Origin: an uncultured Dysgonomonas sp.
GTDB lineage: Bacteria > Bacteroidota > Bacteroidia > Bacteroidales > Dysgonomonadaceae
Assembly (NCBI RefSeq): GCF_900079725.1
Contig: NZ_LT599032.1
Span: 3,964,054 to 4,028,053, forward strand
Direction of reading: 5' to 3'
Length of the DNA stretch: 64,000 bases
The position numbers were made by a program, and so were the translations under genes. Every line of letters begins with the position of its first letter. Position 1 is the stretch's first letter. Below the pieces are notes generated by a model. It was not told where the DNA came from. It saw only the letters and a list, made by a program, of their open reading frames with translations, and did not search any database. Shown here piece after piece: positions 1 through 64,000 of the stretch.

Positions 1-442
1 CTTTGAAATCATTTGCGTCCAATTCGTCGGCATGGAGCAATGCCGCCGCTCCCAGATAAGTGCCGAAAGTACGTTCTCCGTCTTTGGAGATGAATGTAGA
101 TGCCACACCCGAAGCTTCATTCACTTCGGTCAGATGAGATGTTACACGATGCTTCATTAGGTCCTCCTTGTAATATGTACCATAGAAGTCGGTACCTATG
201 CGACCGAGAAACCCTGTTTCGACATTCAGGTTGGCAAGTCCTACGATTGTATTGGAAGCAGACCCGCCGGAAACAATACTTTTGTTAAGTTTATTAATTT
301 CTTCAGAAATTATTTCCAGCTTCGTTTCGTCGATAAGTTGCATACTTCCTTTTGGTAATTGGAGGAGTTCCAGTATCTTATCGTTTTCTATTACTGCAAG
401 AACATCTACAAGGGCGTTACCCATTCCTAATACTTTTGTCAT
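1..442 (-). CDS. PfkB-family sugar/adenosine kinase, N-terminal part (runs off the window)
   Basis: Minus-strand reading from an ATG at 440-442 gives a protein beginning MTKVLGMGNALVDVLAVI that stays open to base 1, so about 147 N-terminal residues are present and the C-terminal catalytic part lies outside. The start of the fold is typical of PfkB kinases: the first strand with GNALVD, then SGGSASNTIVGLANL (about residues 58-72, the substrate-binding Gly-Gly and Asn) and GFLGRIGTDFYG. This variant is the one found in adenosine kinase-like proteins, which phosphorylate a nucleoside or sugar with ATP in the cytoplasm. The exact substrate cannot be set from the N-terminus; other PfkB sugar kinases remain possible. 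It is transcribed away from the tRNA genes. Confidence 0.85.
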   Translation of the reverse strand, partial: MTKVLGMGNALVDVLAVIENDKILELLQLPKGSMQLIDETKLEIISEEINKLNKSIVSGGSASNTIVGLANLNVETGFLGRIGTDFYGTYYKEDLMKHRVTSHLTEVNEASGVASTFISKDGERTFGTYLGAAALLHADELDANDFK

Positions 443-468
443 TCTTCTTTAATTTTTTGTGTAAAGAT

Positions 469-500
469 ATTGCATAATTCAGAAATAAGGCCTATTTTTG
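469..500 (+). promoter_or_regulatory. Candidate promoter of the tRNA-Asn pair
   Basis: TATTTTTG at 493-500 matches the Bacteroidota -7 box TAnnTTTG. ATTG at 469-472 lies 20 nt upstream, where a TTTG -33 box is expected. Transcription would start near 507, some 17 nt before the first tRNA. Seen in sequence; promoter function is inferred. Confidence 0.4.
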
Positions 501-523
501 CGTCACTTTTGAGAGAAAAATAC

Positions 524-597
524 TCTTCCTTAGCTCAGTCGGTTAGAGCATCTGACTGTTAATCAGAGGGTCCTTGGTTCAAGTCCAAGAGGAAGAG
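524..597 (+). tRNA. tRNA-Asn (anticodon GTT), copy 1
   Basis: A 74-nt cloverleaf can be drawn by hand. The acceptor stem pairs TCTTCCT with AGGAAGA and the discriminator is G. The D arm is GCTC/GAGC, the anticodon arm TCTGA-CTGTTAA-TCAGA has anticodon GTT, and the T arm is CTTGG-TTCAAGT-CCAAG. CCA is not encoded. The copy at 633-706 is identical. Confidence 0.97.
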
Positions 598-632
598 CAA
601 ATCTGAAAGGATTCTTTCCCTCAAAAGTATAT

Positions 633-706
633 TCTTCCTTAGCTCAGTCGGTTAGAGCATCTGACTGTTAATCAGAGGGTCCTTGGTTCAAGTCCAAGAG
701 GAAGAG
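633..706 (+). tRNA. tRNA-Asn (anticodon GTT), copy 2
   Basis: Base-for-base identical to the tRNA 35 nt upstream, with the same GTT anticodon and stems. The two are probably one transcript that ends at the hairpin at 711-743. CCA is not encoded. Confidence 0.97.
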
Positions 707-710
707 CAAG

Positions 711-743
711 AAAAGAGTTACAAGAAATTGTAACTCTTTTTTT
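711..743 (+). terminator. Intrinsic terminator of the tRNA-Asn pair
   Basis: An 11-bp perfect stem (713-723 with 728-738, AAGAGTTACAA / TTGTAACTCTT) closes a GAAA tetraloop and runs into a T tract ending at 743. It begins 5 nt after the second tRNA, an ideal rho-independent terminator. Confidence 0.9.
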
Positions 744-794
744 GTGTTAATATACTCAGTCTGCTTCTTCATGCATATCTAAGGTTAACCAACA

Positions 795-820
795 AGGGTG
801 TGACTCTAAAATCACACCCT
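795..820 (-). terminator. Hairpin downstream of the histidine phosphatase gene
   Basis: AGGGTGTGA (795-803) pairs with TCACACCCT (812-820) around an 8-nt loop. It lies about 58 nt beyond the stop codon of the minus-strand phosphatase gene. There is no long T run, so it may be a 3' stabilising or weak termination structure. Confidence 0.5.
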
Positions 821-877
821 AATTATCAATATTAAAGTTAATCGATAGGCTTCGCAGCTTTTCTTTATGTTCTTTGA

Positions 878-2146
878 TTATTTCAACAGCGATTCATAAT
901 AGGCTTTTATGTCAGTCCAATTATAAAAGGGAGCCTTATCTGTTTTGATGGGCGGCACTAGTATTTCCTTTTCGTGAAGAAGGAATTTAACCAGAACATC
1001 ATCCGATTTAGGTTTGCGGTAGAATATGATCTGTATATTGCCCGCCATAGGTGCTACTTTAAAATCGCTCCATGCTTTATAATACTCATCAGGATTGGAT
1101 ACGCTGTTGTAACATCCATCCAGATGTAAAAGCATAGCTAGCGGGATGATGTTGCCGTCGTGGGCAAAGCGCAGGTCTGCCCCTTTTCCGTTAGTTGATA
1201 TAATATGGCTGGCATTTTCCAATATATCTTTCAGAAGAGGTTTGCAGTTTTCAAACATCAGACCGCCATTTATTGCCCCATTAGCATCATTGACATATAA
1301 TTTGTAATTCTTGCATTGCCAGAGATCAAAAAGTTCCTGTTTCTCAAATATATCGTAGAAAGACAGATCGGTTTCTATATTTTGCATTCCTCCTGCGATA
1401 TAAAAGAGTTGCCACATAGTCTCTTCCGGATTTATATTTTTGTTGATATAGTCCTTATCCGAAAAAAGAGAATTGATCAAACGAGCCGGTTTTACATGTT
1501 CCTGTTGGAATTTGCGGTGTTGTTCACGCCATGTATATTTTGCCGAACGGAATTCAATAGCCTCTTTGGTATGATGATTCAGAAAACTTTGCCACTTCAT
1601 ACCCGAATTGCGCCCGATCTGTATAGAAGGGTTCAATTCTTTCAGCCGCTCGCAAAAGGCATCCATACTAAGGACGCAACGAACGATGGTAGTTGCACAA
1701 GCCGTATATCTTCCATCTTTGGAAAAAACCTGAGGGTTGGCTATGTACATGCGTTCGGCGATGCCTCTGTGTTCGCGTATGCCCAAAGGTGAAAGATCGC
1801 CTCCTCTGAGTTCGGCTTCCTGCCATACTTGCTGTAAGCGGGCATAAACATCTTTACCCAGATCAGTTAATACATTATTGTTATAGGCATCTTCAAATCG
1901 ATCGAGCACATCCTTATAGTCGCTGTCGCTGATAAGATAGCGCGAACCATGACGTCCGAAATGGCTTATATAAAACGGTTCGTACCCTTTGGGTGGTGCT
2001 GTATAAGGTCTGATATCCTTCGCCGGATAAGCATAGTATACACCTGCGGTTTTCTCCGGAGTAGCAAACAGTTCTTCTTTCGATGTTTGGGAAAATGCAG
2101 AGATAAAGACTGCAAATGAGAGTAATAGTAGGTAAATTCGTTTCAT
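878..2146 (-). CDS. Secreted histidine acid phosphatase (MINPP/phytase-like)
   Basis: 422 residues with a clear Sec signal peptide (about residues 1-19, ending SAFSQ). The histidine-phosphatase signature RHGSR is at residues 65-69 and the second catalytic element HDG at 329-331. This branch of the family removes phosphate from inositol polyphosphates or sugar phosphates in the periplasm or outside the cell. The length is normal for the family. Multiple-inositol-polyphosphate phosphatases usually carry HAE where this protein has HD, so a general acid phosphatase/phytase is as likely as a strict MINPP. It follows SusC and SusD on the same strand (101 nt after susD), so the neighbouring uptake system probably handles a phosphorylated ligand. 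The family call is firm, the substrate is not. Confidence 0.85.
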   Translation of the reverse strand: MKRIYLLLLSFAVFISAFSQTSKEELFATPEKTAGVYYAYPAKDIRPYTAPPKGYEPFYISHFGRHGSRYLISDSDYKDVLDRFEDAYNNNVLTDLGKDVYARLQQVWQEAELRGGDLSPLGIREHRGIAERMYIANPQVFSKDGRYTACATTIVRCVLSMDAFCERLKELNPSIQIGRNSGMKWQSFLNHHTKEAIEFRSAKYTWREQHRKFQQEHVKPARLINSLFSDKDYINKNINPEETMWQLFYIAGGMQNIETDLSFYDIFEKQELFDLWQCKNYKLYVNDANGAINGGLMFENCKPLLKDILENASHIISTNGKGADLRFAHDGNIIPLAMLLHLDGCYNSVSNPDEYYKAWSDFKVAPMAGNIQIIFYRKPKSDDVLVKFLLHEKEILVPPIKTDKAPFYNWTDIKAYYESLLK

Positions 2147-2165
2147 TCTTTTTATGATTTTAGAT

Positions 2166-2230
2166 AAAAGGTTGTCAACTCTTGGTCAGGCTAAATTATA
2201 TCCTATTAAACGATAAGCTAACAACCTTTT
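2166..2230 (-). promoter_or_regulatory. Inverted repeat between SusD and phosphatase genes
   Basis: AAAAGGTTGT (2166-2175) and ACAACCTTTT (2221-2230) form a perfect 10-bp inverted repeat with a 45-nt loop, filling the susD-phosphatase gap. It could attenuate read-through or stabilise the upstream mRNA; function is inferred. Confidence 0.35.
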
Positions 2231-2247
2231 TCATCTCTTTATATACT

Positions 2248-3933
2248 TTATTTATAATCAGGATTCTGCGTCAGATAAGGATTGACGGTGAATTCTTCCT
2301 GAGGGATAGGGAATAACTTATACTTATCATCCACATCTTTTCCTACATAGTTTCCTGCTTTACCGTCGCTGCCTTTCCAGTCCCAGTTATGATCTTTTGT
2401 AAATTTATTGAAGCGGATCAAGTCTGTACGACGAATCAGTTCTGTGTATAATTCGCGTCCTCTCTCATCTAATATAAAGTCTAAATTTAGTTCAGCCTCT
2501 GTAATCCTGCCTGAAGCATCGTTTCCGTAACTCCCCGACATATATGCCCTGTCTCTGATCTCATTTACATAGCCAAGAGCTTCGCTTTTGCTCCCGCCGC
2601 CACCTCTTAATATAGCTTCTGCGGCCATCAGATAAGCATCGGCTGTCCTAAACATAGGATAGTCAATCGAAGAATAGACTGTTCCGCCCTCAACAAGTTC
2701 CGAACCGTCAGCTTTCACATTTCGCCATTTGATGCATGCATATCCGTTCGTAAATGTTCCTTGAAAATCTTTTCCATCCACCCAGGTTTCTTTTGTATGT
2801 CCTACACTAAAGAATTGAGCTCTTTTATCTTTTTTATTATTTCCCCAGATATCGTTTATGTCGAATGTCTGGTCACCGCTTTCAAACAGGTTTACTAATT
2901 GGGTGGTCACGCGTGCATTCCCCCATCCTCTGGTTCCGACCCCCGTTTTCAGATAGCTGTTTATATTTCCATTCATCAGAGCTTTCACATAGAAATTAGT
3001 TCCTGCACTGCTTTGTGCATAATCAGCATCCTGTACCAGATGCCAGATGATTTCGGAGCATGTATTATTATCGGCCAGAAAGATATGGCGATAGTCTGAT
3101 GCCAACGGGTACGCCTTGCTGTCTATCACCATTTTAGCGTATTTGTATGCTTTCTCATATTCTTTTTTGCCTACATACACTTCTGAGTTCAAATAGATAC
3201 GTGCGAGTAAAAACCATCCGGCTACCTGATCTATACGTCCGTATTGGTTTGTTTTCGATGTTTTTAGCAATGGTAATACAGTTTCTAATTCATTTACTGC
3301 GTAATCATAAATTTCAGTTCTGGTTTTTTGGTGAGGCAGGCTTCCCACTACCATTGTTTCTTCAATGAACGGTCCGGACCCGTACAGATCACATATCATA
3401 CTATAGCAATATGCCCTTATAAACCGGGCTTCAGCCACATAATACCGGTATTCGTCCTTCAGTTCGTCGTAAACGCCTCTTTCTTTCAGTTTATCCTCGG
3501 TACATTCACGTATAAATTCGTTACAGTAGTTTATAGTCATATATAACCGATAGTAAGGATACTTGATAATTGAGGTGGATGGATTCCAGTTTACATAGAG
3601 CAGATCCCGTGAGCCCTGACTGCTGCCTGCATGTAAGATAATTTCATCAGATACTGTCGTTTGCAGATAGAATAATGCACGCGTATATCCGCTATATCCC
3701 TCGTCGATACCACCTACATCTCCGTCACCGCCATCACCGCCTTTTTGTCCGGTCTGAATAAGCGATGCATAACATTTTGCTATTACTCCTTTGTATCCTG
3801 CCGCTGTTTCGTACACATCTTTTGCTACTAACTGGTTCTTATCCAGAGGCTGTGTGTCAAGGTCTCCCAGACAGGAAGAAAGCATGCTGCAACAGGCTAT
3901 CAGAATTGATATGATTAATATATTTGATTTCAT
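2248..3933 (-). CDS. SusD/RagB-family outer-membrane lipoprotein (PUL 1)
   Basis: 561 residues starting with a lipoprotein signal whose lipobox Cys is in LSSCLGD (about residue 21). It then shows the SusD layout: an N-terminal DTQPLDKNQL-type segment, TPR-like helices (for example YVAEARFIRAYCYSMICDLY near 165-184), and a C-terminal stretch with RTADAYLMAAEAILRGG and the family ending PIPQEEFTVNPYLTQNPDYK. SusD proteins sit on the cell surface as the lid of the SusC barrel and capture the ligand. It is directly downstream of its SusC partner (132-nt gap) and upstream of the phosphatase. The ligand is unknown; the phosphatase suggests a phosphorylated compound. Confidence 0.95.
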   Translation of the reverse strand: MKSNILIISILIACCSMLSSCLGDLDTQPLDKNQLVAKDVYETAAGYKGVIAKCYASLIQTGQKGGDGGDGDVGGIDEGYSGYTRALFYLQTTVSDEIILHAGSSQGSRDLLYVNWNPSTSIIKYPYYRLYMTINYCNEFIRECTEDKLKERGVYDELKDEYRYYVAEARFIRAYCYSMICDLYGSGPFIEETMVVGSLPHQKTRTEIYDYAVNELETVLPLLKTSKTNQYGRIDQVAGWFLLARIYLNSEVYVGKKEYEKAYKYAKMVIDSKAYPLASDYRHIFLADNNTCSEIIWHLVQDADYAQSSAGTNFYVKALMNGNINSYLKTGVGTRGWGNARVTTQLVNLFESGDQTFDINDIWGNNKKDKRAQFFSVGHTKETWVDGKDFQGTFTNGYACIKWRNVKADGSELVEGGTVYSSIDYPMFRTADAYLMAAEAILRGGGGSKSEALGYVNEIRDRAYMSGSYGNDASGRITEAELNLDFILDERGRELYTELIRRTDLIRFNKFTKDHNWDWKGSDGKAGNYVGKDVDDKYKLFPIPQEEFTVNPYLTQNPDYK

Positions 3934-4065
3934 ACTATGATTTTGTTTTTAATGGATGTATGGAAACTCGCATGACAAAATTATCCTGTACTTTTGGTGA
4001 ATCGTGATTGGCTCTGCCGATTTTGCAATTCATGCTCGTTTTCATACAATAATTTTGTTTTTATA

Positions 4066-7032
4066 TTAAAAGTTTAGGTTTAAACTGAAAGAATACATTC
4101 TCGGACGCTGGTATGAGTTGCGGTCTATACCCGAAAATATCTCAGGGTCGATGCCCGAATAGCCTGAAAAGAGAGCAACATTCTGTACATTAAATGCCAG
4201 TCGCAAAGAAGTTTTATCATTCCATAGTTTTGAGAAAGAATATCCCAGTGTGATATTGTCTATCTTGAAGAAATCTCCTTTTTCCAGAAAATAATCTGAG
4301 AATTTACGTGATTGTGTAAATCCTGTTTTCAGGGTTGAGCTCATAATGTTACCGGATGTATTGCCATCTGCACTATAGAGTTTGTCGAATGAATCTCTTG
4401 CTGACTGATAGTTGAAGACATAGTGTCCGAATCCTCCGTGTGCATTTGCTCCCAAATCCCAGTTTTTGTATGATATACGGGTTGATAGGCCGTAGAAATA
4501 TGGCATATGCGAGCTCTTACCAGTCATGTATTTATTTACGTCTGATTCGCTTGTTACGATATCCCCGTTCGGAGCCACATATTTTCCGTCCAGAGGGTTG
4601 CCGTTATCATCATATGCTTGTTTCAGTAAGAAATAAGTATAAGGAGTTTCTCCTACTTTATGTCTTTGTACATAGTCCCTGTCACCAATGCTACCTGCAT
4701 TTATTGAATTATCTTCACTGTCTATTGTATTCAGTTTTGTGATTTCCGACGCATTCCATGTAAAGTTTCCTCCTATCGACCATTCCCAATCACGGGTTTT
4801 GACCGGTATTGCCGATACTGCAAGTTCTATCCCTTTGTTTTTCATGTTTCCGATATTGGTATCTATTTTGTTTGTATAGTTACTGCCGGCCGGAACATCG
4901 ATGAAATTCAACAGATTCTTTGTACGGCGGGTGTAAATATCGATACTACCCGATATGCGGTTATTAAGGAAACCATAATCTATCCCCAGATTGTATGTCG
5001 TGGTCGTTTCCCATTTGATAAGGGGATCGTAGCCATTAGGTCTGTAAAGCGTTATCCATTCATTGCCGAACATATATCTGGAAGCATCGTATGACGTAGT
5101 ATAGGTGCCCAGGTGCTGGTAATACGAACCTATGTCTTGTTGCCCTGTTTGTCCGTAACTAAGTCGTAGTTTAAGGTCGGATAAAGCCTTGATATCTTTT
5201 AGGAAAGATTCTTCAGACAAACGGTATGCCAGTGCTGCAGAAGGGAAATATCCCCATCTGTTATTTTTCGCAAAGCGGGAAGAAGCATCGGCACGCAGAG
5301 TAGCTGTTAGAAGTATCTTTTGAGCATAGGAATAGTTAAGACGTCCATAAAAAGATAGTAGATATAATTCGGCTTCACCTGAAGTAGGGTCACCATATAC
5401 TTCGCCCTTCGAATCATAGGTTGTAGCAGCATTTCTATACCAGAAGCGTTGCCAGCCATAACCACCCATTGCGCTGATGCTATGATCCGTATGGAAGTCT
5501 TTTTTGTAATTTGCGTACAAGTCTATCAGGTAATTCCTGTTTTCATTTTTTGAAGTATATGACTTTCCTGACCCGTCCTGCATATGTGAAACATACATAG
5601 ATGGGGCATTATTGGGTATAGACTCGTCATAGTCATCTACACGGACATCATAACCAAGGTTTGCATGTAGAGTAAGATCTTCAAATCCATGTATTTTATA
5701 GTTTGCTGCCAGATTTCCTGTCGAACGTTTGTTTTTCTGTAATTTATCGGTCAGCATCAAATCCGCAACAGGGTTGCTGCCTGCTTTTGTAATCGGATTG
5801 CCATTCGCGTCCATCCACATGAAGTATCCCAGTCCGACATTGTTCGGGTAATTTGCATGTACAGGACGTGTAGGGTCAAATGAGGAAGCACTTCCTACTG
5901 TTCCGCTGGAAACAGGATTTTCATTTTCTATGCTGCCTTTAATGTTAATGTCGAGAGATAAGTGTTTGTTGAAAAATTGCGGGGCAAATCCTACCCCAAG
6001 ACTGAGCCGTTCATAATTATTTTCTTTGATAACCCCATTCTGATTATAATAACCGAACGATATACGATAAGGGATATCAGCGACGGCTCCTGTAGCCGAT
6101 AGATTATGGTCTGTACCGAAGGCTGTCCTGGATACTTCTTTCTGCCAATCTGTACTGACATCGCCAAGCATATAGCCATCAGGTACATTATTTGCATGTT
6201 CCTTGAATGCTTTTCTGTAAGTGTCGGCATCTAATACATCCAGATACTTTACTACCTGGCTGATAGTGAAACTTCCGCTATAATTCAGATTGACTTTTCC
6301 TTTTGTCTGGCTTCCTTTCTTTGTGGTAATAATAATCACTCCATTTGATGCCCGGGAACCATATATGGCAGTTGCGGAGGCATCTTTGAGTACTGTAAAC
6401 GACTCTATGTCGGCCGGATTGATAGAACTGATAGATGTACTCCGTACAGGTACTCCATCTATAACCAGTAACGGATCGTTCGAGGCTGATAACGAAGCTC
6501 CCATCCGTATGCGTATAGTACCTTCGTCGCCCGGTGCACCGGAACCCGGTGTAACGCTAACTCCTGCAATTTTACCTACTAACGCATCTTTGGCCGTTAA
6601 TACCTTTCCTTTGCTTAGTTCGTCCGGTTTGAATGTTGTCAGTGAACCTGTAACATCCCCTTTCTTTACTTGCCCATAGCCGATAACGACCACTTCATTG
6701 AGCATTTCCTGATTCTCGAGAAGGGTTATCGAAAAATTCTTTTGACCATTGACCGGAATTTCCTGGGCTTCGAAACCAATGAAGCTGACCGTTAAGATTG
6801 CATTCGATGGCACATTGAGCTTAAAATAACCGTCAACATCTGTAACTGTTCCGTTTGTGGTGCCCTTTACCAATATGCTTGCACCGATAACGGCTTCTCT
6901 CTGGTCATCGACCACCTTACCTTCTATAAGGATATTATTTGTTGTCTGTGCATAAATACTGGAATGAATCAGGATACTCAGGAGAAAGATGAATATCTCT
7001 TTCATCGGTTTTCTTTTAGATTTGCATTTCAT
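4066..7032 (-). CDS. SusC/RagA-family TonB-dependent outer-membrane transporter (PUL 1)
   Basis: 988 residues from the first ATG. A second in-frame ATG 27 nt downstream (7003-7005) gives a classic signal peptide, MKEIFIFLLSILIHSSIYAQ, and may be the true start. After the signal come a carboxypeptidase-regulatory-like domain (GKVVDDQREAVIGASILVKG, about 37-115), a plug domain (VVVIGYGQVKKGDVTG through DPLLVIDGVPV and ASATAIYGSRASNGVIII) and a long beta barrel ending SFSLNLNF. It imports the ligand held by SusD using TonB energy. On the minus strand, TAGCTTTG (7116-7123) resembles a -7 promoter box about 85 nt upstream. The regulator gene ends 232 nt upstream on the same strand. Confidence 0.95.
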   Translation of the reverse strand: MKCKSKRKPMKEIFIFLLSILIHSSIYAQTTNNILIEGKVVDDQREAVIGASILVKGTTNGTVTDVDGYFKLNVPSNAILTVSFIGFEAQEIPVNGQKNFSITLLENQEMLNEVVVIGYGQVKKGDVTGSLTTFKPDELSKGKVLTAKDALVGKIAGVSVTPGSGAPGDEGTIRIRMGASLSASNDPLLVIDGVPVRSTSISSINPADIESFTVLKDASATAIYGSRASNGVIIITTKKGSQTKGKVNLNYSGSFTISQVVKYLDVLDADTYRKAFKEHANNVPDGYMLGDVSTDWQKEVSRTAFGTDHNLSATGAVADIPYRISFGYYNQNGVIKENNYERLSLGVGFAPQFFNKHLSLDINIKGSIENENPVSSGTVGSASSFDPTRPVHANYPNNVGLGYFMWMDANGNPITKAGSNPVADLMLTDKLQKNKRSTGNLAANYKIHGFEDLTLHANLGYDVRVDDYDESIPNNAPSMYVSHMQDGSGKSYTSKNENRNYLIDLYANYKKDFHTDHSISAMGGYGWQRFWYRNAATTYDSKGEVYGDPTSGEAELYLLSFYGRLNYSYAQKILLTATLRADASSRFAKNNRWGYFPSAALAYRLSEESFLKDIKALSDLKLRLSYGQTGQQDIGSYYQHLGTYTTSYDASRYMFGNEWITLYRPNGYDPLIKWETTTTYNLGIDYGFLNNRISGSIDIYTRRTKNLLNFIDVPAGSNYTNKIDTNIGNMKNKGIELAVSAIPVKTRDWEWSIGGNFTWNASEITKLNTIDSEDNSINAGSIGDRDYVQRHKVGETPYTYFLLKQAYDDNGNPLDGKYVAPNGDIVTSESDVNKYMTGKSSHMPYFYGLSTRISYKNWDLGANAHGGFGHYVFNYQSARDSFDKLYSADGNTSGNIMSSTLKTGFTQSRKFSDYFLEKGDFFKIDNITLGYSFSKLWNDKTSLRLAFNVQNVALFSGYSGIDPEIFSGIDRNSYQRPRMYSFSLNLNF

Positions 7033-7264
7033 GGTTCTTTAATAATAGATTTAGTTAAACATCTCAACTAAAGTATCTGTATCGATAGTATTGTTTTTAG
7101 CTGAGTTTACAAAAACAAAGCTATTATCCTTCGATCCATATTTTATATGTAGGGAGATGTGTAGAGTAGATTTTTGTGAGTTTTAATTTGTTTTGTGTCA
7201 GTATTTTAGGTCTATTTCGCGAAAGGAAAAAAGTAGATAAAAATAGAGGATAAAGGAGATTGTA

Positions 7265-8884
7265 TTAGCCTATTTGTTGAATTAAATTAGCAAAATCGTC
7301 TTTTGATACAGCCAATTTATTATGTATTTTCAATTTGTAGTTATATACGGTTTGGGGTGAATAATGAAGGAAGCTTGCAATTTTGCTACTATCGTTAATG
7401 CCTAGTCTAATGAGAGCGAATACCCTGAGTTCGGGAGTCAGTATATCATCGCTTTTAGGGGTAATGCGCTCGTCCTCCTTCAATAGAGCATTGAATCCAT
7501 CAACAAAATTAGGATAGAGGTTTAAGAAGATTATATCAAAATTACTGAAAAACTCTTTCAATTCGTCTGATACTAAAGATGTTGAGCTGGTAGTCTTTAA
7601 TGCGTCATCTATTTTTCCTGTTTTTAATTTTCTGTTTACATTGATACGATAAGTTTCCATTTTGTCTATGTAACTGGAACACAGGTTGAAAACATAGCCA
7701 ATATATTCTTCTTTGACCAGGTTAGATTCGGAAAGTTTTTTGTTGAGACCGTTAAGTTCTGTATTCATTTGCTTTACCTCTTCATACATATCTTTTATAC
7801 GCTTTCGGGCTTGGGATAGCCTTGTTAGCTGTTTATATATGTATACCAGAGAAATGATAAGGACAACCGATAATATGGAAATAAGGACGAGATACTTCTT
7901 TAAGTTGCTTTTTTCCTGTGTTGCTTTCTTATCATATGCGGCTACTATGATTGGTAATGTTTCCGATATTTCTAATGTTCTGAAACGGGCTTTACTGAAA
8001 GTGGCATCTTCCATCGAACATTTAATGTATGAGTATGCCCTGTCCAGATCACCTTCCTTGTACAAGATTACGGCAAGTTTTCGCAACGAAATATAGCTTT
8101 TTACGGCCCTCCTAAGATCTGAAGTCGCTGAAATAATCAAATACTTTTTTTGCTGTTCGGTATTTCCTAATTTTTCATAGATGTCGGACAGTCCATAGGC
8201 CAAAGAACCCACGATTGATTCATTGTTTTTGTTCTCTTTATAACATTTTGTCATTAGCGATAAGGCTTCATCGTATCGTCCTAATTCGACCAGTTTGCCA
8301 TTTTCGACCAGAAGGTATCCTATCGAATTAGGATCGTTTACCTGCAGAAGGGAATCTTTGTATTGGCTAACTAAATGTCCATAATGACTTTTTTCATTTT
8401 GTGCTAATGAATTTTCGAATAATAAAGAATAGGTAGAATGGTAAAAATGATAGTAATAAGGCATCTGATCTTCATCCAGACCATTTCTATTTATTTTATC
8501 TGCAATATTAAAAGCCTCTTTATACATACCCATAATGCCGAGAATCTCCGCGATATTCATACTTGCCGTATACTGATACTGTATATTTCCGATGCTCTGG
8601 GCTATGTCATACTTCTTAGTCGCCATAAAAAGAGCCGAATCCATATTGTAGTTCCTGTACTCTCTGTAAAGGCGGTGATAGATTTTATGAGACTCTTCGG
8701 CGTCGGACGCCTGAGCCAGCTTTGCTTTAAGGCTGTCTATTCTCAATTCCTTTATCATATTGTATTGGGGCCGGTTTTTTATGGTCAGATCCAGTTCATA
8801 GAGAAGAGAATCCAACTGGCTTTTTGCTCCGGATACAGATAAAATGGAAAAGAAGAATAATAACATTAGAAAGAAATGTCTCAT
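7265..8884 (-). CDS. DUF6377-type membrane regulator with TPR region and C-terminal HTH
   Basis: 539 residues. An N-terminal signal segment (1-19) is followed by about 300 residues of TPR-like helices, a single transmembrane helix (LVLISILSVVLIISLVYIYK, about 327-346), a coiled coil (ARKRIKDMYEEVKQMNTELN) and a C-terminal region ending in a LuxR-like helix-turn-helix (PELRVFALIRLGINDSSKIA, then YSPQTVYNYKLKIHNKL). This layout is that of the Bacteroidota DUF6377 proteins, often beside SusC/SusD genes and thought to sense envelope signals and act on transcription. It is on the same strand just upstream of the PUL 1 susC, so it probably controls it. The ligand and mechanism are unknown. Confidence 0.8.
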   Translation of the reverse strand: MRHFFLMLLFFFSILSVSGAKSQLDSLLYELDLTIKNRPQYNMIKELRIDSLKAKLAQASDAEESHKIYHRLYREYRNYNMDSALFMATKKYDIAQSIGNIQYQYTASMNIAEILGIMGMYKEAFNIADKINRNGLDEDQMPYYYHFYHSTYSLLFENSLAQNEKSHYGHLVSQYKDSLLQVNDPNSIGYLLVENGKLVELGRYDEALSLMTKCYKENKNNESIVGSLAYGLSDIYEKLGNTEQQKKYLIISATSDLRRAVKSYISLRKLAVILYKEGDLDRAYSYIKCSMEDATFSKARFRTLEISETLPIIVAAYDKKATQEKSNLKKYLVLISILSVVLIISLVYIYKQLTRLSQARKRIKDMYEEVKQMNTELNGLNKKLSESNLVKEEYIGYVFNLCSSYIDKMETYRINVNRKLKTGKIDDALKTTSSTSLVSDELKEFFSNFDIIFLNLYPNFVDGFNALLKEDERITPKSDDILTPELRVFALIRLGINDSSKIASFLHYSPQTVYNYKLKIHNKLAVSKDDFANLIQQIG

Positions 8885-9306
8885 GCTGTATAATTTATAG
8901 TCGTTGAATGCAAATTCGTCTATTCCGGCTCTTCATCTACCGGAATGATAAAATCGGTGTGAGTAAATGCAAAGTGTAATTTTATACAAATAATTATTTA
9001 GATCTTAGTAACTCATAAAAATAGTATTTATTCATTTTACATCAGTAAAATATTTTCATAATTTTTTATGGAGTTCTATTCTTTAATAAATTGTGATATG
9101 TTTTTATGTTATGATTTAAATTGAAAGAGAGATGATGGCAAAAAAATACCTGTTTTATCAGTTTGCTATATTACTCTGTTTATTCAAAAGATGAACAAGG
9201 TGTTAATAAATAGCAAATAAATACATTCTATGTTTAGTCTGTATAACTTTTTGTAATTTAGTGGTACAAATCGTCGTCCCCGAATAACCTGATAATCTAA
9301 TAACAT
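8885..9306. other. A+T-rich divergent intergenic region
   Basis: 422 bp between the divergent DUF6377 regulator gene and the unrecognised gene at 9307. Very A+T-rich, no convincing ORF, repeat or hairpin. It must hold promoters for both directions, but I find no full TTTG/TAnnTTTG pair. Confidence 0.6.
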
Positions 9307-10785
9307 ATGTCTAAAATAAACTCATTGATATTGTTAATAAAGTCTTTGTCCAAATCGGAAAAGAAGGCTGTTTATGTTCGATCCAATCTAAATAATGCTC
9401 CCAAAGAATATATTACACTCTTCAAATTTATAGATAAAGACAACATTAATGATACTGCAAAGCTGGCACAGTTACTGAAAGAAAAATACCCAAAAGCTTT
9501 CTTCCCGGCAATAACATCTTATCTGTATAGTTTTATATTGAAAATATTGGTTGATATAAAGCAGAACCAGGATGCTGTGTACAGTCTCTATAATAGTATT
9601 TCGGCTGCAAATATATTATACGAGAGAAATCTTTATTCCGATTATAGAGCTATGTTGGAGAAACTGATATGTAAAGCTAAGGACATAGAAAACTATTATC
9701 TGTTGCTCATATTGGAGCGAATGGAACTCAGTTTCTTTATCAAAGAGGGTTTTGACGGGCTCTCGGAAAAGGAAATATTAGACAAACAGCATAAGGTAAA
9801 TGAAACATTGAAAACAATAAGGCAGATAAATGAGCAGTCGACACTATACGAACTGCTGAGGTTTTATCTTGAAAACAAGCCTACATCAAATAATCTGTCA
9901 TCACGTCAGCTGTTTAATGATTTGGTAGTGAGTGAAATGAGCCTTGTGTCGAATCTGAAACATGATGTGTTTGAAATAAATAAATTGCATCAATTATTTC
10001 AGGCACACTATCTGATAAGTACAGGAGATTACAGATCGGCATTTAATTGTTTTATTGAATTGAATAATATGTTTGAACAGAACCGGCATCTGTGGAATAA
10101 TCCGCCGGCATATTATATGTTTGTATTAGAAGGGGTTCTTGAGAGTTTGAGAGGTATTCGTAAATTTGATAAGATGCCTTATTTTCTGGACAAGCTAAAA
10201 CAACTAACAGGCTATTCCATCTACTTTCAGGCAGAGCTGCAAAGTATCGATTTTATCTATAGTGTAGTGCCTTATACAGATACCAAAGATTATGCAAATA
10301 GTTTGTTGATAATAGAAGAGTATAAGGACTTCCTTTTCAGTAAAAGAGGGTTGCTTAATCCTCAGCGCGATTTGCAGATATCGTTGATTCTTTCTATCAT
10401 TTATCTGATGACTAGAGATTATTCACTTGCAAAGAAACAATTAACCCATATCATCAGTGCCGATACTTACGAGAGTGTATGGCTTTTTCGACTGATACAA
10501 TTGATCAATCTGCTTATATATTATGAATTGAATGATTTCGAATTTGTTACATCTTCTATTCGTGCGATAAAGAGACAAAATAGAATTAAAAATAGAAAAT
10601 CGAAAATTGAGAAAGTTTTATTCCGTTTCCTTAATACTGATTTATTCTCATTGTCAAAGACAAAAAAGGAAGCTCTTTATAAAAAGTTTCAGGCCGAATT
10701 GGATAATATCGCATATGTAGATGATGACGCCATGTTGTTATCGAAGTTCGATTTTAAAGAGTGGATATTAGTCCATCTCAGATAA
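9307..10785 (+). CDS. Unrecognised cytoplasmic helical-repeat protein
   Basis: 492 residues without signal peptide or obvious membrane segment. It starts MSKINSLILLIKSLSKSEKK; a KSLSKSEKK-like start is shared, as far as I recall, by uncharacterised Bacteroidota proteins rich in helical repeats. The rest is almost wholly helical, with many Leu/Tyr pairs and TPR-like spacing (for example FQAHYLISTGDYRSAFNCFI near 235-254), and ends in a basic stretch (RAIKRQNRIKNRKSK) before the last 50 residues. No catalytic motif is visible. It lies alone between PUL 1 and PUL 2, divergent from the DUF6377 regulator and 672 bp ahead of the PUL 2 susC. A protein-interaction or regulatory role is possible but not shown. 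Confidence 0.8.
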   Translation: MSKINSLILLIKSLSKSEKKAVYVRSNLNNAPKEYITLFKFIDKDNINDTAKLAQLLKEKYPKAFFPAITSYLYSFILKILVDIKQNQDAVYSLYNSISAANILYERNLYSDYRAMLEKLICKAKDIENYYLLLILERMELSFFIKEGFDGLSEKEILDKQHKVNETLKTIRQINEQSTLYELLRFYLENKPTSNNLSSRQLFNDLVVSEMSLVSNLKHDVFEINKLHQLFQAHYLISTGDYRSAFNCFIELNNMFEQNRHLWNNPPAYYMFVLEGVLESLRGIRKFDKMPYFLDKLKQLTGYSIYFQAELQSIDFIYSVVPYTDTKDYANSLLIIEEYKDFLFSKRGLLNPQRDLQISLILSIIYLMTRDYSLAKKQLTHIISADTYESVWLFRLIQLINLLIYYELNDFEFVTSSIRAIKRQNRIKNRKSKIEKVLFRFLNTDLFSLSKTKKEALYKKFQAELDNIAYVDDDAMLLSKFDFKEWILVHLR

Positions 10786-11457
10786 AGTATTGTTTTTAAT
10801 ATGTTAAATATTCGATGTTTTATCATGCTTGAATTTATTTAGAATTTTATTTTTATATCATTTTTTGTTGTTTATAATCCTTATTTGTATCTATTACTTG
10901 TAGATATGTCATTTTTGTAATTTTATTTTATAGTGTTTTATTGTTTCTTTATCTGTTAAGATATATATACATTCACAGTATCATTGTTTTTGAACCTGAA
11001 TTTGAGAACTTAATTCTAGTAAGCTAACATTAAAATCTTTTATTATGAATAAAAAATTATTTCCCGGTAATTGATAATTACAATTTGTACTTTATCCTAT
11101 ATTCAATCAATCTTTTTTTTACTTGTATTTGGGATGTAAATAAACCTTGTATAATATATTAAGTGCCCCAAAAGTCTTTTGTTAAATGATTCATCTTCAC
11201 ACAAGAAAGAAGTTTTGATATAGGTATATCTGAATTTTTAGACAGTTGCTGTAAGCCTCTCTTTTAGCTACAGTATCTGCATTATGATAGCTTCTGGAAA
11301 ATGGAGTAAGGCTTTTCACATGCCGAAAAATAGAAGATATTTTAATTTAACACCATAAAAAACGCCTATGAATAAATCTGATTCTGATCAAGTACTACTT
11401 AATCCAAAAAAATGTAGAACAACTACGAGTGTAATCATTTAAATCTTTTACAACTGT
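10786..11457. other. Long A+T-rich leader region before the PUL 2 susC gene
   Basis: 672 bp without a supportable gene. Extremely A+T-rich up to about 11160, then more mixed. TGTATTTG at 11124-11131 is one base off a -7 box, but no clear -33 box precedes it, so I do not call a promoter. The susC promoter and a long 5' leader probably lie here. Confidence 0.5.
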
Positions 11458-14400
11458 ATGATGAAAACAACATGTTTTAGAAAGAAAAACACACAAATAA
11501 AGAAGACTTATAGAGTACTGAAACTGATAACCCTTTTATTATTGGTAGTCAGTATCTGTAGTGCAAATGATACTTTTACCGGAAAGGGAAAAAGTGAGTG
11601 GGCTCCGGACAAAACGAATCGGGCAGCAGAAAATACCGCTGACAATGAAATATCGGATAGCCAACAAAAAACTACTAAAAAGAGAATCTCAGGAACCGTA
11701 ATAGATGAAAAAGGTGAACCATTGATCGGTGTAACAGTTGCAGTGAAAGGAACTACAATAGGTGTGGTTACTAATTTTGATGGAATGTACGTGATCGATG
11801 TTCCTCAAGGTGCAACTCTCACATTTTCGTATGTAGGATTTGTAAAGCAAGAGATTAAAGTAAACGGAGATCTTATAATAAACATAACCTTAATGGAAGA
11901 TACCAATTCACTGAAGGAAGTGGTAGTCGTAGGTTTTGGTACTCAGAAAAAAGAGTCGATAGTAGGCTCTATTTCCACCGTTCAGCCCGAAAAACTCCGT
12001 GTGAGTTCCTCGCGTTCGGTTAGTAATGCACTGACAGGACAGATATCGGGTATAATCGGTGTGCAGCGATCAGGAGAGCCGGGGTATGACAATTCCAGTT
12101 TTTGGATTCGGGGAATCAGTACCTTTGCCGGAAACCGATCGCCGTTAGTATTAGTCGATGGGATAGAGCGTTCGTTGAATAATATCGAACCGCAGGAGAT
12201 CGAATCCTTTTCTGTACTGAAAGATGCCGCCGCCAGTGCCGTTTATGGTGTGCGTGGTGCTAACGGTGTAATACTCATTAATACAAAACGCGGAAAAATA
12301 GGTAAGCCTACTGTTATGGTGAGAAGTGAATATGCAATGACTCAGCCCGTGAAGTTACCGGAATATTTAGGTGCCGCTGATTACCTGCAATTGATGGATG
12401 ATATACGGATAGAAAACGGAGGTAAAGCTGTAAATACGGATCGAATACATAAAACAAGGACGGGATGGGACCCGGAACTATACCCTGATGTGGACTGGAT
12501 GGATGCGATCACCAAAGATCACGCTTCTAATTTCAGAACTACAATTGATGTATCCGGTGGTAGTGAAAAGTTGCGTTATTCATTTGTTGCTGCATTCTAT
12601 AATGAGAATGGGATATTGGAGAGGGATAAATCGAATGAGTGGGATTCTTCAATTAAGCTCCAACGGTACAATGTCCGTTCCAATGTAGACATGGATCTGA
12701 CTCCTACAACCCTTCTGAGATTTAATATTGGTGGGTATATGCAAGATCGTAACTATCCGCCCGAGAGTATAGATAAGATATTTTCAGAAGCCTTTGTCAA
12801 TCCACCGTTTGTTCATCCTACAAGATATTCGACAGGAGAAATACCCCGCATCATGGAGCGTACCAATCCTTGGGCGCTTGCAACCCAGCAGGGATACGAG
12901 CGGGGAAGCCAAAGTAAGATAGAATCCCTGTTTTCTATCGATCAGGATTTGAAAATGATATTGCCGGGACTCAGAATCAAAGGAATTTTCTCATTCGATA
13001 AATATAATACAACATCCGTCAAACGTAATAAAACACCGTATTATCATAATCCGGCATCGGGACGCGATGATGATGGAAATCTTACACTAACACTCTTATC
13101 GGGCGAAGGCCAGGACTTTCTACAATACTCTCAGGATTCGGAATGGGGCGATAAGAGTAATTACCTGGAAGGTAATATTTCATATTCCCAGACATTCAAA
13201 AAACATGCGGTGGATGCCATGTTTATGTACAATCAGCGCAACTATGACAATGGAGATAAACTACCTTTCCGTAATCAGGGAATTGCTGGTCGCTTGTCTT
13301 ATATCTATAATTCGAGATATGTAGGGGAGTTCAATTTTGGATACAATGGTTCCGAAAATTTTGCTAAGGGTAAACGCTATGGATTTTTTCCTTCAATGGC
13401 ATTAGGCTGGATTATTTCAGAAGAGGCATTTATGTCATCTATAAATAAGACCATGACTAAATTAAAATTGAGGGCATCGATAGGTAAAGCCGGGAACGAT
13501 AGGCTTGACGGACGCCGCTTTGCATATTTGAGCACTATAGGATGGTACGAAAAAGCCTATTCGTGGGGCTCGAATAAAGAAGTATCCCGTGATGGGAGAC
13601 AGGAAGGTGAAATCGGTGTTTCGGCGATGACATGGGAAACCGTAACAAAAACAAATCTCGGCTTGGAAGTAGGCCTGTGGAATAATGTTGTCGATTTTCA
13701 GGTTGATGTATTTAAAGAAAAGCGTAAAGACATTTTTATGATGCGTCGCTCATTGCCTTCAACTGTCGGCATTCCCGTTCAGCCGTGGGATAACTATGGA
13801 AAGGTGGATAACAGGGGTGTTGATATAACCTTAAACGTAAACAAGAGCATAACGAAAGACCTTTTCGTATCCTTATTGGGAACATTTACGTATGCAAAGA
13901 ATGAAGTTGTAGAGATCGATGAGCCATTTACCGTTATTGGTACTAATCGTTCTCAGACAGGCCGTCCTGTAGGACAGATTTATGGATTGATAGCAGAAAG
14001 ATTATTTATAGATGATGATTTCTCCGATGTGGAGAATGGCGTACTGAAGGACGGGATACCCCGTCAGAATTTTGCCAGTTCGATTCGTCCCGGTGATATA
14101 AAATATAAAGACGTAAACAATGATGGCGTAATAGATACAAATGATAATACGGCCATAGGCGGGACATTCGATCCGGAAATAGTATATGGATTCGGTCTGA
14201 ATATCAAGTATAAAAGTCTCGATTTCGGTTTCCTTTTTCAGGGTAATGGTAGAACGTATCGTATTATAGGTTCAGGCAGCAGCTATTTTATTCCGGGTTC
14301 TGGTAATGGCGCTCTTGGCAATATCTTCGATAATGTAGATAGTCGATGGACGCCTGAAAATCCGAGGCAGGACGCTTTTTACCCAAGACTGCAAATGGGC

Positions 14401-14664
14401 TTTAATGCCAATAATAGCCAGGAGTCTACATGGTGGTTGAGAAATATGAGTATGCTGAGAATGAGGAATATAGAATTGGGATATACTTTGCCCCGCCATA
14501 TTGCAAATAGTGTATATCTCAATAATGCACGCTTTTTTGTAAGGGGAAACAATTTGCTTACTTTCTCAGGATTTAAGTTATGGGACCCGGAGATAGATAC
14601 TTCGACAGGTGCTAAATATCCTATGATGAAGACATTCTCATTCGGATTTGAAATCAACTTCTAA
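11458..14664 (+). CDS. SusC/RagA-family TonB-dependent outer-membrane transporter (PUL 2)
   Basis: 1068 residues. The start is a double ATG (11458 and 11461). A signal segment (about 20-38, LITLLLLVVSICSAN) follows a basic n-region. Then comes an unusual hydrophilic linker (about 39-76, rich in Lys, Asn and Ser) before the carboxypeptidase-regulatory domain (SGTVIDEKGEPLIGVTVAVK). The plug domain shows EVVVVGFGTQKKESIVGSIS, SPLVLVDGIERSLNNI and DAAASAVYGVRGANGVILIN, and the barrel ends FSFGFEINF. First gene of a long operon; susD follows after 11 nt. It should import a glycan or glycoside captured by the SusD and SusE/F-like partners. Confidence 0.95.
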   Translation: MMKTTCFRKKNTQIKKTYRVLKLITLLLLVVSICSANDTFTGKGKSEWAPDKTNRAAENTADNEISDSQQKTTKKRISGTVIDEKGEPLIGVTVAVKGTTIGVVTNFDGMYVIDVPQGATLTFSYVGFVKQEIKVNGDLIINITLMEDTNSLKEVVVVGFGTQKKESIVGSISTVQPEKLRVSSSRSVSNALTGQISGIIGVQRSGEPGYDNSSFWIRGISTFAGNRSPLVLVDGIERSLNNIEPQEIESFSVLKDAAASAVYGVRGANGVILINTKRGKIGKPTVMVRSEYAMTQPVKLPEYLGAADYLQLMDDIRIENGGKAVNTDRIHKTRTGWDPELYPDVDWMDAITKDHASNFRTTIDVSGGSEKLRYSFVAAFYNENGILERDKSNEWDSSIKLQRYNVRSNVDMDLTPTTLLRFNIGGYMQDRNYPPESIDKIFSEAFVNPPFVHPTRYSTGEIPRIMERTNPWALATQQGYERGSQSKIESLFSIDQDLKMILPGLRIKGIFSFDKYNTTSVKRNKTPYYHNPASGRDDDGNLTLTLLSGEGQDFLQYSQDSEWGDKSNYLEGNISYSQTFKKHAVDAMFMYNQRNYDNGDKLPFRNQGIAGRLSYIYNSRYVGEFNFGYNGSENFAKGKRYGFFPSMALGWIISEEAFMSSINKTMTKLKLRASIGKAGNDRLDGRRFAYLSTIGWYEKAYSWGSNKEVSRDGRQEGEIGVSAMTWETVTKTNLGLEVGLWNNVVDFQVDVFKEKRKDIFMMRRSLPSTVGIPVQPWDNYGKVDNRGVDITLNVNKSITKDLFVSLLGTFTYAKNEVVEIDEPFTVIGTNRSQTGRPVGQIYGLIAERLFIDDDFSDVENGVLKDGIPRQNFASSIRPGDIKYKDVNNDGVIDTNDNTAIGGTFDPEIVYGFGLNIKYKSLDFGFLFQGNGRTYRIIGSGSSYFIPGSGNGALGNIFDNVDSRWTPENPRQDAFYPRLQMGFNANNSQESTWWLRNMSMLRMRNIELGYTLPRHIANSVYLNNARFFVRGNNLLTFSGFKLWDPEIDTSTGAKYPMMKTFSFGFEINF

Positions 14665-14675
14665 ACAAGAATATT

Positions 14676-16595
14676 ATGAATACAAGAATATTAAAATATA
14701 TATTATTAAGCCTTGGACTTATATACTTTGGTTCGTGTTCCGATTATCTCGACAAGGATCCTGACGATGAACTGACTTTGGAAATGGTCTTTGGTGATAA
14801 GACCAGGACTGAAGAATGGCTGGCCAATGTCTACAACCAGGTAGAAGATCCTTATACTCTTTATGACCGGGTAGAGGCTATGGGAGACGATTTTGTTGTC
14901 AATCCCGGCTGGGAACAGTTTGGCATAACTATTATTTCCTACCAGACGGGCAACTGGAATCCGGCTAGTAACTGGACTCCGAATTATTGGAATATCTTAC
15001 CTCAGAAAATCCGTGCTGCCCATATCTTTATCCAAAATGCGAAGCCGAATCCGGCACAGCTTTTCAGCCTGAAAGAAGTAAATTATATGAAGGCAGAAGC
15101 TAAATTTCTGATAGCTTATTATCATTATCTTTTACTCAGGTATTATGGTTCTATTCCTATTTTGGATAAGATAACGGATATTTATGGTTCCGAAGATGAA
15201 ATAATGATAGGGCAAAGACCGTATGATGAAGTAGTGGACTGGATAGATCAACAACTCATTGATGCGGCAAAAGAATTACCTCCTATGTATGAAGAAACAC
15301 AAAAGTATGGGCGTGCTACATCCATTATGTGTCATGCCATCAGAGCCAGAGTACTTCTGCTTGCTGCAAGTCCGCTTGTCAACGGAAATCAAGACCCGGC
15401 CTATCTTAATTATACAAACAATAAGGGAGAGAAAGTATTCAATTCTGTACCTCAGTTATCGAAATGGGAGAGGGCGGTAGAAGCTTACAGAACCTTGCTA
15501 AACCTTGCTCTGGATAATGGCCATAAGTTATATTACGAATATCTGAACGACGGTAGTATCGATCCGTTTATGTCTTATCAGAATGTATTTTTCAAGAAAT
15601 TCAATGATGGGAATAAAGAGATTCTGTTTGCCCGTCCCGAGAATGCACATTCATTGTACGAATATGTGACACAACCTCGTGGAACCGGAGGTTCCGGCGC
15701 AGTAGGGGTAACTCAGTTGCTCGTCGACGATTTCTTTATGTCGAATGGTTTAAGGCCTATAACAGGGCATAATGCCAATGGATCACCTATTATAAACTCG
15801 GCATCGGGATATATCGAAAAAGGTTTTTCCTCAAAAACCGAATTCAGAAAAACAAAATGGATCGAGTCCAGGAATAGCACAACAGAGGGACAAGCATCGG
15901 AAGACTATAATCCCGTTACTTTAGCTGGTACTTTCAATATGTATTGTAATCGCGAGCCGCGCTTTTATATATCTGTCCTTTACAATGGATGCTGGTATAG
16001 GAGAGAGGCCAGGGAAACTAAATTCTATCTCGACTCGCCGGACGGGGGGCCTACACACGACTCACCGAGCAACGGTTATTTAGCCCGGAAGAAAGTACAT
16101 CCCGATTGCGATCCACGTAATAATATAAGTCCTTATCGTCCGGCTATTCTGGTTCGCTTGGCAGAAGTTTATCTGAGTCTGGCGGAAGCTCTCAACGAAG
16201 TAAGCTATTCGGAAGAAGCCATAGGTTATCTTAATCTGATAAGGGAGAGAGCCGGAATTCCGAAATATGGAACCCAACAGGGTGAGATTACGCCTCCGGC
16301 CAATCAGGACCAGTTGCGGGAAGCTATACGCATCGAACGAAGAGTAGAACTGAACTGTGAAGCGGCACTTCGTTTCGATGATATCCGCCGCTGGAAGATA
16401 GCAGCAGGTATATTGAACAATAACTTCTGGGGAATGAATTTCTATGGAACTGAGAAAAGCGACGATGATAATAATCCGGATGCATTCTTTGTACGGAAAG
16501 TCTATCAAAAGCGTATGTTTAAAGGTTATTGGATGCCAATTCCTCAAACCGATACAGACAAAAATTCCAATTTGAGACAACTGCCAGGATGGTAA
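14676..16595 (+). CDS. SusD/RagB-family outer-membrane lipoprotein (PUL 2)
   Basis: 639 residues, on the long side for SusD. Lipoprotein signal with Cys in YFGSCSDYLDKDPDDEL (Cys about 21). The TPR-like core shows MKAEAKFLIAYYHYLLLRYY, and the C-terminal SusD region shows RLAEVYLSLAEALNEVSYSE, RIERRVELNCEAALRFDDIR and PIPQTDTDKN near the end. It is the surface lid of the SusC encoded 11 nt upstream. Acidic residues after the Cys fit the Bacteroidota surface-export signal. The ligand is not known; downstream genes point to a rhamnose- and/or ribose-containing glycoconjugate. Confidence 0.95.
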   Translation: MNTRILKYILLSLGLIYFGSCSDYLDKDPDDELTLEMVFGDKTRTEEWLANVYNQVEDPYTLYDRVEAMGDDFVVNPGWEQFGITIISYQTGNWNPASNWTPNYWNILPQKIRAAHIFIQNAKPNPAQLFSLKEVNYMKAEAKFLIAYYHYLLLRYYGSIPILDKITDIYGSEDEIMIGQRPYDEVVDWIDQQLIDAAKELPPMYEETQKYGRATSIMCHAIRARVLLLAASPLVNGNQDPAYLNYTNNKGEKVFNSVPQLSKWERAVEAYRTLLNLALDNGHKLYYEYLNDGSIDPFMSYQNVFFKKFNDGNKEILFARPENAHSLYEYVTQPRGTGGSGAVGVTQLLVDDFFMSNGLRPITGHNANGSPIINSASGYIEKGFSSKTEFRKTKWIESRNSTTEGQASEDYNPVTLAGTFNMYCNREPRFYISVLYNGCWYRREARETKFYLDSPDGGPTHDSPSNGYLARKKVHPDCDPRNNISPYRPAILVRLAEVYLSLAEALNEVSYSEEAIGYLNLIRERAGIPKYGTQQGEITPPANQDQLREAIRIERRVELNCEAALRFDDIRRWKIAAGILNNNFWGMNFYGTEKSDDDNNPDAFFVRKVYQKRMFKGYWMPIPQTDTDKNSNLRQLPGW

Positions 16596-16620
16596 ATAAC
16601 GAAATTAAAAGAAGGAACAT

Positions 16621-17754
16621 ATGAAAGTCATATATCAAATAATAAAAGTAATTGTTTTAGTGGCGTTATCCGGTTGTTTCATCGCATGCGACGATGATGA
16701 TAACGGAGACCTTTCCGGGGGGAATACTCTGGTCGTAGAATCTTCGGGAAGTGAAATCATGTTACTGGACGAAAAAGCGAATGATGTTGCGGTCACCTTC
16801 ACTTGGAACGAAGGTAATAATCGGGGAGAAGGAACTTATCTTACCTACATGTTTAAGATGGATATAGCTGATAATAATTTTCAGTCATCCATACCTAAAG
16901 AGAAGATGGCGGAAGGTGTTTTTTCGAAGAGTTATACTCACGAAGAATTTAATGACCTTTTGCTCGATTACTGGAAAATAAAAGCCGGAGAAACGGTGGA
17001 TATGGAAGCCAAGATAATTGCAGATGTAAACAACTCTTCGGTATATATGAAACCTGAAGTAGCTGTGGTTCCCTTTAGTGTAAAAACCTATGTTACTCCT
17101 TCCAAGCCCTTGTATCTGGTAGGCTCTGCTACCGAAGCAGGAATGGATCCGTCGAAAGGAATATTAATAAATGAGGTAATAAATGGCCGTACATACAACT
17201 GGAAGGGAAATCTGAAAGCAGGAGCTTTCAAACTTATTTCTTCTCAGGAAAGTATGTTGCCTTCCTTTAATAAAGGGGATGATGATAATTCTATTGTAGA
17301 GCGGTCAGACGAAAGCCAGCCGGATAATCTGTTTTCGGTAGAGGCAGACGGACTTTATGCCATGTCGTTCAATCGCAAGACAATGATATTTATCTACAAA
17401 TATATGCCATACGAGAATGTATATATGGTTGGAAATGCTACACCGGCAGGATGGAATATAGGAACATCGACTACAATGGATTGGAATCCGGCAAATCCGA
17501 CTGTTTTTACATATAAAGGCTGGTTGTATGCCGGAGAAATGAAGCTCCCTCTCGAAAATGGTACAGGCAACTGGAATTGCGACTATCTGATGCCACCTAC
17601 CGGCAACGAATCTATCACAGGAGAATGGCAGAATGTTAAGTTTATACCGCAGGGAAATCCGGATAATAAATGGATTGTTGCTGCCGATCAGGCTGGTAAT
17701 TATATTGTTACACTGGATACGGAAACTATGAAAATCAAATTCGAAAAACAGTAA
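16621..17754 (+). CDS. SusE/SusF-like surface glycan-binding lipoprotein A
   Basis: 377 residues. Lipoprotein signal (candidate Cys at 19 and 23; the second is followed by DDDDNGD, which fits a surface-export signal). An N-terminal SusE-type Ig-like domain (about 35-155, with FTWNEGNN and KSYTHEEFNDLLLDYW) precedes two SusF/SusE C-terminal-type beta modules at about 164-260 and 267-377 (each begins YLVGSATEAG or YMVGNATPAGW). In starch systems such modules bind oligosaccharide at the cell surface. Here they probably hold the PUL 2 ligand near SusC/SusD. It sits 25 nt after susD and 6 nt before a related gene. Carbohydrate specificity cannot be inferred. Confidence 0.88.
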   Translation: MKVIYQIIKVIVLVALSGCFIACDDDDNGDLSGGNTLVVESSGSEIMLLDEKANDVAVTFTWNEGNNRGEGTYLTYMFKMDIADNNFQSSIPKEKMAEGVFSKSYTHEEFNDLLLDYWKIKAGETVDMEAKIIADVNNSSVYMKPEVAVVPFSVKTYVTPSKPLYLVGSATEAGMDPSKGILINEVINGRTYNWKGNLKAGAFKLISSQESMLPSFNKGDDDNSIVERSDESQPDNLFSVEADGLYAMSFNRKTMIFIYKYMPYENVYMVGNATPAGWNIGTSTTMDWNPANPTVFTYKGWLYAGEMKLPLENGTGNWNCDYLMPPTGNESITGEWQNVKFIPQGNPDNKWIVAADQAGNYIVTLDTETMKIKFEKQ

Positions 17755-17760
17755 TAAGAG

Positions 17761-19320
17761 ATGAGAAATATATATAAACTTGTATATGGATTCCTTTGTA
17801 TAACGGTTGCAGGTCTGCTTTTCTCCTGCTCCGACGACGATAAATACAGAGTCGCTCCTGAGATAGAGGGAACATTTTCCCTCACTCTTACTTCTCCTCA
17901 GGCGAATGCAGAGGTAATACTGGATAAAGAGAAAGCGAATGAAACCGCCGTTACATTTGCTTGGAAAATGGCAAATGACAAGGGCGCTGATGCTACTACT
18001 TTCCATTATGATTTCGATATGGATATAGCCGGAAACAATTTCGAAACGGCTATAGATGTTGTAAATCTGGAGAGTAACTTATCGAAAAGCTTTACACACA
18101 AGGAACTGAGCGACCTGATAGTGAGTCATTGGGGAAAAACAACCGGCTCTGTCGTCGAATTGGAGGCACGTTTGAAGGCAACCAATACAGTTACAGGTGC
18201 AAAAACTAGGACAGTTTGGGCGACGGTTAAATTCAAGGTCTCGGATTTCGAAACCGAAGTTTTTGAAATAGTTGTTGAAAAGCCAGAAGAAGATGCACTC
18301 GTTTCTTTATCAATAATGAAAGATTTGGAAACAGCCATTGATTTTTCATGGAAGGCTGTGAATAATAAAGACGAAGAGGTTTCAGTGTTCAGTTATAGCT
18401 TTACGATGGATATTGCCGGAAATGAGTTTGCGGCAGCCATTCCGGTCGAAGATCTGGGACAAGTCGCTCAAAAGAGTTATACACATCGCCAATTAAGCGA
18501 CCTTATTGGAATGCATTGGGGGAAGAATTTAGGTGATTTGGTTGAACTTGAGGCTAAAATAATAGCTACGAATAACGAGTTAATAGAAAACCCTATAGAA
18601 ACAGTAATCAGATTCAACGTACAGAATAATTATCTGCTTCCCGAAAACCTCTATTTAACAGGAGAAGCCACTTCTGCCGGAAATAATCTTTCCAATGTAT
18701 TAGTACTCGATAAATCAGAAGATGGAAAAGGTTTCTATTGGAGGGGGACGCTATCTACAAACGGAGGGTTTAAATTCCTTTATTCGAACGAAAGTATGTT
18801 GCCATCACTCAACAAAGGTGAAGGAGAGGCTTCTTTATCACCAAGGAGGGAAAACACCGAAGCTGATGCTCTATTCTCTGTTACAAAAAATGGAAATTAT
18901 GCTATTGCGATCAATCTGGTAGAGATGAGTATAGCCTATAAGTTCGTTCCGTTAGAAAACCTTTATTTATTGGGTAATGCCGCACCAGCCGGATGGAATA
19001 TCGATGATGCAGACGAAGTAGTCTGGCAACGCCAAAGCCCGAATATTTTTATATATGAAGGACAATTGAATACAGGAGAATTGAAAATGCCATCCGAGAG
19101 AGGCAATTGGTTATGCGATTTTCTGATGGCCTATGATCCTGCCGATCCGGATAAGACTTTGGTGCCTATAACCGGTGACTGGCAAGACGCTACGATTGTA
19201 AACGGAGCAGATGCCATGAATAATAACAATCTTGATAAAAAGTGGGAGATAACATCCGCCGGAGCTTACAAAGTGACGGTAGATATGAATAATATGAAGG
19301 TGAAGTTTGAAAAGAAATAA
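17761..19320 (+). CDS. SusE/SusF-like surface glycan-binding lipoprotein B, with duplicated SusE domain
   Basis: 519 residues. Lipobox LFSC with Cys 23, followed by SDDDK. Two tandem SusE-type Ig-like domains (about 40-142 and 176-272) repeat the pattern FDMDIAGNNF...SFTHKELSDLIVSHWGK and FTMDIAGNEF...SYTHRQLSDLIGMHWGK. Two SusF/SusE modules follow (about 296-395 and 400-519), the second beginning LYLLGNAAPAGWNI. The extra SusE domain makes it longer than its neighbour, apparently by internal duplication. Expected to be a surface binding protein working with SusC/SusD; start at an ATG 6 nt after the previous gene's stop. Confidence 0.88.
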   Translation: MRNIYKLVYGFLCITVAGLLFSCSDDDKYRVAPEIEGTFSLTLTSPQANAEVILDKEKANETAVTFAWKMANDKGADATTFHYDFDMDIAGNNFETAIDVVNLESNLSKSFTHKELSDLIVSHWGKTTGSVVELEARLKATNTVTGAKTRTVWATVKFKVSDFETEVFEIVVEKPEEDALVSLSIMKDLETAIDFSWKAVNNKDEEVSVFSYSFTMDIAGNEFAAAIPVEDLGQVAQKSYTHRQLSDLIGMHWGKNLGDLVELEAKIIATNNELIENPIETVIRFNVQNNYLLPENLYLTGEATSAGNNLSNVLVLDKSEDGKGFYWRGTLSTNGGFKFLYSNESMLPSLNKGEGEASLSPRRENTEADALFSVTKNGNYAIAINLVEMSIAYKFVPLENLYLLGNAAPAGWNIDDADEVVWQRQSPNIFIYEGQLNTGELKMPSERGNWLCDFLMAYDPADPDKTLVPITGDWQDATIVNGADAMNNNNLDKKWEITSAGAYKVTVDMNNMKVKFEKK

Positions 19321-19344
19321 TTATTAAACCAAATATAACTGAAT

Positions 19345-20454
19345 ATGGGAACAATTAAGCGACTGGTTATTATGTGTGTGGCATTTATTGGATTCTTCAT
19401 TAGCATTGATGGAAAAAACAATCATGTTGACGGTGTAAAAGAGATAAAAGAAGTATTCGAAAATGTATATATGGTGGGCGACGCTTCCCCTGCCGGTTGG
19501 GATATAACAAACCCTTATCCAATGAGGAAAAGCAGCAGTGATCCGCATGTCTTTACTTATTCAGGTTTTCTGAATGCCGGTGAACTGAAGCTACCCCTCG
19601 AAAGTGGTACAGGTAATTGGGATTGTAATTATCTGATGCCTGTTCAGAATGGAGCCGGAATCAATAGTAAACATGTAATGTTCGTTTCGAAGGGGAATCC
19701 CGACAATAAGTGGGTCATTTCGAAAGCAGGTATCTATAGTGTAACCTTGAATACAGATAAGATGGAGATCAAATTTGAGAGAGGCGATCTTATTTGCGAC
19801 AATATTTACATGATAGGCGATGCTACAGCTGCTGCATGGGATATTTCCAAACCTATGGCGATGAGGAAGAATCCCGCCAATCCGTATGAGTTTGTTTTTG
19901 CGGGACAATTGAATGCCGGCGAATTAAAACTGCCACTGGCTAAGGGAAACTGGGATTGCGATTATCTGATGCCAACAGAAAACGGAGCTGGTATGAAGAA
20001 AAAAGATTTAATGTATGTGTCTCAGGGTAAGATTGACAATAAGTGGATTTTGACCGAAAGCGGAGGTTATAGGATAACAGTAGACACAAAGAAAATGTCG
20101 GTAAAATTCGAAAGGGACGATTTTCCTTACGATGGAGTGTATATGATAGGAAGCGCGAGTCCTGCCGAATGGAACATTTCCAGCCCGACACCCATGGTTA
20201 AAGCTAAGACAGGTATTTATACTTACGAGGGGCATCTGAATGCCGGGGAGTTGAAATTCCCGTTAGAAACCGGGACTGCAAATTGGGATTGTGACTATCT
20301 GATGCCTATAGTAGGCGGAGCAGGTATTGAAGAAACAAGAATACAGTTGGTTGCAGGAGGAAACCCTGATAATAAATTTTGGATAAGGGAAGGCGGAGAT
20401 TATAAAGTTACTCTCGATACCAAGGCGATGTCTATCAAATTTGAAAAGAAATAA
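19345..20454 (+). CDS. Exported protein of three tandem SusF/SusE-type modules
   Basis: 369 residues made almost wholly of three repeats of about 106 residues (40-147, 152-257, 263-368). Each opens with YM(V/I)G-A-PAxW, has a LNAGELK(L/F)PLE turn and WDC(D/N)YLMP, and closes with a strand like KMEIKFER. The N-terminus is hydrophobic (LVIMCVAFIGFFISI) but has no normal lipobox, unlike its two neighbours, so it is probably a type I exported protein or anchored by an uncleaved helix. It lacks the SusE Ig-like domain. Likely a glycan-binding partner of the same system, perhaps secreted or periplasmic. Binding specificity unknown. Confidence 0.82.
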   Translation: MGTIKRLVIMCVAFIGFFISIDGKNNHVDGVKEIKEVFENVYMVGDASPAGWDITNPYPMRKSSSDPHVFTYSGFLNAGELKLPLESGTGNWDCNYLMPVQNGAGINSKHVMFVSKGNPDNKWVISKAGIYSVTLNTDKMEIKFERGDLICDNIYMIGDATAAAWDISKPMAMRKNPANPYEFVFAGQLNAGELKLPLAKGNWDCDYLMPTENGAGMKKKDLMYVSQGKIDNKWILTESGGYRITVDTKKMSVKFERDDFPYDGVYMIGSASPAEWNISSPTPMVKAKTGIYTYEGHLNAGELKFPLETGTANWDCDYLMPIVGGAGIEETRIQLVAGGNPDNKFWIREGGDYKVTLDTKAMSIKFEKK

Positions 20455-20469
20455 TTAAATAAAAGTATT

Positions 20470-21198
20470 ATGAGAAATTTAGCACTATTAGTTATAGGAA
20501 CTCTGTTCAGTATTAATTTGCTAGCTCAAATGAGTCCTGAACAAACAGAATGGTATACTCCGCAACCTCCGAAAGTAATTCCGGGAGCAGATAAGAATCA
20601 GCCGCCTTCCGATGCCGTTATTCTCTTCGATGGCACGGATCTTTCAATGTGGCAGGCCGAAAAAGGTGGAGCTGCTAAATGGAAAGTTCAGAATGGGGAA
20701 ATGATCGTTGCTCCCGGTACCGGCTCTATAACAACAAAGAAATATTTTGGCGACTGCCAGCTGCATGTGGAGTTCAAGTCTCCTGCTCCGCAGCATTATA
20801 ATGGACAAGATAGGGGGAATAGCGGTATTATTATCCAGACACGCTACGAAGTGCAGGTTCTCGATATCGACAATAATGAGACCTATGTTAACGGCATGAC
20901 TGGCAGTATCTACAAGCAGCAGGCTCCGTTAGCCAATGCCTATACCAAAAATGGAGAATGGCAGGTGTATGATATCTATTGGAAAGCACCGAAGTTCGGG
21001 ACAGGCGGGAAATTAGAGTCGCCTGCTATGATTACTGTTGTACTGAATGGCATAATGGTGCAGAATAACTATATACTGAAAGGAAATACACCATATATCG
21101 GATTCCCTGATTATAATGCTCATGGCCGTCTGCCTCTGATGTTGCAGGATCATGGAACTGAAGTAGCATTCCGCAATATCTGGATCAGGGATTTATAA
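20470..21198 (+). CDS. DUF1080-family (3-keto-disaccharide hydrolase) exported protein
   Basis: 242 residues with a type I signal peptide (1-19, ending NLLAQ). The DUF1080 domain spans about 55-242, beginning AVILFDGTDLSMWQ, then WKVQNGEMIVAPGTGSI, GNSGIIIQTRYEVQVLD and the last strand VAFRNIWIRDL. The family has a concanavalin-like fold and includes enzymes that cleave glycosides already oxidised at C3. A Gfo/Idh/MocA oxidoreductase gene follows after 17 nt, the usual partner for the oxidation step, so the pair may perform periplasmic oxidation-assisted glycoside cleavage. The substrate is not determined. Confidence 0.85.
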   Translation: MRNLALLVIGTLFSINLLAQMSPEQTEWYTPQPPKVIPGADKNQPPSDAVILFDGTDLSMWQAEKGGAAKWKVQNGEMIVAPGTGSITTKKYFGDCQLHVEFKSPAPQHYNGQDRGNSGIIIQTRYEVQVLDIDNNETYVNGMTGSIYKQQAPLANAYTKNGEWQVYDIYWKAPKFGTGGKLESPAMITVVLNGIMVQNNYILKGNTPYIGFPDYNAHGRLPLMLQDHGTEVAFRNIWIRDL

Positions 21199-21215
21199 CC
21201 AAATATGTTGACATT

Positions 21216-22523
21216 ATGAGTATTTCAAGACGATCGTTTCTCAAAACAGGTTCTATATTGGCTGCAGGTGCAATGATGCCATCCTTGGGACGGAGTAATT
21301 CACTCTTTAATAGTTCAGCAAATGATACGGTAAATGTAGCTCTTATAGGCTGCAAGAATATGGGGTGGGCCAATTTGTCGGACTTCTTGTTGCATAAAAA
21401 TGTGCGGTGCTTAGCTCTGTGTGATGTAGATCAAAACATATTGGCGACCTGTTCCTCTCAGCTGGAAAGTAGTTTCGGGCAGAAAGCCGAACTATATAGC
21501 GACTATAGAAAAGTGCTCGGGCGTAAGGATATACACGCCGTTATTATCGGTACACCCGATCATTGGCACTGTTTGCAATTTGTAGATGCATGTGCTGCGG
21601 GAAAAGACGTATATGTAGAAAAACCGATAGCCAATAGTATCGCCGAGTGTGATGCAATGGTCAAGGCGGCAAAGAAATACAATACGGTAGTGCAGGTGGG
21701 GCAGCAGCAGCGTAGCAGCAAGCATTGGCAGCAAATGATAGAATATATACGTGCAGGGCGTTTGGGGAAAATAGGACAGGTAAAAGTATGGGGCAACTTT
21801 AATTATGCAGCTCTTCCCTCTCCTGTGACCGATAGTGCAATACCTGAGGGTGTTGATTTCGAAAGATGGTTGGGACCGATGCCTCTGTTACCTTTCAATC
21901 AGCAACGTTTTCATGGGACGTGGCGTATGTTCTGGAATTACGGTGGCGGCCTGATGACTGACTGGGGGGTGCACTTGCTGGATATGGGATTATGGGGTAT
22001 GGATGTGAAAACGATGCCTGAATATACGATTGCATCGGGTGGTAAATTCTATTTTCCGGAAGGAGCACATCAGACGTTCGATTCTATGGAGGTTACGTAT
22101 GGCTTCAAAGACTTCATCATGACGTGGTCTAACAGTGCTGGCGTAGAAAGTGGCCCATATGGAAAAAACTATGGAGTATTGTTTAAGGGTACAAATGGCA
22201 CTTTAGTAGCCAATCGTGACGACTGGGAGGTATTTCCCGAAGGGAATAAGATTGGTAAGACCAGCATGAAAGCCGATTATCGGGATCATAAAGATCATAT
22301 AACCAACTTCCTGGAATGCATGAAGACCCGAAATATGCAGACAGCATGTACTATAGAGAATGGAAGCCTGTGTGCTAAATATGCTCAATTGGGTAATATC
22401 TCGGCACGTATGGGAGGTGCAAGGCTTATCTATGACGATTATAGCAGGACATTTAATAATCCGGATGCGGACAAGTATCTGAAACCGGATTATCGCAGCC
22501 CTTGGGTATTTCCTGAACTATAG
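21216..22523 (+). CDS. Tat-exported Gfo/Idh/MocA-family oxidoreductase
   Basis: 435 residues. A twin-arginine signal (SRRSFLKTGSILAAGA at 4-19) marks export with bound cofactor. The Rossmann NAD(P)-binding domain starts VNVALIGCKNMGW. TPDHWHCLQFVDACAAGK and VEKPIA (EKP at 135-137) are the family's cofactor/catalytic signature, and DWGVHLLDMGLWGM follows in the C-terminal domain. These enzymes oxidise or reduce sugar carbons. Next to a DUF1080 hydrolase it most likely makes or uses 3-keto sugars in the periplasm. Seventeen nt separate it from that gene, and a hairpin-bearing 95-nt gap follows. Confidence 0.9.
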   Translation: MSISRRSFLKTGSILAAGAMMPSLGRSNSLFNSSANDTVNVALIGCKNMGWANLSDFLLHKNVRCLALCDVDQNILATCSSQLESSFGQKAELYSDYRKVLGRKDIHAVIIGTPDHWHCLQFVDACAAGKDVYVEKPIANSIAECDAMVKAAKKYNTVVQVGQQQRSSKHWQQMIEYIRAGRLGKIGQVKVWGNFNYAALPSPVTDSAIPEGVDFERWLGPMPLLPFNQQRFHGTWRMFWNYGGGLMTDWGVHLLDMGLWGMDVKTMPEYTIASGGKFYFPEGAHQTFDSMEVTYGFKDFIMTWSNSAGVESGPYGKNYGVLFKGTNGTLVANRDDWEVFPEGNKIGKTSMKADYRDHKDHITNFLECMKTRNMQTACTIENGSLCAKYAQLGNISARMGGARLIYDDYSRTFNNPDADKYLKPDYRSPWVFPEL

Positions 22524-22536
22524 TATTTTTTAGAAG

Positions 22537-22590
22537 AGGATGCATCGATCATTTTTCTAAGTAGTACACCTTCGGTGCATCCTTTTGTTT
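22537..22590 (+). terminator. Intra-operon hairpin, possible partial terminator
   Basis: AGGATGCA (22537-22544) pairs with TGCATCCT (22576-22583), then TTTGTTT follows. An inner CACCTTCGGTG can form a smaller stem. It lies 14 nt after the oxidoreductase stop and 29 nt before the GH78 start, so it could lower expression of the distal genes. Confidence 0.5.
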
Positions 22591-22618
22591 ATTATTCATA
22601 TTTAATGAAAATGAAATA

Positions 22619-24253
22619 ATGATAAATAGAACATCAATATTCTTACTACTGTTAATATTCTCTCATACATTTTCGTATGGTCAGGATATTTATGGCGCTA
22701 AAAGAAAATCATGGCTGGAAAAAGCCGAAGCGAATAAGCCGGTATTGATTGTAACGGAAAAGAAACCCCTGCAACAAGTAGAAATGGTGAAAGATCCGGA
22801 CGCTTTTCAGGGATGGAAAGCAATGAGGATCGGGGCTATAGAAGACTTGTATAAAGAATCTTTTAAATCGAAGGTGATTGTAGACTTCGGAGAACATATT
22901 ACCGGTTCGTTCAGTTTCTCGGTTGGTATACTGGCCAATACGCCCGATGCTCCTTTACGATTTAAACTGACATTCGGAGAAGTTCCGTCGGAGGTGGTAA
23001 CTCCTTTCGACCCATTTCCTGCAGGAAGTCTCAGCCGGGCATGGCTACAGGATGAGGTTATGACAGTGATGACTTTTCCGGCTGTTGTTACCATTCCGCG
23101 CAGGGTATCGTTCCGTTATGTGAAGATAGAATTACTAGCCAACTCGTCTTACGATTTCAATATCTCAGGTATGAGTTGTAAAGCTGTAACTTCTGCCTCT
23201 TCTACACCCGAACCGTTGCTGAATACTACCCCTCAGATATTCAAAGATATAGACAGAGTAGGGTTGCATACACTCAAAGAATGTATGCAGACTGTATATG
23301 AGGATGGTCCGAAAAGAGATCAGCGATTGTGGCTTGGCGATTTGTACCTTGAGGCATTGGCCAACTATGAATCGTTCAGGCAAAATAATCTTACTAAACG
23401 ATGCCTGTATCTGCTTGCAGCTTTGAGCCAGCCTGAGGGTTGGTTACACGGGACAGTATTTGAAGTGCCGGAACCACATCCACAGTCGGGACAAAAATTG
23501 TTGGATTATTCGTTCCTTTTTACAGTCTCGCTTAAAGATTATCTGAAAGCGACGAATGATCGGGAAACTGTGGATGATCTGTGGCCTGTAGCCAAAAAGC
23601 AGGTTGACATTGTGAAAAACTATTTACAGGACAATGGCTTGATGGACTTTAAGCGGGCAAACCGGGAATGGTGGATTTTCTTCGACTGGAAAGATAATTT
23701 TCACAGAGAGGTTTCTTTACAGGGGATTTCCATTTTTGCCCTTCGTGAGACTTATGAGCTTGCTAAGCAGTTGAACCGGGAAAGCGAAGTGGCTGAACTT
23801 CCTGCATTGATAAAGAAAATGACAAAAGCTGCCCAAAAGAATTATTATAATCCGAAGAGCGGGTTTTATACAGGTTTGCTAAACGATCAGATATCTTATG
23901 CTTCGCAGGTATGGATGGTATTGGGCGGCGTGCCAACAAAAGCACAGGCTCAACGCGCACTAAATGCTTTGCCTGTAACAGAAAATGTTTGTTATCCGGG
24001 TGGGCCATATATGTATCATTATTATGTCCAGGCATTGATAGACAGTGACCTGCCTGATGAAGCACGCAAGGTAGTTGAAAATTATTGGGGAGGTATGTTG
24101 AAAAAAGGTGCAGATACATTCTGGGAGGTATATGATCCTCAAGATGAATTCAGGTCACCCTACAATTTCTATCCAATGAATAGCTATTGCCATGCGTGGA
24201 GCTGTACCCCGGTCTATTTTATACGAAAATATCCAGAGATATTTCAGAAGTAA
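22619..24253 (+). CDS. GH78-type alpha-L-rhamnosidase-like glycoside hydrolase
   Basis: 544 residues. Signal peptide 1-21 (ending FSYGQ). A beta domain (about 45-195) precedes an (alpha/alpha)6 catalytic domain. The GH78 signature appears as EDGPKRDQRLWLGD at 228-241; Asp229, Asp234 and Asp241 fall at the spacing of the catalytic acids of this family. WWIFFDW (351-357) and DTFWEVYDP (Glu503) match the other conserved site segments. Such enzymes release terminal L-rhamnose or related sugars. The protein is shorter than many GH78 enzymes, which carry extra N-terminal beta domains. No rhamnose isomerase or kinase is visible nearby, so the true sugar might differ. Confidence 0.8.
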   Translation: MINRTSIFLLLLIFSHTFSYGQDIYGAKRKSWLEKAEANKPVLIVTEKKPLQQVEMVKDPDAFQGWKAMRIGAIEDLYKESFKSKVIVDFGEHITGSFSFSVGILANTPDAPLRFKLTFGEVPSEVVTPFDPFPAGSLSRAWLQDEVMTVMTFPAVVTIPRRVSFRYVKIELLANSSYDFNISGMSCKAVTSASSTPEPLLNTTPQIFKDIDRVGLHTLKECMQTVYEDGPKRDQRLWLGDLYLEALANYESFRQNNLTKRCLYLLAALSQPEGWLHGTVFEVPEPHPQSGQKLLDYSFLFTVSLKDYLKATNDRETVDDLWPVAKKQVDIVKNYLQDNGLMDFKRANREWWIFFDWKDNFHREVSLQGISIFALRETYELAKQLNRESEVAELPALIKKMTKAAQKNYYNPKSGFYTGLLNDQISYASQVWMVLGGVPTKAQAQRALNALPVTENVCYPGGPYMYHYYVQALIDSDLPDEARKVVENYWGGMLKKGADTFWEVYDPQDEFRSPYNFYPMNSYCHAWSCTPVYFIRKYPEIFQK

Positions 24254-24304
24254 GATAGGTCAAAAAACAAAAACAATATTCGGTAATCTTTTAATATAAT
24301 GTAG

Positions 24305-25225
24305 ATGGACTCAAAAAAAATAGTAGTGTTAGGAAGTTGTAACACAGATATGGTCGTGAAATCGGATCGCTTGCCTGTTCCCGGAGAAACCATATTGGGT
24401 GGCACCTTCTTTATGAACCCCGGCGGAAAAGGAGCAAATCAGGCTATTGCCGCAGCACGTCTGGGAGGAAATGTGACTTTTATAGCAAAGACGGGTAACG
24501 ATCTCTTCGGACGCCAATCGGTGAAGCAATACGAGGAGGAAGGACTCGATACCAGTTACATTCTTTCAGATCCCAACTTTCCGTCCGGCGTAGCTCTTAT
24601 ATCAGTAGACAGAAATGGTGAGAATTGCATAGTTGTGGCTTCGGGAGCAAATATGACTTTGTGTTCCGAGGATATAAACAATGCAGAGTCGGCTATAGGT
24701 TCAGCCGATATCTTATTGATGCAACTGGAAATACCAATAGAAACTGTAGAATATGTAGCAGAAATAGCTTCTGCCAAAGGTATTCGGGTTATTCTGAATC
24801 CTGCTCCGGCGCAGTCTTTGTCTAATTCTTTACTCAAGAATCTGTATATGCTTATTCCTAACAAGTCGGAGGCGGAGATACTATCGGGTATCAAAGTCGC
24901 GGATTGGGACAGTGCCCGCAAAGCTGCTCAGATAATAAGTGCTAAAGGAGTGGATAAGGTGGTGATTACACTTGGCTCGCAGGGAGCCTTACTTAAAGAT
25001 GGCGATACTTTTCACGAAATACCTGCTCAGAAAGTTGATGCCGTGGATACGACTGCTGCGGGCGATACTTTCTGTGGTGCGATAACGGTAGCTATATCGG
25101 AAGGAGCCAAGCTTGTAGATGCCGTAAAGTTCGCATCGGAATGCGCCGCTATAACTGTGACAAAGATGGGCGCACAATCGTCCATACCTTTCAGAAAAGA
25201 AGTGGAATTCAAATCTAAAAATTAA
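24305..25225 (+). CDS. rbsK: Ribokinase
   Basis: 306 residues, the usual ribokinase length, cytoplasmic. The PfkB signature 1 segment MNPGGKGANQAIAAARLGG is near 37-55, and signature 2 DTTAAGDTFCGAI (248-260) carries the catalytic base Asp254 and the anion-hole Gly-Ala. It phosphorylates D-ribose at O5 with ATP. The gene is followed after 6 nt by a sugar permease and then a nucleoside hydrolase, the layout expected of ribose scavenging from nucleosides in Bacteroides. Start at the ATG in GTAGATGG; 51 nt separate it from the GH78 gene. Confidence 0.92.
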   Translation: MDSKKIVVLGSCNTDMVVKSDRLPVPGETILGGTFFMNPGGKGANQAIAAARLGGNVTFIAKTGNDLFGRQSVKQYEEEGLDTSYILSDPNFPSGVALISVDRNGENCIVVASGANMTLCSEDINNAESAIGSADILLMQLEIPIETVEYVAEIASAKGIRVILNPAPAQSLSNSLLKNLYMLIPNKSEAEILSGIKVADWDSARKAAQIISAKGVDKVVITLGSQGALLKDGDTFHEIPAQKVDAVDTTAAGDTFCGAITVAISEGAKLVDAVKFASECAAITVTKMGAQSSIPFRKEVEFKSKN

Positions 25226-25231
25226 AGTGAT

Positions 25232-26242
25232 ATGTTTATCGTAGATAGTTATTCTCTAGCAGTATTGTTCTGCTTTGTTACCATGCTCTGCTGGGGTTCG
25301 TGGGGTAATACCCAGAAGCTGGCAGGAAAGACATGGCGGTACGAATTGTTTTATTGGGATTATGCCATCGGTATGCTGATATTTGCGGTTGTCATGGCAT
25401 TTACTTTGGGCAGCTTCGGCGACTCGGGACGAAGTTTTATAGACGACCTAAACCAGGCTGACACATCATTTCTGGTAAGTGCATTGATCGGTGGTGTTAT
25501 TTTCAACGCATCTAACATCCTGTTAGCTGCGTCTACTTCCATTGCAGGATTGTCTGTTGCTTTCCCTCTGGGTGTGGGTTTGGCTTTAGTTCTGGGGGTG
25601 TTTATCAATTACTTCAGCACACCTAAAGGCGATCCTGTAACACTGTTCTTAGGGGTATTTCTTATCGTTATTGCTATTATCCTTAACGGAATAGCAGCCA
25701 GCAAGAAAACAGCAGGTAAGAAAACCGATAAGGATGCCAGGAAAGGAATCCTGTTAGCTGCACTGGCCGGAATCCTGATGTCGTTCTTTTATCGCTTTGT
25801 GGCAGCGGCAATGGATTTGGATAACTTTGACCAACCTACCGCTGGTATGATAACTCCTTATACAGCCTTCTTTATATTTGCACTAGGTGTACTTCTTAGC
25901 AATTTTGTATTTAATACGATTGTGATGAAGAAGCCGTTTGTAGGTTCTCCCGTTACTTATAAAGAGTATTTTTCCGGTTCATTCGGTACGCATATGGTTG
26001 GTATTCTGGGTGGCTGTATTTGGGCTTTAGGTACATTGTTCAGTTACATTGCAGCAGGAAAAGCCGGGGCTGCGATTTCGTATGCTCTGGGACAGGGTGC
26101 GCCTATGATTGCGGCAATATGGGGTATATTTATATGGAAAGAGTTTAAAGGTACGTCCAAAACTGTAAATACACTATTGACCCTGATGTTTATTCTCTTT
26201 ATCTGTGGTTTGGGATTGATTATCCTAGCCGGACGTTCGTAA
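25232..26242 (+). CDS. GRP-type (glucose/ribose porter) inner-membrane sugar permease
   Basis: 336 residues with about ten transmembrane segments (for example LAVLFCFVTMLCWGSWGNT near the start, then LSVAFPLGVGLALVLGVFI and IISYALGQGAP-type motifs late). The WGSWGNTQK start and the AAGKAGAAISYALGQGAPMI segment suggest the drug/metabolite-transporter superfamily branch of ribose, glucose or rhamnose permeases. Linked to ribokinase (6 nt) and nucleoside hydrolase, so D-ribose is the best-supported substrate, by context only. Rhamnose is an alternative given the GH78 gene. Confidence 0.82.
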   Translation: MFIVDSYSLAVLFCFVTMLCWGSWGNTQKLAGKTWRYELFYWDYAIGMLIFAVVMAFTLGSFGDSGRSFIDDLNQADTSFLVSALIGGVIFNASNILLAASTSIAGLSVAFPLGVGLALVLGVFINYFSTPKGDPVTLFLGVFLIVIAIILNGIAASKKTAGKKTDKDARKGILLAALAGILMSFFYRFVAAAMDLDNFDQPTAGMITPYTAFFIFALGVLLSNFVFNTIVMKKPFVGSPVTYKEYFSGSFGTHMVGILGGCIWALGTLFSYIAAGKAGAAISYALGQGAPMIAAIWGIFIWKEFKGTSKTVNTLLTLMFILFICGLGLIILAGRS

Positions 26243-26279
26243 TTGTCTGAATATCTTATTGAAACTTAAAATATATATT

Positions 26280-27329
26280 ATGAAACAAACAATTCTATTC
26301 ACAGCTATTATAGCATTTATCGTGGTTGGCTGTTCTGGTAAGAAAGCTGAAACATCGCAACAATCGGCCAATACAGAACCTATCAATATTATATTTGATA
26401 CCGATATGGGTAACGATGTCGATGACGCTCTGGCATTAGATATGCTATATAAATACATAGAGGCGGGAAGAGTTAATCTACTGGCTATTCCTACAACCAA
26501 AGTTAGTCAGTATTGTGCTGAATATGTAGACGTAATGAATACATGGTATGGACATCCTGATATACCTGTTGGTACAGTTGTCAACGGAACCAGTATCGAT
26601 AACGAAGACAATTTTGTGCGGGCGGTATGTCAGATGCAAGAGAATGGTAAGCCTGTATTTGAACGGACTGTAAAGGACTATGATTCATATCCTAAATCTG
26701 TAGCATTGTACCGCAAAGTACTGGCTGCTCAGCCTGATGCTTCTGTATACGTTGTTTCTGTAGGCTTTTCTACCAACCTTGCACAACTGCTTGATAGCCC
26801 TGCTGACGAGTATTCTCCGCTGACAGGGAAAGAGTTGGTGAAGAAGAAAGTGGTTCTGCTTTCTGCTATGTTGGGACATTTCACGGATCAGAACTTTCAG
26901 GAATTCAATGTGAAATGTGATATTCCGGCTGTGCAAAGAGTGATGAAAGAATGGCCAACACCTATTGTTGCTTCTCCTTACGAACTGGGTGATGCCATCC
27001 TCTATCCATCAAAGAGTATAGAGACTGATTTCAACTGGGGGATGGTAAATCCGCTAGTGGAAGGTTATAAAGCATATCTGCCAATGCCATACGACAGGCA
27101 GACTTGGGATTTGACCTCCTTACTTTATGTTGTGGAAAAAGACAAAGGCTACTTCGGTTCATCGGGACCGGGCAAGATAGAGATAGATGATAATGCAATC
27201 TCACGTTTTGTTCCGGATGCTGAAGGTATGCATAGTTATTTGACTGTAACTACTGAACAGGCTGAAGTCGTAAAGAAATATTTCATAGAACTTATAACTC
27301 AGAAACCGGCTAAGTATAGGACTAAGTAG
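26280..27329 (+). CDS. Nucleoside hydrolase, lipoprotein
   Basis: 349 residues from the ATG at 26280. An in-frame TTG 21 nt upstream is unlikely because the ATG gives a proper lipoprotein signal (MKQTILFTAIIAFIVVGCSG, Cys18). The calcium/ribose-binding cluster DTDMGNDVDDA is at 40-50, the hallmark of inosine-uridine nucleoside hydrolases, which cut the N-glycosidic bond to free ribose and a base. Lipid anchoring puts the activity in the envelope, so ribose would be released before uptake by the permease encoded just upstream. Last gene of PUL 2, ahead of a strong palindrome. Confidence 0.9.
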   Translation: MKQTILFTAIIAFIVVGCSGKKAETSQQSANTEPINIIFDTDMGNDVDDALALDMLYKYIEAGRVNLLAIPTTKVSQYCAEYVDVMNTWYGHPDIPVGTVVNGTSIDNEDNFVRAVCQMQENGKPVFERTVKDYDSYPKSVALYRKVLAAQPDASVYVVSVGFSTNLAQLLDSPADEYSPLTGKELVKKKVVLLSAMLGHFTDQNFQEFNVKCDIPAVQRVMKEWPTPIVASPYELGDAILYPSKSIETDFNWGMVNPLVEGYKAYLPMPYDRQTWDLTSLLYVVEKDKGYFGSSGPGKIEIDDNAISRFVPDAEGMHSYLTVTTEQAEVVKKYFIELITQKPAKYRTK

Positions 27330-27360
27330 TGAATCAAAGATGCGAAAGTATCTGTGTAAG

Positions 27361-27388
27361 ATGAAACTGCCCGGCCGGGCAGTTTCAT
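27361..27388 (+). terminator. 28-nt perfect palindrome between convergent genes
   Basis: Bases 27361-27388 are a perfect palindrome with 14-nt arms (ATGAAACTGCCCGG and its complement), followed by GTTTCATCTTTT. It lies between the convergent nucleoside hydrolase and oxidoreductase genes and is best read as a transcription end signal, possibly working in both directions. Confidence 0.8.
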
Positions 27389-27456
27389 GTTTCATCTTTT
27401 CAGAAGTGTAACTACTCATTAAATAACTTCTACTTGTTTGCAATAGATGAAGAATA

Positions 27457-28467
27457 TCAGTCTTTTAGATTTTTCAGGATGCGTTCCGCATCAAGTTTCC
27501 CTTTTTCCAAAATGCTTTCCATCAGTACCGGAGATCCGTTCTGCCGTTTACTTTCGTTCGATGCTTCCATGAATGTAAATATCTCGATCGTTTCTTCAGG
27601 GTCGATAGGTACTTCTTTTGTCTTAAAGAATTGCAGGATCTGATCTAGTAAAACCCCATAACCTTTATAGCCATCGGCCTGTACTACTTTTGAACTACAG
27701 AAAGCCGTACCTCCGAAGTAATTATGACCTGTGCGGATACTGCGGAATGTTCCTATCCTGCCGTCTGCCCATACACCTGTAACTACACTGAAATCCTTTG
27801 TAGATAAACGGCTGACCTCTGTGCATCCGGTTCCCATAACGGTGTACAACGTTTCCACGCCGTGGATGCCGTACCACGTGAAATCGGCATGGCTGGGTTC
27901 GTATGCATCGGGAGAATAGCAGTCCGCTCCAATTACTTTTCCGTGATTGCCTTTGCGTATTTCCTGATTTACGGGAGAATAGCGGAGGGCGGAAGAAGAA
28001 AATACAGGTACATTATATTTTTTTGCCAATTTGAATATTGCAATCGCTTCAGCCAGATTAGCGGCTACCGGCTTATCTATAAACACAGGCTTACCGGCTT
28101 TGAATACTTCAAGGGCCTGCTCCAGATGCAAATTACCATCATTGGTTTCGAGGAGTACACAGTCTACTTGTTTGAGCATTTCGGCAATCGAAGACGTTAT
28201 CTTTACTCCATGATTCTCGGCCTCTTCAATATATCCGGGTATGCGTTTTGCACTGCTCTCTATCGTTTTCGATCCGTAAGGATAAGCTGCTACAATCTTG
28301 AATCCTCTGTACTGTTCAGGGGCATTTTTATCATTCAACAGTTTGATAAATGCCGGAGAGTGTGATGTATCCAGTCCTATAATTCCGAGTTTTATTACAT
28401 CTTGGGAATACAATCCTGCTGATATAAACAGAAAGATGATTGATATTACTATAATTCTTGATTTCAT
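27457..28467 (-). CDS. Exported Gfo/Idh/MocA-family oxidoreductase
   Basis: 336 residues with a type I signal peptide (1-21, ending AGLYSQ), not a twin-arginine signal. The Rossmann domain starts VIKLGIIGLDTSHSPAFIKL; the family's EKP motif appears as IDKPVAANLAEA (near 135). It is shorter than the other oxidoreductases here, with a reduced C-terminal domain. Export without a Tat signal suggests that the nicotinamide cofactor would have to be acquired outside the cytoplasm, or that the protein works differently. It lies 57 nt downstream of nagB on the same strand and may share its transcript. Substrate unknown. Confidence 0.85.
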   Translation of the reverse strand: MKSRIIVISIIFLFISAGLYSQDVIKLGIIGLDTSHSPAFIKLLNDKNAPEQYRGFKIVAAYPYGSKTIESSAKRIPGYIEEAENHGVKITSSIAEMLKQVDCVLLETNDGNLHLEQALEVFKAGKPVFIDKPVAANLAEAIAIFKLAKKYNVPVFSSSALRYSPVNQEIRKGNHGKVIGADCYSPDAYEPSHADFTWYGIHGVETLYTVMGTGCTEVSRLSTKDFSVVTGVWADGRIGTFRSIRTGHNYFGGTAFCSSKVVQADGYKGYGVLLDQILQFFKTKEVPIDPEETIEIFTFMEASNESKRQNGSPVLMESILEKGKLDAERILKNLKD

Positions 28468-28524
28468 ATAGCGGTAATTATTATAAGGTTAAGGTCTGAG
28501 ACCCATTTATTATTTTGGCTATCC

Positions 28525-29283
28525 TCACTGAACTAATAACGAGGCGCTATCCTTATCGAGATACAGGATAACATCATCCTCAGTCCTAAGTATAGATGCC
28601 GGACAAGCTTCTGAAATATCTCCGTTTATCATATTATAAACAGCCTGCGATTTGGATTTGAACGGAACTATACAGTACAGATACCGAGCTGATAACAAGG
28701 TGGGTATCGTCAATGTCAATGCTTGTTTCGGTACATCTTCTATTCTGGCAAAGCACTTGTCGTTTACCTGCTGCTGCCTGCACATTTCGTCCAGTGTAAC
28801 GGCTTTAACCGTCTCTGTATCATTGAAATCTGCGACATGAGGATCATTGAATGCGATGTGTCCGTTTTCGCCTATGCCCAGACATACGATATCTGGTGGA
28901 TAATTCTCCAGCAAGGCTGTATAACGTCTGCATTCTTCTTCAACCGGTTTATTTCCGTCAAGATAGTAAATATTGCGGAACGGTAATAGTCCGAATATCT
29001 CTTTTTTGAGGAAATTGCCAAATCTTTGTGGTGCATCGTCACTCAAATTAATATACTCATCGAGATGAAAAGCATTGATTCTACCCCAATCTATATCTTT
29101 ATAGCTAACCAGTTCTTTTAGAAATTCAGACTGAGAAGGAGCTGCCGCAAAAATCATATTGATATGTTCTTTCTGGCTGAGAAGCTCTTTTATTTGCGTA
29201 GAAACATCCAACGCAGCATTGACTGACATTTCCTTGGTTGTGGTATATATCTTTACCGTCAACTTGTTCTTTTTAAAGATCAT
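28525..29283 (-). CDS. nagB: Glucosamine-6-phosphate deaminase
   Basis: 252 residues, cytoplasmic. It shows the family's catalytic Asp in INAFHLDEYINL (Asp75) and the site GIGENGHIAFNDP (136-148, catalytic His142). The enzyme converts glucosamine-6-phosphate to fructose-6-phosphate and ammonia. Its ATG overlaps the stop of nagA by four bases, so translation is coupled. It is shorter at the C-terminus than E. coli NagB, as in many NagB-like proteins; an isomerase-type relative is a less likely alternative. Confidence 0.9.
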   Translation of the reverse strand: MIFKKNKLTVKIYTTTKEMSVNAALDVSTQIKELLSQKEHINMIFAAAPSQSEFLKELVSYKDIDWGRINAFHLDEYINLSDDAPQRFGNFLKKEIFGLLPFRNIYYLDGNKPVEEECRRYTALLENYPPDIVCLGIGENGHIAFNDPHVADFNDTETVKAVTLDEMCRQQQVNDKCFARIEDVPKQALTLTIPTLLSARYLYCIVPFKSKSQAVYNMINGDISEACPASILRTEDDVILYLDKDSASLLVQ

Positions 29284-30485
29284 GATTTAAGATTATTGTT
29301 TTGTGTATAAATTACTTTACCTTTTACGATTGTTGTTTGTACCGAAATATCAGAATCGAAGATAATAATGTCGGCATCCTTTCCCGGTTCAAGTGAACCT
29401 TTTGTCTTATCCACTCCGAGGATACGGGCAGGGTTACGCGTTATCATCTTTATGGCATCGAATAAAGAAATTCCGGCAACTTCTATCATTGTGCGCACGA
29501 GCCGGTCGGCAGTAGCTACGCTTCCGGCAAAAGCACTGCGGTCGGTCAGTTTAGCCACACCGTCTTCAACGATTACCGTCTGTCCTTTGTCCTGGCTGCC
29601 TAATATATACTCCCCGTCAGGTATGCCGGCAGCTCTCATAGAATCGGTACATAATACAATATTATCGATGGACTTAAATTTACATACATACTGGAGTAGC
29701 GACTTAGGAAGGTGTATTCCGTCTGCAATAATTTCCACACTCATATCATCTATCATATAAGTGGCTTCGACGGCTCCTGCATAGCGGTAGGCGTTGCGGC
29801 GGGTGATTGTAGACATACAGGAATAGAGGTGGGTGACATGAGTGAACCCATTCTTGTATGCCTCGATAACCTCTTCATACAGTGCGTCAGTATGCCCGAG
29901 TGAGGCAAGAATACCTTTCGACCGTAACAAACGTCCCAATTCTAAAGCGCCATTCAGTTCAGGCGCCATACTCCAGCGGATAATGTGTTTCTCTCCGTGG
30001 GCTAATATCATGTTATATTCTTCCGGCTCAGGATTTCGCAGGTATTTAGGATCTTGAGCGCCCCGTTGATTATAGGCAAAATAAGGCCCTTCGAGATGCA
30101 ATCCCAGTAAGTCTGCTCCATCTGTATTTTGCTCTTTTGCCTGTGCGTATACAGCAAATGTATCCAGCAATTCTTCTGTAGTGCTGGTCAGTGTAGTAGG
30201 AACAAGGCTTGTTGTTCCATACCGTGCATGTGTACGGGCCGATCCCAGATATGCCTCCACTGTATTGTCCATGAAATCATGTCCTCCTGCACCATGTGTA
30301 TGCATATCTATAAATCCCGGAGAAACATAGTTACCTTTAGCATCGATAACTACATCAGAATCGCTGTATTCGTCAAAAGAACCTTCTCCTATCTGCGATA
30401 TAATGCTGTCGGTGCATACGACAAAGCCGTTTTTTAGTATCCCTTCTGGTAGGATTAAAGCAGCATTTTCTATTATAGTTCTCAT
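29280..30485 (-). CDS. nagA: N-acetylglucosamine-6-phosphate deacetylase
   Basis: 401 residues, a full-length amidohydrolase-superfamily barrel. Metal and substrate residues are visible: GFIDMHTHGAGGHDFMD (His62, His64), LLGLHLEGPYF, LGHTDALYEE, THVTHLYSCMS, ADGIHLP and VLCTDSMRAAG with the catalytic Asp. It removes acetate from GlcNAc-6-P ahead of NagB. It is the first gene of the nagA-nagB pair, overlapping nagB by 4 nt. On the minus strand a TAATTTTG box (30534-30541) about 50 nt upstream resembles a -7 element. No amino-sugar transporter is adjacent. Confidence 0.93.
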   Translation of the reverse strand: MRTIIENAALILPEGILKNGFVVCTDSIISQIGEGSFDEYSDSDVVIDAKGNYVSPGFIDMHTHGAGGHDFMDNTVEAYLGSARTHARYGTTSLVPTTLTSTTEELLDTFAVYAQAKEQNTDGADLLGLHLEGPYFAYNQRGAQDPKYLRNPEPEEYNMILAHGEKHIIRWSMAPELNGALELGRLLRSKGILASLGHTDALYEEVIEAYKNGFTHVTHLYSCMSTITRRNAYRYAGAVEATYMIDDMSVEIIADGIHLPKSLLQYVCKFKSIDNIVLCTDSMRAAGIPDGEYILGSQDKGQTVIVEDGVAKLTDRSAFAGSVATADRLVRTMIEVAGISLFDAIKMITRNPARILGVDKTKGSLEPGKDADIIIFDSDISVQTTIVKGKVIYTQNNNLKS

Positions 30486-31086
30486 TTCAGGTTTTGATTT
30501 TAGTTATCGGTTAGGACTGATTAAACGATAGCTCAAAATTAAGCTTTTATATTTTCAGAATATGGTTTGTAATGCGAATGACTGTTCTCATAAGACGTCA
30601 AAGTTTCATTTGAAACATGAAATCCTGACCTTTTCACCAAACAGTATTCAGTTAAAGGGAAGGGCTTGCTGATGCATGTTATCAGCTACTATTAACTCAA
30701 AAAGGTAACAAAAGTAACAGATATATCAGCTTTTAGCTGATAGCTATTAGCCGTTAGCTTTTTAGTTCTGTAACTGCCCGCAGGGCAAAGTAACTCGCAA
30801 CTGTTTTTCAAAAAGTAACAAAAATAACAGATATATCAGTCATCAGTCATCAGTGAACAACTCGTCTACTTGTGTCTTGTCTACTTGTATCTCATATTAC
30901 TTTCAACTTATTACTCAATACTTACTACTTTGAAAAAGTAACAAAGGTAACACCTTTTCACTATTTCTTTACATCACAACCTGTTGCCCAATAACACGCT
31001 TGTTATCTGTGTTATATAGATAAATGTTTGAGAAAAAGTAACAGTTGTTTTTACTACTTCACGTCTTTGCGAGAGACGATCAATTT
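30486..31086. repeat. Intergenic region with repeated AAAAAGTAACA-type units
   Basis: 601 bp between nagA and the AraC regulator gene. A unit close to AAAAAGTAACAAAAGTAACA occurs at 30699-30729 and 30810-30839; both are followed by GATATATCAG. Shorter copies are at 30933-30952 and 31033-31043. Small direct repeats (GTCATCAGTCATCAGT, and TCTACTTGT twice near 30865-30890) and an inverted TAGCTGATAGCTATTAGC-like stretch lie between them. No gene is supportable. Function unknown. Confidence 0.6.
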
Positions 31087-32241
31087 TTACTGCTTTTTAT
31101 ACAATTTCCTGTATTCAGCAGGCGATATGGATTTATACTTCCGGAATATCCGCGATACATTTTTGAAATCGTCGAATCCGGCTTGTATAGCAGCATCCGG
31201 TAAATGTTCGTCGGTGGTTAACAGTAGTTTGATAAAATGATTGATACGATGATCCAGTACACATTGGTATATAGATGTACCCACTAAGGCTTTAAATTTT
31301 TTCTCAAGCACCCTTCTCGACAAAGGAACAATGTCGACTATATCATTCACAGATATTTTGTTGCTGTAATTTTCACTGATATAATCCAGTATTGTCCTTA
31401 TATGTTCGTCCGAAACAGCATATTTATCTGTCGACGACCTGTTTTCTATATACAGGGGTTTGACTACTATATTGAAGGCATCGTTTATCTCTCCTTTGAT
31501 ATATTTGTCGAGTAACCTGGCCGCCTGATAGCCGCCGTTTTCTACGTCGAGTACTATAGACGATAGAGTGGGAGTAGATAAGTTACATAATAATGTATCG
31601 TTGTCTACACCAAGGATGGCTACTTCGTCGGGTATATTGATATTATATATATTACAGGTTTCCGATATTTGCAGTGCATAATAATCATCGCAAGCGAAGA
31701 GGGCAGTAGGCTTAGGTAGCGACTGAAGCCACTTTCCCATATATTCTGTGTTGTAGAGCCATTCTTTGTTGTCGGGGTTTTTGTTTTCCAGTATCTTGCA
31801 TTTATATCCGGCTTTTTCAATCCTGTCCTTATATCCTAATCCTCTCTCGCGAGACCAGATCGCATTCGGATATCCATAATATGCAAAATTACGATAGCCT
31901 TTTGCCAGAAAAAAATCCGCAGCCATAACCCCCGTTTCGTAGTAGTCTCCTGTCAGATTCGAAATGGATTTATTCCTGTCGCGATAGTTTTGTACGATAA
32001 TAGGAATATCCAGAGTTTCGAATAACTCGAGATTAACGTCCCGCAATTGTGCTATTATAGCATTTGCCTTCCATTTCTTTGCAAAGTCTGCAACCCCCGC
32101 TTCCCCATACATCATTTGATAATACAGAGGCATTCGCAGGAATGACCATGGTCCTACTTCTCTCGAATAACGAATAATACCCTCCAACAGCCGACGGCTG
32201 TAGCCACTCGAAAAATCTGTCAATACAAGTATCTTTAGCAT
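31087..32241 (-). CDS. XylR-type AraC-family transcriptional regulator with sugar-binding domain
   Basis: 384 residues. A periplasmic-binding-protein-like sensor domain (about 1-270, starting MLKILVLTDFSSGYSRRLLEG and including VAILGVDNDTLLCNLSTPTL) is joined to a C-terminal AraC double helix-turn-helix (about 278-384, ending SRIFRKYKSISPAEYRKLY). This is the architecture of XylR, which binds a sugar and activates catabolic genes. It diverges from the catabolic array starting at 33112 and is its likeliest regulator. A TAAATTTG box on the minus strand at 32372-32379 could be part of its promoter. The effector sugar is unknown. Confidence 0.9.
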   Translation of the reverse strand: MLKILVLTDFSSGYSRRLLEGIIRYSREVGPWSFLRMPLYYQMMYGEAGVADFAKKWKANAIIAQLRDVNLELFETLDIPIIVQNYRDRNKSISNLTGDYYETGVMAADFFLAKGYRNFAYYGYPNAIWSRERGLGYKDRIEKAGYKCKILENKNPDNKEWLYNTEYMGKWLQSLPKPTALFACDDYYALQISETCNIYNINIPDEVAILGVDNDTLLCNLSTPTLSSIVLDVENGGYQAARLLDKYIKGEINDAFNIVVKPLYIENRSSTDKYAVSDEHIRTILDYISENYSNKISVNDIVDIVPLSRRVLEKKFKALVGTSIYQCVLDHRINHFIKLLLTTDEHLPDAAIQAGFDDFKNVSRIFRKYKSISPAEYRKLYKKQ

Positions 32242-33111
32242 AGTTAGATAGGTTTAGTTTAAAACTTTTTTATTTAAGGTAGATAAGCTAATTGTACAAT
32301 AGAACATATAAAATTTAAGCTGGTTCCAAATCTTAAAAATAATCTAAACATTGTTTAATCGCCCAAATATTCAAATTTAATTTTTATATTTCCAATCAGA
32401 AAGCTAAGTAAAGTTATTTATATACCTCAACCTGATATTTAAACTATAGTAACAAATACGAAACTATGGAACTCATCTTGACATTTTCAACACAGAGTAA
32501 AAAGAGAGAGAAAGAGTATTGTTTTATGTAAATAATGACTATTTGCTATTGATAATATATCCGTTTTTCTACATTAAAGTGAAAAACACCTTTTATTCTT
32601 TTTACTCTGTGGTAAAAAATAAAAAGTCAAGACGACTTCAGTAATAGAAAGTATTTGATGCAGCATTTTATAATCATAACTGGCTTTTGCTGTCGCAGGT
32701 AAAAAGTAATAAATAGGTCTGAGACCTGGCCTTGATATTGATACCATACTATTAATAGATTATTAACATAAAATTCAAAATACGAAAAAATAACGCTCTT
32801 AACTATTTATATATACCAACAAGTTTTGTAGTTAAATATATTGTAATTCAGGATGTTGGTAGCTTGTGGAGACAATCACCATATTTGCCGCTAAATTTAA
32901 TATTATTTGTCTTAAATGCGAAAAACGGTATCCGTAATGATCAGAATATCTGGTTATATGTGGATAATAAAGGCCTTGGAGTGCTACAGGCTGATGTTGA
33001 CGTTTTTTGAGCATACTAAGGCGTCATTTGAGTTCGGTTTTGGATCAAATAAGAGTTTCTTTGTATTTAGGTAACTAAGAATCAAATTTAACCTCTATAA
33101 AACACATTATC
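32242..33111. other. 870-bp divergent intergenic region with palindrome and gene-remnant candidate
   Basis: It separates the AraC regulator gene from the first oxidoreductase gene. An 11-bp near-palindrome GGTCTGAGACC is at 32716-32726 (AGGTCT-G-AGACCT with flanks, 32715-32727). An open frame at about 32822-33010 looks like a protein remnant (see separate entry). The rest is A+T-rich with no further structure that I can support. Regulator-binding sites are expected here. Confidence 0.5.
32822..33010 (+). pseudogene. Possible remnant of a beta-propeller sensor gene
   Basis: An open plus-strand frame without a start codon ends at TGA 33008-33010. Its last part reads RNDQNIWLYVDNKGLGVLQ, which resembles one blade of the beta-propeller sensor region of hybrid two-component regulators (pattern DxxGNIWxxxxxKGL). 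Only about 60 codons are open and no Met precedes. It may be a decayed regulator fragment or chance. Confidence 0.2.
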
Positions 33112-34452
33112 ATGAGTACACGACGTGATTTCATAAAAAAAGCAATTGTGAGCACATCAGCCCTTTCATTTGGGGGAGTTTTAAACGGTTTAAGTGCAAA
33201 AAGTTATTCCAATATCAACGGGGCAAACGACAAAATACGGGTTGCCGCAATCGGAGTTAATTCGCGGGGCGGAGCTTTGGCTGCAAACTTTGCGAAACAA
33301 AAAGGTTGTGAGATAACCTATATATGTGACGTAGATAGCCGTGCTATTGCCAAATGTTCCGATGCTGTAGCTAAGATTCAGGGAAACAGACCGAAGGGTG
33401 AAAAGGACTTGCGCAAAGTCCTTGAGTCGAAGGATGTGGATGCGGTTATTATCGCTACACCCGACCACTGGCATGCTCCCGGTGCGTTGATGGCAATGCA
33501 GGCAGGCAAAGATGTGTATCTGGAAAAGCCGTGTAGCTATTGTCCCGAAGAAGGCGAAATATTGATCAATGCCGTAGCCAAATACAACCGTGTTGTGCAA
33601 ATGGGTAACCAAAGACGTTCATGGCCAAACGTGCAGGAAGGTATACAGGCAATAAAAGAAGGCATTATCGGCAATGTTCACTTCGGGAAAGCATGGTATA
33701 CCAACAACCGTCCGTCGATTGGTGTAGGCAAGGAAGTTGCCGTACCCGAATGGCTCGATTGGGACCTGTGGCAAGGACCTGCGCCACGTGTAGCTTATAA
33801 GGATAATATAGTACATTACAACTGGCACTGGATATGGCGCTGGGGAACAGCCGAATCGATGAATAACGGCACACATATGGTCGATATACTGCGTTGGGGT
33901 ATGGAACTGGAATATCCTACGATGGTGAACTCAGCCGGAGGTCGTTATTTCTTCAAAGACGACTGGGAAACTCCGGATACTCAGGTAATAAATATGGAAT
34001 TCGGCAAAAGCAAATCCATGACTTGGGAAGGCCGTAGCTGCAATGGACGTACCATAGAAGGAAGTAGTGTAGGCTCTATGTTCTACGGCGACAAGGGTAG
34101 CATGCTGATTACCGGAAGCGACGGTTACAGGATTTTCGATATGGATAACAAAGTAGTTAAACAACAGTATAGCAAGATTGAAATAGATCCGCGCAACCTG
34201 ATGAATCCTGCCGAAAGCCTCGATGCACTGCATATAAACAATTTCTTTGATGGTATCAGAAAAGGAGAAAAACTAAATTCCGATATTGTTTCAGGACATA
34301 AGAGTACGGTACTGATGCAGGCAGGTAATATTGCCCAGCGCGTAGGTCGGTCGCTCAATATAGACCCGGCCAACGGGCGTATCGTACACGATGCCGATGC
34401 AATGAAATATTGGAGCCGCGATTATCAGCCGGGTTGGGAAATGAAACTGTAA
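33112..34452 (+). CDS. Tat-exported Gfo/Idh/MocA-family oxidoreductase
   Basis: 446 residues. Twin-arginine signal STRRDFIKKAIVSTSALSF at 2-20. The Rossmann domain begins IRVAAIGVNSRGG; TPDHWHAPGALMAMQAGK and LEKPCSYCPEE (EKP 138-140) are present, and NGTHMVDILRWGMELEYP lies in the substrate domain. First gene of the locus 3 array, followed after 58 nt by an FHS transporter. It should act on a sugar or sugar acid in the periplasm. It resembles the PUL 2 oxidoreductase at 21216-22523 in length, signal and motif order but is clearly divergent in sequence. Confidence 0.9.
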   Translation: MSTRRDFIKKAIVSTSALSFGGVLNGLSAKSYSNINGANDKIRVAAIGVNSRGGALAANFAKQKGCEITYICDVDSRAIAKCSDAVAKIQGNRPKGEKDLRKVLESKDVDAVIIATPDHWHAPGALMAMQAGKDVYLEKPCSYCPEEGEILINAVAKYNRVVQMGNQRRSWPNVQEGIQAIKEGIIGNVHFGKAWYTNNRPSIGVGKEVAVPEWLDWDLWQGPAPRVAYKDNIVHYNWHWIWRWGTAESMNNGTHMVDILRWGMELEYPTMVNSAGGRYFFKDDWETPDTQVINMEFGKSKSMTWEGRSCNGRTIEGSSVGSMFYGDKGSMLITGSDGYRIFDMDNKVVKQQYSKIEIDPRNLMNPAESLDALHINNFFDGIRKGEKLNSDIVSGHKSTVLMQAGNIAQRVGRSLNIDPANGRIVHDADAMKYWSRDYQPGWEMKL

Positions 34453-34510
34453 ACAAGCTCCTTAATCTTTAAATCCTGAAATCTTTAAATATTGAAACCC
34501 AAAAATACCC

Positions 34511-35845
34511 ATGAGTCAAATAAACAATCAACAATTAAACAAACGTAATACAACCATTGCAATAGTTATTGTAGGTGCGATGTTCTTTATCTTCGGTTTG
34601 GTCTCATGGGTTAATGCGATCCTTATTCCATACTTTAAGATTGCGTGTGAGTTGACTCACTTCGAATCGTACTTCGTGGCTTTTGCCTTTTATATAGCTT
34701 ATTTCTGTCTGTCTATTCCATCTGCCCATATATTAAATAAAGTGGGTTACAAACGGGGGATAATGTATGGCTTCTTCTGTATGGCCATAGGGGCGGCATT
34801 ATTTATCCCTGCTGCTCTTACCCGTACATATGGAATATTCCTTGCCGGATTGTTTGTTATCGGCGCCGGGCTGACTATACTCCAGTCGGCAGCCAATCCG
34901 TATATAACCATTGTAGGGCCTATCGAGAGCGCAGCCAAGAGGATAAGTATGATGGGAATATTCAACAAATTTGCAGGTATAGTTTCTCCTCTTATTTTTG
35001 CCGCCGTCGTACTGAAGGTTACAGACAGTAGTTTGTTTACTCTATTAGAATCCGGCACATTGGACGAAGCATCCAAAAATATGATGCTCGATGATCTTAT
35101 TCGCAGGGTAATAAAACCTTATGCTATCTTATCCGTACTATTATTCCTGTTTGGAGTGTTTGTTCGCTATTCTGTATTGCCGGAAATTGATCCGGCAGAA
35201 AATAATAAAGAAGAGGAGAATTGTACTCATAAGAGGACTTCCATCTTTCAGTTTCCATATCTTATTCTGGGTGCATTCGCTCTGTTCGTTCATGTAGGGA
35301 CACAGATTATAGCCATCGACACCATTATCAGTTATGCAGGTTCAATGGGGATGAACCTTTTAGAGGCCAAGGCTTTCCCTTCCTATACTCTGACGGCGAC
35401 AATAATCGGCTACATAATAGGAATTGTATTAATACCCAAATATGTTTCTCAAACGAGGGCATTGCAGGTTTGCTGTACACTCGGATTATTATTGTCTTTC
35501 GCTATTATCCTGGTAAGTAGGGAAGTGGTTATTCTCGGCCATGAAAGTACTCTTTCTATCTGGTTCTTATGTGCGCTCGGACTACCTAACGCCCTTATTT
35601 ACGCAGGCATATGGCCGCTGTCGATAAAAGGATTAGGGCGGTTTACAAAGATAGGATCTTCACTGATGATTATGGGATTGAGCGGGAATGCGATCATGCC
35701 GATTGTCTATGGTACTTTTGCCGACCTCTGGGACTTGCAACATGCTTACTGGGTATTGATCCCATGCTACATATACCTGATATTCTTTGCTGTATACGGA
35801 CATAAGATTCAATCATGGTCATTCAAACTCCAAAATAAGTTATAG
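34511..35845 (+). CDS. FHS-family MFS sugar transporter (fucose/glucose-galactose permease type)
   Basis: 444 residues with about 12 transmembrane helices. TIAIVIVGAMFFIFGLVSW opens TM1; GLTILQSAANPYITIVGP and RISMMGIFNKFAGIVSPLIF are typical of the fucose-proton symporter/GluP subfamily. It imports a monosaccharide with protons across the inner membrane. The gene ends 1 nt before the next start, so expression is coupled. Located among exported oxidoreductases, it probably carries their product. Substrate not determined. Confidence 0.9.
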   Translation: MSQINNQQLNKRNTTIAIVIVGAMFFIFGLVSWVNAILIPYFKIACELTHFESYFVAFAFYIAYFCLSIPSAHILNKVGYKRGIMYGFFCMAIGAALFIPAALTRTYGIFLAGLFVIGAGLTILQSAANPYITIVGPIESAAKRISMMGIFNKFAGIVSPLIFAAVVLKVTDSSLFTLLESGTLDEASKNMMLDDLIRRVIKPYAILSVLLFLFGVFVRYSVLPEIDPAENNKEEENCTHKRTSIFQFPYLILGAFALFVHVGTQIIAIDTIISYAGSMGMNLLEAKAFPSYTLTATIIGYIIGIVLIPKYVSQTRALQVCCTLGLLLSFAIILVSREVVILGHESTLSIWFLCALGLPNALIYAGIWPLSIKGLGRFTKIGSSLMIMGLSGNAIMPIVYGTFADLWDLQHAYWVLIPCYIYLIFFAVYGHKIQSWSFKLQNKL

Positions 35846-35846
35846 T

Positions 35847-37250
35847 ATGAAACAAATAAAATATATATTCTGTTTTCTTCCGGTTTTGATTCTAATGACA
35901 GCTTGTAATATGCAATCGAAAAGTAAGAAGTTTAACGGTTCGGAAGGTGAAGTACGCTTGATCACAGTAGCTCCTGCACACTTCCATGCGGCTTTATTGC
36001 AAAAATCGATGTTGAAACAACTCAACTACAACGTACAGGTATATGCTCCGAACGGGCCCGAACTGAATAGCTATGTGGATATGATTAATTCATATAACAC
36101 CCGTGAGAATAATCCCACATATTGGAACCTTAAAGTATATACAGGGGATGATTTCTTCGAAAAAATGCTATCCGATAAGAGCGGGAACGTTGTAGTGCTG
36201 GCAGGAAATAACCAGTTGAAAACCGATTATATCCTGCGCTCCGTCGGTGCAGGATTGAATGTCCTTGCCGACAAACCGATGGCAATAGATAAAGCTTCTT
36301 TCGAGCAATTGAGGGATGCGTTCATCCTTTCTGCAAAGAATGATGTACTTTTGTATGATATCATGACCGAACGCTATAATTTTATCAATATTCTGAACCG
36401 TGTGCTGATGCAGGACAAAGAACTCTTTGGCGCTATTACCAAAGGTACGCCGGAAAATCCTGCCGTAGAAATGGAGAGCGTACACCATTTCTATAAAATC
36501 GTATCGGGAAATCCTCTTATCCGTCCTGCATGGTATTACGATGTGGAGCAGCAGGGCGAAGGGATTGTGGATGTTACCACGCATCTGATTGATATTGTCA
36601 ACTGGAAGTGCTTCCCTGAGGTTGCGTTGGATTATAAGAAAGATGTAAAAATAACGGATGCCAGCCATTGGGCAACGCCTGTCACTTTAGAACAATTCCA
36701 CCGTTCTACAAAGGCAGAGAAGTTTCCGGATTATTTGAATAAATATATAAAAGATTCTGTGTTATACGTCAATGCTAATGGTACGATCAGCTATCAGGTA
36801 AAGGGAGTGAATGTCGGAATAAAAGTAGTATGGGATTATCAGGCACCTGAAGGGACCGGAGATACGCATAAGACAATTATTAACGGGACCAAAGCGGTAC
36901 TCTTAGTATTACAGGGAAAAGAGCAAGACTATAAATCCAGGCTTTATATCAAAAAAGGGGCAGAAACTACCGAAAGCGATTTCAGGAAGAATATTGAAAG
37001 AGCAATCAACGACCTGAAAAATATTTATCCCGTTTCCCTCAAAGAAGCATATGACGGCATGTTGGAGATAGAAATATCTCCGAGTATGGACGACGGGCAT
37101 GAAGCACACTTTTCGAAAGTAGCGGAGAAGTATTTCAACTTTCTTATTACCCGTGAAATGCCTGATTGGGAAGTACCTAACATGTTGGTAAAATATTATA
37201 TAACAACTACTGCCCTCGAACTTGCTAAAGAAAAAGATTCGGCGCATTGA
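35847..37250 (+). CDS. Lipoprotein Gfo/Idh/MocA-type oxidoreductase
   Basis: 467 residues from the ATG at 35847. An upstream in-frame start at 35787 would lie inside the transporter gene and would bury the signal. Lipoprotein signal MKQIKYIFCFLPVLILMTAC (Cys20). A variant Rossmann-like N-terminus (VRLITVAPAHFHAALLQK) lacks the usual GxGxxG. NVLADKPMAIDKASF (DKP at 142-144) and a large C-terminal domain with IVDVTTHLIDIVNW follow. Membrane anchoring and the unusual N-terminus suggest different cofactor handling from its neighbours. It starts 1 nt after the transporter and precedes another oxidoreductase by 38 nt. Confidence 0.82.
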   Translation: MKQIKYIFCFLPVLILMTACNMQSKSKKFNGSEGEVRLITVAPAHFHAALLQKSMLKQLNYNVQVYAPNGPELNSYVDMINSYNTRENNPTYWNLKVYTGDDFFEKMLSDKSGNVVVLAGNNQLKTDYILRSVGAGLNVLADKPMAIDKASFEQLRDAFILSAKNDVLLYDIMTERYNFINILNRVLMQDKELFGAITKGTPENPAVEMESVHHFYKIVSGNPLIRPAWYYDVEQQGEGIVDVTTHLIDIVNWKCFPEVALDYKKDVKITDASHWATPVTLEQFHRSTKAEKFPDYLNKYIKDSVLYVNANGTISYQVKGVNVGIKVVWDYQAPEGTGDTHKTIINGTKAVLLVLQGKEQDYKSRLYIKKGAETTESDFRKNIERAINDLKNIYPVSLKEAYDGMLEIEISPSMDDGHEAHFSKVAEKYFNFLITREMPDWEVPNMLVKYYITTTALELAKEKDSAH

Positions 37251-37288
37251 GACAAAAAAGAGACGATATTAAAAAAACAATATAGACA

Positions 37289-38593
37289 ATGAAAACACAA
37301 GATTTATCTCGCAGAGATTTCCTGAAGAATATGGGTGTAGTAGGAGGGGGAGGACTTCTGTTATCTTCTTTACCTTTCCTGCATGCATATGCCCAGAAAA
37401 AAGAAAAGGATGTGGCAGGTTCAAAAGCCCGGCTTGCAATTATCGGAACGGGTTCAAGAGGAATGTATCATATCAATCATCTATTACAGATTCCCCATGC
37501 TGAAATAGTGGCTATATGTGACATTTACCAGCCTCATCTGGATAATGCGGCAAAGCTATGCCCAAAAGCCAAGCAGTATAAAGATTACAATGAAGCCATT
37601 AATGCTGCCGATGTCGATGGTATCCTGATTTCTACTCCTCTCAATCAGCACGCTCCTATTTCCATTGCCGGACTTAAAGCAGGTAAGCACGTATTTTGCG
37701 AAAAGTCTATGGCCAGAACTCTGGACGAATGTAAGGAGATGTATGAAGTATATAAAGAGAGCGGCAAAGTATTGTATATTGGTCTGCAACGATTGTTCGA
37801 CCCTAAATACCTGAAAGCTCTGGAACTCATACAAAACGGTACAATCGGCGAGATTGTAGGACTTCGTAATTTCTGGTATAGGAATAACGACTGGCGCAGG
37901 CCTGTACCTGAACCATCATTGGAGAAACAGATAAACTGGCGTTTATACAGGGAGTCTTCAGGTGGTTTGATGACTGAACTTGCATCACATCAACTACAGA
38001 TGGGTACTTGGGTAAATAAATCCCTGCCTGACTATATTACAGGCTTCGGTGATATTCTTTTCTGGAAAGATGGTCGCGAAGTTTACGATAGTGTAAGCGT
38101 TATTTATCATTATTCCAACGGCTTGCGTATGACATTCGAATCCATTATCTCGAATAAGCATTACGGAATGGATGAGCAGGTACTCGGTCACAAGGGTACA
38201 CTCGAACTTGCCCAGGGGTTGCTATATATGGAAAATCCAAAACCGGCTCCGGGAATACAGCAACTGATAAATCAGATAGAACATAAGGTATTCGACAGTA
38301 TACCGTTTGCCGGCCCTAGCTGGGTGCCTGAAACTGCATCTAAGGCATTGGGCGAACCTATTTTAGACAACATTCAGACGCACGACGGCTCTAATACAAC
38401 AGGTGCTGCTGTAGATGACGGTTCACTGGCACTCGTGTCGGCTTACTGTACCTCGGTCATCACCGGAGAATCAATGCCGATGCTTGTCGAAGAAGCATAT
38501 TATGCATCTGTTTTGGCTCTGTTGGGAAATAAAGCGATGGAAGAACGTTCTGTAATTGAGTTCCCTAAAGAATACGAAATACCTTACTTATAA
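37289..38593 (+). CDS. Tat-exported Gfo/Idh/MocA-family oxidoreductase with EKS motif
   Basis: 434 residues. Twin-arginine signal LSRRDFLKNMGVVGGGG at 6-22. Rossmann domain ARLAIIGTGSRGMYH. The usual EKP signature reads FCEKSMARTLDEC (EKS at 138-140), a substitution of the conserved Pro; the catalytic Lys remains. LMTELASHQLQMGTWV holds the downstream conserved His. Third oxidoreductase in a row in this array, so several oxidation or reduction steps on one sugar skeleton, or alternative substrates, are likely. Followed after 11 nt by a small membrane protein gene. Confidence 0.88.
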   Translation: MKTQDLSRRDFLKNMGVVGGGGLLLSSLPFLHAYAQKKEKDVAGSKARLAIIGTGSRGMYHINHLLQIPHAEIVAICDIYQPHLDNAAKLCPKAKQYKDYNEAINAADVDGILISTPLNQHAPISIAGLKAGKHVFCEKSMARTLDECKEMYEVYKESGKVLYIGLQRLFDPKYLKALELIQNGTIGEIVGLRNFWYRNNDWRRPVPEPSLEKQINWRLYRESSGGLMTELASHQLQMGTWVNKSLPDYITGFGDILFWKDGREVYDSVSVIYHYSNGLRMTFESIISNKHYGMDEQVLGHKGTLELAQGLLYMENPKPAPGIQQLINQIEHKVFDSIPFAGPSWVPETASKALGEPILDNIQTHDGSNTTGAAVDDGSLALVSAYCTSVITGESMPMLVEEAYYASVLALLGNKAMEERSVIEFPKEYEIPYL

Positions 38594-38604
38594 TAGACAC
38601 TAAT

Positions 38605-38871
38605 ATGAAAGATATTAAAATAAAAATAACAGCGAAAAGGCAACGGACAGAGTTAATCATATGGGGAGCCTGCTTTGTATTTGCTTTCTTATTGAATGTA
38701 TATTCCATTATTGCCTTTGATACGGAGTGGAAAGAACTGTATACACAATTGTTATGGGTGTTGAGTTTGAGTATAGGCTTCTATTTCTTAATCCTGTTTT
38801 TCCGCTTGTTGTACTGGCTGATCCGTAGTATAATCCGTAAGAAATCAACTAATAAAACAGTAGAAAAATGA
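38605..38871 (+). CDS. Small two-helix membrane protein, function unknown
   Basis: 88 residues with two hydrophobic segments (about 20-40, WGACFVFAFLLNVYSIIAF, and 50-72, LWVLSLSIGFYFLILFFRLL) and a basic C-terminus (RSIIRKKSTNK), so both ends probably lie in the cytoplasm. No known domain recognised. The stop overlaps the start of the GH28-like gene by 4 nt, and the gap behind it is 11 nt, so it is a true member of the operon. Confidence 0.75.
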   Translation: MKDIKIKITAKRQRTELIIWGACFVFAFLLNVYSIIAFDTEWKELYTQLLWVLSLSIGFYFLILFFRLLYWLIRSIIRKKSTNKTVEK

Positions 38872-40061
38872 GACTGATATTGTTTGCATTTCTGATTTTT
38901 TCCTTTTATCCGGGTATCACATTTGCTCGGGAATCAAAGAATCTTGAAAATGGCGACAAATCCATTGTAGTCAAACCGGAAGATTTTGAAGGAAAGAATA
39001 TATCCGAAAAAATTTCTAATGCGCTTGGCTTTCTGAAAGAGTGTAATGGTGGCACCATCTTGTTCAAAGATAATACTGTTTACCTTATCACGGAAGCTAT
39101 CGCCCTGCCATCCAATACAACAATGGTAGTCGACGGATGTAAAATTAAACTGGCCGACCAGATTTTTGATAATATCATCCGTTCCGGTAATCTCGATATA
39201 GATGAGCAGAATCCGAATAGCTATGTAAAACAATTATTACCTGCCAAAAATATCAGGATTGTAGGTAAAAACGGAGCTGTAATCGAAGGTGCTGAGAATT
39301 TCTACGAAGGAGTCAATCCCAAAACAGGTGTTAAGGAAAAATGGCTGGGAGATTACTGGGGATGGAGAAATTTCACAATCTTGTTTTCTTATGTAGATGG
39401 TTTTGAAATATCCGGACTGAAAGTACAGAAAACCCATAGCTGGGGCATTGTATTGACCAACGGATGCAAGAATGGCCATGTCAGCAATCTCGAATTGCAT
39501 ACCACTGTGAAAAACGGGGACGGAGTCAGCATAATACAAGGGGGATCGGATATACTGATTGAGAACATCACAGGGGAAACATCCGACGACTCCATTATTC
39601 TGGCAGCTTTTGACGAATCGAGATGGAGCAATAACAAATATGTATTTCCTCTCTTGCCTGTCAGATATTCCGATTATTCTTATGGTGGAGACATACATGA
39701 TATTACCTGCCGCAATATTGAAACATCGGGTATACACCATGTGATGATTCTCCTCCCTTCGCAACCAAAGATATATAATATTTATTGTTCCAATATCAGC
39801 GATGGACCCAAAGGCGGTAAGCGAAAAGTCATGCGTATTTACGGGAACGGACAATACGGACAAGGTTTCAAACCCGGGAATATGTATAATATCTATATGA
39901 ACGATATTCTTTCTTATAAAGCAGATATAGCCCTGGAGTTTCTCGCTCCCGTTCATAATTCGCATTTTAATAAGATAACACAGCTTAAACCCGGAGGGAA
40001 AGATGTCCTGACCGACCCGGAGAATGTGAATGTAAGAATAACAAATACGGTAAAGAAGTAG
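38868..40061 (+). CDS. Exported GH28-like right-handed beta-helix protein
   Basis: 397 residues. Signal peptide 1-21 (ending GITFA). A parallel beta-helix follows, with the polygalacturonase-type order KNGDGVSIIQGG, then ETSDDSIILAAF, then SGIHHVMILLP, at the places where GH28 enzymes carry NxD, DD and GH. So it may hydrolyse or bind a uronic-acid or rhamnose-linked glycan. The match to the GH28 catalytic signature is imperfect, and another beta-helix activity (lyase, epimerase) is possible. Translationally coupled to the 88-residue membrane protein and 19 nt ahead of the epimerase homologue. Confidence 0.75.
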   Translation: MRLILFAFLIFSFYPGITFARESKNLENGDKSIVVKPEDFEGKNISEKISNALGFLKECNGGTILFKDNTVYLITEAIALPSNTTMVVDGCKIKLADQIFDNIIRSGNLDIDEQNPNSYVKQLLPAKNIRIVGKNGAVIEGAENFYEGVNPKTGVKEKWLGDYWGWRNFTILFSYVDGFEISGLKVQKTHSWGIVLTNGCKNGHVSNLELHTTVKNGDGVSIIQGGSDILIENITGETSDDSIILAAFDESRWSNNKYVFPLLPVRYSDYSYGGDIHDITCRNIETSGIHHVMILLPSQPKIYNIYCSNISDGPKGGKRKVMRIYGNGQYGQGFKPGNMYNIYMNDILSYKADIALEFLAPVHNSHFNKITQLKPGGKDVLTDPENVNVRITNTVKK

Positions 40062-40080
40062 ACAAAAAACTGACGAATTT

Positions 40081-41109
40081 ATGATAAACACACCACAAAA
40101 TGAACGGGAGTTAAACGACTTAGTTTCTCAACCGTCCGGCCAGCTTATTGACTTTATTAAAACACTTTCCGGTGATATTTCTATATTGGGAGCAAACGGA
40201 AAGATAGGATTATCCTTATCCCTTATGGCAAAAAGAGCCATAGAAATGGCCAATGTAGATAAGAAAGTGTATGCTGTTTCCCGGTTTTTATCAGATGAGG
40301 GCAGACTGTTACTCGAAGAATATGGTATTGAAACCATTGCCTGCGACCTGAATGACAGGGAACAGGTGAAATCGTTGCCCAAAACGGAAAATGTAATATT
40401 TATGGCCGGACGGAAGTTCGGAACACAGGGTTCTGAACCATACACATGGGCCATGAATGTATTAATGCCCGCCGTTTGTGCCGAACATTACAAAGATTCG
40501 AAGATAGTCGCCTTCTCCACAGGTTGTGTCTATTCATTAGTATCTAAAGATACAGGCGGGTCTGTAGAGGCTGACCGCCCCGCCCCGGTAGGAGAATATG
40601 CCCAGTCCTGTCTGGGACGCGAACGCATATTCGAATATTATTCCCTTACAGAAAAAACGCCGGTATTGCTTTTGCGCCTCAATTATTCTACTGACCTGCG
40701 GTATGGCGTCTTATGTGATATTGCAAAGAAGATATGGAATGATGAGCCGGTAGTGACAGATTGTGCTTATTTCAATATCTCGTGGCAAGGGGATGTAAAT
40801 AACTATACATTGCTTGCATTGAGTGAATGTTCGTCCCCTGCAAATTATTTAAATATAACAGGCCCTGAAATACTTTCTGTGGTAGAAGTTGCGAAGGAGA
40901 TGGCAAGTATAATGGGCAAGAAGGCCATAATCAAATGTACCGAAAATGACAGGTCGTATCTGAATGATGCCGCAAAATCGTTCAGGCTCTTTGGCAAACC
41001 TTCTGTAACAGCAAAAGAACTTATCCGCATGCAAGCAGAATGGATTATGCAGGGTGGTAAAGATATAGATATACCTACTCACTTTGAAGTAGGTGACGGT
41101 AAATTTTAA
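40081..41109 (+). CDS. NAD-dependent epimerase/dehydratase-family protein with altered catalytic motif
   Basis: 342 residues, cytoplasmic. An extended short-chain dehydrogenase fold: nucleotide-binding ISILGANGKIGLSLSLMAK (about 34-52), then ENVIFMAGRKFGT, AFSTGCVYS (Ser) and VGEYAQSCLGRERI. In the standard YxxxK pair, the Tyr is present but the Lys is replaced by Cys (YAQSC). This is rare for an active enzyme of the family. A C-terminal LNITGPEILSVVEVAKEMA matches the family's substrate-side helix. Followed by the 460-bp repeat A and then the aldolase gene. Possibly a sugar-binding or non-canonical enzyme. Confidence 0.82.
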   Translation: MINTPQNERELNDLVSQPSGQLIDFIKTLSGDISILGANGKIGLSLSLMAKRAIEMANVDKKVYAVSRFLSDEGRLLLEEYGIETIACDLNDREQVKSLPKTENVIFMAGRKFGTQGSEPYTWAMNVLMPAVCAEHYKDSKIVAFSTGCVYSLVSKDTGGSVEADRPAPVGEYAQSCLGRERIFEYYSLTEKTPVLLLRLNYSTDLRYGVLCDIAKKIWNDEPVVTDCAYFNISWQGDVNNYTLLALSECSSPANYLNITGPEILSVVEVAKEMASIMGKKAIIKCTENDRSYLNDAAKSFRLFGKPSVTAKELIRMQAEWIMQGGKDIDIPTHFEVGDGKF

Positions 41110-41193
41110 TTAAGTAACTAATGGTATGTTTTATGTTCTATTATTTTATACATAGCTACTATCTTAATTTAAACTTGGATGCTTTAGTTTATT

Positions 41194-41653
41194 GCTGCCG
41201 CGTCCTCCCGGGCTTGTCCTTCCTTTTGGCATTGCCCAAAAGGAAGCAAAAAGCTAGCGCTTCGTTCCTCGGCGACCCACAATCGGTTTGCCGGCTGAAA
41301 GTGACAAACGGGCTATCGCCCCGTCCCTTTCCACGCCGTCTGTGCCGTGTGGGTGCCCCGCCTGCGGAACTAATGCGCGTCCGCTGACGCACGAGTAAGC
41401 GAAGCCCTTCGATGATCAAATACGCGTCAGCCTCCCGTGCCTTCGTTCTTAAGGCGGGGTACCCAATCCGAAAGCGGAGGCGAAGAGCAAAATGGGGTAG
41501 CTGCTATACAAATCTGATAATCGAGCACTAGATGAGTCAGTATTATTTTGCTCCGCCGTAGCTTCGGTTTTGGGTCGCCGGGGAACGAGCACTAGCCTTT
41601 TGGTTCGTTTTGGGCAATGCCAAAATGAACAATTAAGCCAAACACAGTGGCGA
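41194..41653. repeat. G+C-rich dispersed repeat, copy A (~460 bp)
   Basis: It fills the gap between the epimerase and aldolase genes. The left end (CCTTTTGGCATTGCCCAAAAGG near 41223) is a small palindrome, and its reverse complement recurs at the right end of copy B. The right end (TTTTGGGCAATGCC near 41608) recurs inverted as the left end of copy C. Markedly richer in G+C than the flanks. Short ORFs inside are not credible genes. No transposase is present. Confidence 0.85.
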
Positions 41654-41703
41654 CTAAAATAATAAAACTTTAAAAATAACAAACATAACTAAAACACTTA
41701 TCT

Positions 41704-42771
41704 ATGAAAATCACAGATATCGATATAGACTTACTAAATACATTCCGAAAAGGAACCGTTATTCCCGCCACTCCTTTGGCCTTGACCAAAGGCCGTAAAT
41801 TGGATGAACGGTATCAGAAGGCGCTTGTCCGTTATTATATCGATTGCGGGGTGGGTGGAATAGCTATAGGTGTTCATTCCACTCAATTCGAGATTCGAGA
41901 ACACGGAATGTATGAAAGCCTGCTGACTCTTGTATCCAAAGAGATAGACTCTTGGTCTGACTTACAGAATAAAAAAATACTGAAAATAGCAGGCGTCTGC
42001 GGAAAAACCGAACAGGCCGTCGGTGAAGCATCCTTCGCTGTGTCGGCAGGTTATCATGCGGCACTGGTAAGCCTTTCCGCACTGAAAAATAATTGCCTTG
42101 ATGATCTTATTAAACATTGTCGAAGAATTGCCCAAATAATGCCCATTATAGGTTTCTATATGCAACCTTCGGTGGGCGGAATCGTGTTACCTTTTGAGTT
42201 TTGGAAGGAGTTTGCTTCTATTCCGAATGTACTTGGGATAAAAGCAGCTCCTTTTGATAGATACAAAACTTTCGATGTAGTCAGGGCGATTTGCGAATCC
42301 GGAAAAGAGGATGACATAACTCTATACACAGGCAATGACGATAATATCATTATAGATTTGCTTACCGAATATAAAGTTGAGACTACAAAAGGGACTAAAA
42401 GTCTGAGAATAAAAGGCGGATTACTCGGGCATTGGTGCGTATGGACTCAAAAAGCTGTTGAGCTTCTGGATGAAGTCCATACTATCATTGCTTCCGGAAA
42501 AGATATTCCTGCTGAATTATTGACACGTGCCGTACAGATTACGGATTCGAACGCGGCATTTTTCGATTCCAGGAATAATTTTTCCGGCTGTATTCCCGGC
42601 TTACACGAAGTCTTGTTCAGGCAGGGGCTTATGACCAATGTATTATGCCTGAATACCGAAGAGGTATTGTCGGATGGGCAAAAAGATGAAATATCCAGAG
42701 TGTACAGGTCTTATCCGCATCTGAATGACGATGAATTTATCCGGATGAATCTTAATAAGTGGTTAATGTAA
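41704..42771 (+). CDS. DapA/NAL-family (dihydrodipicolinate synthase-like) aldolase
   Basis: 355 residues, cytoplasmic, longer than DapA (about 290). A TIM-barrel aldolase: PATPLALTKGRKLDERY near the start, FYMQPSVGG with Tyr152 (the family's catalytic Tyr) and VLGIKAAPFDRYKTF with the Schiff-base Lys180. YTGNDDNI follows. The family includes dihydrodipicolinate synthase, N-acetylneuraminate lyase and keto-deoxy-sugar-acid aldolases. Within a sugar-catabolic array a 2-keto-3-deoxy acid or related aldolase/dehydratase role is likelier than lysine synthesis. The next gene starts 14 nt downstream. Confidence 0.85.
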   Translation: MKITDIDIDLLNTFRKGTVIPATPLALTKGRKLDERYQKALVRYYIDCGVGGIAIGVHSTQFEIREHGMYESLLTLVSKEIDSWSDLQNKKILKIAGVCGKTEQAVGEASFAVSAGYHAALVSLSALKNNCLDDLIKHCRRIAQIMPIIGFYMQPSVGGIVLPFEFWKEFASIPNVLGIKAAPFDRYKTFDVVRAICESGKEDDITLYTGNDDNIIIDLLTEYKVETTKGTKSLRIKGGLLGHWCVWTQKAVELLDEVHTIIASGKDIPAELLTRAVQITDSNAAFFDSRNNFSGCIPGLHEVLFRQGLMTNVLCLNTEEVLSDGQKDEISRVYRSYPHLNDDEFIRMNLNKWLM

Positions 42772-42785
42772 ACGACGATAATGAT

Positions 42786-44006
42786 ATGAAGATAAAAAAT
42801 CCTTTCTTTCAGCAACTGTTTTCATCGTTCGGTCCCGGACTAATAACGGCAGCACTCGTTTTAGGTCCGGGTACTATTACTGTTTGCAGTAATGCGGGGG
42901 CACTTACAGGTTATTCTATGCTGTGGGTAATTGTTGTTTCCAGCTTGTTTATGATCTGTATGACACGGGTTGCAGCCAAGATGGGGTGTGTATCTCCCGT
43001 ATCATTATTGACTAATATCGAAAATAATTACGGCCGCATAGTGGCTATACTTGTCGGGTTCAGCGTTTGTTTCAGTTGCTCGGGATTCCAGACAGGCAAT
43101 ACAATCGGATTAGGCATATCATTGAATGAACTTTTTGGCGGAAGCCTTGCTTTGTGGACAGTTATATTCCTGATCGTCACCCTTATTTTTATCTGGACAT
43201 CCAGCAACTTTTATTCATTACTGGAAAAGACAATGATATTTCTGGTAATGATAATGATAGTCGCTTTCGTAGGAAACCTTTTCTTCATAGATATTGACGG
43301 GGGAAGTCTTTTTAAAGGACTTATCCCGTCTATTCCGTCACCTTCGAATAAAGCCCTGTGGATAGCGGTTGCCTCTACCTCATTTAGTGTTGCCGGAGCT
43401 GCCGGGCAGGCATATATGGTACAAGGGAAAAAATGGAAAGCCGAAGATCTTAAGAAAGGACTGAGAGATGCTACTTTCGGCATTCTTATTTTGAGCGCTT
43501 TAGGAGCTATTATAATTATTACATCAGCAGCTATTATGCACCCTAAGGGCTTAACTATAAAAAATGCCGTTGATATGGCACTGCAATTGGAGCCTTTTCT
43601 TGGCTCTTTCGGTAAGTGGCTTTTCCTTATAGGCTTGTTTGCCACATCTTTTTCGTCATACGTTTCCAATGCGGCATTGGGCGGAATGTTTCTGTGTGAA
43701 GCATTACATCTGGGTAAATCTATAAATGACCGCTGGGTAAAAGTATTTGCTTCCGGCATATTAGTTCTGGGTACAATTATCGCGATCATATTTGGTTCCA
43801 ACCCTATTCAGCTGATTGTTTTTGCGCAATCTATGACCATATTCGGGGCGCCGATTGTTGCTGTAGCGATTCTGTTTCTATCTAATAACAAGAAAGTGGT
43901 AGGAGACTACCGGAATTCCCATATTCTGAATATCGTTCTGACCATTGCTACGGCGTGGGCAATATTTATTTCTGTAAATCAACTTATTGCTTTAATTCAA
44001 AACTAA
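42786..44006 (+). CDS. NRAMP-family-like membrane transporter lacking canonical metal motifs
   Basis: 406 residues from the ATG at 42786. A GTG at 42759 is inside the aldolase gene and is less likely. Eleven or so transmembrane helices; the start FGPGLITAALVLGPGTITVCSNAGA matches the first helix of NRAMP proteins. The metal-binding DPGN is replaced by GPGT, and the sixth-helix MPH-like motif by AAGQAYMVQ. So the protein has the fold but not the known Mn/Fe ligands and may carry another substrate. Between the aldolase (14 nt) and M20 hydrolase (6 nt) genes, it could import a catabolic substrate. Confidence 0.8.
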   Translation: MKIKNPFFQQLFSSFGPGLITAALVLGPGTITVCSNAGALTGYSMLWVIVVSSLFMICMTRVAAKMGCVSPVSLLTNIENNYGRIVAILVGFSVCFSCSGFQTGNTIGLGISLNELFGGSLALWTVIFLIVTLIFIWTSSNFYSLLEKTMIFLVMIMIVAFVGNLFFIDIDGGSLFKGLIPSIPSPSNKALWIAVASTSFSVAGAAGQAYMVQGKKWKAEDLKKGLRDATFGILILSALGAIIIITSAAIMHPKGLTIKNAVDMALQLEPFLGSFGKWLFLIGLFATSFSSYVSNAALGGMFLCEALHLGKSINDRWVKVFASGILVLGTIIAIIFGSNPIQLIVFAQSMTIFGAPIVAVAILFLSNNKKVVGDYRNSHILNIVLTIATAWAIFISVNQLIALIQN

Positions 44007-44012
44007 GTAATT

Positions 44013-45302
44013 ATGGAAAAGATGAAGGAAGCCGTTGAAAAGGCAATAGACCGGAATGCAGCAGAGATTATCGGGCTGGTAAAAGATATAGAACAGCATC
44101 CCGAACTGGGCTTTCAGGAACATCGCACTTCTAAGCTTGTAGCCGATTTCCTTCGCGGATGCTCTTATCAAGTAGAAGATGGATTGGCTTTAACGGGATT
44201 GAAAACTTCATTAAAATCCGGAAAAAACAAATATACTGTTGCATTTATCGGAGAACTGGATGGCATCATATGTAAAGACAGTCCTAAAGCATCGCCTGCC
44301 GACGGGGCAACCCACACCTGCGGGCATAATTTGCAATTGGGTATTCTGATGCTTATAGCCAAAGCGATGAAGGAAGCCGGTATAGCAGGACAGTTGGATG
44401 GAAATGTTGCATTTATGGCTATCCCTGCCGAGGAGTATATTCAGTTGGAATACAGGCGGCAACTCAGGAAAGAGAATAAAATAAAATACCTGAGCGGAAA
44501 ACAGGAGTTTATCCGTCTCGGACTATTCGATGATATAGATGCCGCTATAATGCTTCATGCCGAACCAAACAGTGAAGAAGCATCGATACATATATACGGG
44601 ACAGGCAACGGATTCGAACTGAAAGATGTTCATTGCAAAGGAAAAACAGCCCATGCCGCTGCCGCCCCCCATGAAGGAATAAATGCCTTGCATGCGCTTA
44701 TTCAGGGGATAAACAATATTAATGCTTTACGCGATACTTTCCGTGACGAAGATCATAGCCGCATACATTATATTATCACCAAAGGCGGGGACAATGTGAA
44801 CAGTGTTCCTTCCGATACAGCCCTTCAGGGATATGTACGTTCGGCTTCCATCCGGTCGATAAAGGAACTTTCCTCAAAATTCGATAAGGCGTTCCTTTCC
44901 GCAGGGGAAAACTTCAACGCCAAAATGTCGGTCTCCACATCCGCCGGATATATGCCTCTTATCTGTAACCATTCATTGAATGAAATTTTTGTAAGCAATG
45001 CTGGAAACTTTCTGCCTGAGGATAAGATTTACAATAAAGGACATTTTATGGCTTCGACCGATCTGGGTGATTTATCCCATCTTATGCCCGTTATTCAGCC
45101 AATGATGGGAGGTATAAAGGGTGGCTTGCATTCTCCCGATTTTGAAGTGGTCGATTATAACGCTGCTATAACACTTCCGGCAAAGATAGCTGCTAATACA
45201 ATTATTGATTTGCTGAGTAATAATACATTGTCTGCCATACTGCAAGATTATAAGCCGGAACTGAGTAAAAAAGAATATCTCCATCTGATGGATAAAAAAT
45301 GA
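44013..45302 (+). CDS. M20-family metallohydrolase (amidohydrolase/peptidase)
   Basis: 429 residues, no signal peptide. Metal-binding and catalytic segments of M20D-type enzymes are present: HPELGFQEHRTS (28-40), GELDGI (Asp83), THTCGHNLQLG (His101, Cys103, His105), AIPAEEYIQ and MLHAEPN. A dimerisation-lid region (KGKTAHAAAAPHEGINAL) is in the middle. The family removes acyl or aminoacyl groups from amide bonds, for example N-acyl amino acids. In this array it may deacylate an N-acyl sugar derivative or a peptide side group. It follows the NRAMP-like gene by 6 nt and is followed by repeat B. Confidence 0.87.
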   Translation: MEKMKEAVEKAIDRNAAEIIGLVKDIEQHPELGFQEHRTSKLVADFLRGCSYQVEDGLALTGLKTSLKSGKNKYTVAFIGELDGIICKDSPKASPADGATHTCGHNLQLGILMLIAKAMKEAGIAGQLDGNVAFMAIPAEEYIQLEYRRQLRKENKIKYLSGKQEFIRLGLFDDIDAAIMLHAEPNSEEASIHIYGTGNGFELKDVHCKGKTAHAAAAPHEGINALHALIQGINNINALRDTFRDEDHSRIHYIITKGGDNVNSVPSDTALQGYVRSASIRSIKELSSKFDKAFLSAGENFNAKMSVSTSAGYMPLICNHSLNEIFVSNAGNFLPEDKIYNKGHFMASTDLGDLSHLMPVIQPMMGGIKGGLHSPDFEVVDYNAAITLPAKIAANTIIDLLSNNTLSAILQDYKPELSKKEYLHLMDKK

Positions 45303-45370
45303 ATAATGTGAATCAAGGGTTGAATTTAAATGTTGAATTTTTTTATGTATTTTTTTCTACGCGCAATTAA

Positions 45371-45831
45371 AATTGCTTGTGTTCCTTTTGGCCAAATCCC
45401 CAAAAGGAACCAAAAACGCTTTAGCGCCCTGCTTCAAAGGCCGACCCGTAACGGACTAAAAGACGAAACGGAAAAACTCGCTCCGAAGATTGCAAAATTC
45501 GAATTAGCAACTAAGCTCAAACACGTTTCCGTTTTTTCGTCTTTTCATCCTACGGGTACCCCGTCCGTGAAGCTAACGGCGCAGGCTGACGCATATCTAT
45601 TCACCAAATGGCTTTGCTTACGAAGGCGTCAGCGGACGCGCATTAGTGACGCAGGCGGGGCACCCAATTCGTTGCGGACGGCGTAGAATCAAACGGGGCG
45701 ATAGCCCGTTTGTTTGATTCAGCCGGCAAAACGATTTTGGGTCGCCGAGGAACTTAGCGCTAGCCTTTTGCTTCCTTTTGGGCAATGCCAAAAGGAAGGT
45801 CAAGCCCGGGAGGGCGCGGCAGGATTGAGCC
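45371..45831. repeat. G+C-rich dispersed repeat, copy B (~460 bp)
   Basis: It lies between the M20 and heparinase-type genes. The right end (TTTTGGGCAATGCCAAAAGG near 45775, then AAGCCCGGGAGGGCGCGGCA) is the reverse complement of copy A's left end over about 70 nt. The left end carries a related palindrome (CCTTTTGGCCAAATCCCCAA). The inner block with GCGTCAGCGGACGCGCATTA and GGGCGATAGCCCGTTTGT matches copy C directly and copy A inverted. ORFs within it are not genes. Confidence 0.85.
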
Positions 45832-45915
45832 GAAACTCCCAATTATATGACAAAAGATAGTAATACATAAAACCAACATTTAATTTCAACTCATAATTCA
45901 TATAAATATTAAACG

Positions 45916-48630
45916 ATGAATAGTTATAAGAAATACATATTACATTTTATTGTCTTCCTGATATTATCGATATCAGGCATAGGCGTATCTGCACAGAATT
46001 ATAATATTACCTTGCTTATAGATAAAGCAAAGGTTAATAATAAGACTACAAAAATAAGTTACAAGCCAACTTCTCCGAAAACGAAATGCGTGGCATTGAA
46101 AGCCGGAGTAGGCGAGAAGGTCAGTAATGACACCGAATCGGAACCAGATATTACATATACTATAAATGTTCCCGAAACAGGGAAGTACAGAATCTTTGCA
46201 GATGTGGTCAGAGATGAAGAAATTAAGCCGGGGATGACAGTTGAAACACGACTGGTTAAACTTAAAATAGACGATCAGCGCATAACGAGAAGAATTGCAT
46301 CTAATCTTCATCAATATTCAGGCCATGATCTGGGGACATTCAATCTCAAACCAGGGCAGGAATTGAAAATATGGCTTCCGGAAAAAATCTTTTTCGAAGC
46401 GGTCAGAATAGAATCTTATATTCCGGAAGAGGTTCCTGTCGAGGCTGCAACTTACACGCCAACTATCACACCTCCTGCGAACCATCCAAGACTATGGGTT
46501 AACAAAGATAATTTGCCCGAAGTCAAAGAACGATTGACCAAAGGAGAGAACCTTGCTATATGGCAGGACGTGGAGAAAATGGCTAAAAAACCATTCCCTT
46601 TTGAGTTTGATATACGGAAAGAAATATTTCATAATAATGAACTGGAAGACGTAGCAATTATCAAAGCATTTTATTATCTCATGACGGGTGACCGCACTGT
46701 TGGCTATGAAGTGGTTCGCCTGATGACCGATTACTTATCAGTCCTTGAGTACGGCAATGTCAGGCATGGTGATATCACCAGGGAGATAGGTAAATCTATC
46801 TATACGGCAGCGCTTACGTATGATTGGTGTTACGACTTGCTGAACGAGAAAGATAAGCAAGCCCTCTATGAGAATATGATGCGGCTTGCCCCCGAAATGG
46901 AAATCGGATGGCCTCCCTTCAAAGAAAATATTGTAAACGGACATGCCAGCGAAGCACAGGTTAACAGGGATTTACTGGCAATGAGCATAGCTATATATGA
47001 AAAGAATCCGGAACCCTATAAATATACATCTTACCTGATGCTTGAAAAGGTTATTCCGATGCGGGCATTCGAATATCAGTCGCCCCGCCACAATCAAGGA
47101 TTCGACTATGGTGCATACAGGCATGGATGGGAAATGCATGCGGCGTGGATGTTTTACCGGATGACGGGAATCCGTATATTCAATGATAACATTTCCGATC
47201 TTAGAAAATACTGGGTGTATATGCAGTTACCAAACGGAAACAGGCTTTCGGACGGAGATAAATTCTCAAAGACTCATGTATCTTATCCCGAGACATTATT
47301 ACTGGATTACGCTTATGCAAACGATCCTGTAACCAAAGGAGAATTTGAACGCCGTGGCGGACTATCCAGAGCTAAAGATAACCCGGTTCTTTTTCTTTTG
47401 GTAAACAATCCGGATCTAAAAGCGAATCCAAGTCTGGAGTCACTCCCTCTGACGATAGACTTTGGACCTGTTTTGGGTAGTATGATTACCCGTACAGGAT
47501 GGGATATGAGTAAAGAAAGCAATGATGTAGTTGCCGAAATAAGGGGTGGTGGCTACCACTTCGGGAATCATCAGCATGCCAATGCCGGATCTTTTCAGAT
47601 ATATTATCGCGGACATCAGGTGTCAGACCTCGGTATTTACAGGGCTTATGGCACACCCTATGACTTTAATTTCTATAAAAGGTCGGTGGCTCACAGTATG
47701 ATGTTGGTTAAAGACCCGGATGAAAAACTGGAACACAGGACAACCATTAATGACGGAGGCAGCCGATTCAATCAAAGGACACCAAGAACTCCCCTTGAAA
47801 CGAAAACAGACCCGTGGTTCGATTATGGAACTGTGCTTTCTACAGACTTTGAAGCCAATACTCAAAAACCGTCATACAGTTATTTCAAAGCAGACCTTAC
47901 TGCTGCCTATTATAGCAAAGTGAGTAATTATACCCGTAGTTTCTGCTTTCTAAACCTGAATAGGGCTGATATCCCGGCTGTTATAATAGTTGCAGATGAT
48001 CTGACAACATCGAAGGATAGTTTCGAAAAATATTGGAAAATTAATACACTCAATAAGCCTGATCATTCGGAAAACGGCGCCATATTACACAATAGTGTAA
48101 ACGGTCTTGTAGGCAAAACTCATATGAATATGTTACTTCCCTTACCGGAAGAACGGAAAATAGAAATATCGAGCCTGAAAGATTCTTCAAGCGTATTAGG
48201 CCCGCAGTATCAGATAAAGTCGGCTTTGCCCGAAACGAATGGATATCAGGTTGTTGTGTATCCCAAAGAGAATGGACGGAATAATCGTTTTCTTACAGTT
48301 CTTCAAATGGCGGCAGATAATACCGAACCATTACCTGTAGGCTTCAGGGAAGAAGACAATAGATATATTATCTCCCTGCAAGATCGGATAGTATGTATGA
48401 GCGCAGATTACAAGCAGATACAAAAACCATTTACTTTGATCGTAAATCAGGACGCGGAGTTTCAGATTCTGATTGCTGATCTAAAGCCCGGTTTCTGGCA
48501 TGTTTGTGACAAAGCAAAAAATACAGAACTCAATTTTAAGGTTCAACCGGGGAAAAATACAATTTTCTTCAAAGGAAGAAAAGGTGAATACTATATTGCT
48601 CCGGGACGAAAGTATAAGTTTACGAAATAG
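45916..48630 (+). CDS. Heparinase II/III-type polysaccharide lyase
   Basis: 904 residues. Signal peptide 1-26 (ending IGVSAQ). An N-terminal beta domain (about 30-180, carbohydrate-binding-like) precedes an (alpha/alpha) toroid (about 190-480, including HPRLWVNKDNLPEVKERL, LTYDWCYDLLNEKDKQAL and NGHASEAQVNRD). The heparinase II/III beta domain follows, with GGGYHFGNHQHANAGSFQI and DLGIYRAYGTPYDFNFY, where catalytic His and Tyr sit. Such lyases cut uronic-acid-containing chains (heparin, alginate, ulvan and others) by beta-elimination. Specificity cannot be read. It precedes the locus 3 susC by 541 bp and is probably the main depolymerase here. Confidence 0.85.
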   Translation: MNSYKKYILHFIVFLILSISGIGVSAQNYNITLLIDKAKVNNKTTKISYKPTSPKTKCVALKAGVGEKVSNDTESEPDITYTINVPETGKYRIFADVVRDEEIKPGMTVETRLVKLKIDDQRITRRIASNLHQYSGHDLGTFNLKPGQELKIWLPEKIFFEAVRIESYIPEEVPVEAATYTPTITPPANHPRLWVNKDNLPEVKERLTKGENLAIWQDVEKMAKKPFPFEFDIRKEIFHNNELEDVAIIKAFYYLMTGDRTVGYEVVRLMTDYLSVLEYGNVRHGDITREIGKSIYTAALTYDWCYDLLNEKDKQALYENMMRLAPEMEIGWPPFKENIVNGHASEAQVNRDLLAMSIAIYEKNPEPYKYTSYLMLEKVIPMRAFEYQSPRHNQGFDYGAYRHGWEMHAAWMFYRMTGIRIFNDNISDLRKYWVYMQLPNGNRLSDGDKFSKTHVSYPETLLLDYAYANDPVTKGEFERRGGLSRAKDNPVLFLLVNNPDLKANPSLESLPLTIDFGPVLGSMITRTGWDMSKESNDVVAEIRGGGYHFGNHQHANAGSFQIYYRGHQVSDLGIYRAYGTPYDFNFYKRSVAHSMMLVKDPDEKLEHRTTINDGGSRFNQRTPRTPLETKTDPWFDYGTVLSTDFEANTQKPSYSYFKADLTAAYYSKVSNYTRSFCFLNLNRADIPAVIIVADDLTTSKDSFEKYWKINTLNKPDHSENGAILHNSVNGLVGKTHMNMLLPLPEERKIEISSLKDSSSVLGPQYQIKSALPETNGYQVVVYPKENGRNNRFLTVLQMAADNTEPLPVGFREEDNRYIISLQDRIVCMSADYKQIQKPFTLIVNQDAEFQILIADLKPGFWHVCDKAKNTELNFKVQPGKNTIFFKGRKGEYYIAPGRKYKFTK

Positions 48631-49171
48631 AATCATAATTTCTTTATTATACAAAAAAGCAATCTCAGTAAATATTCCTTTAATGCATTGTATGTCAGGC
48701 GTGACATGAACTCAGTGTTCTTATATTCCTATACAGTTTTGCGATCATTGAATAGCTTGTCCTGATATCCCTAATGCAGATTCAAGCATAAATTCAGAAT
48801 GACGTAATATGAGGATTCTTTAACTCGAATGTGACATTATGAAAATGAAAGAATAGATATTTTTGTTTATAGTGCAAAGGGATATGTAGGTCTAGCTGTA
48901 GTTCTTGAAGAAATCGTGATTTTCATGAATTAAACTCGTCAAAATATGAATATCAATATTGAAAGATAGATGATAATATACTGCTTTTTCATCCATCATT
49001 AAATTGACATTCGTATTTAATAGTAAATAAAATGTTACTATAAACTCTGATAATTATGAAATAAGAAAGATGTTTGAGAATGATGGCATCATTAGATAAT
49101 ACAGAATTATTGACTGTAAAAGATGTCATTCTAGTTTGAAAAACCAACGTATAATTGAAAAACCTTATAAA
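48631..49171. other. A+T-rich leader region before the locus 3 susC gene
   Basis: 541 bp with no gene that I can support. TATTTTTG at 48858-48865 fits a -7 promoter box, but without a -33 partner; it would give a leader of about 300 nt. No clear terminator for the heparinase-type gene is visible. Nothing else seen. Confidence 0.4.
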
Positions 49172-52100
49172 ATGAAAAACCGAAAGAAACTTATTTTATG
49201 GGCATTTATTTGCTCTGTGATGTTGGGATTGTCCAATATTACTGCATATGCATATACTCATGATGGAGTGGAAAATGGTAGTAATACACAAGAGTTACCA
49301 CCCGCTTCGGCACAACAGAAAAAAATACAAGGTATTGTTAAGGATGGGCAGGGAGAGCCGCTTATAGGAGCGAGTGTCACCGTAAAAGGTACAACGAATG
49401 CCACGATGACCGACACTGACGGTAAATTCTCGTTAACGGTAAATTCCGGCTCAGTAATAGTGGTTACATATCTTGGTTACCATTCGAAGGAAATTACTGT
49501 GGGATCAAGTAATGACTATGATATTGAACTGATAGAAAACTCACATGTGATTGATGACGTGATCGTTGTCGGCTATGGTACAATGAAAAAACAAAATCTT
49601 ACCGGCGCTGTATCGGCAGTTAAGTTTGACGAAGCCTTGTCGAGCCGCCCGTCATTGAGTCTTTCTTCTGCACTGACAGGCCTTAGTGCCGGTCTTAATA
49701 TCTCTCAGTTATCGGGAACGCCCGGTGCAGAGGATGTCAATATATTGGTGAGAGGTAGAGGTACTATGAACGATGCTTCGCCATTGGTTATTATTGATGG
49801 AGTTCCGGGAGCATTGAACGATATTAATCCGAACGATGTAGAGAGTGTATCGGTACTGAAAGATGCTGCATCTTCGGCTATCTATGGTTCCAGGGCAGCT
49901 AATGGTGTGATATTAGTAACCACAAAGAGAGGAAGTGAGGGTAAGGTTAATGTTACTTACAGTGGTTATGTAGGGTGGCAAAAAGCCGCAAAAACAGTTG
50001 ATTTTATTAATGATATGGCCACTCATATGGAGTTGGTCAATGAATCGGAGGGCCGTGAAAAATATCCGGTTAGCCTGATCAATGACTGGAGAACAAAATC
50101 TGCAGCAGGCGACCCTCTTTATCCGAATACCGACTGGTATGACGAGATGCTGAACACATCCGTATTAACAGAACATAACCTGACAGTAAGAGGTGGAGGT
50201 AAAAATACGAACTTCTCCCTGTCTCTCGGTTATCTTGATAATAAAGGTATTATTGATAACTCAGGCTACAAGAAGTACTCTTTCCGTATCAATGTTGATT
50301 CGAAAGTTACAAAATGGCTCGATATGGGTGCAAATGTTTATGGTTCCTGGTCAGACAGGGATCCTATCAATGTGACCAGCTTTTATGATAATATCAGAAA
50401 TACTACACCCGGCGTTATTCCTCAGTATGAAGATGGACGTTACGGTGGAACAATGTTTGAGAACTTCCCGCGTGTAGGGAATCCCAGAGCATATATTGAT
50501 AATGTAAGAGGTAATTATGAAAGACAAAAGTTAGGATTAAAAGCTTATGCAAAAATAAAGTTCCTGAAATATCTTGAGTGGGAAAATAGCTTTGGCTTTA
50601 ATTACGATAACAGAAATAATTGGGAATATACAAGGCCATATTCGTTATGGAATTTTCAGACAGGTTATGAATATCAGGCAAGTTCCAATATAGATAAGCT
50701 TTTTAATGGTACACGCAGAGATTATACAACTGTACTGAATTCACTCTTACGCTTCAATTATTCTTTGAATAAAGAGCACAACTTTGCAGTAATGCTTGGT
50801 TTCGACCAGCAGTACAACCGCATGGATAAATTCGACGCAAGAAAGGGTGATATACTGGGTGATGATGCTATTTATATCATGGACGCAGGTGTTGAGAACG
50901 AGTCGATCACGGGTTCCGGAACAGATGATGCACTCCGTTCGTATTTCGGACGTATCAACTACGATTACAAAGGTAAATATCTGTTCGAAGCAAATGCGCG
51001 ATACGATGGTTCTTCACGGTTTCACAAAGATAACAGATGGGGATTCTTCCCTTCTTTCTCCGGAGGCTGGAGAGTAACCGAGGAATCGTTCGCCCAACCG
51101 TTAAAGAATATTTTCGATGATGTGAAGATAAGAGGTTCATGGGGGAAACTCGGAAACAACAGGATTGGCGATTATGGTTACCAAGTGGTATATGGTTCTC
51201 TTCTTTATCCGTTTGGTGGGACTTTACAGCAAGGTGTAGCTCCTAAAGATTTGGCAAATAGTAAGATCAAATGGGAAACCACCACTATGACTAATATCGG
51301 TCTGGATCTGGTTCTGTTGAAGAACAGATTGTCTCTGAGCGCTGAGTATTATAATAAAAAGACAACCGACTTATTGACTACAATTCCAATACCTCTCGTA
51401 TTTGGTAATTTCACCCCGCCTTGGCAAAATATAGCAGAGATGTCGAATAAAGGTATGGAATTTCAGGCGACTTATCATGGAAATGTAGGTAAAGACTTTA
51501 CTTATAGTGTCAGTGGAAATTTATCGACAATCAGTAATGAAGTGACAAAATATAACGGGGATAAGTCAATCAGCGGAGCGACTATAACACAGGAAGGCAG
51601 CCCATATCAAAGTTTTTATGTACTCGAGTTTGACAGGATTCTACAGAGTCAGGAAGAGATAGACCAGCTAATAGCCGATGGATATACATTCGCTACTTAT
51701 GTGGGTGGAAAACCCAGTCCCGGAGATATGCTATATAAAGATACGAACGGAGATAAAATATTTGATGATAAAGACCGCGTAGTTAAGGATTATTCCTCAC
51801 TACCTAAAATAACCTACGGAATTAATATCAGTGCGGCTTATAAAGGTATTGATGTCAATATAGTAGGGCAAGGAGTAGGTGGAGTTAAAGGCTACTGGGG
51901 AAATGACGGATTTAACACGTTCAATATAAATGAAGGATTCCTGCAAAGGGCCGAAATCCTGAACCGTTGGACAGAAGATAATCCTTCGACTAAATATCCG
52001 CGTATACGTACATCAGGGTCTGCGCTGAATACAGTGAATAGTGATTACTGGCTATATAATACATCCTATTTCAGAATAAAATCGATACAGCTGGGATACA

Positions 52101-52270
52101 CTTTGCCTAAAAATTTAACCTCTAAGTTTATGGTTGAAAGATTGAGAGTATATACAAACCTCGAAAATTACTTCACATTTACGAGTTTTGATGGCTACAA
52201 TCCGGAAAATCCAAGTATGGCATACCCTCTGATGAAGCAATGGGTTATTGGTTTAAATGTAACATTTTAA
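49172..52270 (+). CDS. SusC/RagA-family TonB-dependent outer-membrane transporter (locus 3)
   Basis: 1032 residues from the ATG at 49172. An in-frame TTG at 49136 would add 12 residues ahead of the signal and is less likely. Signal peptide about 1-27 (ending NITAYA), a short linker, a carboxypeptidase-regulatory domain (QGIVKDGQGEPLIGASVTVK), a plug domain (DVIVVGYGTMKKQNLTGAVS, SPLVIIDGVPG, DAASSAIYGSRAANGVILVT) and a barrel ending QWVIGLNVTF. Its susD partner starts 11 nt downstream. Probably imports the products of the heparinase-type lyase encoded upstream; by position only. Confidence 0.95.
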   Translation: MKNRKKLILWAFICSVMLGLSNITAYAYTHDGVENGSNTQELPPASAQQKKIQGIVKDGQGEPLIGASVTVKGTTNATMTDTDGKFSLTVNSGSVIVVTYLGYHSKEITVGSSNDYDIELIENSHVIDDVIVVGYGTMKKQNLTGAVSAVKFDEALSSRPSLSLSSALTGLSAGLNISQLSGTPGAEDVNILVRGRGTMNDASPLVIIDGVPGALNDINPNDVESVSVLKDAASSAIYGSRAANGVILVTTKRGSEGKVNVTYSGYVGWQKAAKTVDFINDMATHMELVNESEGREKYPVSLINDWRTKSAAGDPLYPNTDWYDEMLNTSVLTEHNLTVRGGGKNTNFSLSLGYLDNKGIIDNSGYKKYSFRINVDSKVTKWLDMGANVYGSWSDRDPINVTSFYDNIRNTTPGVIPQYEDGRYGGTMFENFPRVGNPRAYIDNVRGNYERQKLGLKAYAKIKFLKYLEWENSFGFNYDNRNNWEYTRPYSLWNFQTGYEYQASSNIDKLFNGTRRDYTTVLNSLLRFNYSLNKEHNFAVMLGFDQQYNRMDKFDARKGDILGDDAIYIMDAGVENESITGSGTDDALRSYFGRINYDYKGKYLFEANARYDGSSRFHKDNRWGFFPSFSGGWRVTEESFAQPLKNIFDDVKIRGSWGKLGNNRIGDYGYQVVYGSLLYPFGGTLQQGVAPKDLANSKIKWETTTMTNIGLDLVLLKNRLSLSAEYYNKKTTDLLTTIPIPLVFGNFTPPWQNIAEMSNKGMEFQATYHGNVGKDFTYSVSGNLSTISNEVTKYNGDKSISGATITQEGSPYQSFYVLEFDRILQSQEEIDQLIADGYTFATYVGGKPSPGDMLYKDTNGDKIFDDKDRVVKDYSSLPKITYGINISAAYKGIDVNIVGQGVGGVKGYWGNDGFNTFNINEGFLQRAEILNRWTEDNPSTKYPRIRTSGSALNTVNSDYWLYNTSYFRIKSIQLGYTLPKNLTSKFMVERLRVYTNLENYFTFTSFDGYNPENPSMAYPLMKQWVIGLNVTF

Positions 52271-52281
52271 ATAAAAGAGAC

Positions 52282-53895
52282 ATGAAAAACAAAATAATAT
52301 TAATCTTACTATCTGTTTGTCTTTTATCTTCTTGCAGCGATAGTTTCCTCGATCGTAACTCACTTGTCGGATTGTCGGAAGGAGATTACTGGAAATCGCA
52401 GGAAGATGCGATACAGGGCGTAAATCCGTTATATCATGCTAACCGTGAGTTTGTCAATAGCATAGTTATATATGGCATGATGGATGACTTTACCGATATT
52501 TCTTATCAGTCATGGGCTACAGGTCTGACTACCGGTGTGAATCCTACGAATGCAGGTATCTATTCTACTTCATGGGGTATATTCTATAAGGGTATTTACA
52601 GGGCAAATACAGCCTTGAAATATATTCCCGATATTCCCGGGATGGATACAAAGATAAAAAACCGTTGTCTGGGCGAAGCTAAGTTTTTCAGGGGATACTT
52701 CTATTTCAAGTTATGGGATTATTTCGGAGGCGTTCCTATCTATGATTATCCGATGAATATCGATGAAGGATATAAAGCCCGTGATACAGAAGATGATGTA
52801 TATAAATTTATTGTACAGGATATGACGGATGCTATTTCATTATTGCCGGAGAGTTATGAACTGGCAGATAAAGGACGAGCGACTAAATGGGCGGCTTTAG
52901 CAATGCGAGGAAAAGCTCACCTGTGGGCCAAACAATATGACAAAGCCGCTGCGGACTTTAAGGAGGTAATGGAAAAAAGCGACAGGAAACTTCTTGGCGA
53001 CTACCATACCTTGTTCAGGGTAGCAGGTAATAATAATAGCGAAGTTATTTTTGATGTTCAGTATGTAGCCGAATCAGGGCATGGGTTAGCTACAGATCTT
53101 AATTATGGTAATCAGTCGGGGATAACAAAGGGTTCGCAGCGTACCCGTCCGACACCTAAATTAGTAAATGAATATGAAATGATAGATGGTACTCCGTTCG
53201 ATTTTAATAATTACAAAAATGCTAATGGAGAAACATTTAACCCAAATCGTGTAACTGATTGGCATGATGAGGCTTCTGTCAGGAAATTGTTTGAAAACAG
53301 AGATCCACGTCTACATGCGGGAATTATAGTGCCTTGGTCCGAATTCGTTGGAAAGGCTGGTGCCCCGTTACTTTACCGATTTCCTGTAGATAAGGTGACC
53401 CCGAATACGTATGTACCGGTATGGGAAAATGGTAGTTATTCGTGGCGTAAATTTGTAGAAACAGGATCAACATACACATTAGCTTCTAATATGCCTCAGA
53501 ATTTTCCTCTTATTCGTTTAGCCGATGTGATGCTGATGTATGCAGAAGCTCAGAATGAGACTCTTGCCGCTCCAGACCAGTCTGTTTACGATGCTGTCAA
53601 TGACGTGAGGGATAGGGTTGGTATGCCGGATCTCCCTTCAGGCTTAAGTAAAGAACAGATGCGTGAAAAAATACGGCATGAAAGAATGGTCGAACTCTGT
53701 GGAGAAGGACAAAGATATTCCGATATTCGCAGGTGGAGAATAGGCAAAGATGTGGTGGACGGAGTGTGGATGACAGAATTTACAGGCGTAAACATTCGCC
53801 AGAGAGGATTTCCTGACCATTACTATCTGTGGCCGATACCACAAGCAGAGATGGATTTGAATCCAAATCTCGTACAAAATCCGGGATGGAATTGA
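52282..53895 (+). CDS. SusD/RagB-family outer-membrane lipoprotein (locus 3)
   Basis: 537 residues from the ATG at 52282; an in-frame start at 52240 lies inside susC and is rejected. Lipoprotein signal MKNKIILILLSVCLLSSCSD (Cys18). SusD helices include LGEAKFFRGYFYFKLWDYFG and, late, RLADVMLMYAEAQNE, RHERMVELCGEGQRYSDIRR and PIPQAEMDLNPNLVQNPGWN. It is the surface ligand-binding lid of the upstream SusC. Last recognisable gene of locus 3; a 277-nt gap with an inverted repeat follows. Confidence 0.95.
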   Translation: MKNKIILILLSVCLLSSCSDSFLDRNSLVGLSEGDYWKSQEDAIQGVNPLYHANREFVNSIVIYGMMDDFTDISYQSWATGLTTGVNPTNAGIYSTSWGIFYKGIYRANTALKYIPDIPGMDTKIKNRCLGEAKFFRGYFYFKLWDYFGGVPIYDYPMNIDEGYKARDTEDDVYKFIVQDMTDAISLLPESYELADKGRATKWAALAMRGKAHLWAKQYDKAAADFKEVMEKSDRKLLGDYHTLFRVAGNNNSEVIFDVQYVAESGHGLATDLNYGNQSGITKGSQRTRPTPKLVNEYEMIDGTPFDFNNYKNANGETFNPNRVTDWHDEASVRKLFENRDPRLHAGIIVPWSEFVGKAGAPLLYRFPVDKVTPNTYVPVWENGSYSWRKFVETGSTYTLASNMPQNFPLIRLADVMLMYAEAQNETLAAPDQSVYDAVNDVRDRVGMPDLPSGLSKEQMREKIRHERMVELCGEGQRYSDIRRWRIGKDVVDGVWMTEFTGVNIRQRGFPDHYYLWPIPQAEMDLNPNLVQNPGWN

Positions 53896-54040
53896 TATAA
53901 GTATATAAGTGAAGCGTTCAATTACATTAGTCGTTTTTCGTGACTTGGCATAATCAAAATAAATTTTGCTTCTGCTCTCGCTACTTAAAACGTTCAATTA
54001 TCATGATTGATGAAGCCTGAATAAGGCTCTGGAGAAGTGG

Positions 54041-54081
54041 TGAAAGGGGAATGAATGATTAAAAATTCATATCCTCTTTCA
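54041..54081 (+). terminator. Long imperfect hairpin downstream of susD
   Basis: TGAAAGGGGAATGAAT (54041-54056) pairs with a near-complementary arm ending at 54081 (ATTCATATCCTCTTTCA) around a short A-rich loop. No clear T run follows. It probably marks the 3' end of the locus 3 susCD transcript. Confidence 0.45.
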
Positions 54082-54132
54082 TTGTTCAGATAGTTTAAGC
54101 AATTGTGTACAGTAAAAGCTAAAAGTTATCTG

Positions 54133-54140
54133 TATTTTTG
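54133..54140 (+). promoter_or_regulatory. Candidate -7 promoter box of the ApbE-like gene
   Basis: TATTTTTG matches TAnnTTTG 32 nt before the ApbE-like start codon. No TTTG at the right distance is found (a TTG lies 27 nt upstream), so the assignment is tentative. Confidence 0.35.
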
Positions 54141-54172
54141 TTTTATAAGCTAAACCTGTAATATTAATAAAT

Positions 54173-54988
54173 ATGTCCGATTCTTATTCAAATTTTTATG
54201 AATCCTCCAATCTGTTTCATGGGGCTATGATGCATGTGATGGGTACCCGGCTGGATGCTCTGATTCTGCATCCGGACAAAAATGTATCGATGCAATGCTG
54301 GATAGAAATTGAGAATGAGATTGCCCGGTTGAGCAAGTTATTCAATAAATTTGATAAAGAAAGCGAATTGTATGCGGTTAACCGTCAGGCAGCTCATTCG
54401 CAGGTTTCGGTAAAAGATGAATTATGGTCGGTACTTGTAGATTGCAGGCAATATCATGCAATGACTCTGGGTTATTTCGACATCAGCCTGAAAGACTTCA
54501 ATCAGGTTCTTTTGGATAGCAAAAAGCGTACTGTCTTTTTTCAGGATCAAGATATTCAATTGGATCTGGGCGCTTATGCCAAAGGATACGCATTAGAGAA
54601 GATCAGAGATATTTTACAGCCCAAAGGTATCAGTTGTGCATTGATAAATTTCGGTAATAGCTCCGTACTGGCACTGGGCTCACATCCCTTTGGGGATAAT
54701 TGGTCTATTGGAATAGAAGATCCCTATAATTCTCAGAATACGCTGGGAATAGTCGAATTGAAAGATAATACATTATCCACTTCAGGGAACATGCCTAGCC
54801 ATACGAAGCATATTTTAGATCCTCATACAGGAACTTATAGCGAGGTGCGGAAGATTGTATCCGTTAAGGCGATAAATGCGATTGATGCAGAAGTTCTTTC
54901 CACTTCCCTGATGATAGCGCCGGACGAAGCAGCTAAGGAGATAACCTCTAATTTTGTGATAGACGAATATTTATCATTTAGTCTTTGA
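54173..54988 (+). CDS. ApbE-family FAD:protein FMN transferase-like protein
   Basis: 271 residues, shorter than typical ApbE and without signal peptide or lipobox. The family core is present: HVMGTRLDALI near the start, LDLGAYAKGYALEKIRD (130-146) and LINFGNSSVLALGS, then HILDPHTGTYSE with the conserved Asp/His-Thr region and AEVLSTSLMIAP. ApbE proteins attach FMN from FAD to Thr of target proteins using Mg. A cytoplasmic version would flavinylate a target before export, or the protein may have drifted in function. No target flavoprotein is seen nearby. It faces the S24 repressor gene tail to tail with a 26-nt gap. Confidence 0.82.
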   Translation: MSDSYSNFYESSNLFHGAMMHVMGTRLDALILHPDKNVSMQCWIEIENEIARLSKLFNKFDKESELYAVNRQAAHSQVSVKDELWSVLVDCRQYHAMTLGYFDISLKDFNQVLLDSKKRTVFFQDQDIQLDLGAYAKGYALEKIRDILQPKGISCALINFGNSSVLALGSHPFGDNWSIGIEDPYNSQNTLGIVELKDNTLSTSGNMPSHTKHILDPHTGTYSEVRKIVSVKAINAIDAEVLSTSLMIAPDEAAKEITSNFVIDEYLSFSL

Positions 54989-55014
54989 TATCTGTATCTG
55001 TTAATGTCTTACTT

Positions 55015-55728
55015 CTACCATACATTGACGGATACCACACCTACAACAATAGCCCAGTCTGAGATTTCGGAAAGGGATAAGTCGTATGCTGTATATCCTT
55101 TCTCTTCGTTAAAAGATATGCAGGTTATTTTTCCTTTCGTATCAGATGGCACTACTTTCTTTATGATATATCCTTGCTTCGTAGCCAGAGCATACACTTC
55201 TCCCCAACGTATATGTGAGCCATTTTCCCAAAATCTACAGGCCACGATATCCTGATCATGTATACTTTTCTTTAAATCAGATCTATTAACCATACTGTCG
55301 CCATGGTTTCGTAATGAAAAGTCGTAATCATCTATAAATGGGATTATTATAGCCTTGCAGTTTCCGGTACTGATAGCTTGGCTAAAACTCTCTTTGATAA
55401 GAGAGGCCGATTCGATAAAAGGTTTTTCTGTATGATTTGATTTCAGTCCATAATAAGGTTTATCCTCCGAAACTGTAGCTGTAATATCATTTACTTGTGA
55501 TGTCCCTGTTTTAAGCATAGAACCTTTTCCGGTCAGCAACCATTCAGTATTGATATTCTCAATTGCGGATGCGATTTTACTGGTCACTTCAAACGAAGGA
55601 TTAGTACCTCTTGTTCCTACAATATTCTCTGTGACAGTTGCCGCAATTCCGACAGCAATAGAGAAGGCTCTTTTGTTGCCTGAAAACAGTTTATCTATTA
55701 TTTCCTGAATTCTTTGATTGATAGACAT
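55015..55728 (-). CDS. Phage-type repressor: HTH plus S24 (LexA/CI-like) peptidase domain
   Basis: 237 residues. An N-terminal helix-turn-helix (about 5-65, RAFSIAVGIAATVTENIVGT) is followed by a linker and a C-terminal S24 domain with NHGDSMVNRS (nucleophile Ser145) and QGYIIKKVVPS (general base Lys190). Such proteins repress until DNA damage or another signal triggers self-cleavage. I see no clear Ala-Gly cleavage pair in the linker, so autocleavage is uncertain. It diverges from a small HTH gene across a region with three palindromes, its likely operators. No other phage genes are nearby. Confidence 0.87.
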   Translation of the reverse strand: MSINQRIQEIIDKLFSGNKRAFSIAVGIAATVTENIVGTRGTNPSFEVTSKIASAIENINTEWLLTGKGSMLKTGTSQVNDITATVSEDKPYYGLKSNHTEKPFIESASLIKESFSQAISTGNCKAIIIPFIDDYDFSLRNHGDSMVNRSDLKKSIHDQDIVACRFWENGSHIRWGEVYALATKQGYIIKKVVPSDTKGKITCISFNEEKGYTAYDLSLSEISDWAIVVGVVSVNVW

Positions 55729-55740
55729 GGAATAATTATA

Positions 55741-55754
55741 TTCTCATGTGAGAA
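55741..55754. promoter_or_regulatory. Operator candidate O1
   Basis: TTCTCA-TG-TGAGAA, a 6-bp inverted repeat 12 nt upstream of the repressor start codon. It shares the CTCA-NN-TGAG core with O2, so it is probably an autoregulatory site of the S24 repressor. Confidence 0.6.
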
Positions 55755-55771
55755 TTTTTAGTTAAATTTTA

Positions 55772-55803
55772 TTTGCATTTATATACTCAAATGAGTATAT
55801 TTG
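55772..55803 (+). promoter_or_regulatory. Promoter of the small HTH-lipoprotein operon
   Basis: TTTG at 55772-55775, then 20 nt, then TATATTTG at 55796-55803: an exact match to the Bacteroidota -33/-7 pattern. Operator O2 occupies the spacer and part of the -7 box, so a bound repressor would block it. Start of transcription expected near 55810. Confidence 0.75.
55781..55800. promoter_or_regulatory. Operator candidate O2, perfect palindrome inside the promoter
   Basis: ATATACTCAAATGAGTATAT, a 20-nt perfect palindrome (9-bp arms around AA) lying between the -33 and -7 boxes. The core CTCA-NN-TGAG is the same as in O1, consistent with binding of the divergent S24 repressor. Confidence 0.7.
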
Positions 55804-55805
55804 CA

Positions 55806-55823
55806 TTTGTGAATATTCACAAA
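55806..55823. promoter_or_regulatory. Third palindrome, at the expected transcription start
   Basis: TTTGTGAATATTCACAAA, an 18-nt perfect palindrome with a different core from O1 and O2. It may bind the 62-residue HTH protein or another regulator. Function inferred from position only. Confidence 0.5.
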
Positions 55824-55857
55824 GCCATAAAGATATGAATTTTTTAAAATAAAACGT

Positions 55858-56046
55858 ATGGCAAAAACGACTATAATACATAAAGCAGAATTGCCGGATT
55901 TTTTACCTCATGGATGGAAAAAGGAAGTCTCTGTTGCCTTAGGTATCCATGTAAATACAGTGACAAATGCACTAAAGACCAGAAAAGGAGATACATATGA
56001 GCGGATTAAACAGGTCGCTATTGTAAAATGGGGCGAAGAGAAATAA
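55858..56046 (+). CDS. Small HTH-like DNA-binding protein
   Basis: 62 residues. The middle part, KKEVSVALGIHVNTVTNALK, has the spacing of a helix-turn-helix (short helix, Gly turn, recognition helix), and the ends are basic. No larger domain. Divergent from the S24 repressor and placed under the operator-covered promoter, so it resembles the Cro/antirepressor position of a phage switch. The stop is 5 nt before the lipoprotein start, so the two genes form an operon. Regulatory role inferred. Confidence 0.7.
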   Translation: MAKTTIIHKAELPDFLPHGWKKEVSVALGIHVNTVTNALKTRKGDTYERIKQVAIVKWGEEK

Positions 56047-56051
56047 AAAAT

Positions 56052-56432
56052 ATGAAAGTAATATTTTATATAATATTGTTTCCGTTGTTTCTCTGGGGTG
56101 TGTATTCTTGTTCAACTGACAAGAAAACAAGAATTTCAGTTAAATACAAGGTGTTTATCGATTCTAAACAGCCATGCTGTGTTTTTGTCTCTTATAAAGA
56201 TTCTACAGGTTATGTTACATTGTATGTAGATGATAACTGGTCGAAAGAAGTCTTTTTGCCACAGGGTGAGGTCGCTTCATTATTGATGATATGCCAGTAT
56301 GATATTGAGGATGGTCTGCAAACAGGCGTATTCTTTCATTCATTAACCGGACAGATAGATAACGGGAAAGAAGTGGTTACTGATTCCGGCGAAAATATTG
56401 TGTCCATTTCTACTATAACCAGAGATACCTGA
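56052..56432 (+). CDS. Small lipoprotein, function unknown
   Basis: 126 residues from the ATG at 56052; an earlier in-frame ATG at 56028 lies within the previous gene. Lipoprotein signal MKVIFYIILFPLFLWGVYSC with Cys20. The rest is predicted beta-rich (ISVKYKVFIDSKQPCCVFVS, then YVTLYVDDNW), with no recognised family. It is expressed with the small HTH gene 5 nt upstream and therefore under the S24-type switch. It ends at a strong terminator. Might modify the envelope when the repressor is lifted. Confidence 0.75.
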   Translation: MKVIFYIILFPLFLWGVYSCSTDKKTRISVKYKVFIDSKQPCCVFVSYKDSTGYVTLYVDDNWSKEVFLPQGEVASLLMICQYDIEDGLQTGVFFHSLTGQIDNGKEVVTDSGENIVSISTITRDT

Positions 56433-56455
56433 AACACTATTAATTTATTTGAGTG

Positions 56456-56490
56456 AAAGCCGCAAACGGAATTTCTGTTGCGGCTTTTTT
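56456..56490 (+). terminator. Intrinsic terminator of the HTH-lipoprotein operon
   Basis: AAGCCGCAA (56457-56465) and TTGCGGCTT (56478-56486) form a 9-bp stem, and six Ts (56485-56490) overlap and follow its 3' arm. It lies 24 nt after the lipoprotein stop codon. Confidence 0.88.
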
Positions 56491-56566
56491 ATTAGTAATA
56501 CGGCTCTGTGTTTGGATTGGTAATCGTAAGTAGGGATATCTGTGTGAAATAGTTCTATTGTTTTAA

Positions 56567-56870
56567 TCGCCACTGCGTTCGGCTTAATTATTCCTTTTGG
56601 CATTGCCCCAAACGAACCAAAAGGCACGGGAGGCTGACACATATTTAATCATCGAAGGGCTTCGCTTACTCGTGCGCCAGCAGATGCGCATTAGTTCCGC
56701 AGGCGGGCACCTGTCCGGAGCAGCCGGCGTGGAAAGGAACTGGGCGATAGCCCGTTTGTCACTTTCAGCCGGCAAACCGTTGACAGGTCGCCGAGGAACG
56801 AAGCGCTAGCCTTTTGGTTCGTTTTGGGCAATGCCAGAATGAACATTCAGACGCAACGAAGTGTAGTCGA
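56567..56870. repeat. G+C-rich dispersed repeat, copy C (~304 bp)
   Basis: It lies between the lipoprotein operon and the convergent Ppx gene. The left end (TCGCCACTGCGTTCGGCTTA, then CCTTTTGGCATTGCCCC) is the reverse complement of copy A's right end. The inside (GAAGGGCTTCGCTTACTCGT, GGGCGATAGCCCGTTTGTCA) matches copy A inverted and copy B directly. About 150 nt shorter than A and B. Internal ORFs are spurious. Confidence 0.85.
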
Positions 56871-56929
56871 TAAGAATTGAACATCTCTAATTAACTGTAA
56901 AAATTCTTACTGCTATTTATCTAAAAAAA

Positions 56930-57826
56930 CTATTTAGCTTTGCGTTTTTCCCCATAAATATGATGTATAATGCCATCTACCAGTCCCACTTTAGGCACAT
57001 ATATCTCACCTATTTTACACACTTTACTCACTATAAGGAATATTTTAAGGGCAGGGATGATAACGTCGGCACGGTAAGTATTCAATTTGAAATTCTGAAT
57101 CCTTTCTTCATAGCTCATATCCTTCAAGGTGTCGTACAATACTTTTAACTCGGGATAAGTAAGATATTCTTTTTCCCTTTTGCCAAGCATCTTATGTACC
57201 TTATTGATATTTCCGCCGGAAGCAATTATGCTGAGAGGAGCATATTTCTTATATATTTCTTTCAACCACGATTTGAATCGTTGTTCCTCGTCTTCTTTTA
57301 CCGCATCCACTAGCATACGTACAGTTCCCAACTGGAAAGAATTCGACGTAATTTTTTGCTGGTTGCCGAATACCACTACTTCCGTACTGCCACCCCCTAC
57401 ATCAACATACAGATAACTGCGGTTTTTGTCCATCAGGTTATTAAGGCCTCCGGCTTCATATATTATATCTGCTTCCTCCTGTCCGCTAATGATTTCAATA
57501 TCGATACCGCTTTTTTCGAGGATAGTGTCTGTTATATCTTTTCCGTTCCTGGCATCACGCATAGCACTGGTTGCACACGCTCTGTAATCGGTAACACCAT
57601 AGGCTTTCATTATATGGGAAAAGCCTTGCATGGCATCGATCAGGCGTTGTTTCTTATCCTCGCTTATCTCATTTTTTGTGAATACATCTTCTCCTAAGCG
57701 GATGGGCACACGCAGAAAGGCAACTTTCTTAAAGTCGGCACCTGTCCCGGAAGTTTCTATGTTGTTTATCAATAGGCGGATAGCATTAGAGCCTATATCT
57801 ATACCCGCAAATATATCGGTGTTCAT
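56930..57826 (-). CDS. Ppx/GppA-family phosphatase (copy 1)
   Basis: 298 residues. ASKHA-fold ATPase motifs: FAGIDIGSNAIRLLINN at 5-21 and YLYVDVGGGSTEVVVFG (phosphate 2 loop) near 138-154, then IASGGNINKV. It degrades polyphosphate from the end or hydrolyses pppGpp. It lacks the C-terminal HD-like domain of longer E. coli Ppx. The start overlaps the ppk stop by 4 nt, so kinase and phosphatase are made together. A second copy is at 61849-62769, with similar length and motifs. Confidence 0.9.
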   Translation of the reverse strand: MNTDIFAGIDIGSNAIRLLINNIETSGTGADFKKVAFLRVPIRLGEDVFTKNEISEDKKQRLIDAMQGFSHIMKAYGVTDYRACATSAMRDARNGKDITDTILEKSGIDIEIISGQEEADIIYEAGGLNNLMDKNRSYLYVDVGGGSTEVVVFGNQQKITSNSFQLGTVRMLVDAVKEDEEQRFKSWLKEIYKKYAPLSIIASGGNINKVHKMLGKREKEYLTYPELKVLYDTLKDMSYEERIQNFKLNTYRADVIIPALKIFLIVSKVCKIGEIYVPKVGLVDGIIHHIYGEKRKAK

Positions 57827-59868
57827 TTAGTTTCTTTATTGAGGTTTTTATAAAAATCATATAGGGCCATTTGGGAACGGCACGGCGGATCATCACCTTT
57901 CTCTACATATTCGTTACTTCCAAATATGGTAAGATCCCGTGCTTTTTCATTATCAGACCACTGTATATTAAAGAATTCTTTTAGAGTTTCTTTTATCTTT
58001 TTATCAAGGATAGGGGTACCTACTTCTACCCTGCGGTCAAGATTGCGGGTCATCCAGTCGGCACTCATAATATACATTTTTTCATCGCCATTGTTGTGAA
58101 AAATGGCGAGGCGGGCATGTTCCAGATATTTGTCGACAATACTGATGATGCTGATATTTTCGCTTTGCCCTTTTACCTGAGGCTGCAGGCAGCAGGCTCC
58201 CCTTACTATCAGGCGTATTTCTACTCCGGCCTGACTAGCTTTATACAACAAGCTTATCATGTCTTCATCGGTAAGACTATTGAATTTAGCATGAATATAT
58301 GCTTTTTTACCACTCTGGGCATTCTTTATTTCCTGCTTTATTAATGTTTCAAATTGCTCCCTCATGTAATAAGGAGAAATCATCAACTGCTTAAATGAAA
58401 AGTGCTTATGCGTATTGAGTAAAAAATCAAAAACTGCGGCAGCATCAGCTACAATTTGCGTATTGGATGTAAACAAGCCGAAATCTCCATATATCTGCGC
58501 AGTAGATTCATTAAAATTACCTGTTCCTATATAGGCATATCCTCTGTCTTTACGCTGTACCAGTACCAGTTTGCTGTGTACTTTCAGGCCATTTGCGCCA
58601 TGTATGACTTTTATTCCTTCTTTTTGCAGCAACTCGGAGTATTCAACATTCTGTTCTTCATCGAAGCGCGCAAGTAGTTCGAGCAACACGACAACTTTCT
58701 TTCCGTTCTTAGCCGCATTTATCAGCGCGTTTATCACTTTCGAACGTTCTGCCACACGATAAAGCGTTATGTATATGCTCTCTACTTTGGGATCGATAGC
58801 CGCTTCACGGAGAAAATCGATAAAATGGTTGAACGTATGATAAGGATAATTAAGTAGAATGTCTTTTCTGCTTATAACTTTTAATATACTCGAAAATACT
58901 TTTATATCAGGATGCTGTAAGGGCTCAGGACTTTTACTCTCCAGATCGGGGCGGACTTTCGGAAATTTCATCAGGTCGCGCATCAGATGGTATCTGCCGC
59001 CGGCATCCAGTCCCTCATTGCCTTTCAGTCTTAATTTTGTCGCGATTATATCCAATAAGTCATCCGGCATTTCCTTGTCGTAGATCAGGCGTACCGGTTG
59101 CCCGTGCAGACGGTTTTGCAATCCGTCCTCCATCTTTTCTATCAGGCTTTTCGATATATCGTCGTCCAGAGTCAGCTGTGCATCACGCATCAGTTTGAAT
59201 GTATAGGCCGATATATATTTGTAATTGAACATGAAAAATATCTCATCAAGGCACAGCCGGATAATATCGTCCAGAAAAATGATGTCATTCCTGTCTTTCA
59301 CCGAAGGCAGTACGATGAAGCGGGGACATGAACTGCTTACCGGTATCTGAATAATAGCATACCGTGGGTTTTTACAGTTCTTGCCTGAGGTCATCTTTAC
59401 GGCATGATAGATATTGTTATCCTGCAAAAATGGTATCTGAGTTGTTTTTTTTAAAATGAGAGGAACCAGTCGCTGGCTGACAACAGATGAAAAGTAGTCG
59501 CGGCAGAATTGTTTTTGCTTCCTGCTCAATTGCTTTTCATTGATAACATATATTCCCTGTTGCTCCATTTCGTCGAGAACCTCGGTATAGGTATGTACAA
59601 ACTTTTTTTGTCCTGCGTATACTCCTGCATTAACAAGGGGTAGTAGTTCCTTGCCTGTATATCCTCCCGAAAACCGGGGCGTTTTTTTCCCTTTTATCTG
59701 GCTCAGTCGTACAATATTGGCTACCCGGACTTTGATAAATTCATCCTGATTGTTCGAAAATATCCCCAGAAAGCGAAGCCGTTGCATCAGAGGTACGCTC
59801 TTATCCTGAGCCTCCTGCAATACACGTTCATTAAAAGCTAGCCAACTTAAATCTCTATTGTTTATCAT
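57823..59868 (-). CDS. ppk: Polyphosphate kinase 1
   Basis: 681 residues, full length. The N-terminal domain starts NNRDLSWLAFNERVLQEA. The phosphorylated His is in GLKVHSKLVLVQRK (His431), followed by YIGTGNFNESTAQIYGDFGL. The C-terminal phospholipase-D-like half has YLEHARLAIFHNNGDEKMYI and ADWMTRNLDRRVEVGTPI. The enzyme makes polyphosphate from ATP at the membrane. It begins with a TAATG overlap (1 nt shared) to the glycosyltransferase stop and ends 4 nt into ppx, so the whole block is coupled. Confidence 0.95.
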   Translation of the reverse strand: MINNRDLSWLAFNERVLQEAQDKSVPLMQRLRFLGIFSNNQDEFIKVRVANIVRLSQIKGKKTPRFSGGYTGKELLPLVNAGVYAGQKKFVHTYTEVLDEMEQQGIYVINEKQLSRKQKQFCRDYFSSVVSQRLVPLILKKTTQIPFLQDNNIYHAVKMTSGKNCKNPRYAIIQIPVSSSCPRFIVLPSVKDRNDIIFLDDIIRLCLDEIFFMFNYKYISAYTFKLMRDAQLTLDDDISKSLIEKMEDGLQNRLHGQPVRLIYDKEMPDDLLDIIATKLRLKGNEGLDAGGRYHLMRDLMKFPKVRPDLESKSPEPLQHPDIKVFSSILKVISRKDILLNYPYHTFNHFIDFLREAAIDPKVESIYITLYRVAERSKVINALINAAKNGKKVVVLLELLARFDEEQNVEYSELLQKEGIKVIHGANGLKVHSKLVLVQRKDRGYAYIGTGNFNESTAQIYGDFGLFTSNTQIVADAAAVFDFLLNTHKHFSFKQLMISPYYMREQFETLIKQEIKNAQSGKKAYIHAKFNSLTDEDMISLLYKASQAGVEIRLIVRGACCLQPQVKGQSENISIISIVDKYLEHARLAIFHNNGDEKMYIMSADWMTRNLDRRVEVGTPILDKKIKETLKEFFNIQWSDNEKARDLTIFGSNEYVEKGDDPPCRSQMALYDFYKNLNKETK

Positions 59869-60950
59869 TACACAAGTGTTGTAAGGTGTCTGAGAAAGGT
59901 TTCTTCAGCCGAATCTACCCATTTGCGGAATTTATCGCCCGAATTTTCTTTCGTTTCCATATAATTCAATAACACACTTATATTAAAATTGTTCCCGATA
60001 ACTCCTCCTCCGAAAGATGCGGTATCAGCAGCATTTACTTCTTGTTCTATATGCGCCGGTATCATCATTATAGGTTTATCGAGGTAAAGGGCTTCACATA
60101 CCGACTCAAATCCGGCTGTGGTAACATATCCCCGGCATCCGCTCATAAAGTTAAGGAATTTTTCATCATCAATCGTGTGAAGTGTTAAATTTTTATCGAT
60201 GCGTTGTTCTTTATCAGCATCTTTTTTGTCCCAAAAGAAATGCAGATTAATATCGGGATGCTTTGCATGCCATGTCCTGACTTCGGCTTCATAACCGTGG
60301 TTCAGCATATAACCCAGTATGTAGTCTCCCTTTGTGGGTTTAAGGTTCAGTACCTCTTTTCTTAATAATGGAGGTACTACCGCAATGCGTTCGGGTATAT
60401 AATCCTTCATGGGATAGAATGACAAGGCTAGAGTTTTGGTAGCTCCTACGCCGCATAGCAGGCTGTGCAGGCGGAGAAACATCATTCCCTGCCCGTCTCC
60501 TTTACCATGTGCGTATCCCGGATGTTTTAGGAGATATTGATGACCTATGTTGATAATAGGGACATCTAAGCTGAAACGTAAATGGGTGAAGCCTGTCAGT
60601 ATTTCATAGAAATTGATTACGACATCCGGCTCGTTTTTCTTTATGCGCCTATGTATTTTTTCTATGCTTTTCTTATACTTTCTGAGCCTTTTAGGTGTAA
60701 TGTTGTATAGTATTGTTTTTAGCAGGTGTATATGTTTTTTATCTTTTTTGAAACTAAAAGACAGTGTGTCGAAAACCCGGACTTTCGCCCCTATTTTTTC
60801 ATAAAAGAAATCCGGTATCTCCCTTACTTTACTTTTCCCTATCAGTACTTCAACTACTTCGTGTCCGTTGCGGCGCAGTATTTCGGATAGTGCTATGGCT
60901 TGTGTCATATGCCCGCGGCCGTCTCCCTGAACGATGAATAGGTATCTCAT
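59868..60950 (-). CDS. Glycosyltransferase, GT-B fold (MurG/UGT-like)
   Basis: 360 residues from the ATG at 60948-60950. A longer frame reaching 61037 runs antiparallel to no signal and into the next gene, and is rejected. The start MRYLFIVQGDGRGHMTQAIA shows the GT-B GxGH-type glycine/His loop. The C-terminal nucleotide-sugar region has YVTTAGFESVCEALYLDKP, a typical donor-binding Gly-Glu segment. Substrate unknown; possibly a lipid or cell-envelope sugar transfer, as the phosphoesterase gene upstream is LpxH-like. Overlaps the phosphoesterase by 4 nt and ppk by 1. Confidence 0.82.
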   Translation of the reverse strand: MRYLFIVQGDGRGHMTQAIALSEILRRNGHEVVEVLIGKSKVREIPDFFYEKIGAKVRVFDTLSFSFKKDKKHIHLLKTILYNITPKRLRKYKKSIEKIHRRIKKNEPDVVINFYEILTGFTHLRFSLDVPIINIGHQYLLKHPGYAHGKGDGQGMMFLRLHSLLCGVGATKTLALSFYPMKDYIPERIAVVPPLLRKEVLNLKPTKGDYILGYMLNHGYEAEVRTWHAKHPDINLHFFWDKKDADKEQRIDKNLTLHTIDDEKFLNFMSGCRGYVTTAGFESVCEALYLDKPIMMIPAHIEQEVNAADTASFGGGVIGNNFNISVLLNYMETKENSGDKFRKWVDSAEETFLRHLTTLV

Positions 60951-61750
60951 ACGGCTAATTTTACTTTTTCGGGAACTTTGTCTTCTTTCATAACTTCCTC
61001 CACTTTTTCTTCCTGAGCATACATCACTACTTCCCAATTTCCTTCGTAGTCTTCGGTCAGCGCAGATAGGGACTCCACCCAGTCACCCGAGTTGAGATAT
61101 AGTATTTCATCGTAATAAGCCTTTTCCGGGTGGTGGATGTGCCCGCAGATAACGCCATCACATTTTTTCTTCCGCGCTATTTCTACAATGTGCTTCTCGT
61201 AGTCGCTGATATAGGAAACGGATGCTTTTACCCTTTTCTTTACCTCACGTGAAAGTGAATAATAAGGCAAGCCTTTCTTCAGGCGTCTGTTGTTATAATA
61301 TTTATTTACCCACATCAGGAGTGTATAACCTACATCGCCGATTTTCGACAGCCAGCTGTAACGGCTGGTAACCATATCGAATACGTCGCCGTGTATTACA
61401 TAGAAACGCTTGCCATTGCTTGTATGTATGTAATCTTTTACAATCTTTATATTCTGGAACTGGAGAGGCAGGATACGATCGAGAAAGTCATCGTGATTTC
61501 CTCTCAGGTAGATGATTTTCGTATCGTGTTGAATATCCAGTAATAGTTTTATAAAGTTGCTGTGGCGTTTCTTCCATTTAGCTTTCTTTCCGCGCATGAG
61601 CTGCCATCCGTCTATGATGTCCCCGCACAGGATGAGCGTGTCACATGTATTTTCTTTCAAATACTTTGTTGCTTCTTTTGCTTTCGACCATTTCGAACCT
61701 AAATGTATGTCCGATAAAACGATGGTCTTGTGATGTTTTTTTTGATTCAT
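60947..61750 (-). CDS. LpxH-like metallophosphoesterase
   Basis: 267 residues, cytoplasmic. Calcineurin-like motifs are in order: VLSDIHLGSKW (Asp14, His16), LCGDIIDGWQ, LRGNHDDFLD, YVIHGDVFD and ICGHIHHPE. This matches the UDP-2,3-diacylglucosamine hydrolase group of lipid A synthesis, but many close homologues in Bacteroidota have unassigned substrates. First gene of the coupled block; its stop overlaps the glycosyltransferase start by 4 nt. The C-terminal tail is highly charged and the last 20 residues are unlike LpxH. Confidence 0.85.
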   Translation of the reverse strand: MNQKKHHKTIVLSDIHLGSKWSKAKEATKYLKENTCDTLILCGDIIDGWQLMRGKKAKWKKRHSNFIKLLLDIQHDTKIIYLRGNHDDFLDRILPLQFQNIKIVKDYIHTSNGKRFYVIHGDVFDMVTSRYSWLSKIGDVGYTLLMWVNKYYNNRRLKKGLPYYSLSREVKKRVKASVSYISDYEKHIVEIARKKKCDGVICGHIHHPEKAYYDEILYLNSGDWVESLSALTEDYEGNWEVVMYAQEEKVEEVMKEDKVPEKVKLAV

Positions 61751-61848
61751 ATCTATTCTTTTTTATCGTTAACAAAAGAATAAATATATTGTGACAGCTA
61801 TGTTAAGGTCTTATGAATAAACCGTTAAGCGGGTTGTTTTCCTGTTAT

Positions 61849-62769
61849 TTAGGGTTGCGATACTTTGTCCGCTTCGGGAACTGATACAGGCATATAGTTT
61901 CTCAGGTATAAATCTTTGATTATACCGTCGGCTACACCGATTATCGGGGTTTCTATAACCAGGGCCCGTGCCAGTTTCATTATACGCAGGTATATATCGA
62001 TGGCTGGAAGCAGAACGTCAGCCCGGTTGAGGTTTATATTATATTTAAGGAGACGTTCCTCATAAGTCATCTTTCTCAGCTTACACGAAAAACTAACGAG
62101 TTCTTCACGTCTTATACGTCCACAGCGGCGAAGCAGGGAATCGAGTTTATTGATGTTCCCTCCTGAACCAATCAGAGATACTTTTACAAAATCTTTGCAG
62201 TATTCGGCAAGCCAGTCTTTCATTCTTTCCCATTCGGCTCTTTCCTCTTCTTGAGATAAATTGCGTAAGGTCCCCAGTCTGAATCCCTCTGTGGCTATCT
62301 CTTTATTCTGATGGAATATAACCATTTCTGTACTGCCGCCACCTACATCTGTGTATATATACGCCCTGTTTTCTTCCAAAAGTTCGTCTATACTGTTGGT
62401 CAGGATAAAACGGGCTTCTTCTTTGCTGTCCACTATCTCGATTTCTATACCCGATTTGGCATATACATAATCGAGTACTTCATTTGCATTTGTAGCTTCC
62501 CTGATGGCCGATGTAGCGCAGATACGCCACTTTTCCACATCGTTTACCTGAATCAGACCATGGAAAGCCTGCATGAGTATAGCGAGTTTTTCTTTTTTCT
62601 GTTCACTGATCAGTCCGGTAGAGAATGTGTCTTCTCCTAGTTTTAGGGGTATGCGTATCAGGGAATCTTTTTTGAAGATTGCTTTGCCGTGATAGTCGAG
62701 TACATCCGTAATCAGCAGACGTACCGAGTTGGAGCCTATGTCGATGGCTCCCAATCGTTTTATATCCAT
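61849..62769 (-). CDS. Ppx/GppA-family phosphatase (copy 2)
   Basis: 306 residues. RLGAIDIGSNSVRLLITD (4-21) and YIYTDVGGGSTEMVIFHQ carry the two phosphate-binding loops; IGSGGNINKLDSLL follows. It parallels copy 1 across its length with the same HALF-size form (no HD domain). Probably one member degrades polyphosphate and the other acts on another phosphate such as pppGpp, but which is which cannot be seen. A minus-strand TACTTTTG box (62792-62799) stands 23 nt before the start and fits a -7 promoter element; 98 nt separate it from the phosphoesterase gene. Confidence 0.9.
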   Translation of the reverse strand: MDIKRLGAIDIGSNSVRLLITDVLDYHGKAIFKKDSLIRIPLKLGEDTFSTGLISEQKKEKLAILMQAFHGLIQVNDVEKWRICATSAIREATNANEVLDYVYAKSGIEIEIVDSKEEARFILTNSIDELLEENRAYIYTDVGGGSTEMVIFHQNKEIATEGFRLGTLRNLSQEEERAEWERMKDWLAEYCKDFVKVSLIGSGGNINKLDSLLRRCGRIRREELVSFSCKLRKMTYEERLLKYNINLNRADVLLPAIDIYLRIMKLARALVIETPIIGVADGIIKDLYLRNYMPVSVPEADKVSQP

Positions 62770-62873
62770 CTCTATACATTTTTTGTTTCGTCAAAAGTAT
62801 GAGAAGGTGATTACGAAACGATTAAGTCACGGTTAAGTTTGGGGTGGGGAAACTAAAATTCGTTAAACAGTTA

Positions 62874-63542
62874 TTAAACAATCTTTTCAATGAAGATCTC
62901 TTCAAACAGCTTCTTCGCTTTTACCTTTACTTCTTCCATGTTTACTTTGTATCCCAGCTCTTTTTCCATTGAGGTAACTCCTTTATCAATAAAACCACAG
63001 GGATTAATGAGTGAGAAAAAAGATAAATCGGTATTTACATTCAGTGCAAATCCGTGCATAGTCACAAAGCGGCTGCTGCGTACTCCAATAGCGGCTATCT
63101 TCCTCGTTTTTGAAGGCGTGGTTGTATCCAGCCATACACCTGCGGCACCATTAAGGCGTTCGGATTGAATATTATAAGATTGAAGAAGCCGGATAATAAT
63201 TTCTTCTACGTTAAAGATATATTGGCGAAGACCGATACCATAAGACTCCAGATCGAATATCGGATAACCTACAAGTTGTCCCGGACCATGATAGGTGATG
63301 TCACCACCCCTGTCTATTTGGAAAAGTGATACTCCTTTTTCTTTTAGGTAACTTTCCTGAAAGAGTAAATTCTCCTGTTTGCCATGTTTGCCAATTGTGA
63401 TAGTATGGGGATGTTCGCAAAACAGTAGATGATTATTAGTCTGAATTCCTTTATCCTTGCAGTTTAAAGCCTCTGCGAATAGTTGTTGCTGGTAATCCCA
63501 TGCAACGCCGTATTCTATTGTTTTCAGGTCTTCGTATATCAT
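62874..63542 (-). CDS. lipB: Octanoyl-[ACP]:protein N-octanoyltransferase (lipoate synthesis)
   Basis: 222 residues, cytoplasmic, normal length. DRGGDITYHGPGQLVGYP (77-94), KIAAIGVRSS with catalytic Lys148 and INPCGF with catalytic Cys182 are all present. It moves octanoyl from acyl carrier protein to lipoyl domains, to be converted by LipA. It lies 9 nt downstream of ruvC on the same strand, so the two share a transcript. Confidence 0.95.
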   Translation of the reverse strand: MIYEDLKTIEYGVAWDYQQQLFAEALNCKDKGIQTNNHLLFCEHPHTITIGKHGKQENLLFQESYLKEKGVSLFQIDRGGDITYHGPGQLVGYPIFDLESYGIGLRQYIFNVEEIIIRLLQSYNIQSERLNGAAGVWLDTTTPSKTRKIAAIGVRSSRFVTMHGFALNVNTDLSFFSLINPCGFIDKGVTSMEKELGYKVNMEEVKVKAKKLFEEIFIEKIV

Positions 63543-63551
63543 ATGAGTTGT

Positions 63552-64000
63552 CTATTTTTTTACTTTTGACGGATTTTTATTTATATAATCTTTCCAACTT
63601 GTAAATTTTACTTCCTGAGAAGGGTTGTTTGTTTGAAAAAAATGGCAAACAGCAGCGGCTAATCCGTCGGTAGCATCCATCTGCGGTAGCATATTCTCAT
63701 TGGGGATTTTCAAAAAGTTTTGTAACATATAGGCAACCTGCTCTTTAGCTGCCCTTCCGTTTCCGGTAATCGACATCTTTATTTTCAATGGGGCATATTC
63801 AAAAATAGGAATATCACGGGATAAGGCAGCAGCCATAGCTACACCCTGCGCACGGCCGAGCTTGAGCATACTTTGCACATTCTTTCCAAAAAAGGGAGCC
63901 TCGATAGCCAGCTCGTCAGGCAGAAATTCATCAATCAGGCCGATTATCCGTTCAAAGATACGGCGAAGTTTGAGATAGTGGTCATCATACTTGCTTAATT
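63552..64000 (-). CDS. ruvC: Holliday junction resolvase RuvC, C-terminal part (runs off the window)
   Basis: About 149 C-terminal residues are visible; the frame is open beyond base 64000. An in-frame GTG at 63876-63878 is not the start because [20 protein letters not shown] continues upstream. Catalytic acids are in AIEAPFF (Glu) and [14 protein letters not shown] (Asp, with His following). RuvC resolves four-way DNA junctions as a dimer with RuvAB. The C-terminal tail is slightly extended ([14 protein letters not shown]). The start and first catalytic Asp lie outside the window. Confidence 0.93.

Follow-up and report, generated by a model that had tools for sequence, protein, structure and literature searches.

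A probable Rus-type PUL with a replaced importer and an extended enzyme set in the genome of an uncultured Dysgonomonas sp.

The rus locus of Bacteroides thetaiotaomicron has two ribokinases, and rus loci vary in their cargo. A published study describes RusR, RusT and the PUL BT2803-BT2809, needed for the use of ribose by B. thetaiotaomicron (PMC12596196). DUF1080 proteins, including the 3-ketotrehalose hydrolase BT2157, are described in another paper (PMC9007349). A gene of this family located beside a gene for a Gfo/Idh/MocA oxidoreductase was used here as a mark of the 3-keto-glycoside pathway, represented by the DUF1080 hydrolase BT2157, the BT2158/BT2159 dehydrogenase families and Alistipes AL3.

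The window, a 64,000-nucleotide stretch of contig NZ_LT599032.1 from an uncultured Dysgonomonas sp., contains eleven consecutive genes, all on the + strand, separated by intergenic gaps of 6-95 bp, as revealed by the ORF list and the Pfam and NCBIfam assignments. An earlier note on this DNA had described an unbroken run from a SusC/SusD pair to a nucleoside hydrolase at 11458-27329, and each gene named there was found in this arrangement. The genes of that interval are real, but a RusR-family gene, the most telling of all, had been overlooked, and the 5' boundary of the locus should be placed at 9307. The features are the following:

9307-10785, + strand: RusR (BT2802)-family ribose-utilisation regulator (NCBIfam NF058569)
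11458-14664, + strand: SusC-type TonB-dependent importer without STN (CarboxypepD_reg and Plug domains; TIGR04056, 1017 bits)
14676-16595, + strand: SusD-type lipoprotein (PF07980, 172.6 bits)
16621-17754, + strand: SusE-family lipoprotein (PF14292, PF16411; lipobox by eye)
17761-19320, + strand: SusE-family lipoprotein (PF14292, PF16411; lipobox by eye)
19345-20454, + strand: SusF/SusE-repeat secreted binding protein (PF16411, SusF_SusE, 125.9 bits, three stretches/repeats)
20470-21198, + strand: DUF1080/3-keto-glycoside hydrolase-family protein, KGH (PF06439, 3keto-disac_hyd, 144 bits)
21216-22523, + strand: Tat-type Gfo/Idh/MocA oxidoreductase, predicted glycoside C3-dehydrogenase (Pfam, profiles, fold)
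22534-22586, + strand: intra-cluster hairpin with a T-rich tail, a candidate for partial termination or RNA processing (folding z-scores)
22619-24253, + strand: GH78 alpha-L-rhamnosidase, small KoRha type (PF21104 and PF17389)
24305-25225, + strand: ribokinase RbsK/RusK, pfkB kinase (TIGR02152, 379 bits, cut-off 300)
25232-26242, + strand: RusT/GRP-type sugar permease (PF07168, Ureide_permease, 92.5 bits; PF06800, Sugar_transport, 50.5 bits)
26280-27329, + strand: nucleoside hydrolase-family lipoprotein, NH (PF01156, IU_nuc_hydro, 53.8 bits, cut-off 34.2)
27361-27388, + strand: terminator-like hairpin at the cluster end (12 pairs; z -5.5)

The locus resembles the Rus PUL of B. thetaiotaomicron in having a RusR-family regulator, a SusC/SusD pair, a ribokinase, an NH and a RusT-type permease. 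It differs from it in the importer, which is of another lineage, in the presence of SusE/SusE/SusF, DUF1080, C3-dehydrogenase-like and GH78 proteins, and in the single ribokinase. The latter is the sole one of eight matches in the genome that scores above the cut-off of TIGR02152 (D-ribokinase), and the NH gene is the only PF01156 gene of the genome. Its start is most likely the ATG at 26280, which by eye leads into a lipobox-like VVGCSG, and not the TTG at 26259. The NH profile built from 19 relatives matched 16 solved sequences at E<=0.01, including 14 named nucleoside hydrolases, the others being YbeK and YeiK. The Asp-rich motif and the distal Asp of the family are present. In the alignment of these relatives D42, D46, D48, D49 and D277, which we take to be catalytic and calcium sites, are invariant, and in the DTD motif the initial Asp varies.

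The product of 9307-10785 matches the BT2802/RusR family NF058569 over its full length (E 6.1e-138) with 461 bits, under the curated cut-off of 550, and presumably has the same role as RusR, judging by a family match below that cut-off. A homolog scoring 661 is encoded in L105, a rus-like locus of a same-genus genome that comprises a regulator, two rbsK genes, a 386-aa protein, SusC, SusD, two DUF4832 proteins, NH and a permease. Seven RusR-family homologs were found in six of the 110 NH loci compared, and in each of these loci one of them adjoins rbsK. The AlphaFold model of the window protein (pLDDT 86) predicts an all-helical TPR-like superhelix, for which Foldseek returned nothing at E<=0.001; the weak hits beyond that threshold were of TPR type, Rap and MalT among them.

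The SusC and SusD pair is present, but it is not of the lineage of other rus-like loci. The window SusC shows 55-61% identity to the SusC proteins of 15 relatives taken from the SusD search; with NH-linked SusCs the figure is 25-30% in those alignments that span over 90% of the window protein. The window SusD has 48-62% identity to the SusDs of the same 15 relatives, against 25% in the sole near-full alignment with an NH-linked SusD (L104), the remaining alignments covering 13-35%. The domain search detected no STN domain in the SusC of the window or of the related genome G007, whereas 12 of the 15 importer relatives possess one; a FecR neighbour, likewise found in 12 of the 15, is absent beside the window SusC. 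These comparisons show that the importer, as far as sequence places it, belongs to another PUL lineage, mostly FecR-controlled and far from rus-type importers. For this reason, the locus was classed as a variant of the Rus type whose importer is foreign, and not as a canonical Rus PUL. We infer the direction of the importer transfer, as well as its ligand. The cargo of the PULs of SusD relatives is mixed, with three GH123 and a GH97 in L252 and GH76, GH31 and GH3 in L256, and thus these PULs name no substrate. The N-terminus of the third binding protein (19345-20454) resembles a signal sequence; by eye, no evident lipobox cysteine is present.

The DUF1080 protein and the oxidoreductase belong to the same two protein families as those of the 3-keto-glycoside pathway and are adjacent, as in that pathway. 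In contrast to that pathway, the window oxidoreductase falls far under the BT_2158 and BT_2159 cut-offs and the pair is linked to ribose genes; in addition, locus L231 has a xylose isomerase-like (PF01261) gene beside the oxidoreductase, and the window oxidoreductase has no such neighbour. KGH has a signal-like N-terminus, and its nearest solved chain is 4qhz (E 2e-68). Adjacent and co-directional KGH and oxidoreductase genes occur in 16 of 35 loci (14 of the 33 fetched relatives, the window and G007). The Tat signal of the oxidoreductase scores 20.1 bits, under the Pfam cut-off of 22.7. Against the BT_2158 family the protein reaches 165 bits of the required 750, i.e. it is not that equivalog, and it is far under the BT_2159 equivalog cut-off too; consequently, its exact reaction is not fixed. 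A profile search of solved structures matched 8tdf, 8tdh and DgpA, a glucoside-3-dehydrogenase and DgpA being the closest, and the fold search with the model gave the Alistipes glucoside-3-dehydrogenase AL3 as the best match (Z 36.4/36.1; next 33.0). The enzyme is predicted, on profile and model similarity, to be a glycoside C3-dehydrogenase.

The third added enzyme is related to KoRha of Klebsiella oxytoca (4xhc, E 2e-113). The two share a small size and the rhamnose pocket, and the window GH78 differs in its signal-like N-terminus and PUL context. In larger GH78 enzymes, Glu is expected as the acid. A loss of the general acid, considered because of an RDQR motif, was rejected, as KoRha and its paper put the acid at the preceding Asp, which is kept; all 11 rhamnose-pocket positions taken from that paper and compared, including D234 (acid) and E503, are identical (PMC4690510). 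Among 21 full-length copies of the GH78 subfamily, two fragments from G036 being left out, three lie within 12 kb of an NH gene (the window, G007 and G444), the NH in G444 having only 36% identity; this linkage is suggestive only. Taken together, the tests on sequence and fold bear out the suggestion of the earlier note that a ribose locus is joined here with a 3-keto-glycoside-type pair and a rhamnosidase.

The twelve-gene block from the RusR-family gene to NH recurs in the same order in G007, where the flanks differ and identity is 71-91%, except for susE2 (43%). The gene order claimed earlier is thus beyond chance. The full set was found in two related genomes only, the window genome and G007, among the genomes searched, the best three to five candidates per genome being scored in the order-wide searches. 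The comparison with 110 other non-redundant NH loci, many of them ended by contig ends and with seven loci duplicating a contig dropped, showed that ribokinase and RusT-type permease, which occur here together with NH, are both present in 27. KGH was found in none of the 110, and this GH78 in one, which is without rbsK and permease. As KGH and GH78 are found in none of the 27 other rbsK and permease loci, a function shared with the ribose genes rests on the two related genomes. Among the papers listed in literature searches, judged by title and the start of the abstract, none dealt with this gene combination, and absence from print is not claimed.

It is somewhat unlikely, though quite conceivable, that two adjacent units without a common substrate are present, a generic PUL for glycosides, which runs from SusC to the oxidoreductase, preceding a ribose unit (GH78, RbsK, RusT and NH). 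The strong hairpin with a T-rich tail at 22534-22586, lying between the oxidoreductase and GH78 genes, agrees with this division and could give rise to two separate transcripts. Its energy with flanks is -25.4 kcal/mol (z -4.1, 0 of 200 shuffles), and z is -5.3 for the short stretch. The stem arms are the same in G007 and the loop has diverged; the G007 stretch, ended at the 3' arm, folds more weakly (z -2.0, 11 of 200 shuffles). The arm core occurs in the window at the hairpin itself only (2 matches against 0.75 expected), and the terminator scan, which allows loops of up to 8, did not list the hairpin. The other-lineage importer also speaks for separate units, as does the finding that only two of the 14 fetched relatives with adjacent KGH are near an NH (G125 and G036). 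However, the RusR-family gene is located upstream of susC and not of GH78, the SusC is without the STN domain and FecR neighbour of most relatives, the twelve-gene block is intact in G007 despite the changed flanks, and the Bacteroidales-type promoter pattern, in a weak test, yielded four matches across the window (3.2 expected), with none ahead of susC or in the 95-bp gap before GH78. Terminator-like sites in the scan (12 against 14.5 in shuffles) showed no excess, sigma-70-like sites numbered 55 against 58.4 in shuffles, the Rfam scan of 8800-31000 found no family, and the region upstream of susC has only patchy similarity to G007.

Broad hexoside scavenging by the importer and the 3-keto pair, as in B. 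thetaiotaomicron, with the ribose link arising from shared conditions of use, appears unlikely. It would agree with the closest fold match of the oxidoreductase, a glucoside-3-dehydrogenase solved with trehalose, and with the wide use of the DUF1080 family in this genome (13 PF06439 matches). Against it stands the distribution of the oxidoreductase clade: eight of 34 copies lie within 12 kb of an NH, compared with 0.19 expected from a rough density estimate in which the distance was picked after the data were seen, related genomes and cut contigs are included, and the NH counts were obtained with unequal search cut-offs, 1e-30 for the family and 1e-50 for the order. The remaining 26 copies have no NH nearby. 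Supported branches of the oxidoreductase tree force at least four changes of the NH-proximity label, whether gains or losses; none of 500 label shuffles was as low, which shows only label clustering of the kind that near-copies cause. A chance run of genes or an annotation artefact would fit the restriction of the full set to two related genomes, but it is extremely improbable given the order kept in G007 between changed flanks and the clear family assignments.

It is probable that the locus is a Rus-type PUL with its importer replaced and its enzyme set extended, and the gene content suggests that the bacterium feeds on a decorated ribose compound. One glycoconjugate of ribose and a deoxysugar, along the lines of the earlier note, may be the common target of all the genes. 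The view of it as a ribose locus was strengthened by the adjacent RusR-family gene, the twelve-gene synteny and the linkage of the oxidoreductase clade with NH elsewhere. By analogy with B. thetaiotaomicron, the RusR-family protein would sense ribose or a ribose derivative and switch the locus on. The SusC-D-E-E-F importer without STN would take the presumed ligand, a ribose-bearing glycoconjugate, into the periplasm, where GH78, judging by its family and active site, may cut off terminal alpha-L-rhamnose. The Tat-type oxidoreductase would oxidise a sugar at C3, as its family and fold predict, and the DUF1080 protein, by its family, would hydrolyse the 3-keto-glycoside. The lipoprotein nucleoside hydrolase would release ribose, which would enter via RusT and be phosphorylated by RbsK. 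The rhamnose would feed into the pathway for this sugar that the chromosome encodes; a single RhaA gene lies elsewhere in the genome. The combination of a FecR/STN-lineage importer, deprived of the STN domain that the control of its relatives needs, with a RusR-family regulator suggests how a PUL can be rebuilt by module exchange.

3'-Keto-nucleosides readily lose the base. A rather speculative possibility, which seems doubtful at present, is that ribose itself is the target of the oxidoreductase and the DUF1080 protein, which would work as an oxidation-assisted nucleosidase: C3' oxidation of a nucleoside or O-riboside would let the base or aglycone depart easily; as part of this idea, the route would open ribosides that ordinary nucleoside hydrolases cannot cut, being rhamnosylated or otherwise blocked. 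The occurrence of the oxidoreductase clade near NH in several tree branches would be expected in that case. The data point to a recurrent linkage of C3-oxidising enzymes with ribose or nucleoside scavenging, which makes oxidation-assisted riboside cleavage directly testable. The Proteiniphilum-type rus-like loci L087-L090, all of one related genus, share with the window an NH and an oxidoreductase of this clade; in them the oxidoreductase gene immediately precedes NH. They differ from it in a divergent 340-aa regulator-type gene (LacI-type by eye), in the lack of a KGH or GH78 label in their stretches, and in an ADP-ribosylglycohydrolase-cluster gene after NH (PF03747 shown for L090); rbsK and the permease are also located within three of the four stretches.

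The locus at 9307-27329 (+ strand) is predicted to be a ribose polysaccharide utilisation locus (PUL) of the Rus type (named for the ribose utilisation system of Bacteroides thetaiotaomicron). Its importer is foreign to that type, and it also encodes a predicted rhamnosidase and a pair of enzymes for putative oxidation-assisted cleavage. All eleven genes named in the earlier note were found at 11458-27329, in the same direction and with gaps of 6-95 bp, and the labels given to them were backed by Pfam and NCBIfam; the substrate and the sequence of the reactions are inferred. The kinase exceeds the D-ribokinase cut-off of NCBIfam (379 vs 300 bits) and is the only one to do so among the genome's eight ribokinase-family matches. 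The hydrolase belongs to PF01156 (53.8 vs 34.2 bits cut-off) and is encoded by the genome's only gene of this family; it was judged by eye to be a lipoprotein, with the best start at 26280. A terminator-like hairpin lies 3′ of the last gene. Converging on the cluster is a minus-strand group (27457-30485) that encodes an amidohydrolase, a protein resembling glucosamine-6-phosphate isomerase and a Gfo/Idh protein whose N-terminus is signal-like, and a XylR-like regulator combining Peripla_BP_3 and an AraC-type HTH is encoded at 31087-32241 (−). A second PUL, also on the minus strand, consists of a DUF6377/TPR protein (7265-8884), SusC (4066-7032) and SusD (2248-3933).

The earlier note lacked one more gene, ORF 9307-10785, located 672 bp upstream of susC. 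A Pfam scan of this ORF gave no match. In NCBIfam its product hits NF058569, “BT2802 family ribose utilization protein”, over the full length (E 6e-138) with 461 bits, under the curated 550. Seven homologues were found in six of the 110 fetched nucleoside hydrolase (NH) loci, and in each of the six the ribokinase gene rbsK adjoins one. The locus of a genome of the same genus (G008) has the layout regulator-rbsK-rbsK-386 aa-SusC-SusD-DUF4832-DUF4832-NH-permease, and its regulator scores 661 bits with NF058569. For the window protein, the predicted model shows a TPR-like superhelix built entirely of helices, and Foldseek gave it only weak neighbours. We take BT2802 to be RusR, and the exact gene order of the B. 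thetaiotaomicron Rus locus is likewise assumed. PMC12596196 describes RusR as well as the Rus PUL BT2803-2809, which is required for ribose use. It seems that the RusR-family protein would regulate the locus studied here.

In the nearest relative, G007, the complete twelve-gene block recurs with its order unchanged and with 71-91% identity, except for susE2 (43%); its SusC was found as two pieces (84% and 91%), and the genes flanking the block differ from those in the window. The nearest SusD relatives belong to a different kind of PUL. Across 15 of these loci, identity to the window proteins is 55-61% for SusC and 48-62% for SusD; in 12 of them susC is directly preceded by a FecR-like gene, one more contig is cut off at that point, and two loci have none. 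An STN domain was detected in 12 of the 15 SusCs, and Pfam confirmed it for L248 alone; L256 has a region that can be aligned to it, but no domain was detected there. Neither the STN domain nor the FecR-like gene was seen in the window or G007. Compared with 14 NH-linked loci, the window SusC is 25-30% identical where more than 90% aligns (eight alignments), higher identities covering only 23-46% of it, and the window SusD is 25% identical in the sole alignment covering most of it. A SusE1 homologue is present in 11 of the 15 relative loci; at the cut-off used, neither the second SusE nor the SusF-like protein has a homologue there. Most simply, the importer would stem from a lineage that is mostly under FecR control, would have been placed under RusR and would have shed a signalling domain that was no longer needed, the direction and order of importer exchange and STN loss being what we infer.

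The closest protein to the window GH78 is KoRha (4xhc); the two have the same residue at all 11 pocket positions taken from PMC4690510, among them the acid Asp222 (D234) and Glu486 (E503). A second GH78 of the same type (58%) is encoded elsewhere in the genome, adjoining a SusC-like gene. At L083:9921-12625 (−) in G444, a genome from another family, a further member of this GH78 subfamily (52%) is encoded 38 bp upstream of an NH-family gene whose product is 36% identical and differs in the Asp motif; no SusC, SusD, rbsK or permease labels were present in that stretch.

The N-terminus of the Gfo/Idh/MocA oxidoreductase (21216-22523) is of the twin-arginine type, the Pfam Tat signal scoring 20.1 bits, below the cut-off of 22.7. 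Its profile hits include 8tdf, 8tdh and DgpA, and its model is nearest to the Alistipes glucoside-3-dehydrogenase AL3 (Z 36.4/36.1, rmsd 3.1/2.8, 377/373 aligned), with DgpA1 lower (Z 33.0). The BT_2158 equivalog cut-off was far from reached (165 of 750 bits). The DUF1080 protein, of the 3-keto-glycoside hydrolase (KGH) family, matches 4qhz. In PMC9007349 the DUF1080 protein BT2157 is described as hydrolysing 3-ketotrehalose, and for another such protein the role of a 3′-ketolactose hydrolase is proposed. The oxidoreductase and DUF1080 genes stand side by side in one direction in the window, in G007 and in 14 of 33 fetched relatives; one of the 33, G327, is only about 50% identical.

Searches of the family (101 genomes) and the order (392 genomes) yielded 34 oxidoreductase copies with an identity of about 58% or higher, of which eight have an NH gene within 12 kb:

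Oxidoreductase copies near nucleoside hydrolase genes
Window and G007: two of the eight copies
L087-L090, four genomes of one related genus: oxidoreductase directly upstream of NH
G125: NH followed, about 9-10 kb downstream, by KGH and oxidoreductase
G036: oxidoreductase about 5 kb from NH

Because a simple, rough density estimate expects 0.19 such copies, and the NH-near label requires at least four gains or losses by supported branches on the 35-row tree, this clade probably arrived near NH genes more than once. Two counts speak against repeated linkage: 26 of the 34 copies are located elsewhere, and of a further 110 non-redundant NH loci, 27 of which have both rbsK and permease, none has KGH and one has this GH78. 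The gene following NH in L087-L090 belongs to an 11-locus cluster whose scanned members (L090, L092, L098, L104) are ADP-ribosylglycohydrolases (PF03747). The G125 cluster (L072 and L230, G125:C117) holds two confirmed GH92 genes and an NH; KGH (73%) and the oxidoreductase (64%) follow some 9-10 kb further along. A second protein accompanies NH in seven loci, including L089:4396-5586, the only one scanned, which is weakly PF01156-like (26 bits, under the cut-off). NH relatives are common in MAGs of Planctomycetota, Verrucomicrobiota, Acidobacteriota and Armatimonadota (L126-L186). Of 385 loci, 80 were kept; among these, the ones from outside Bacteroidota lack any permease label, and rbsK is labelled once (L182).

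Co-transcription of the cluster is presumed. A hairpin with a T-rich tail is situated between the oxidoreductase gene and GH78 (folding energy against shuffled sequences, z −4.1). G007 has identical arms but a diverged loop; folded only to the 3′ arm, the G007 stretch is weaker (z −2.0, 11 of 200 shuffles equally good). The hairpin may reduce how strongly the distal genes are expressed, or it may divide the locus in two; in the latter case, GH78 groups with the ribose genes and not with the 3-keto pair.
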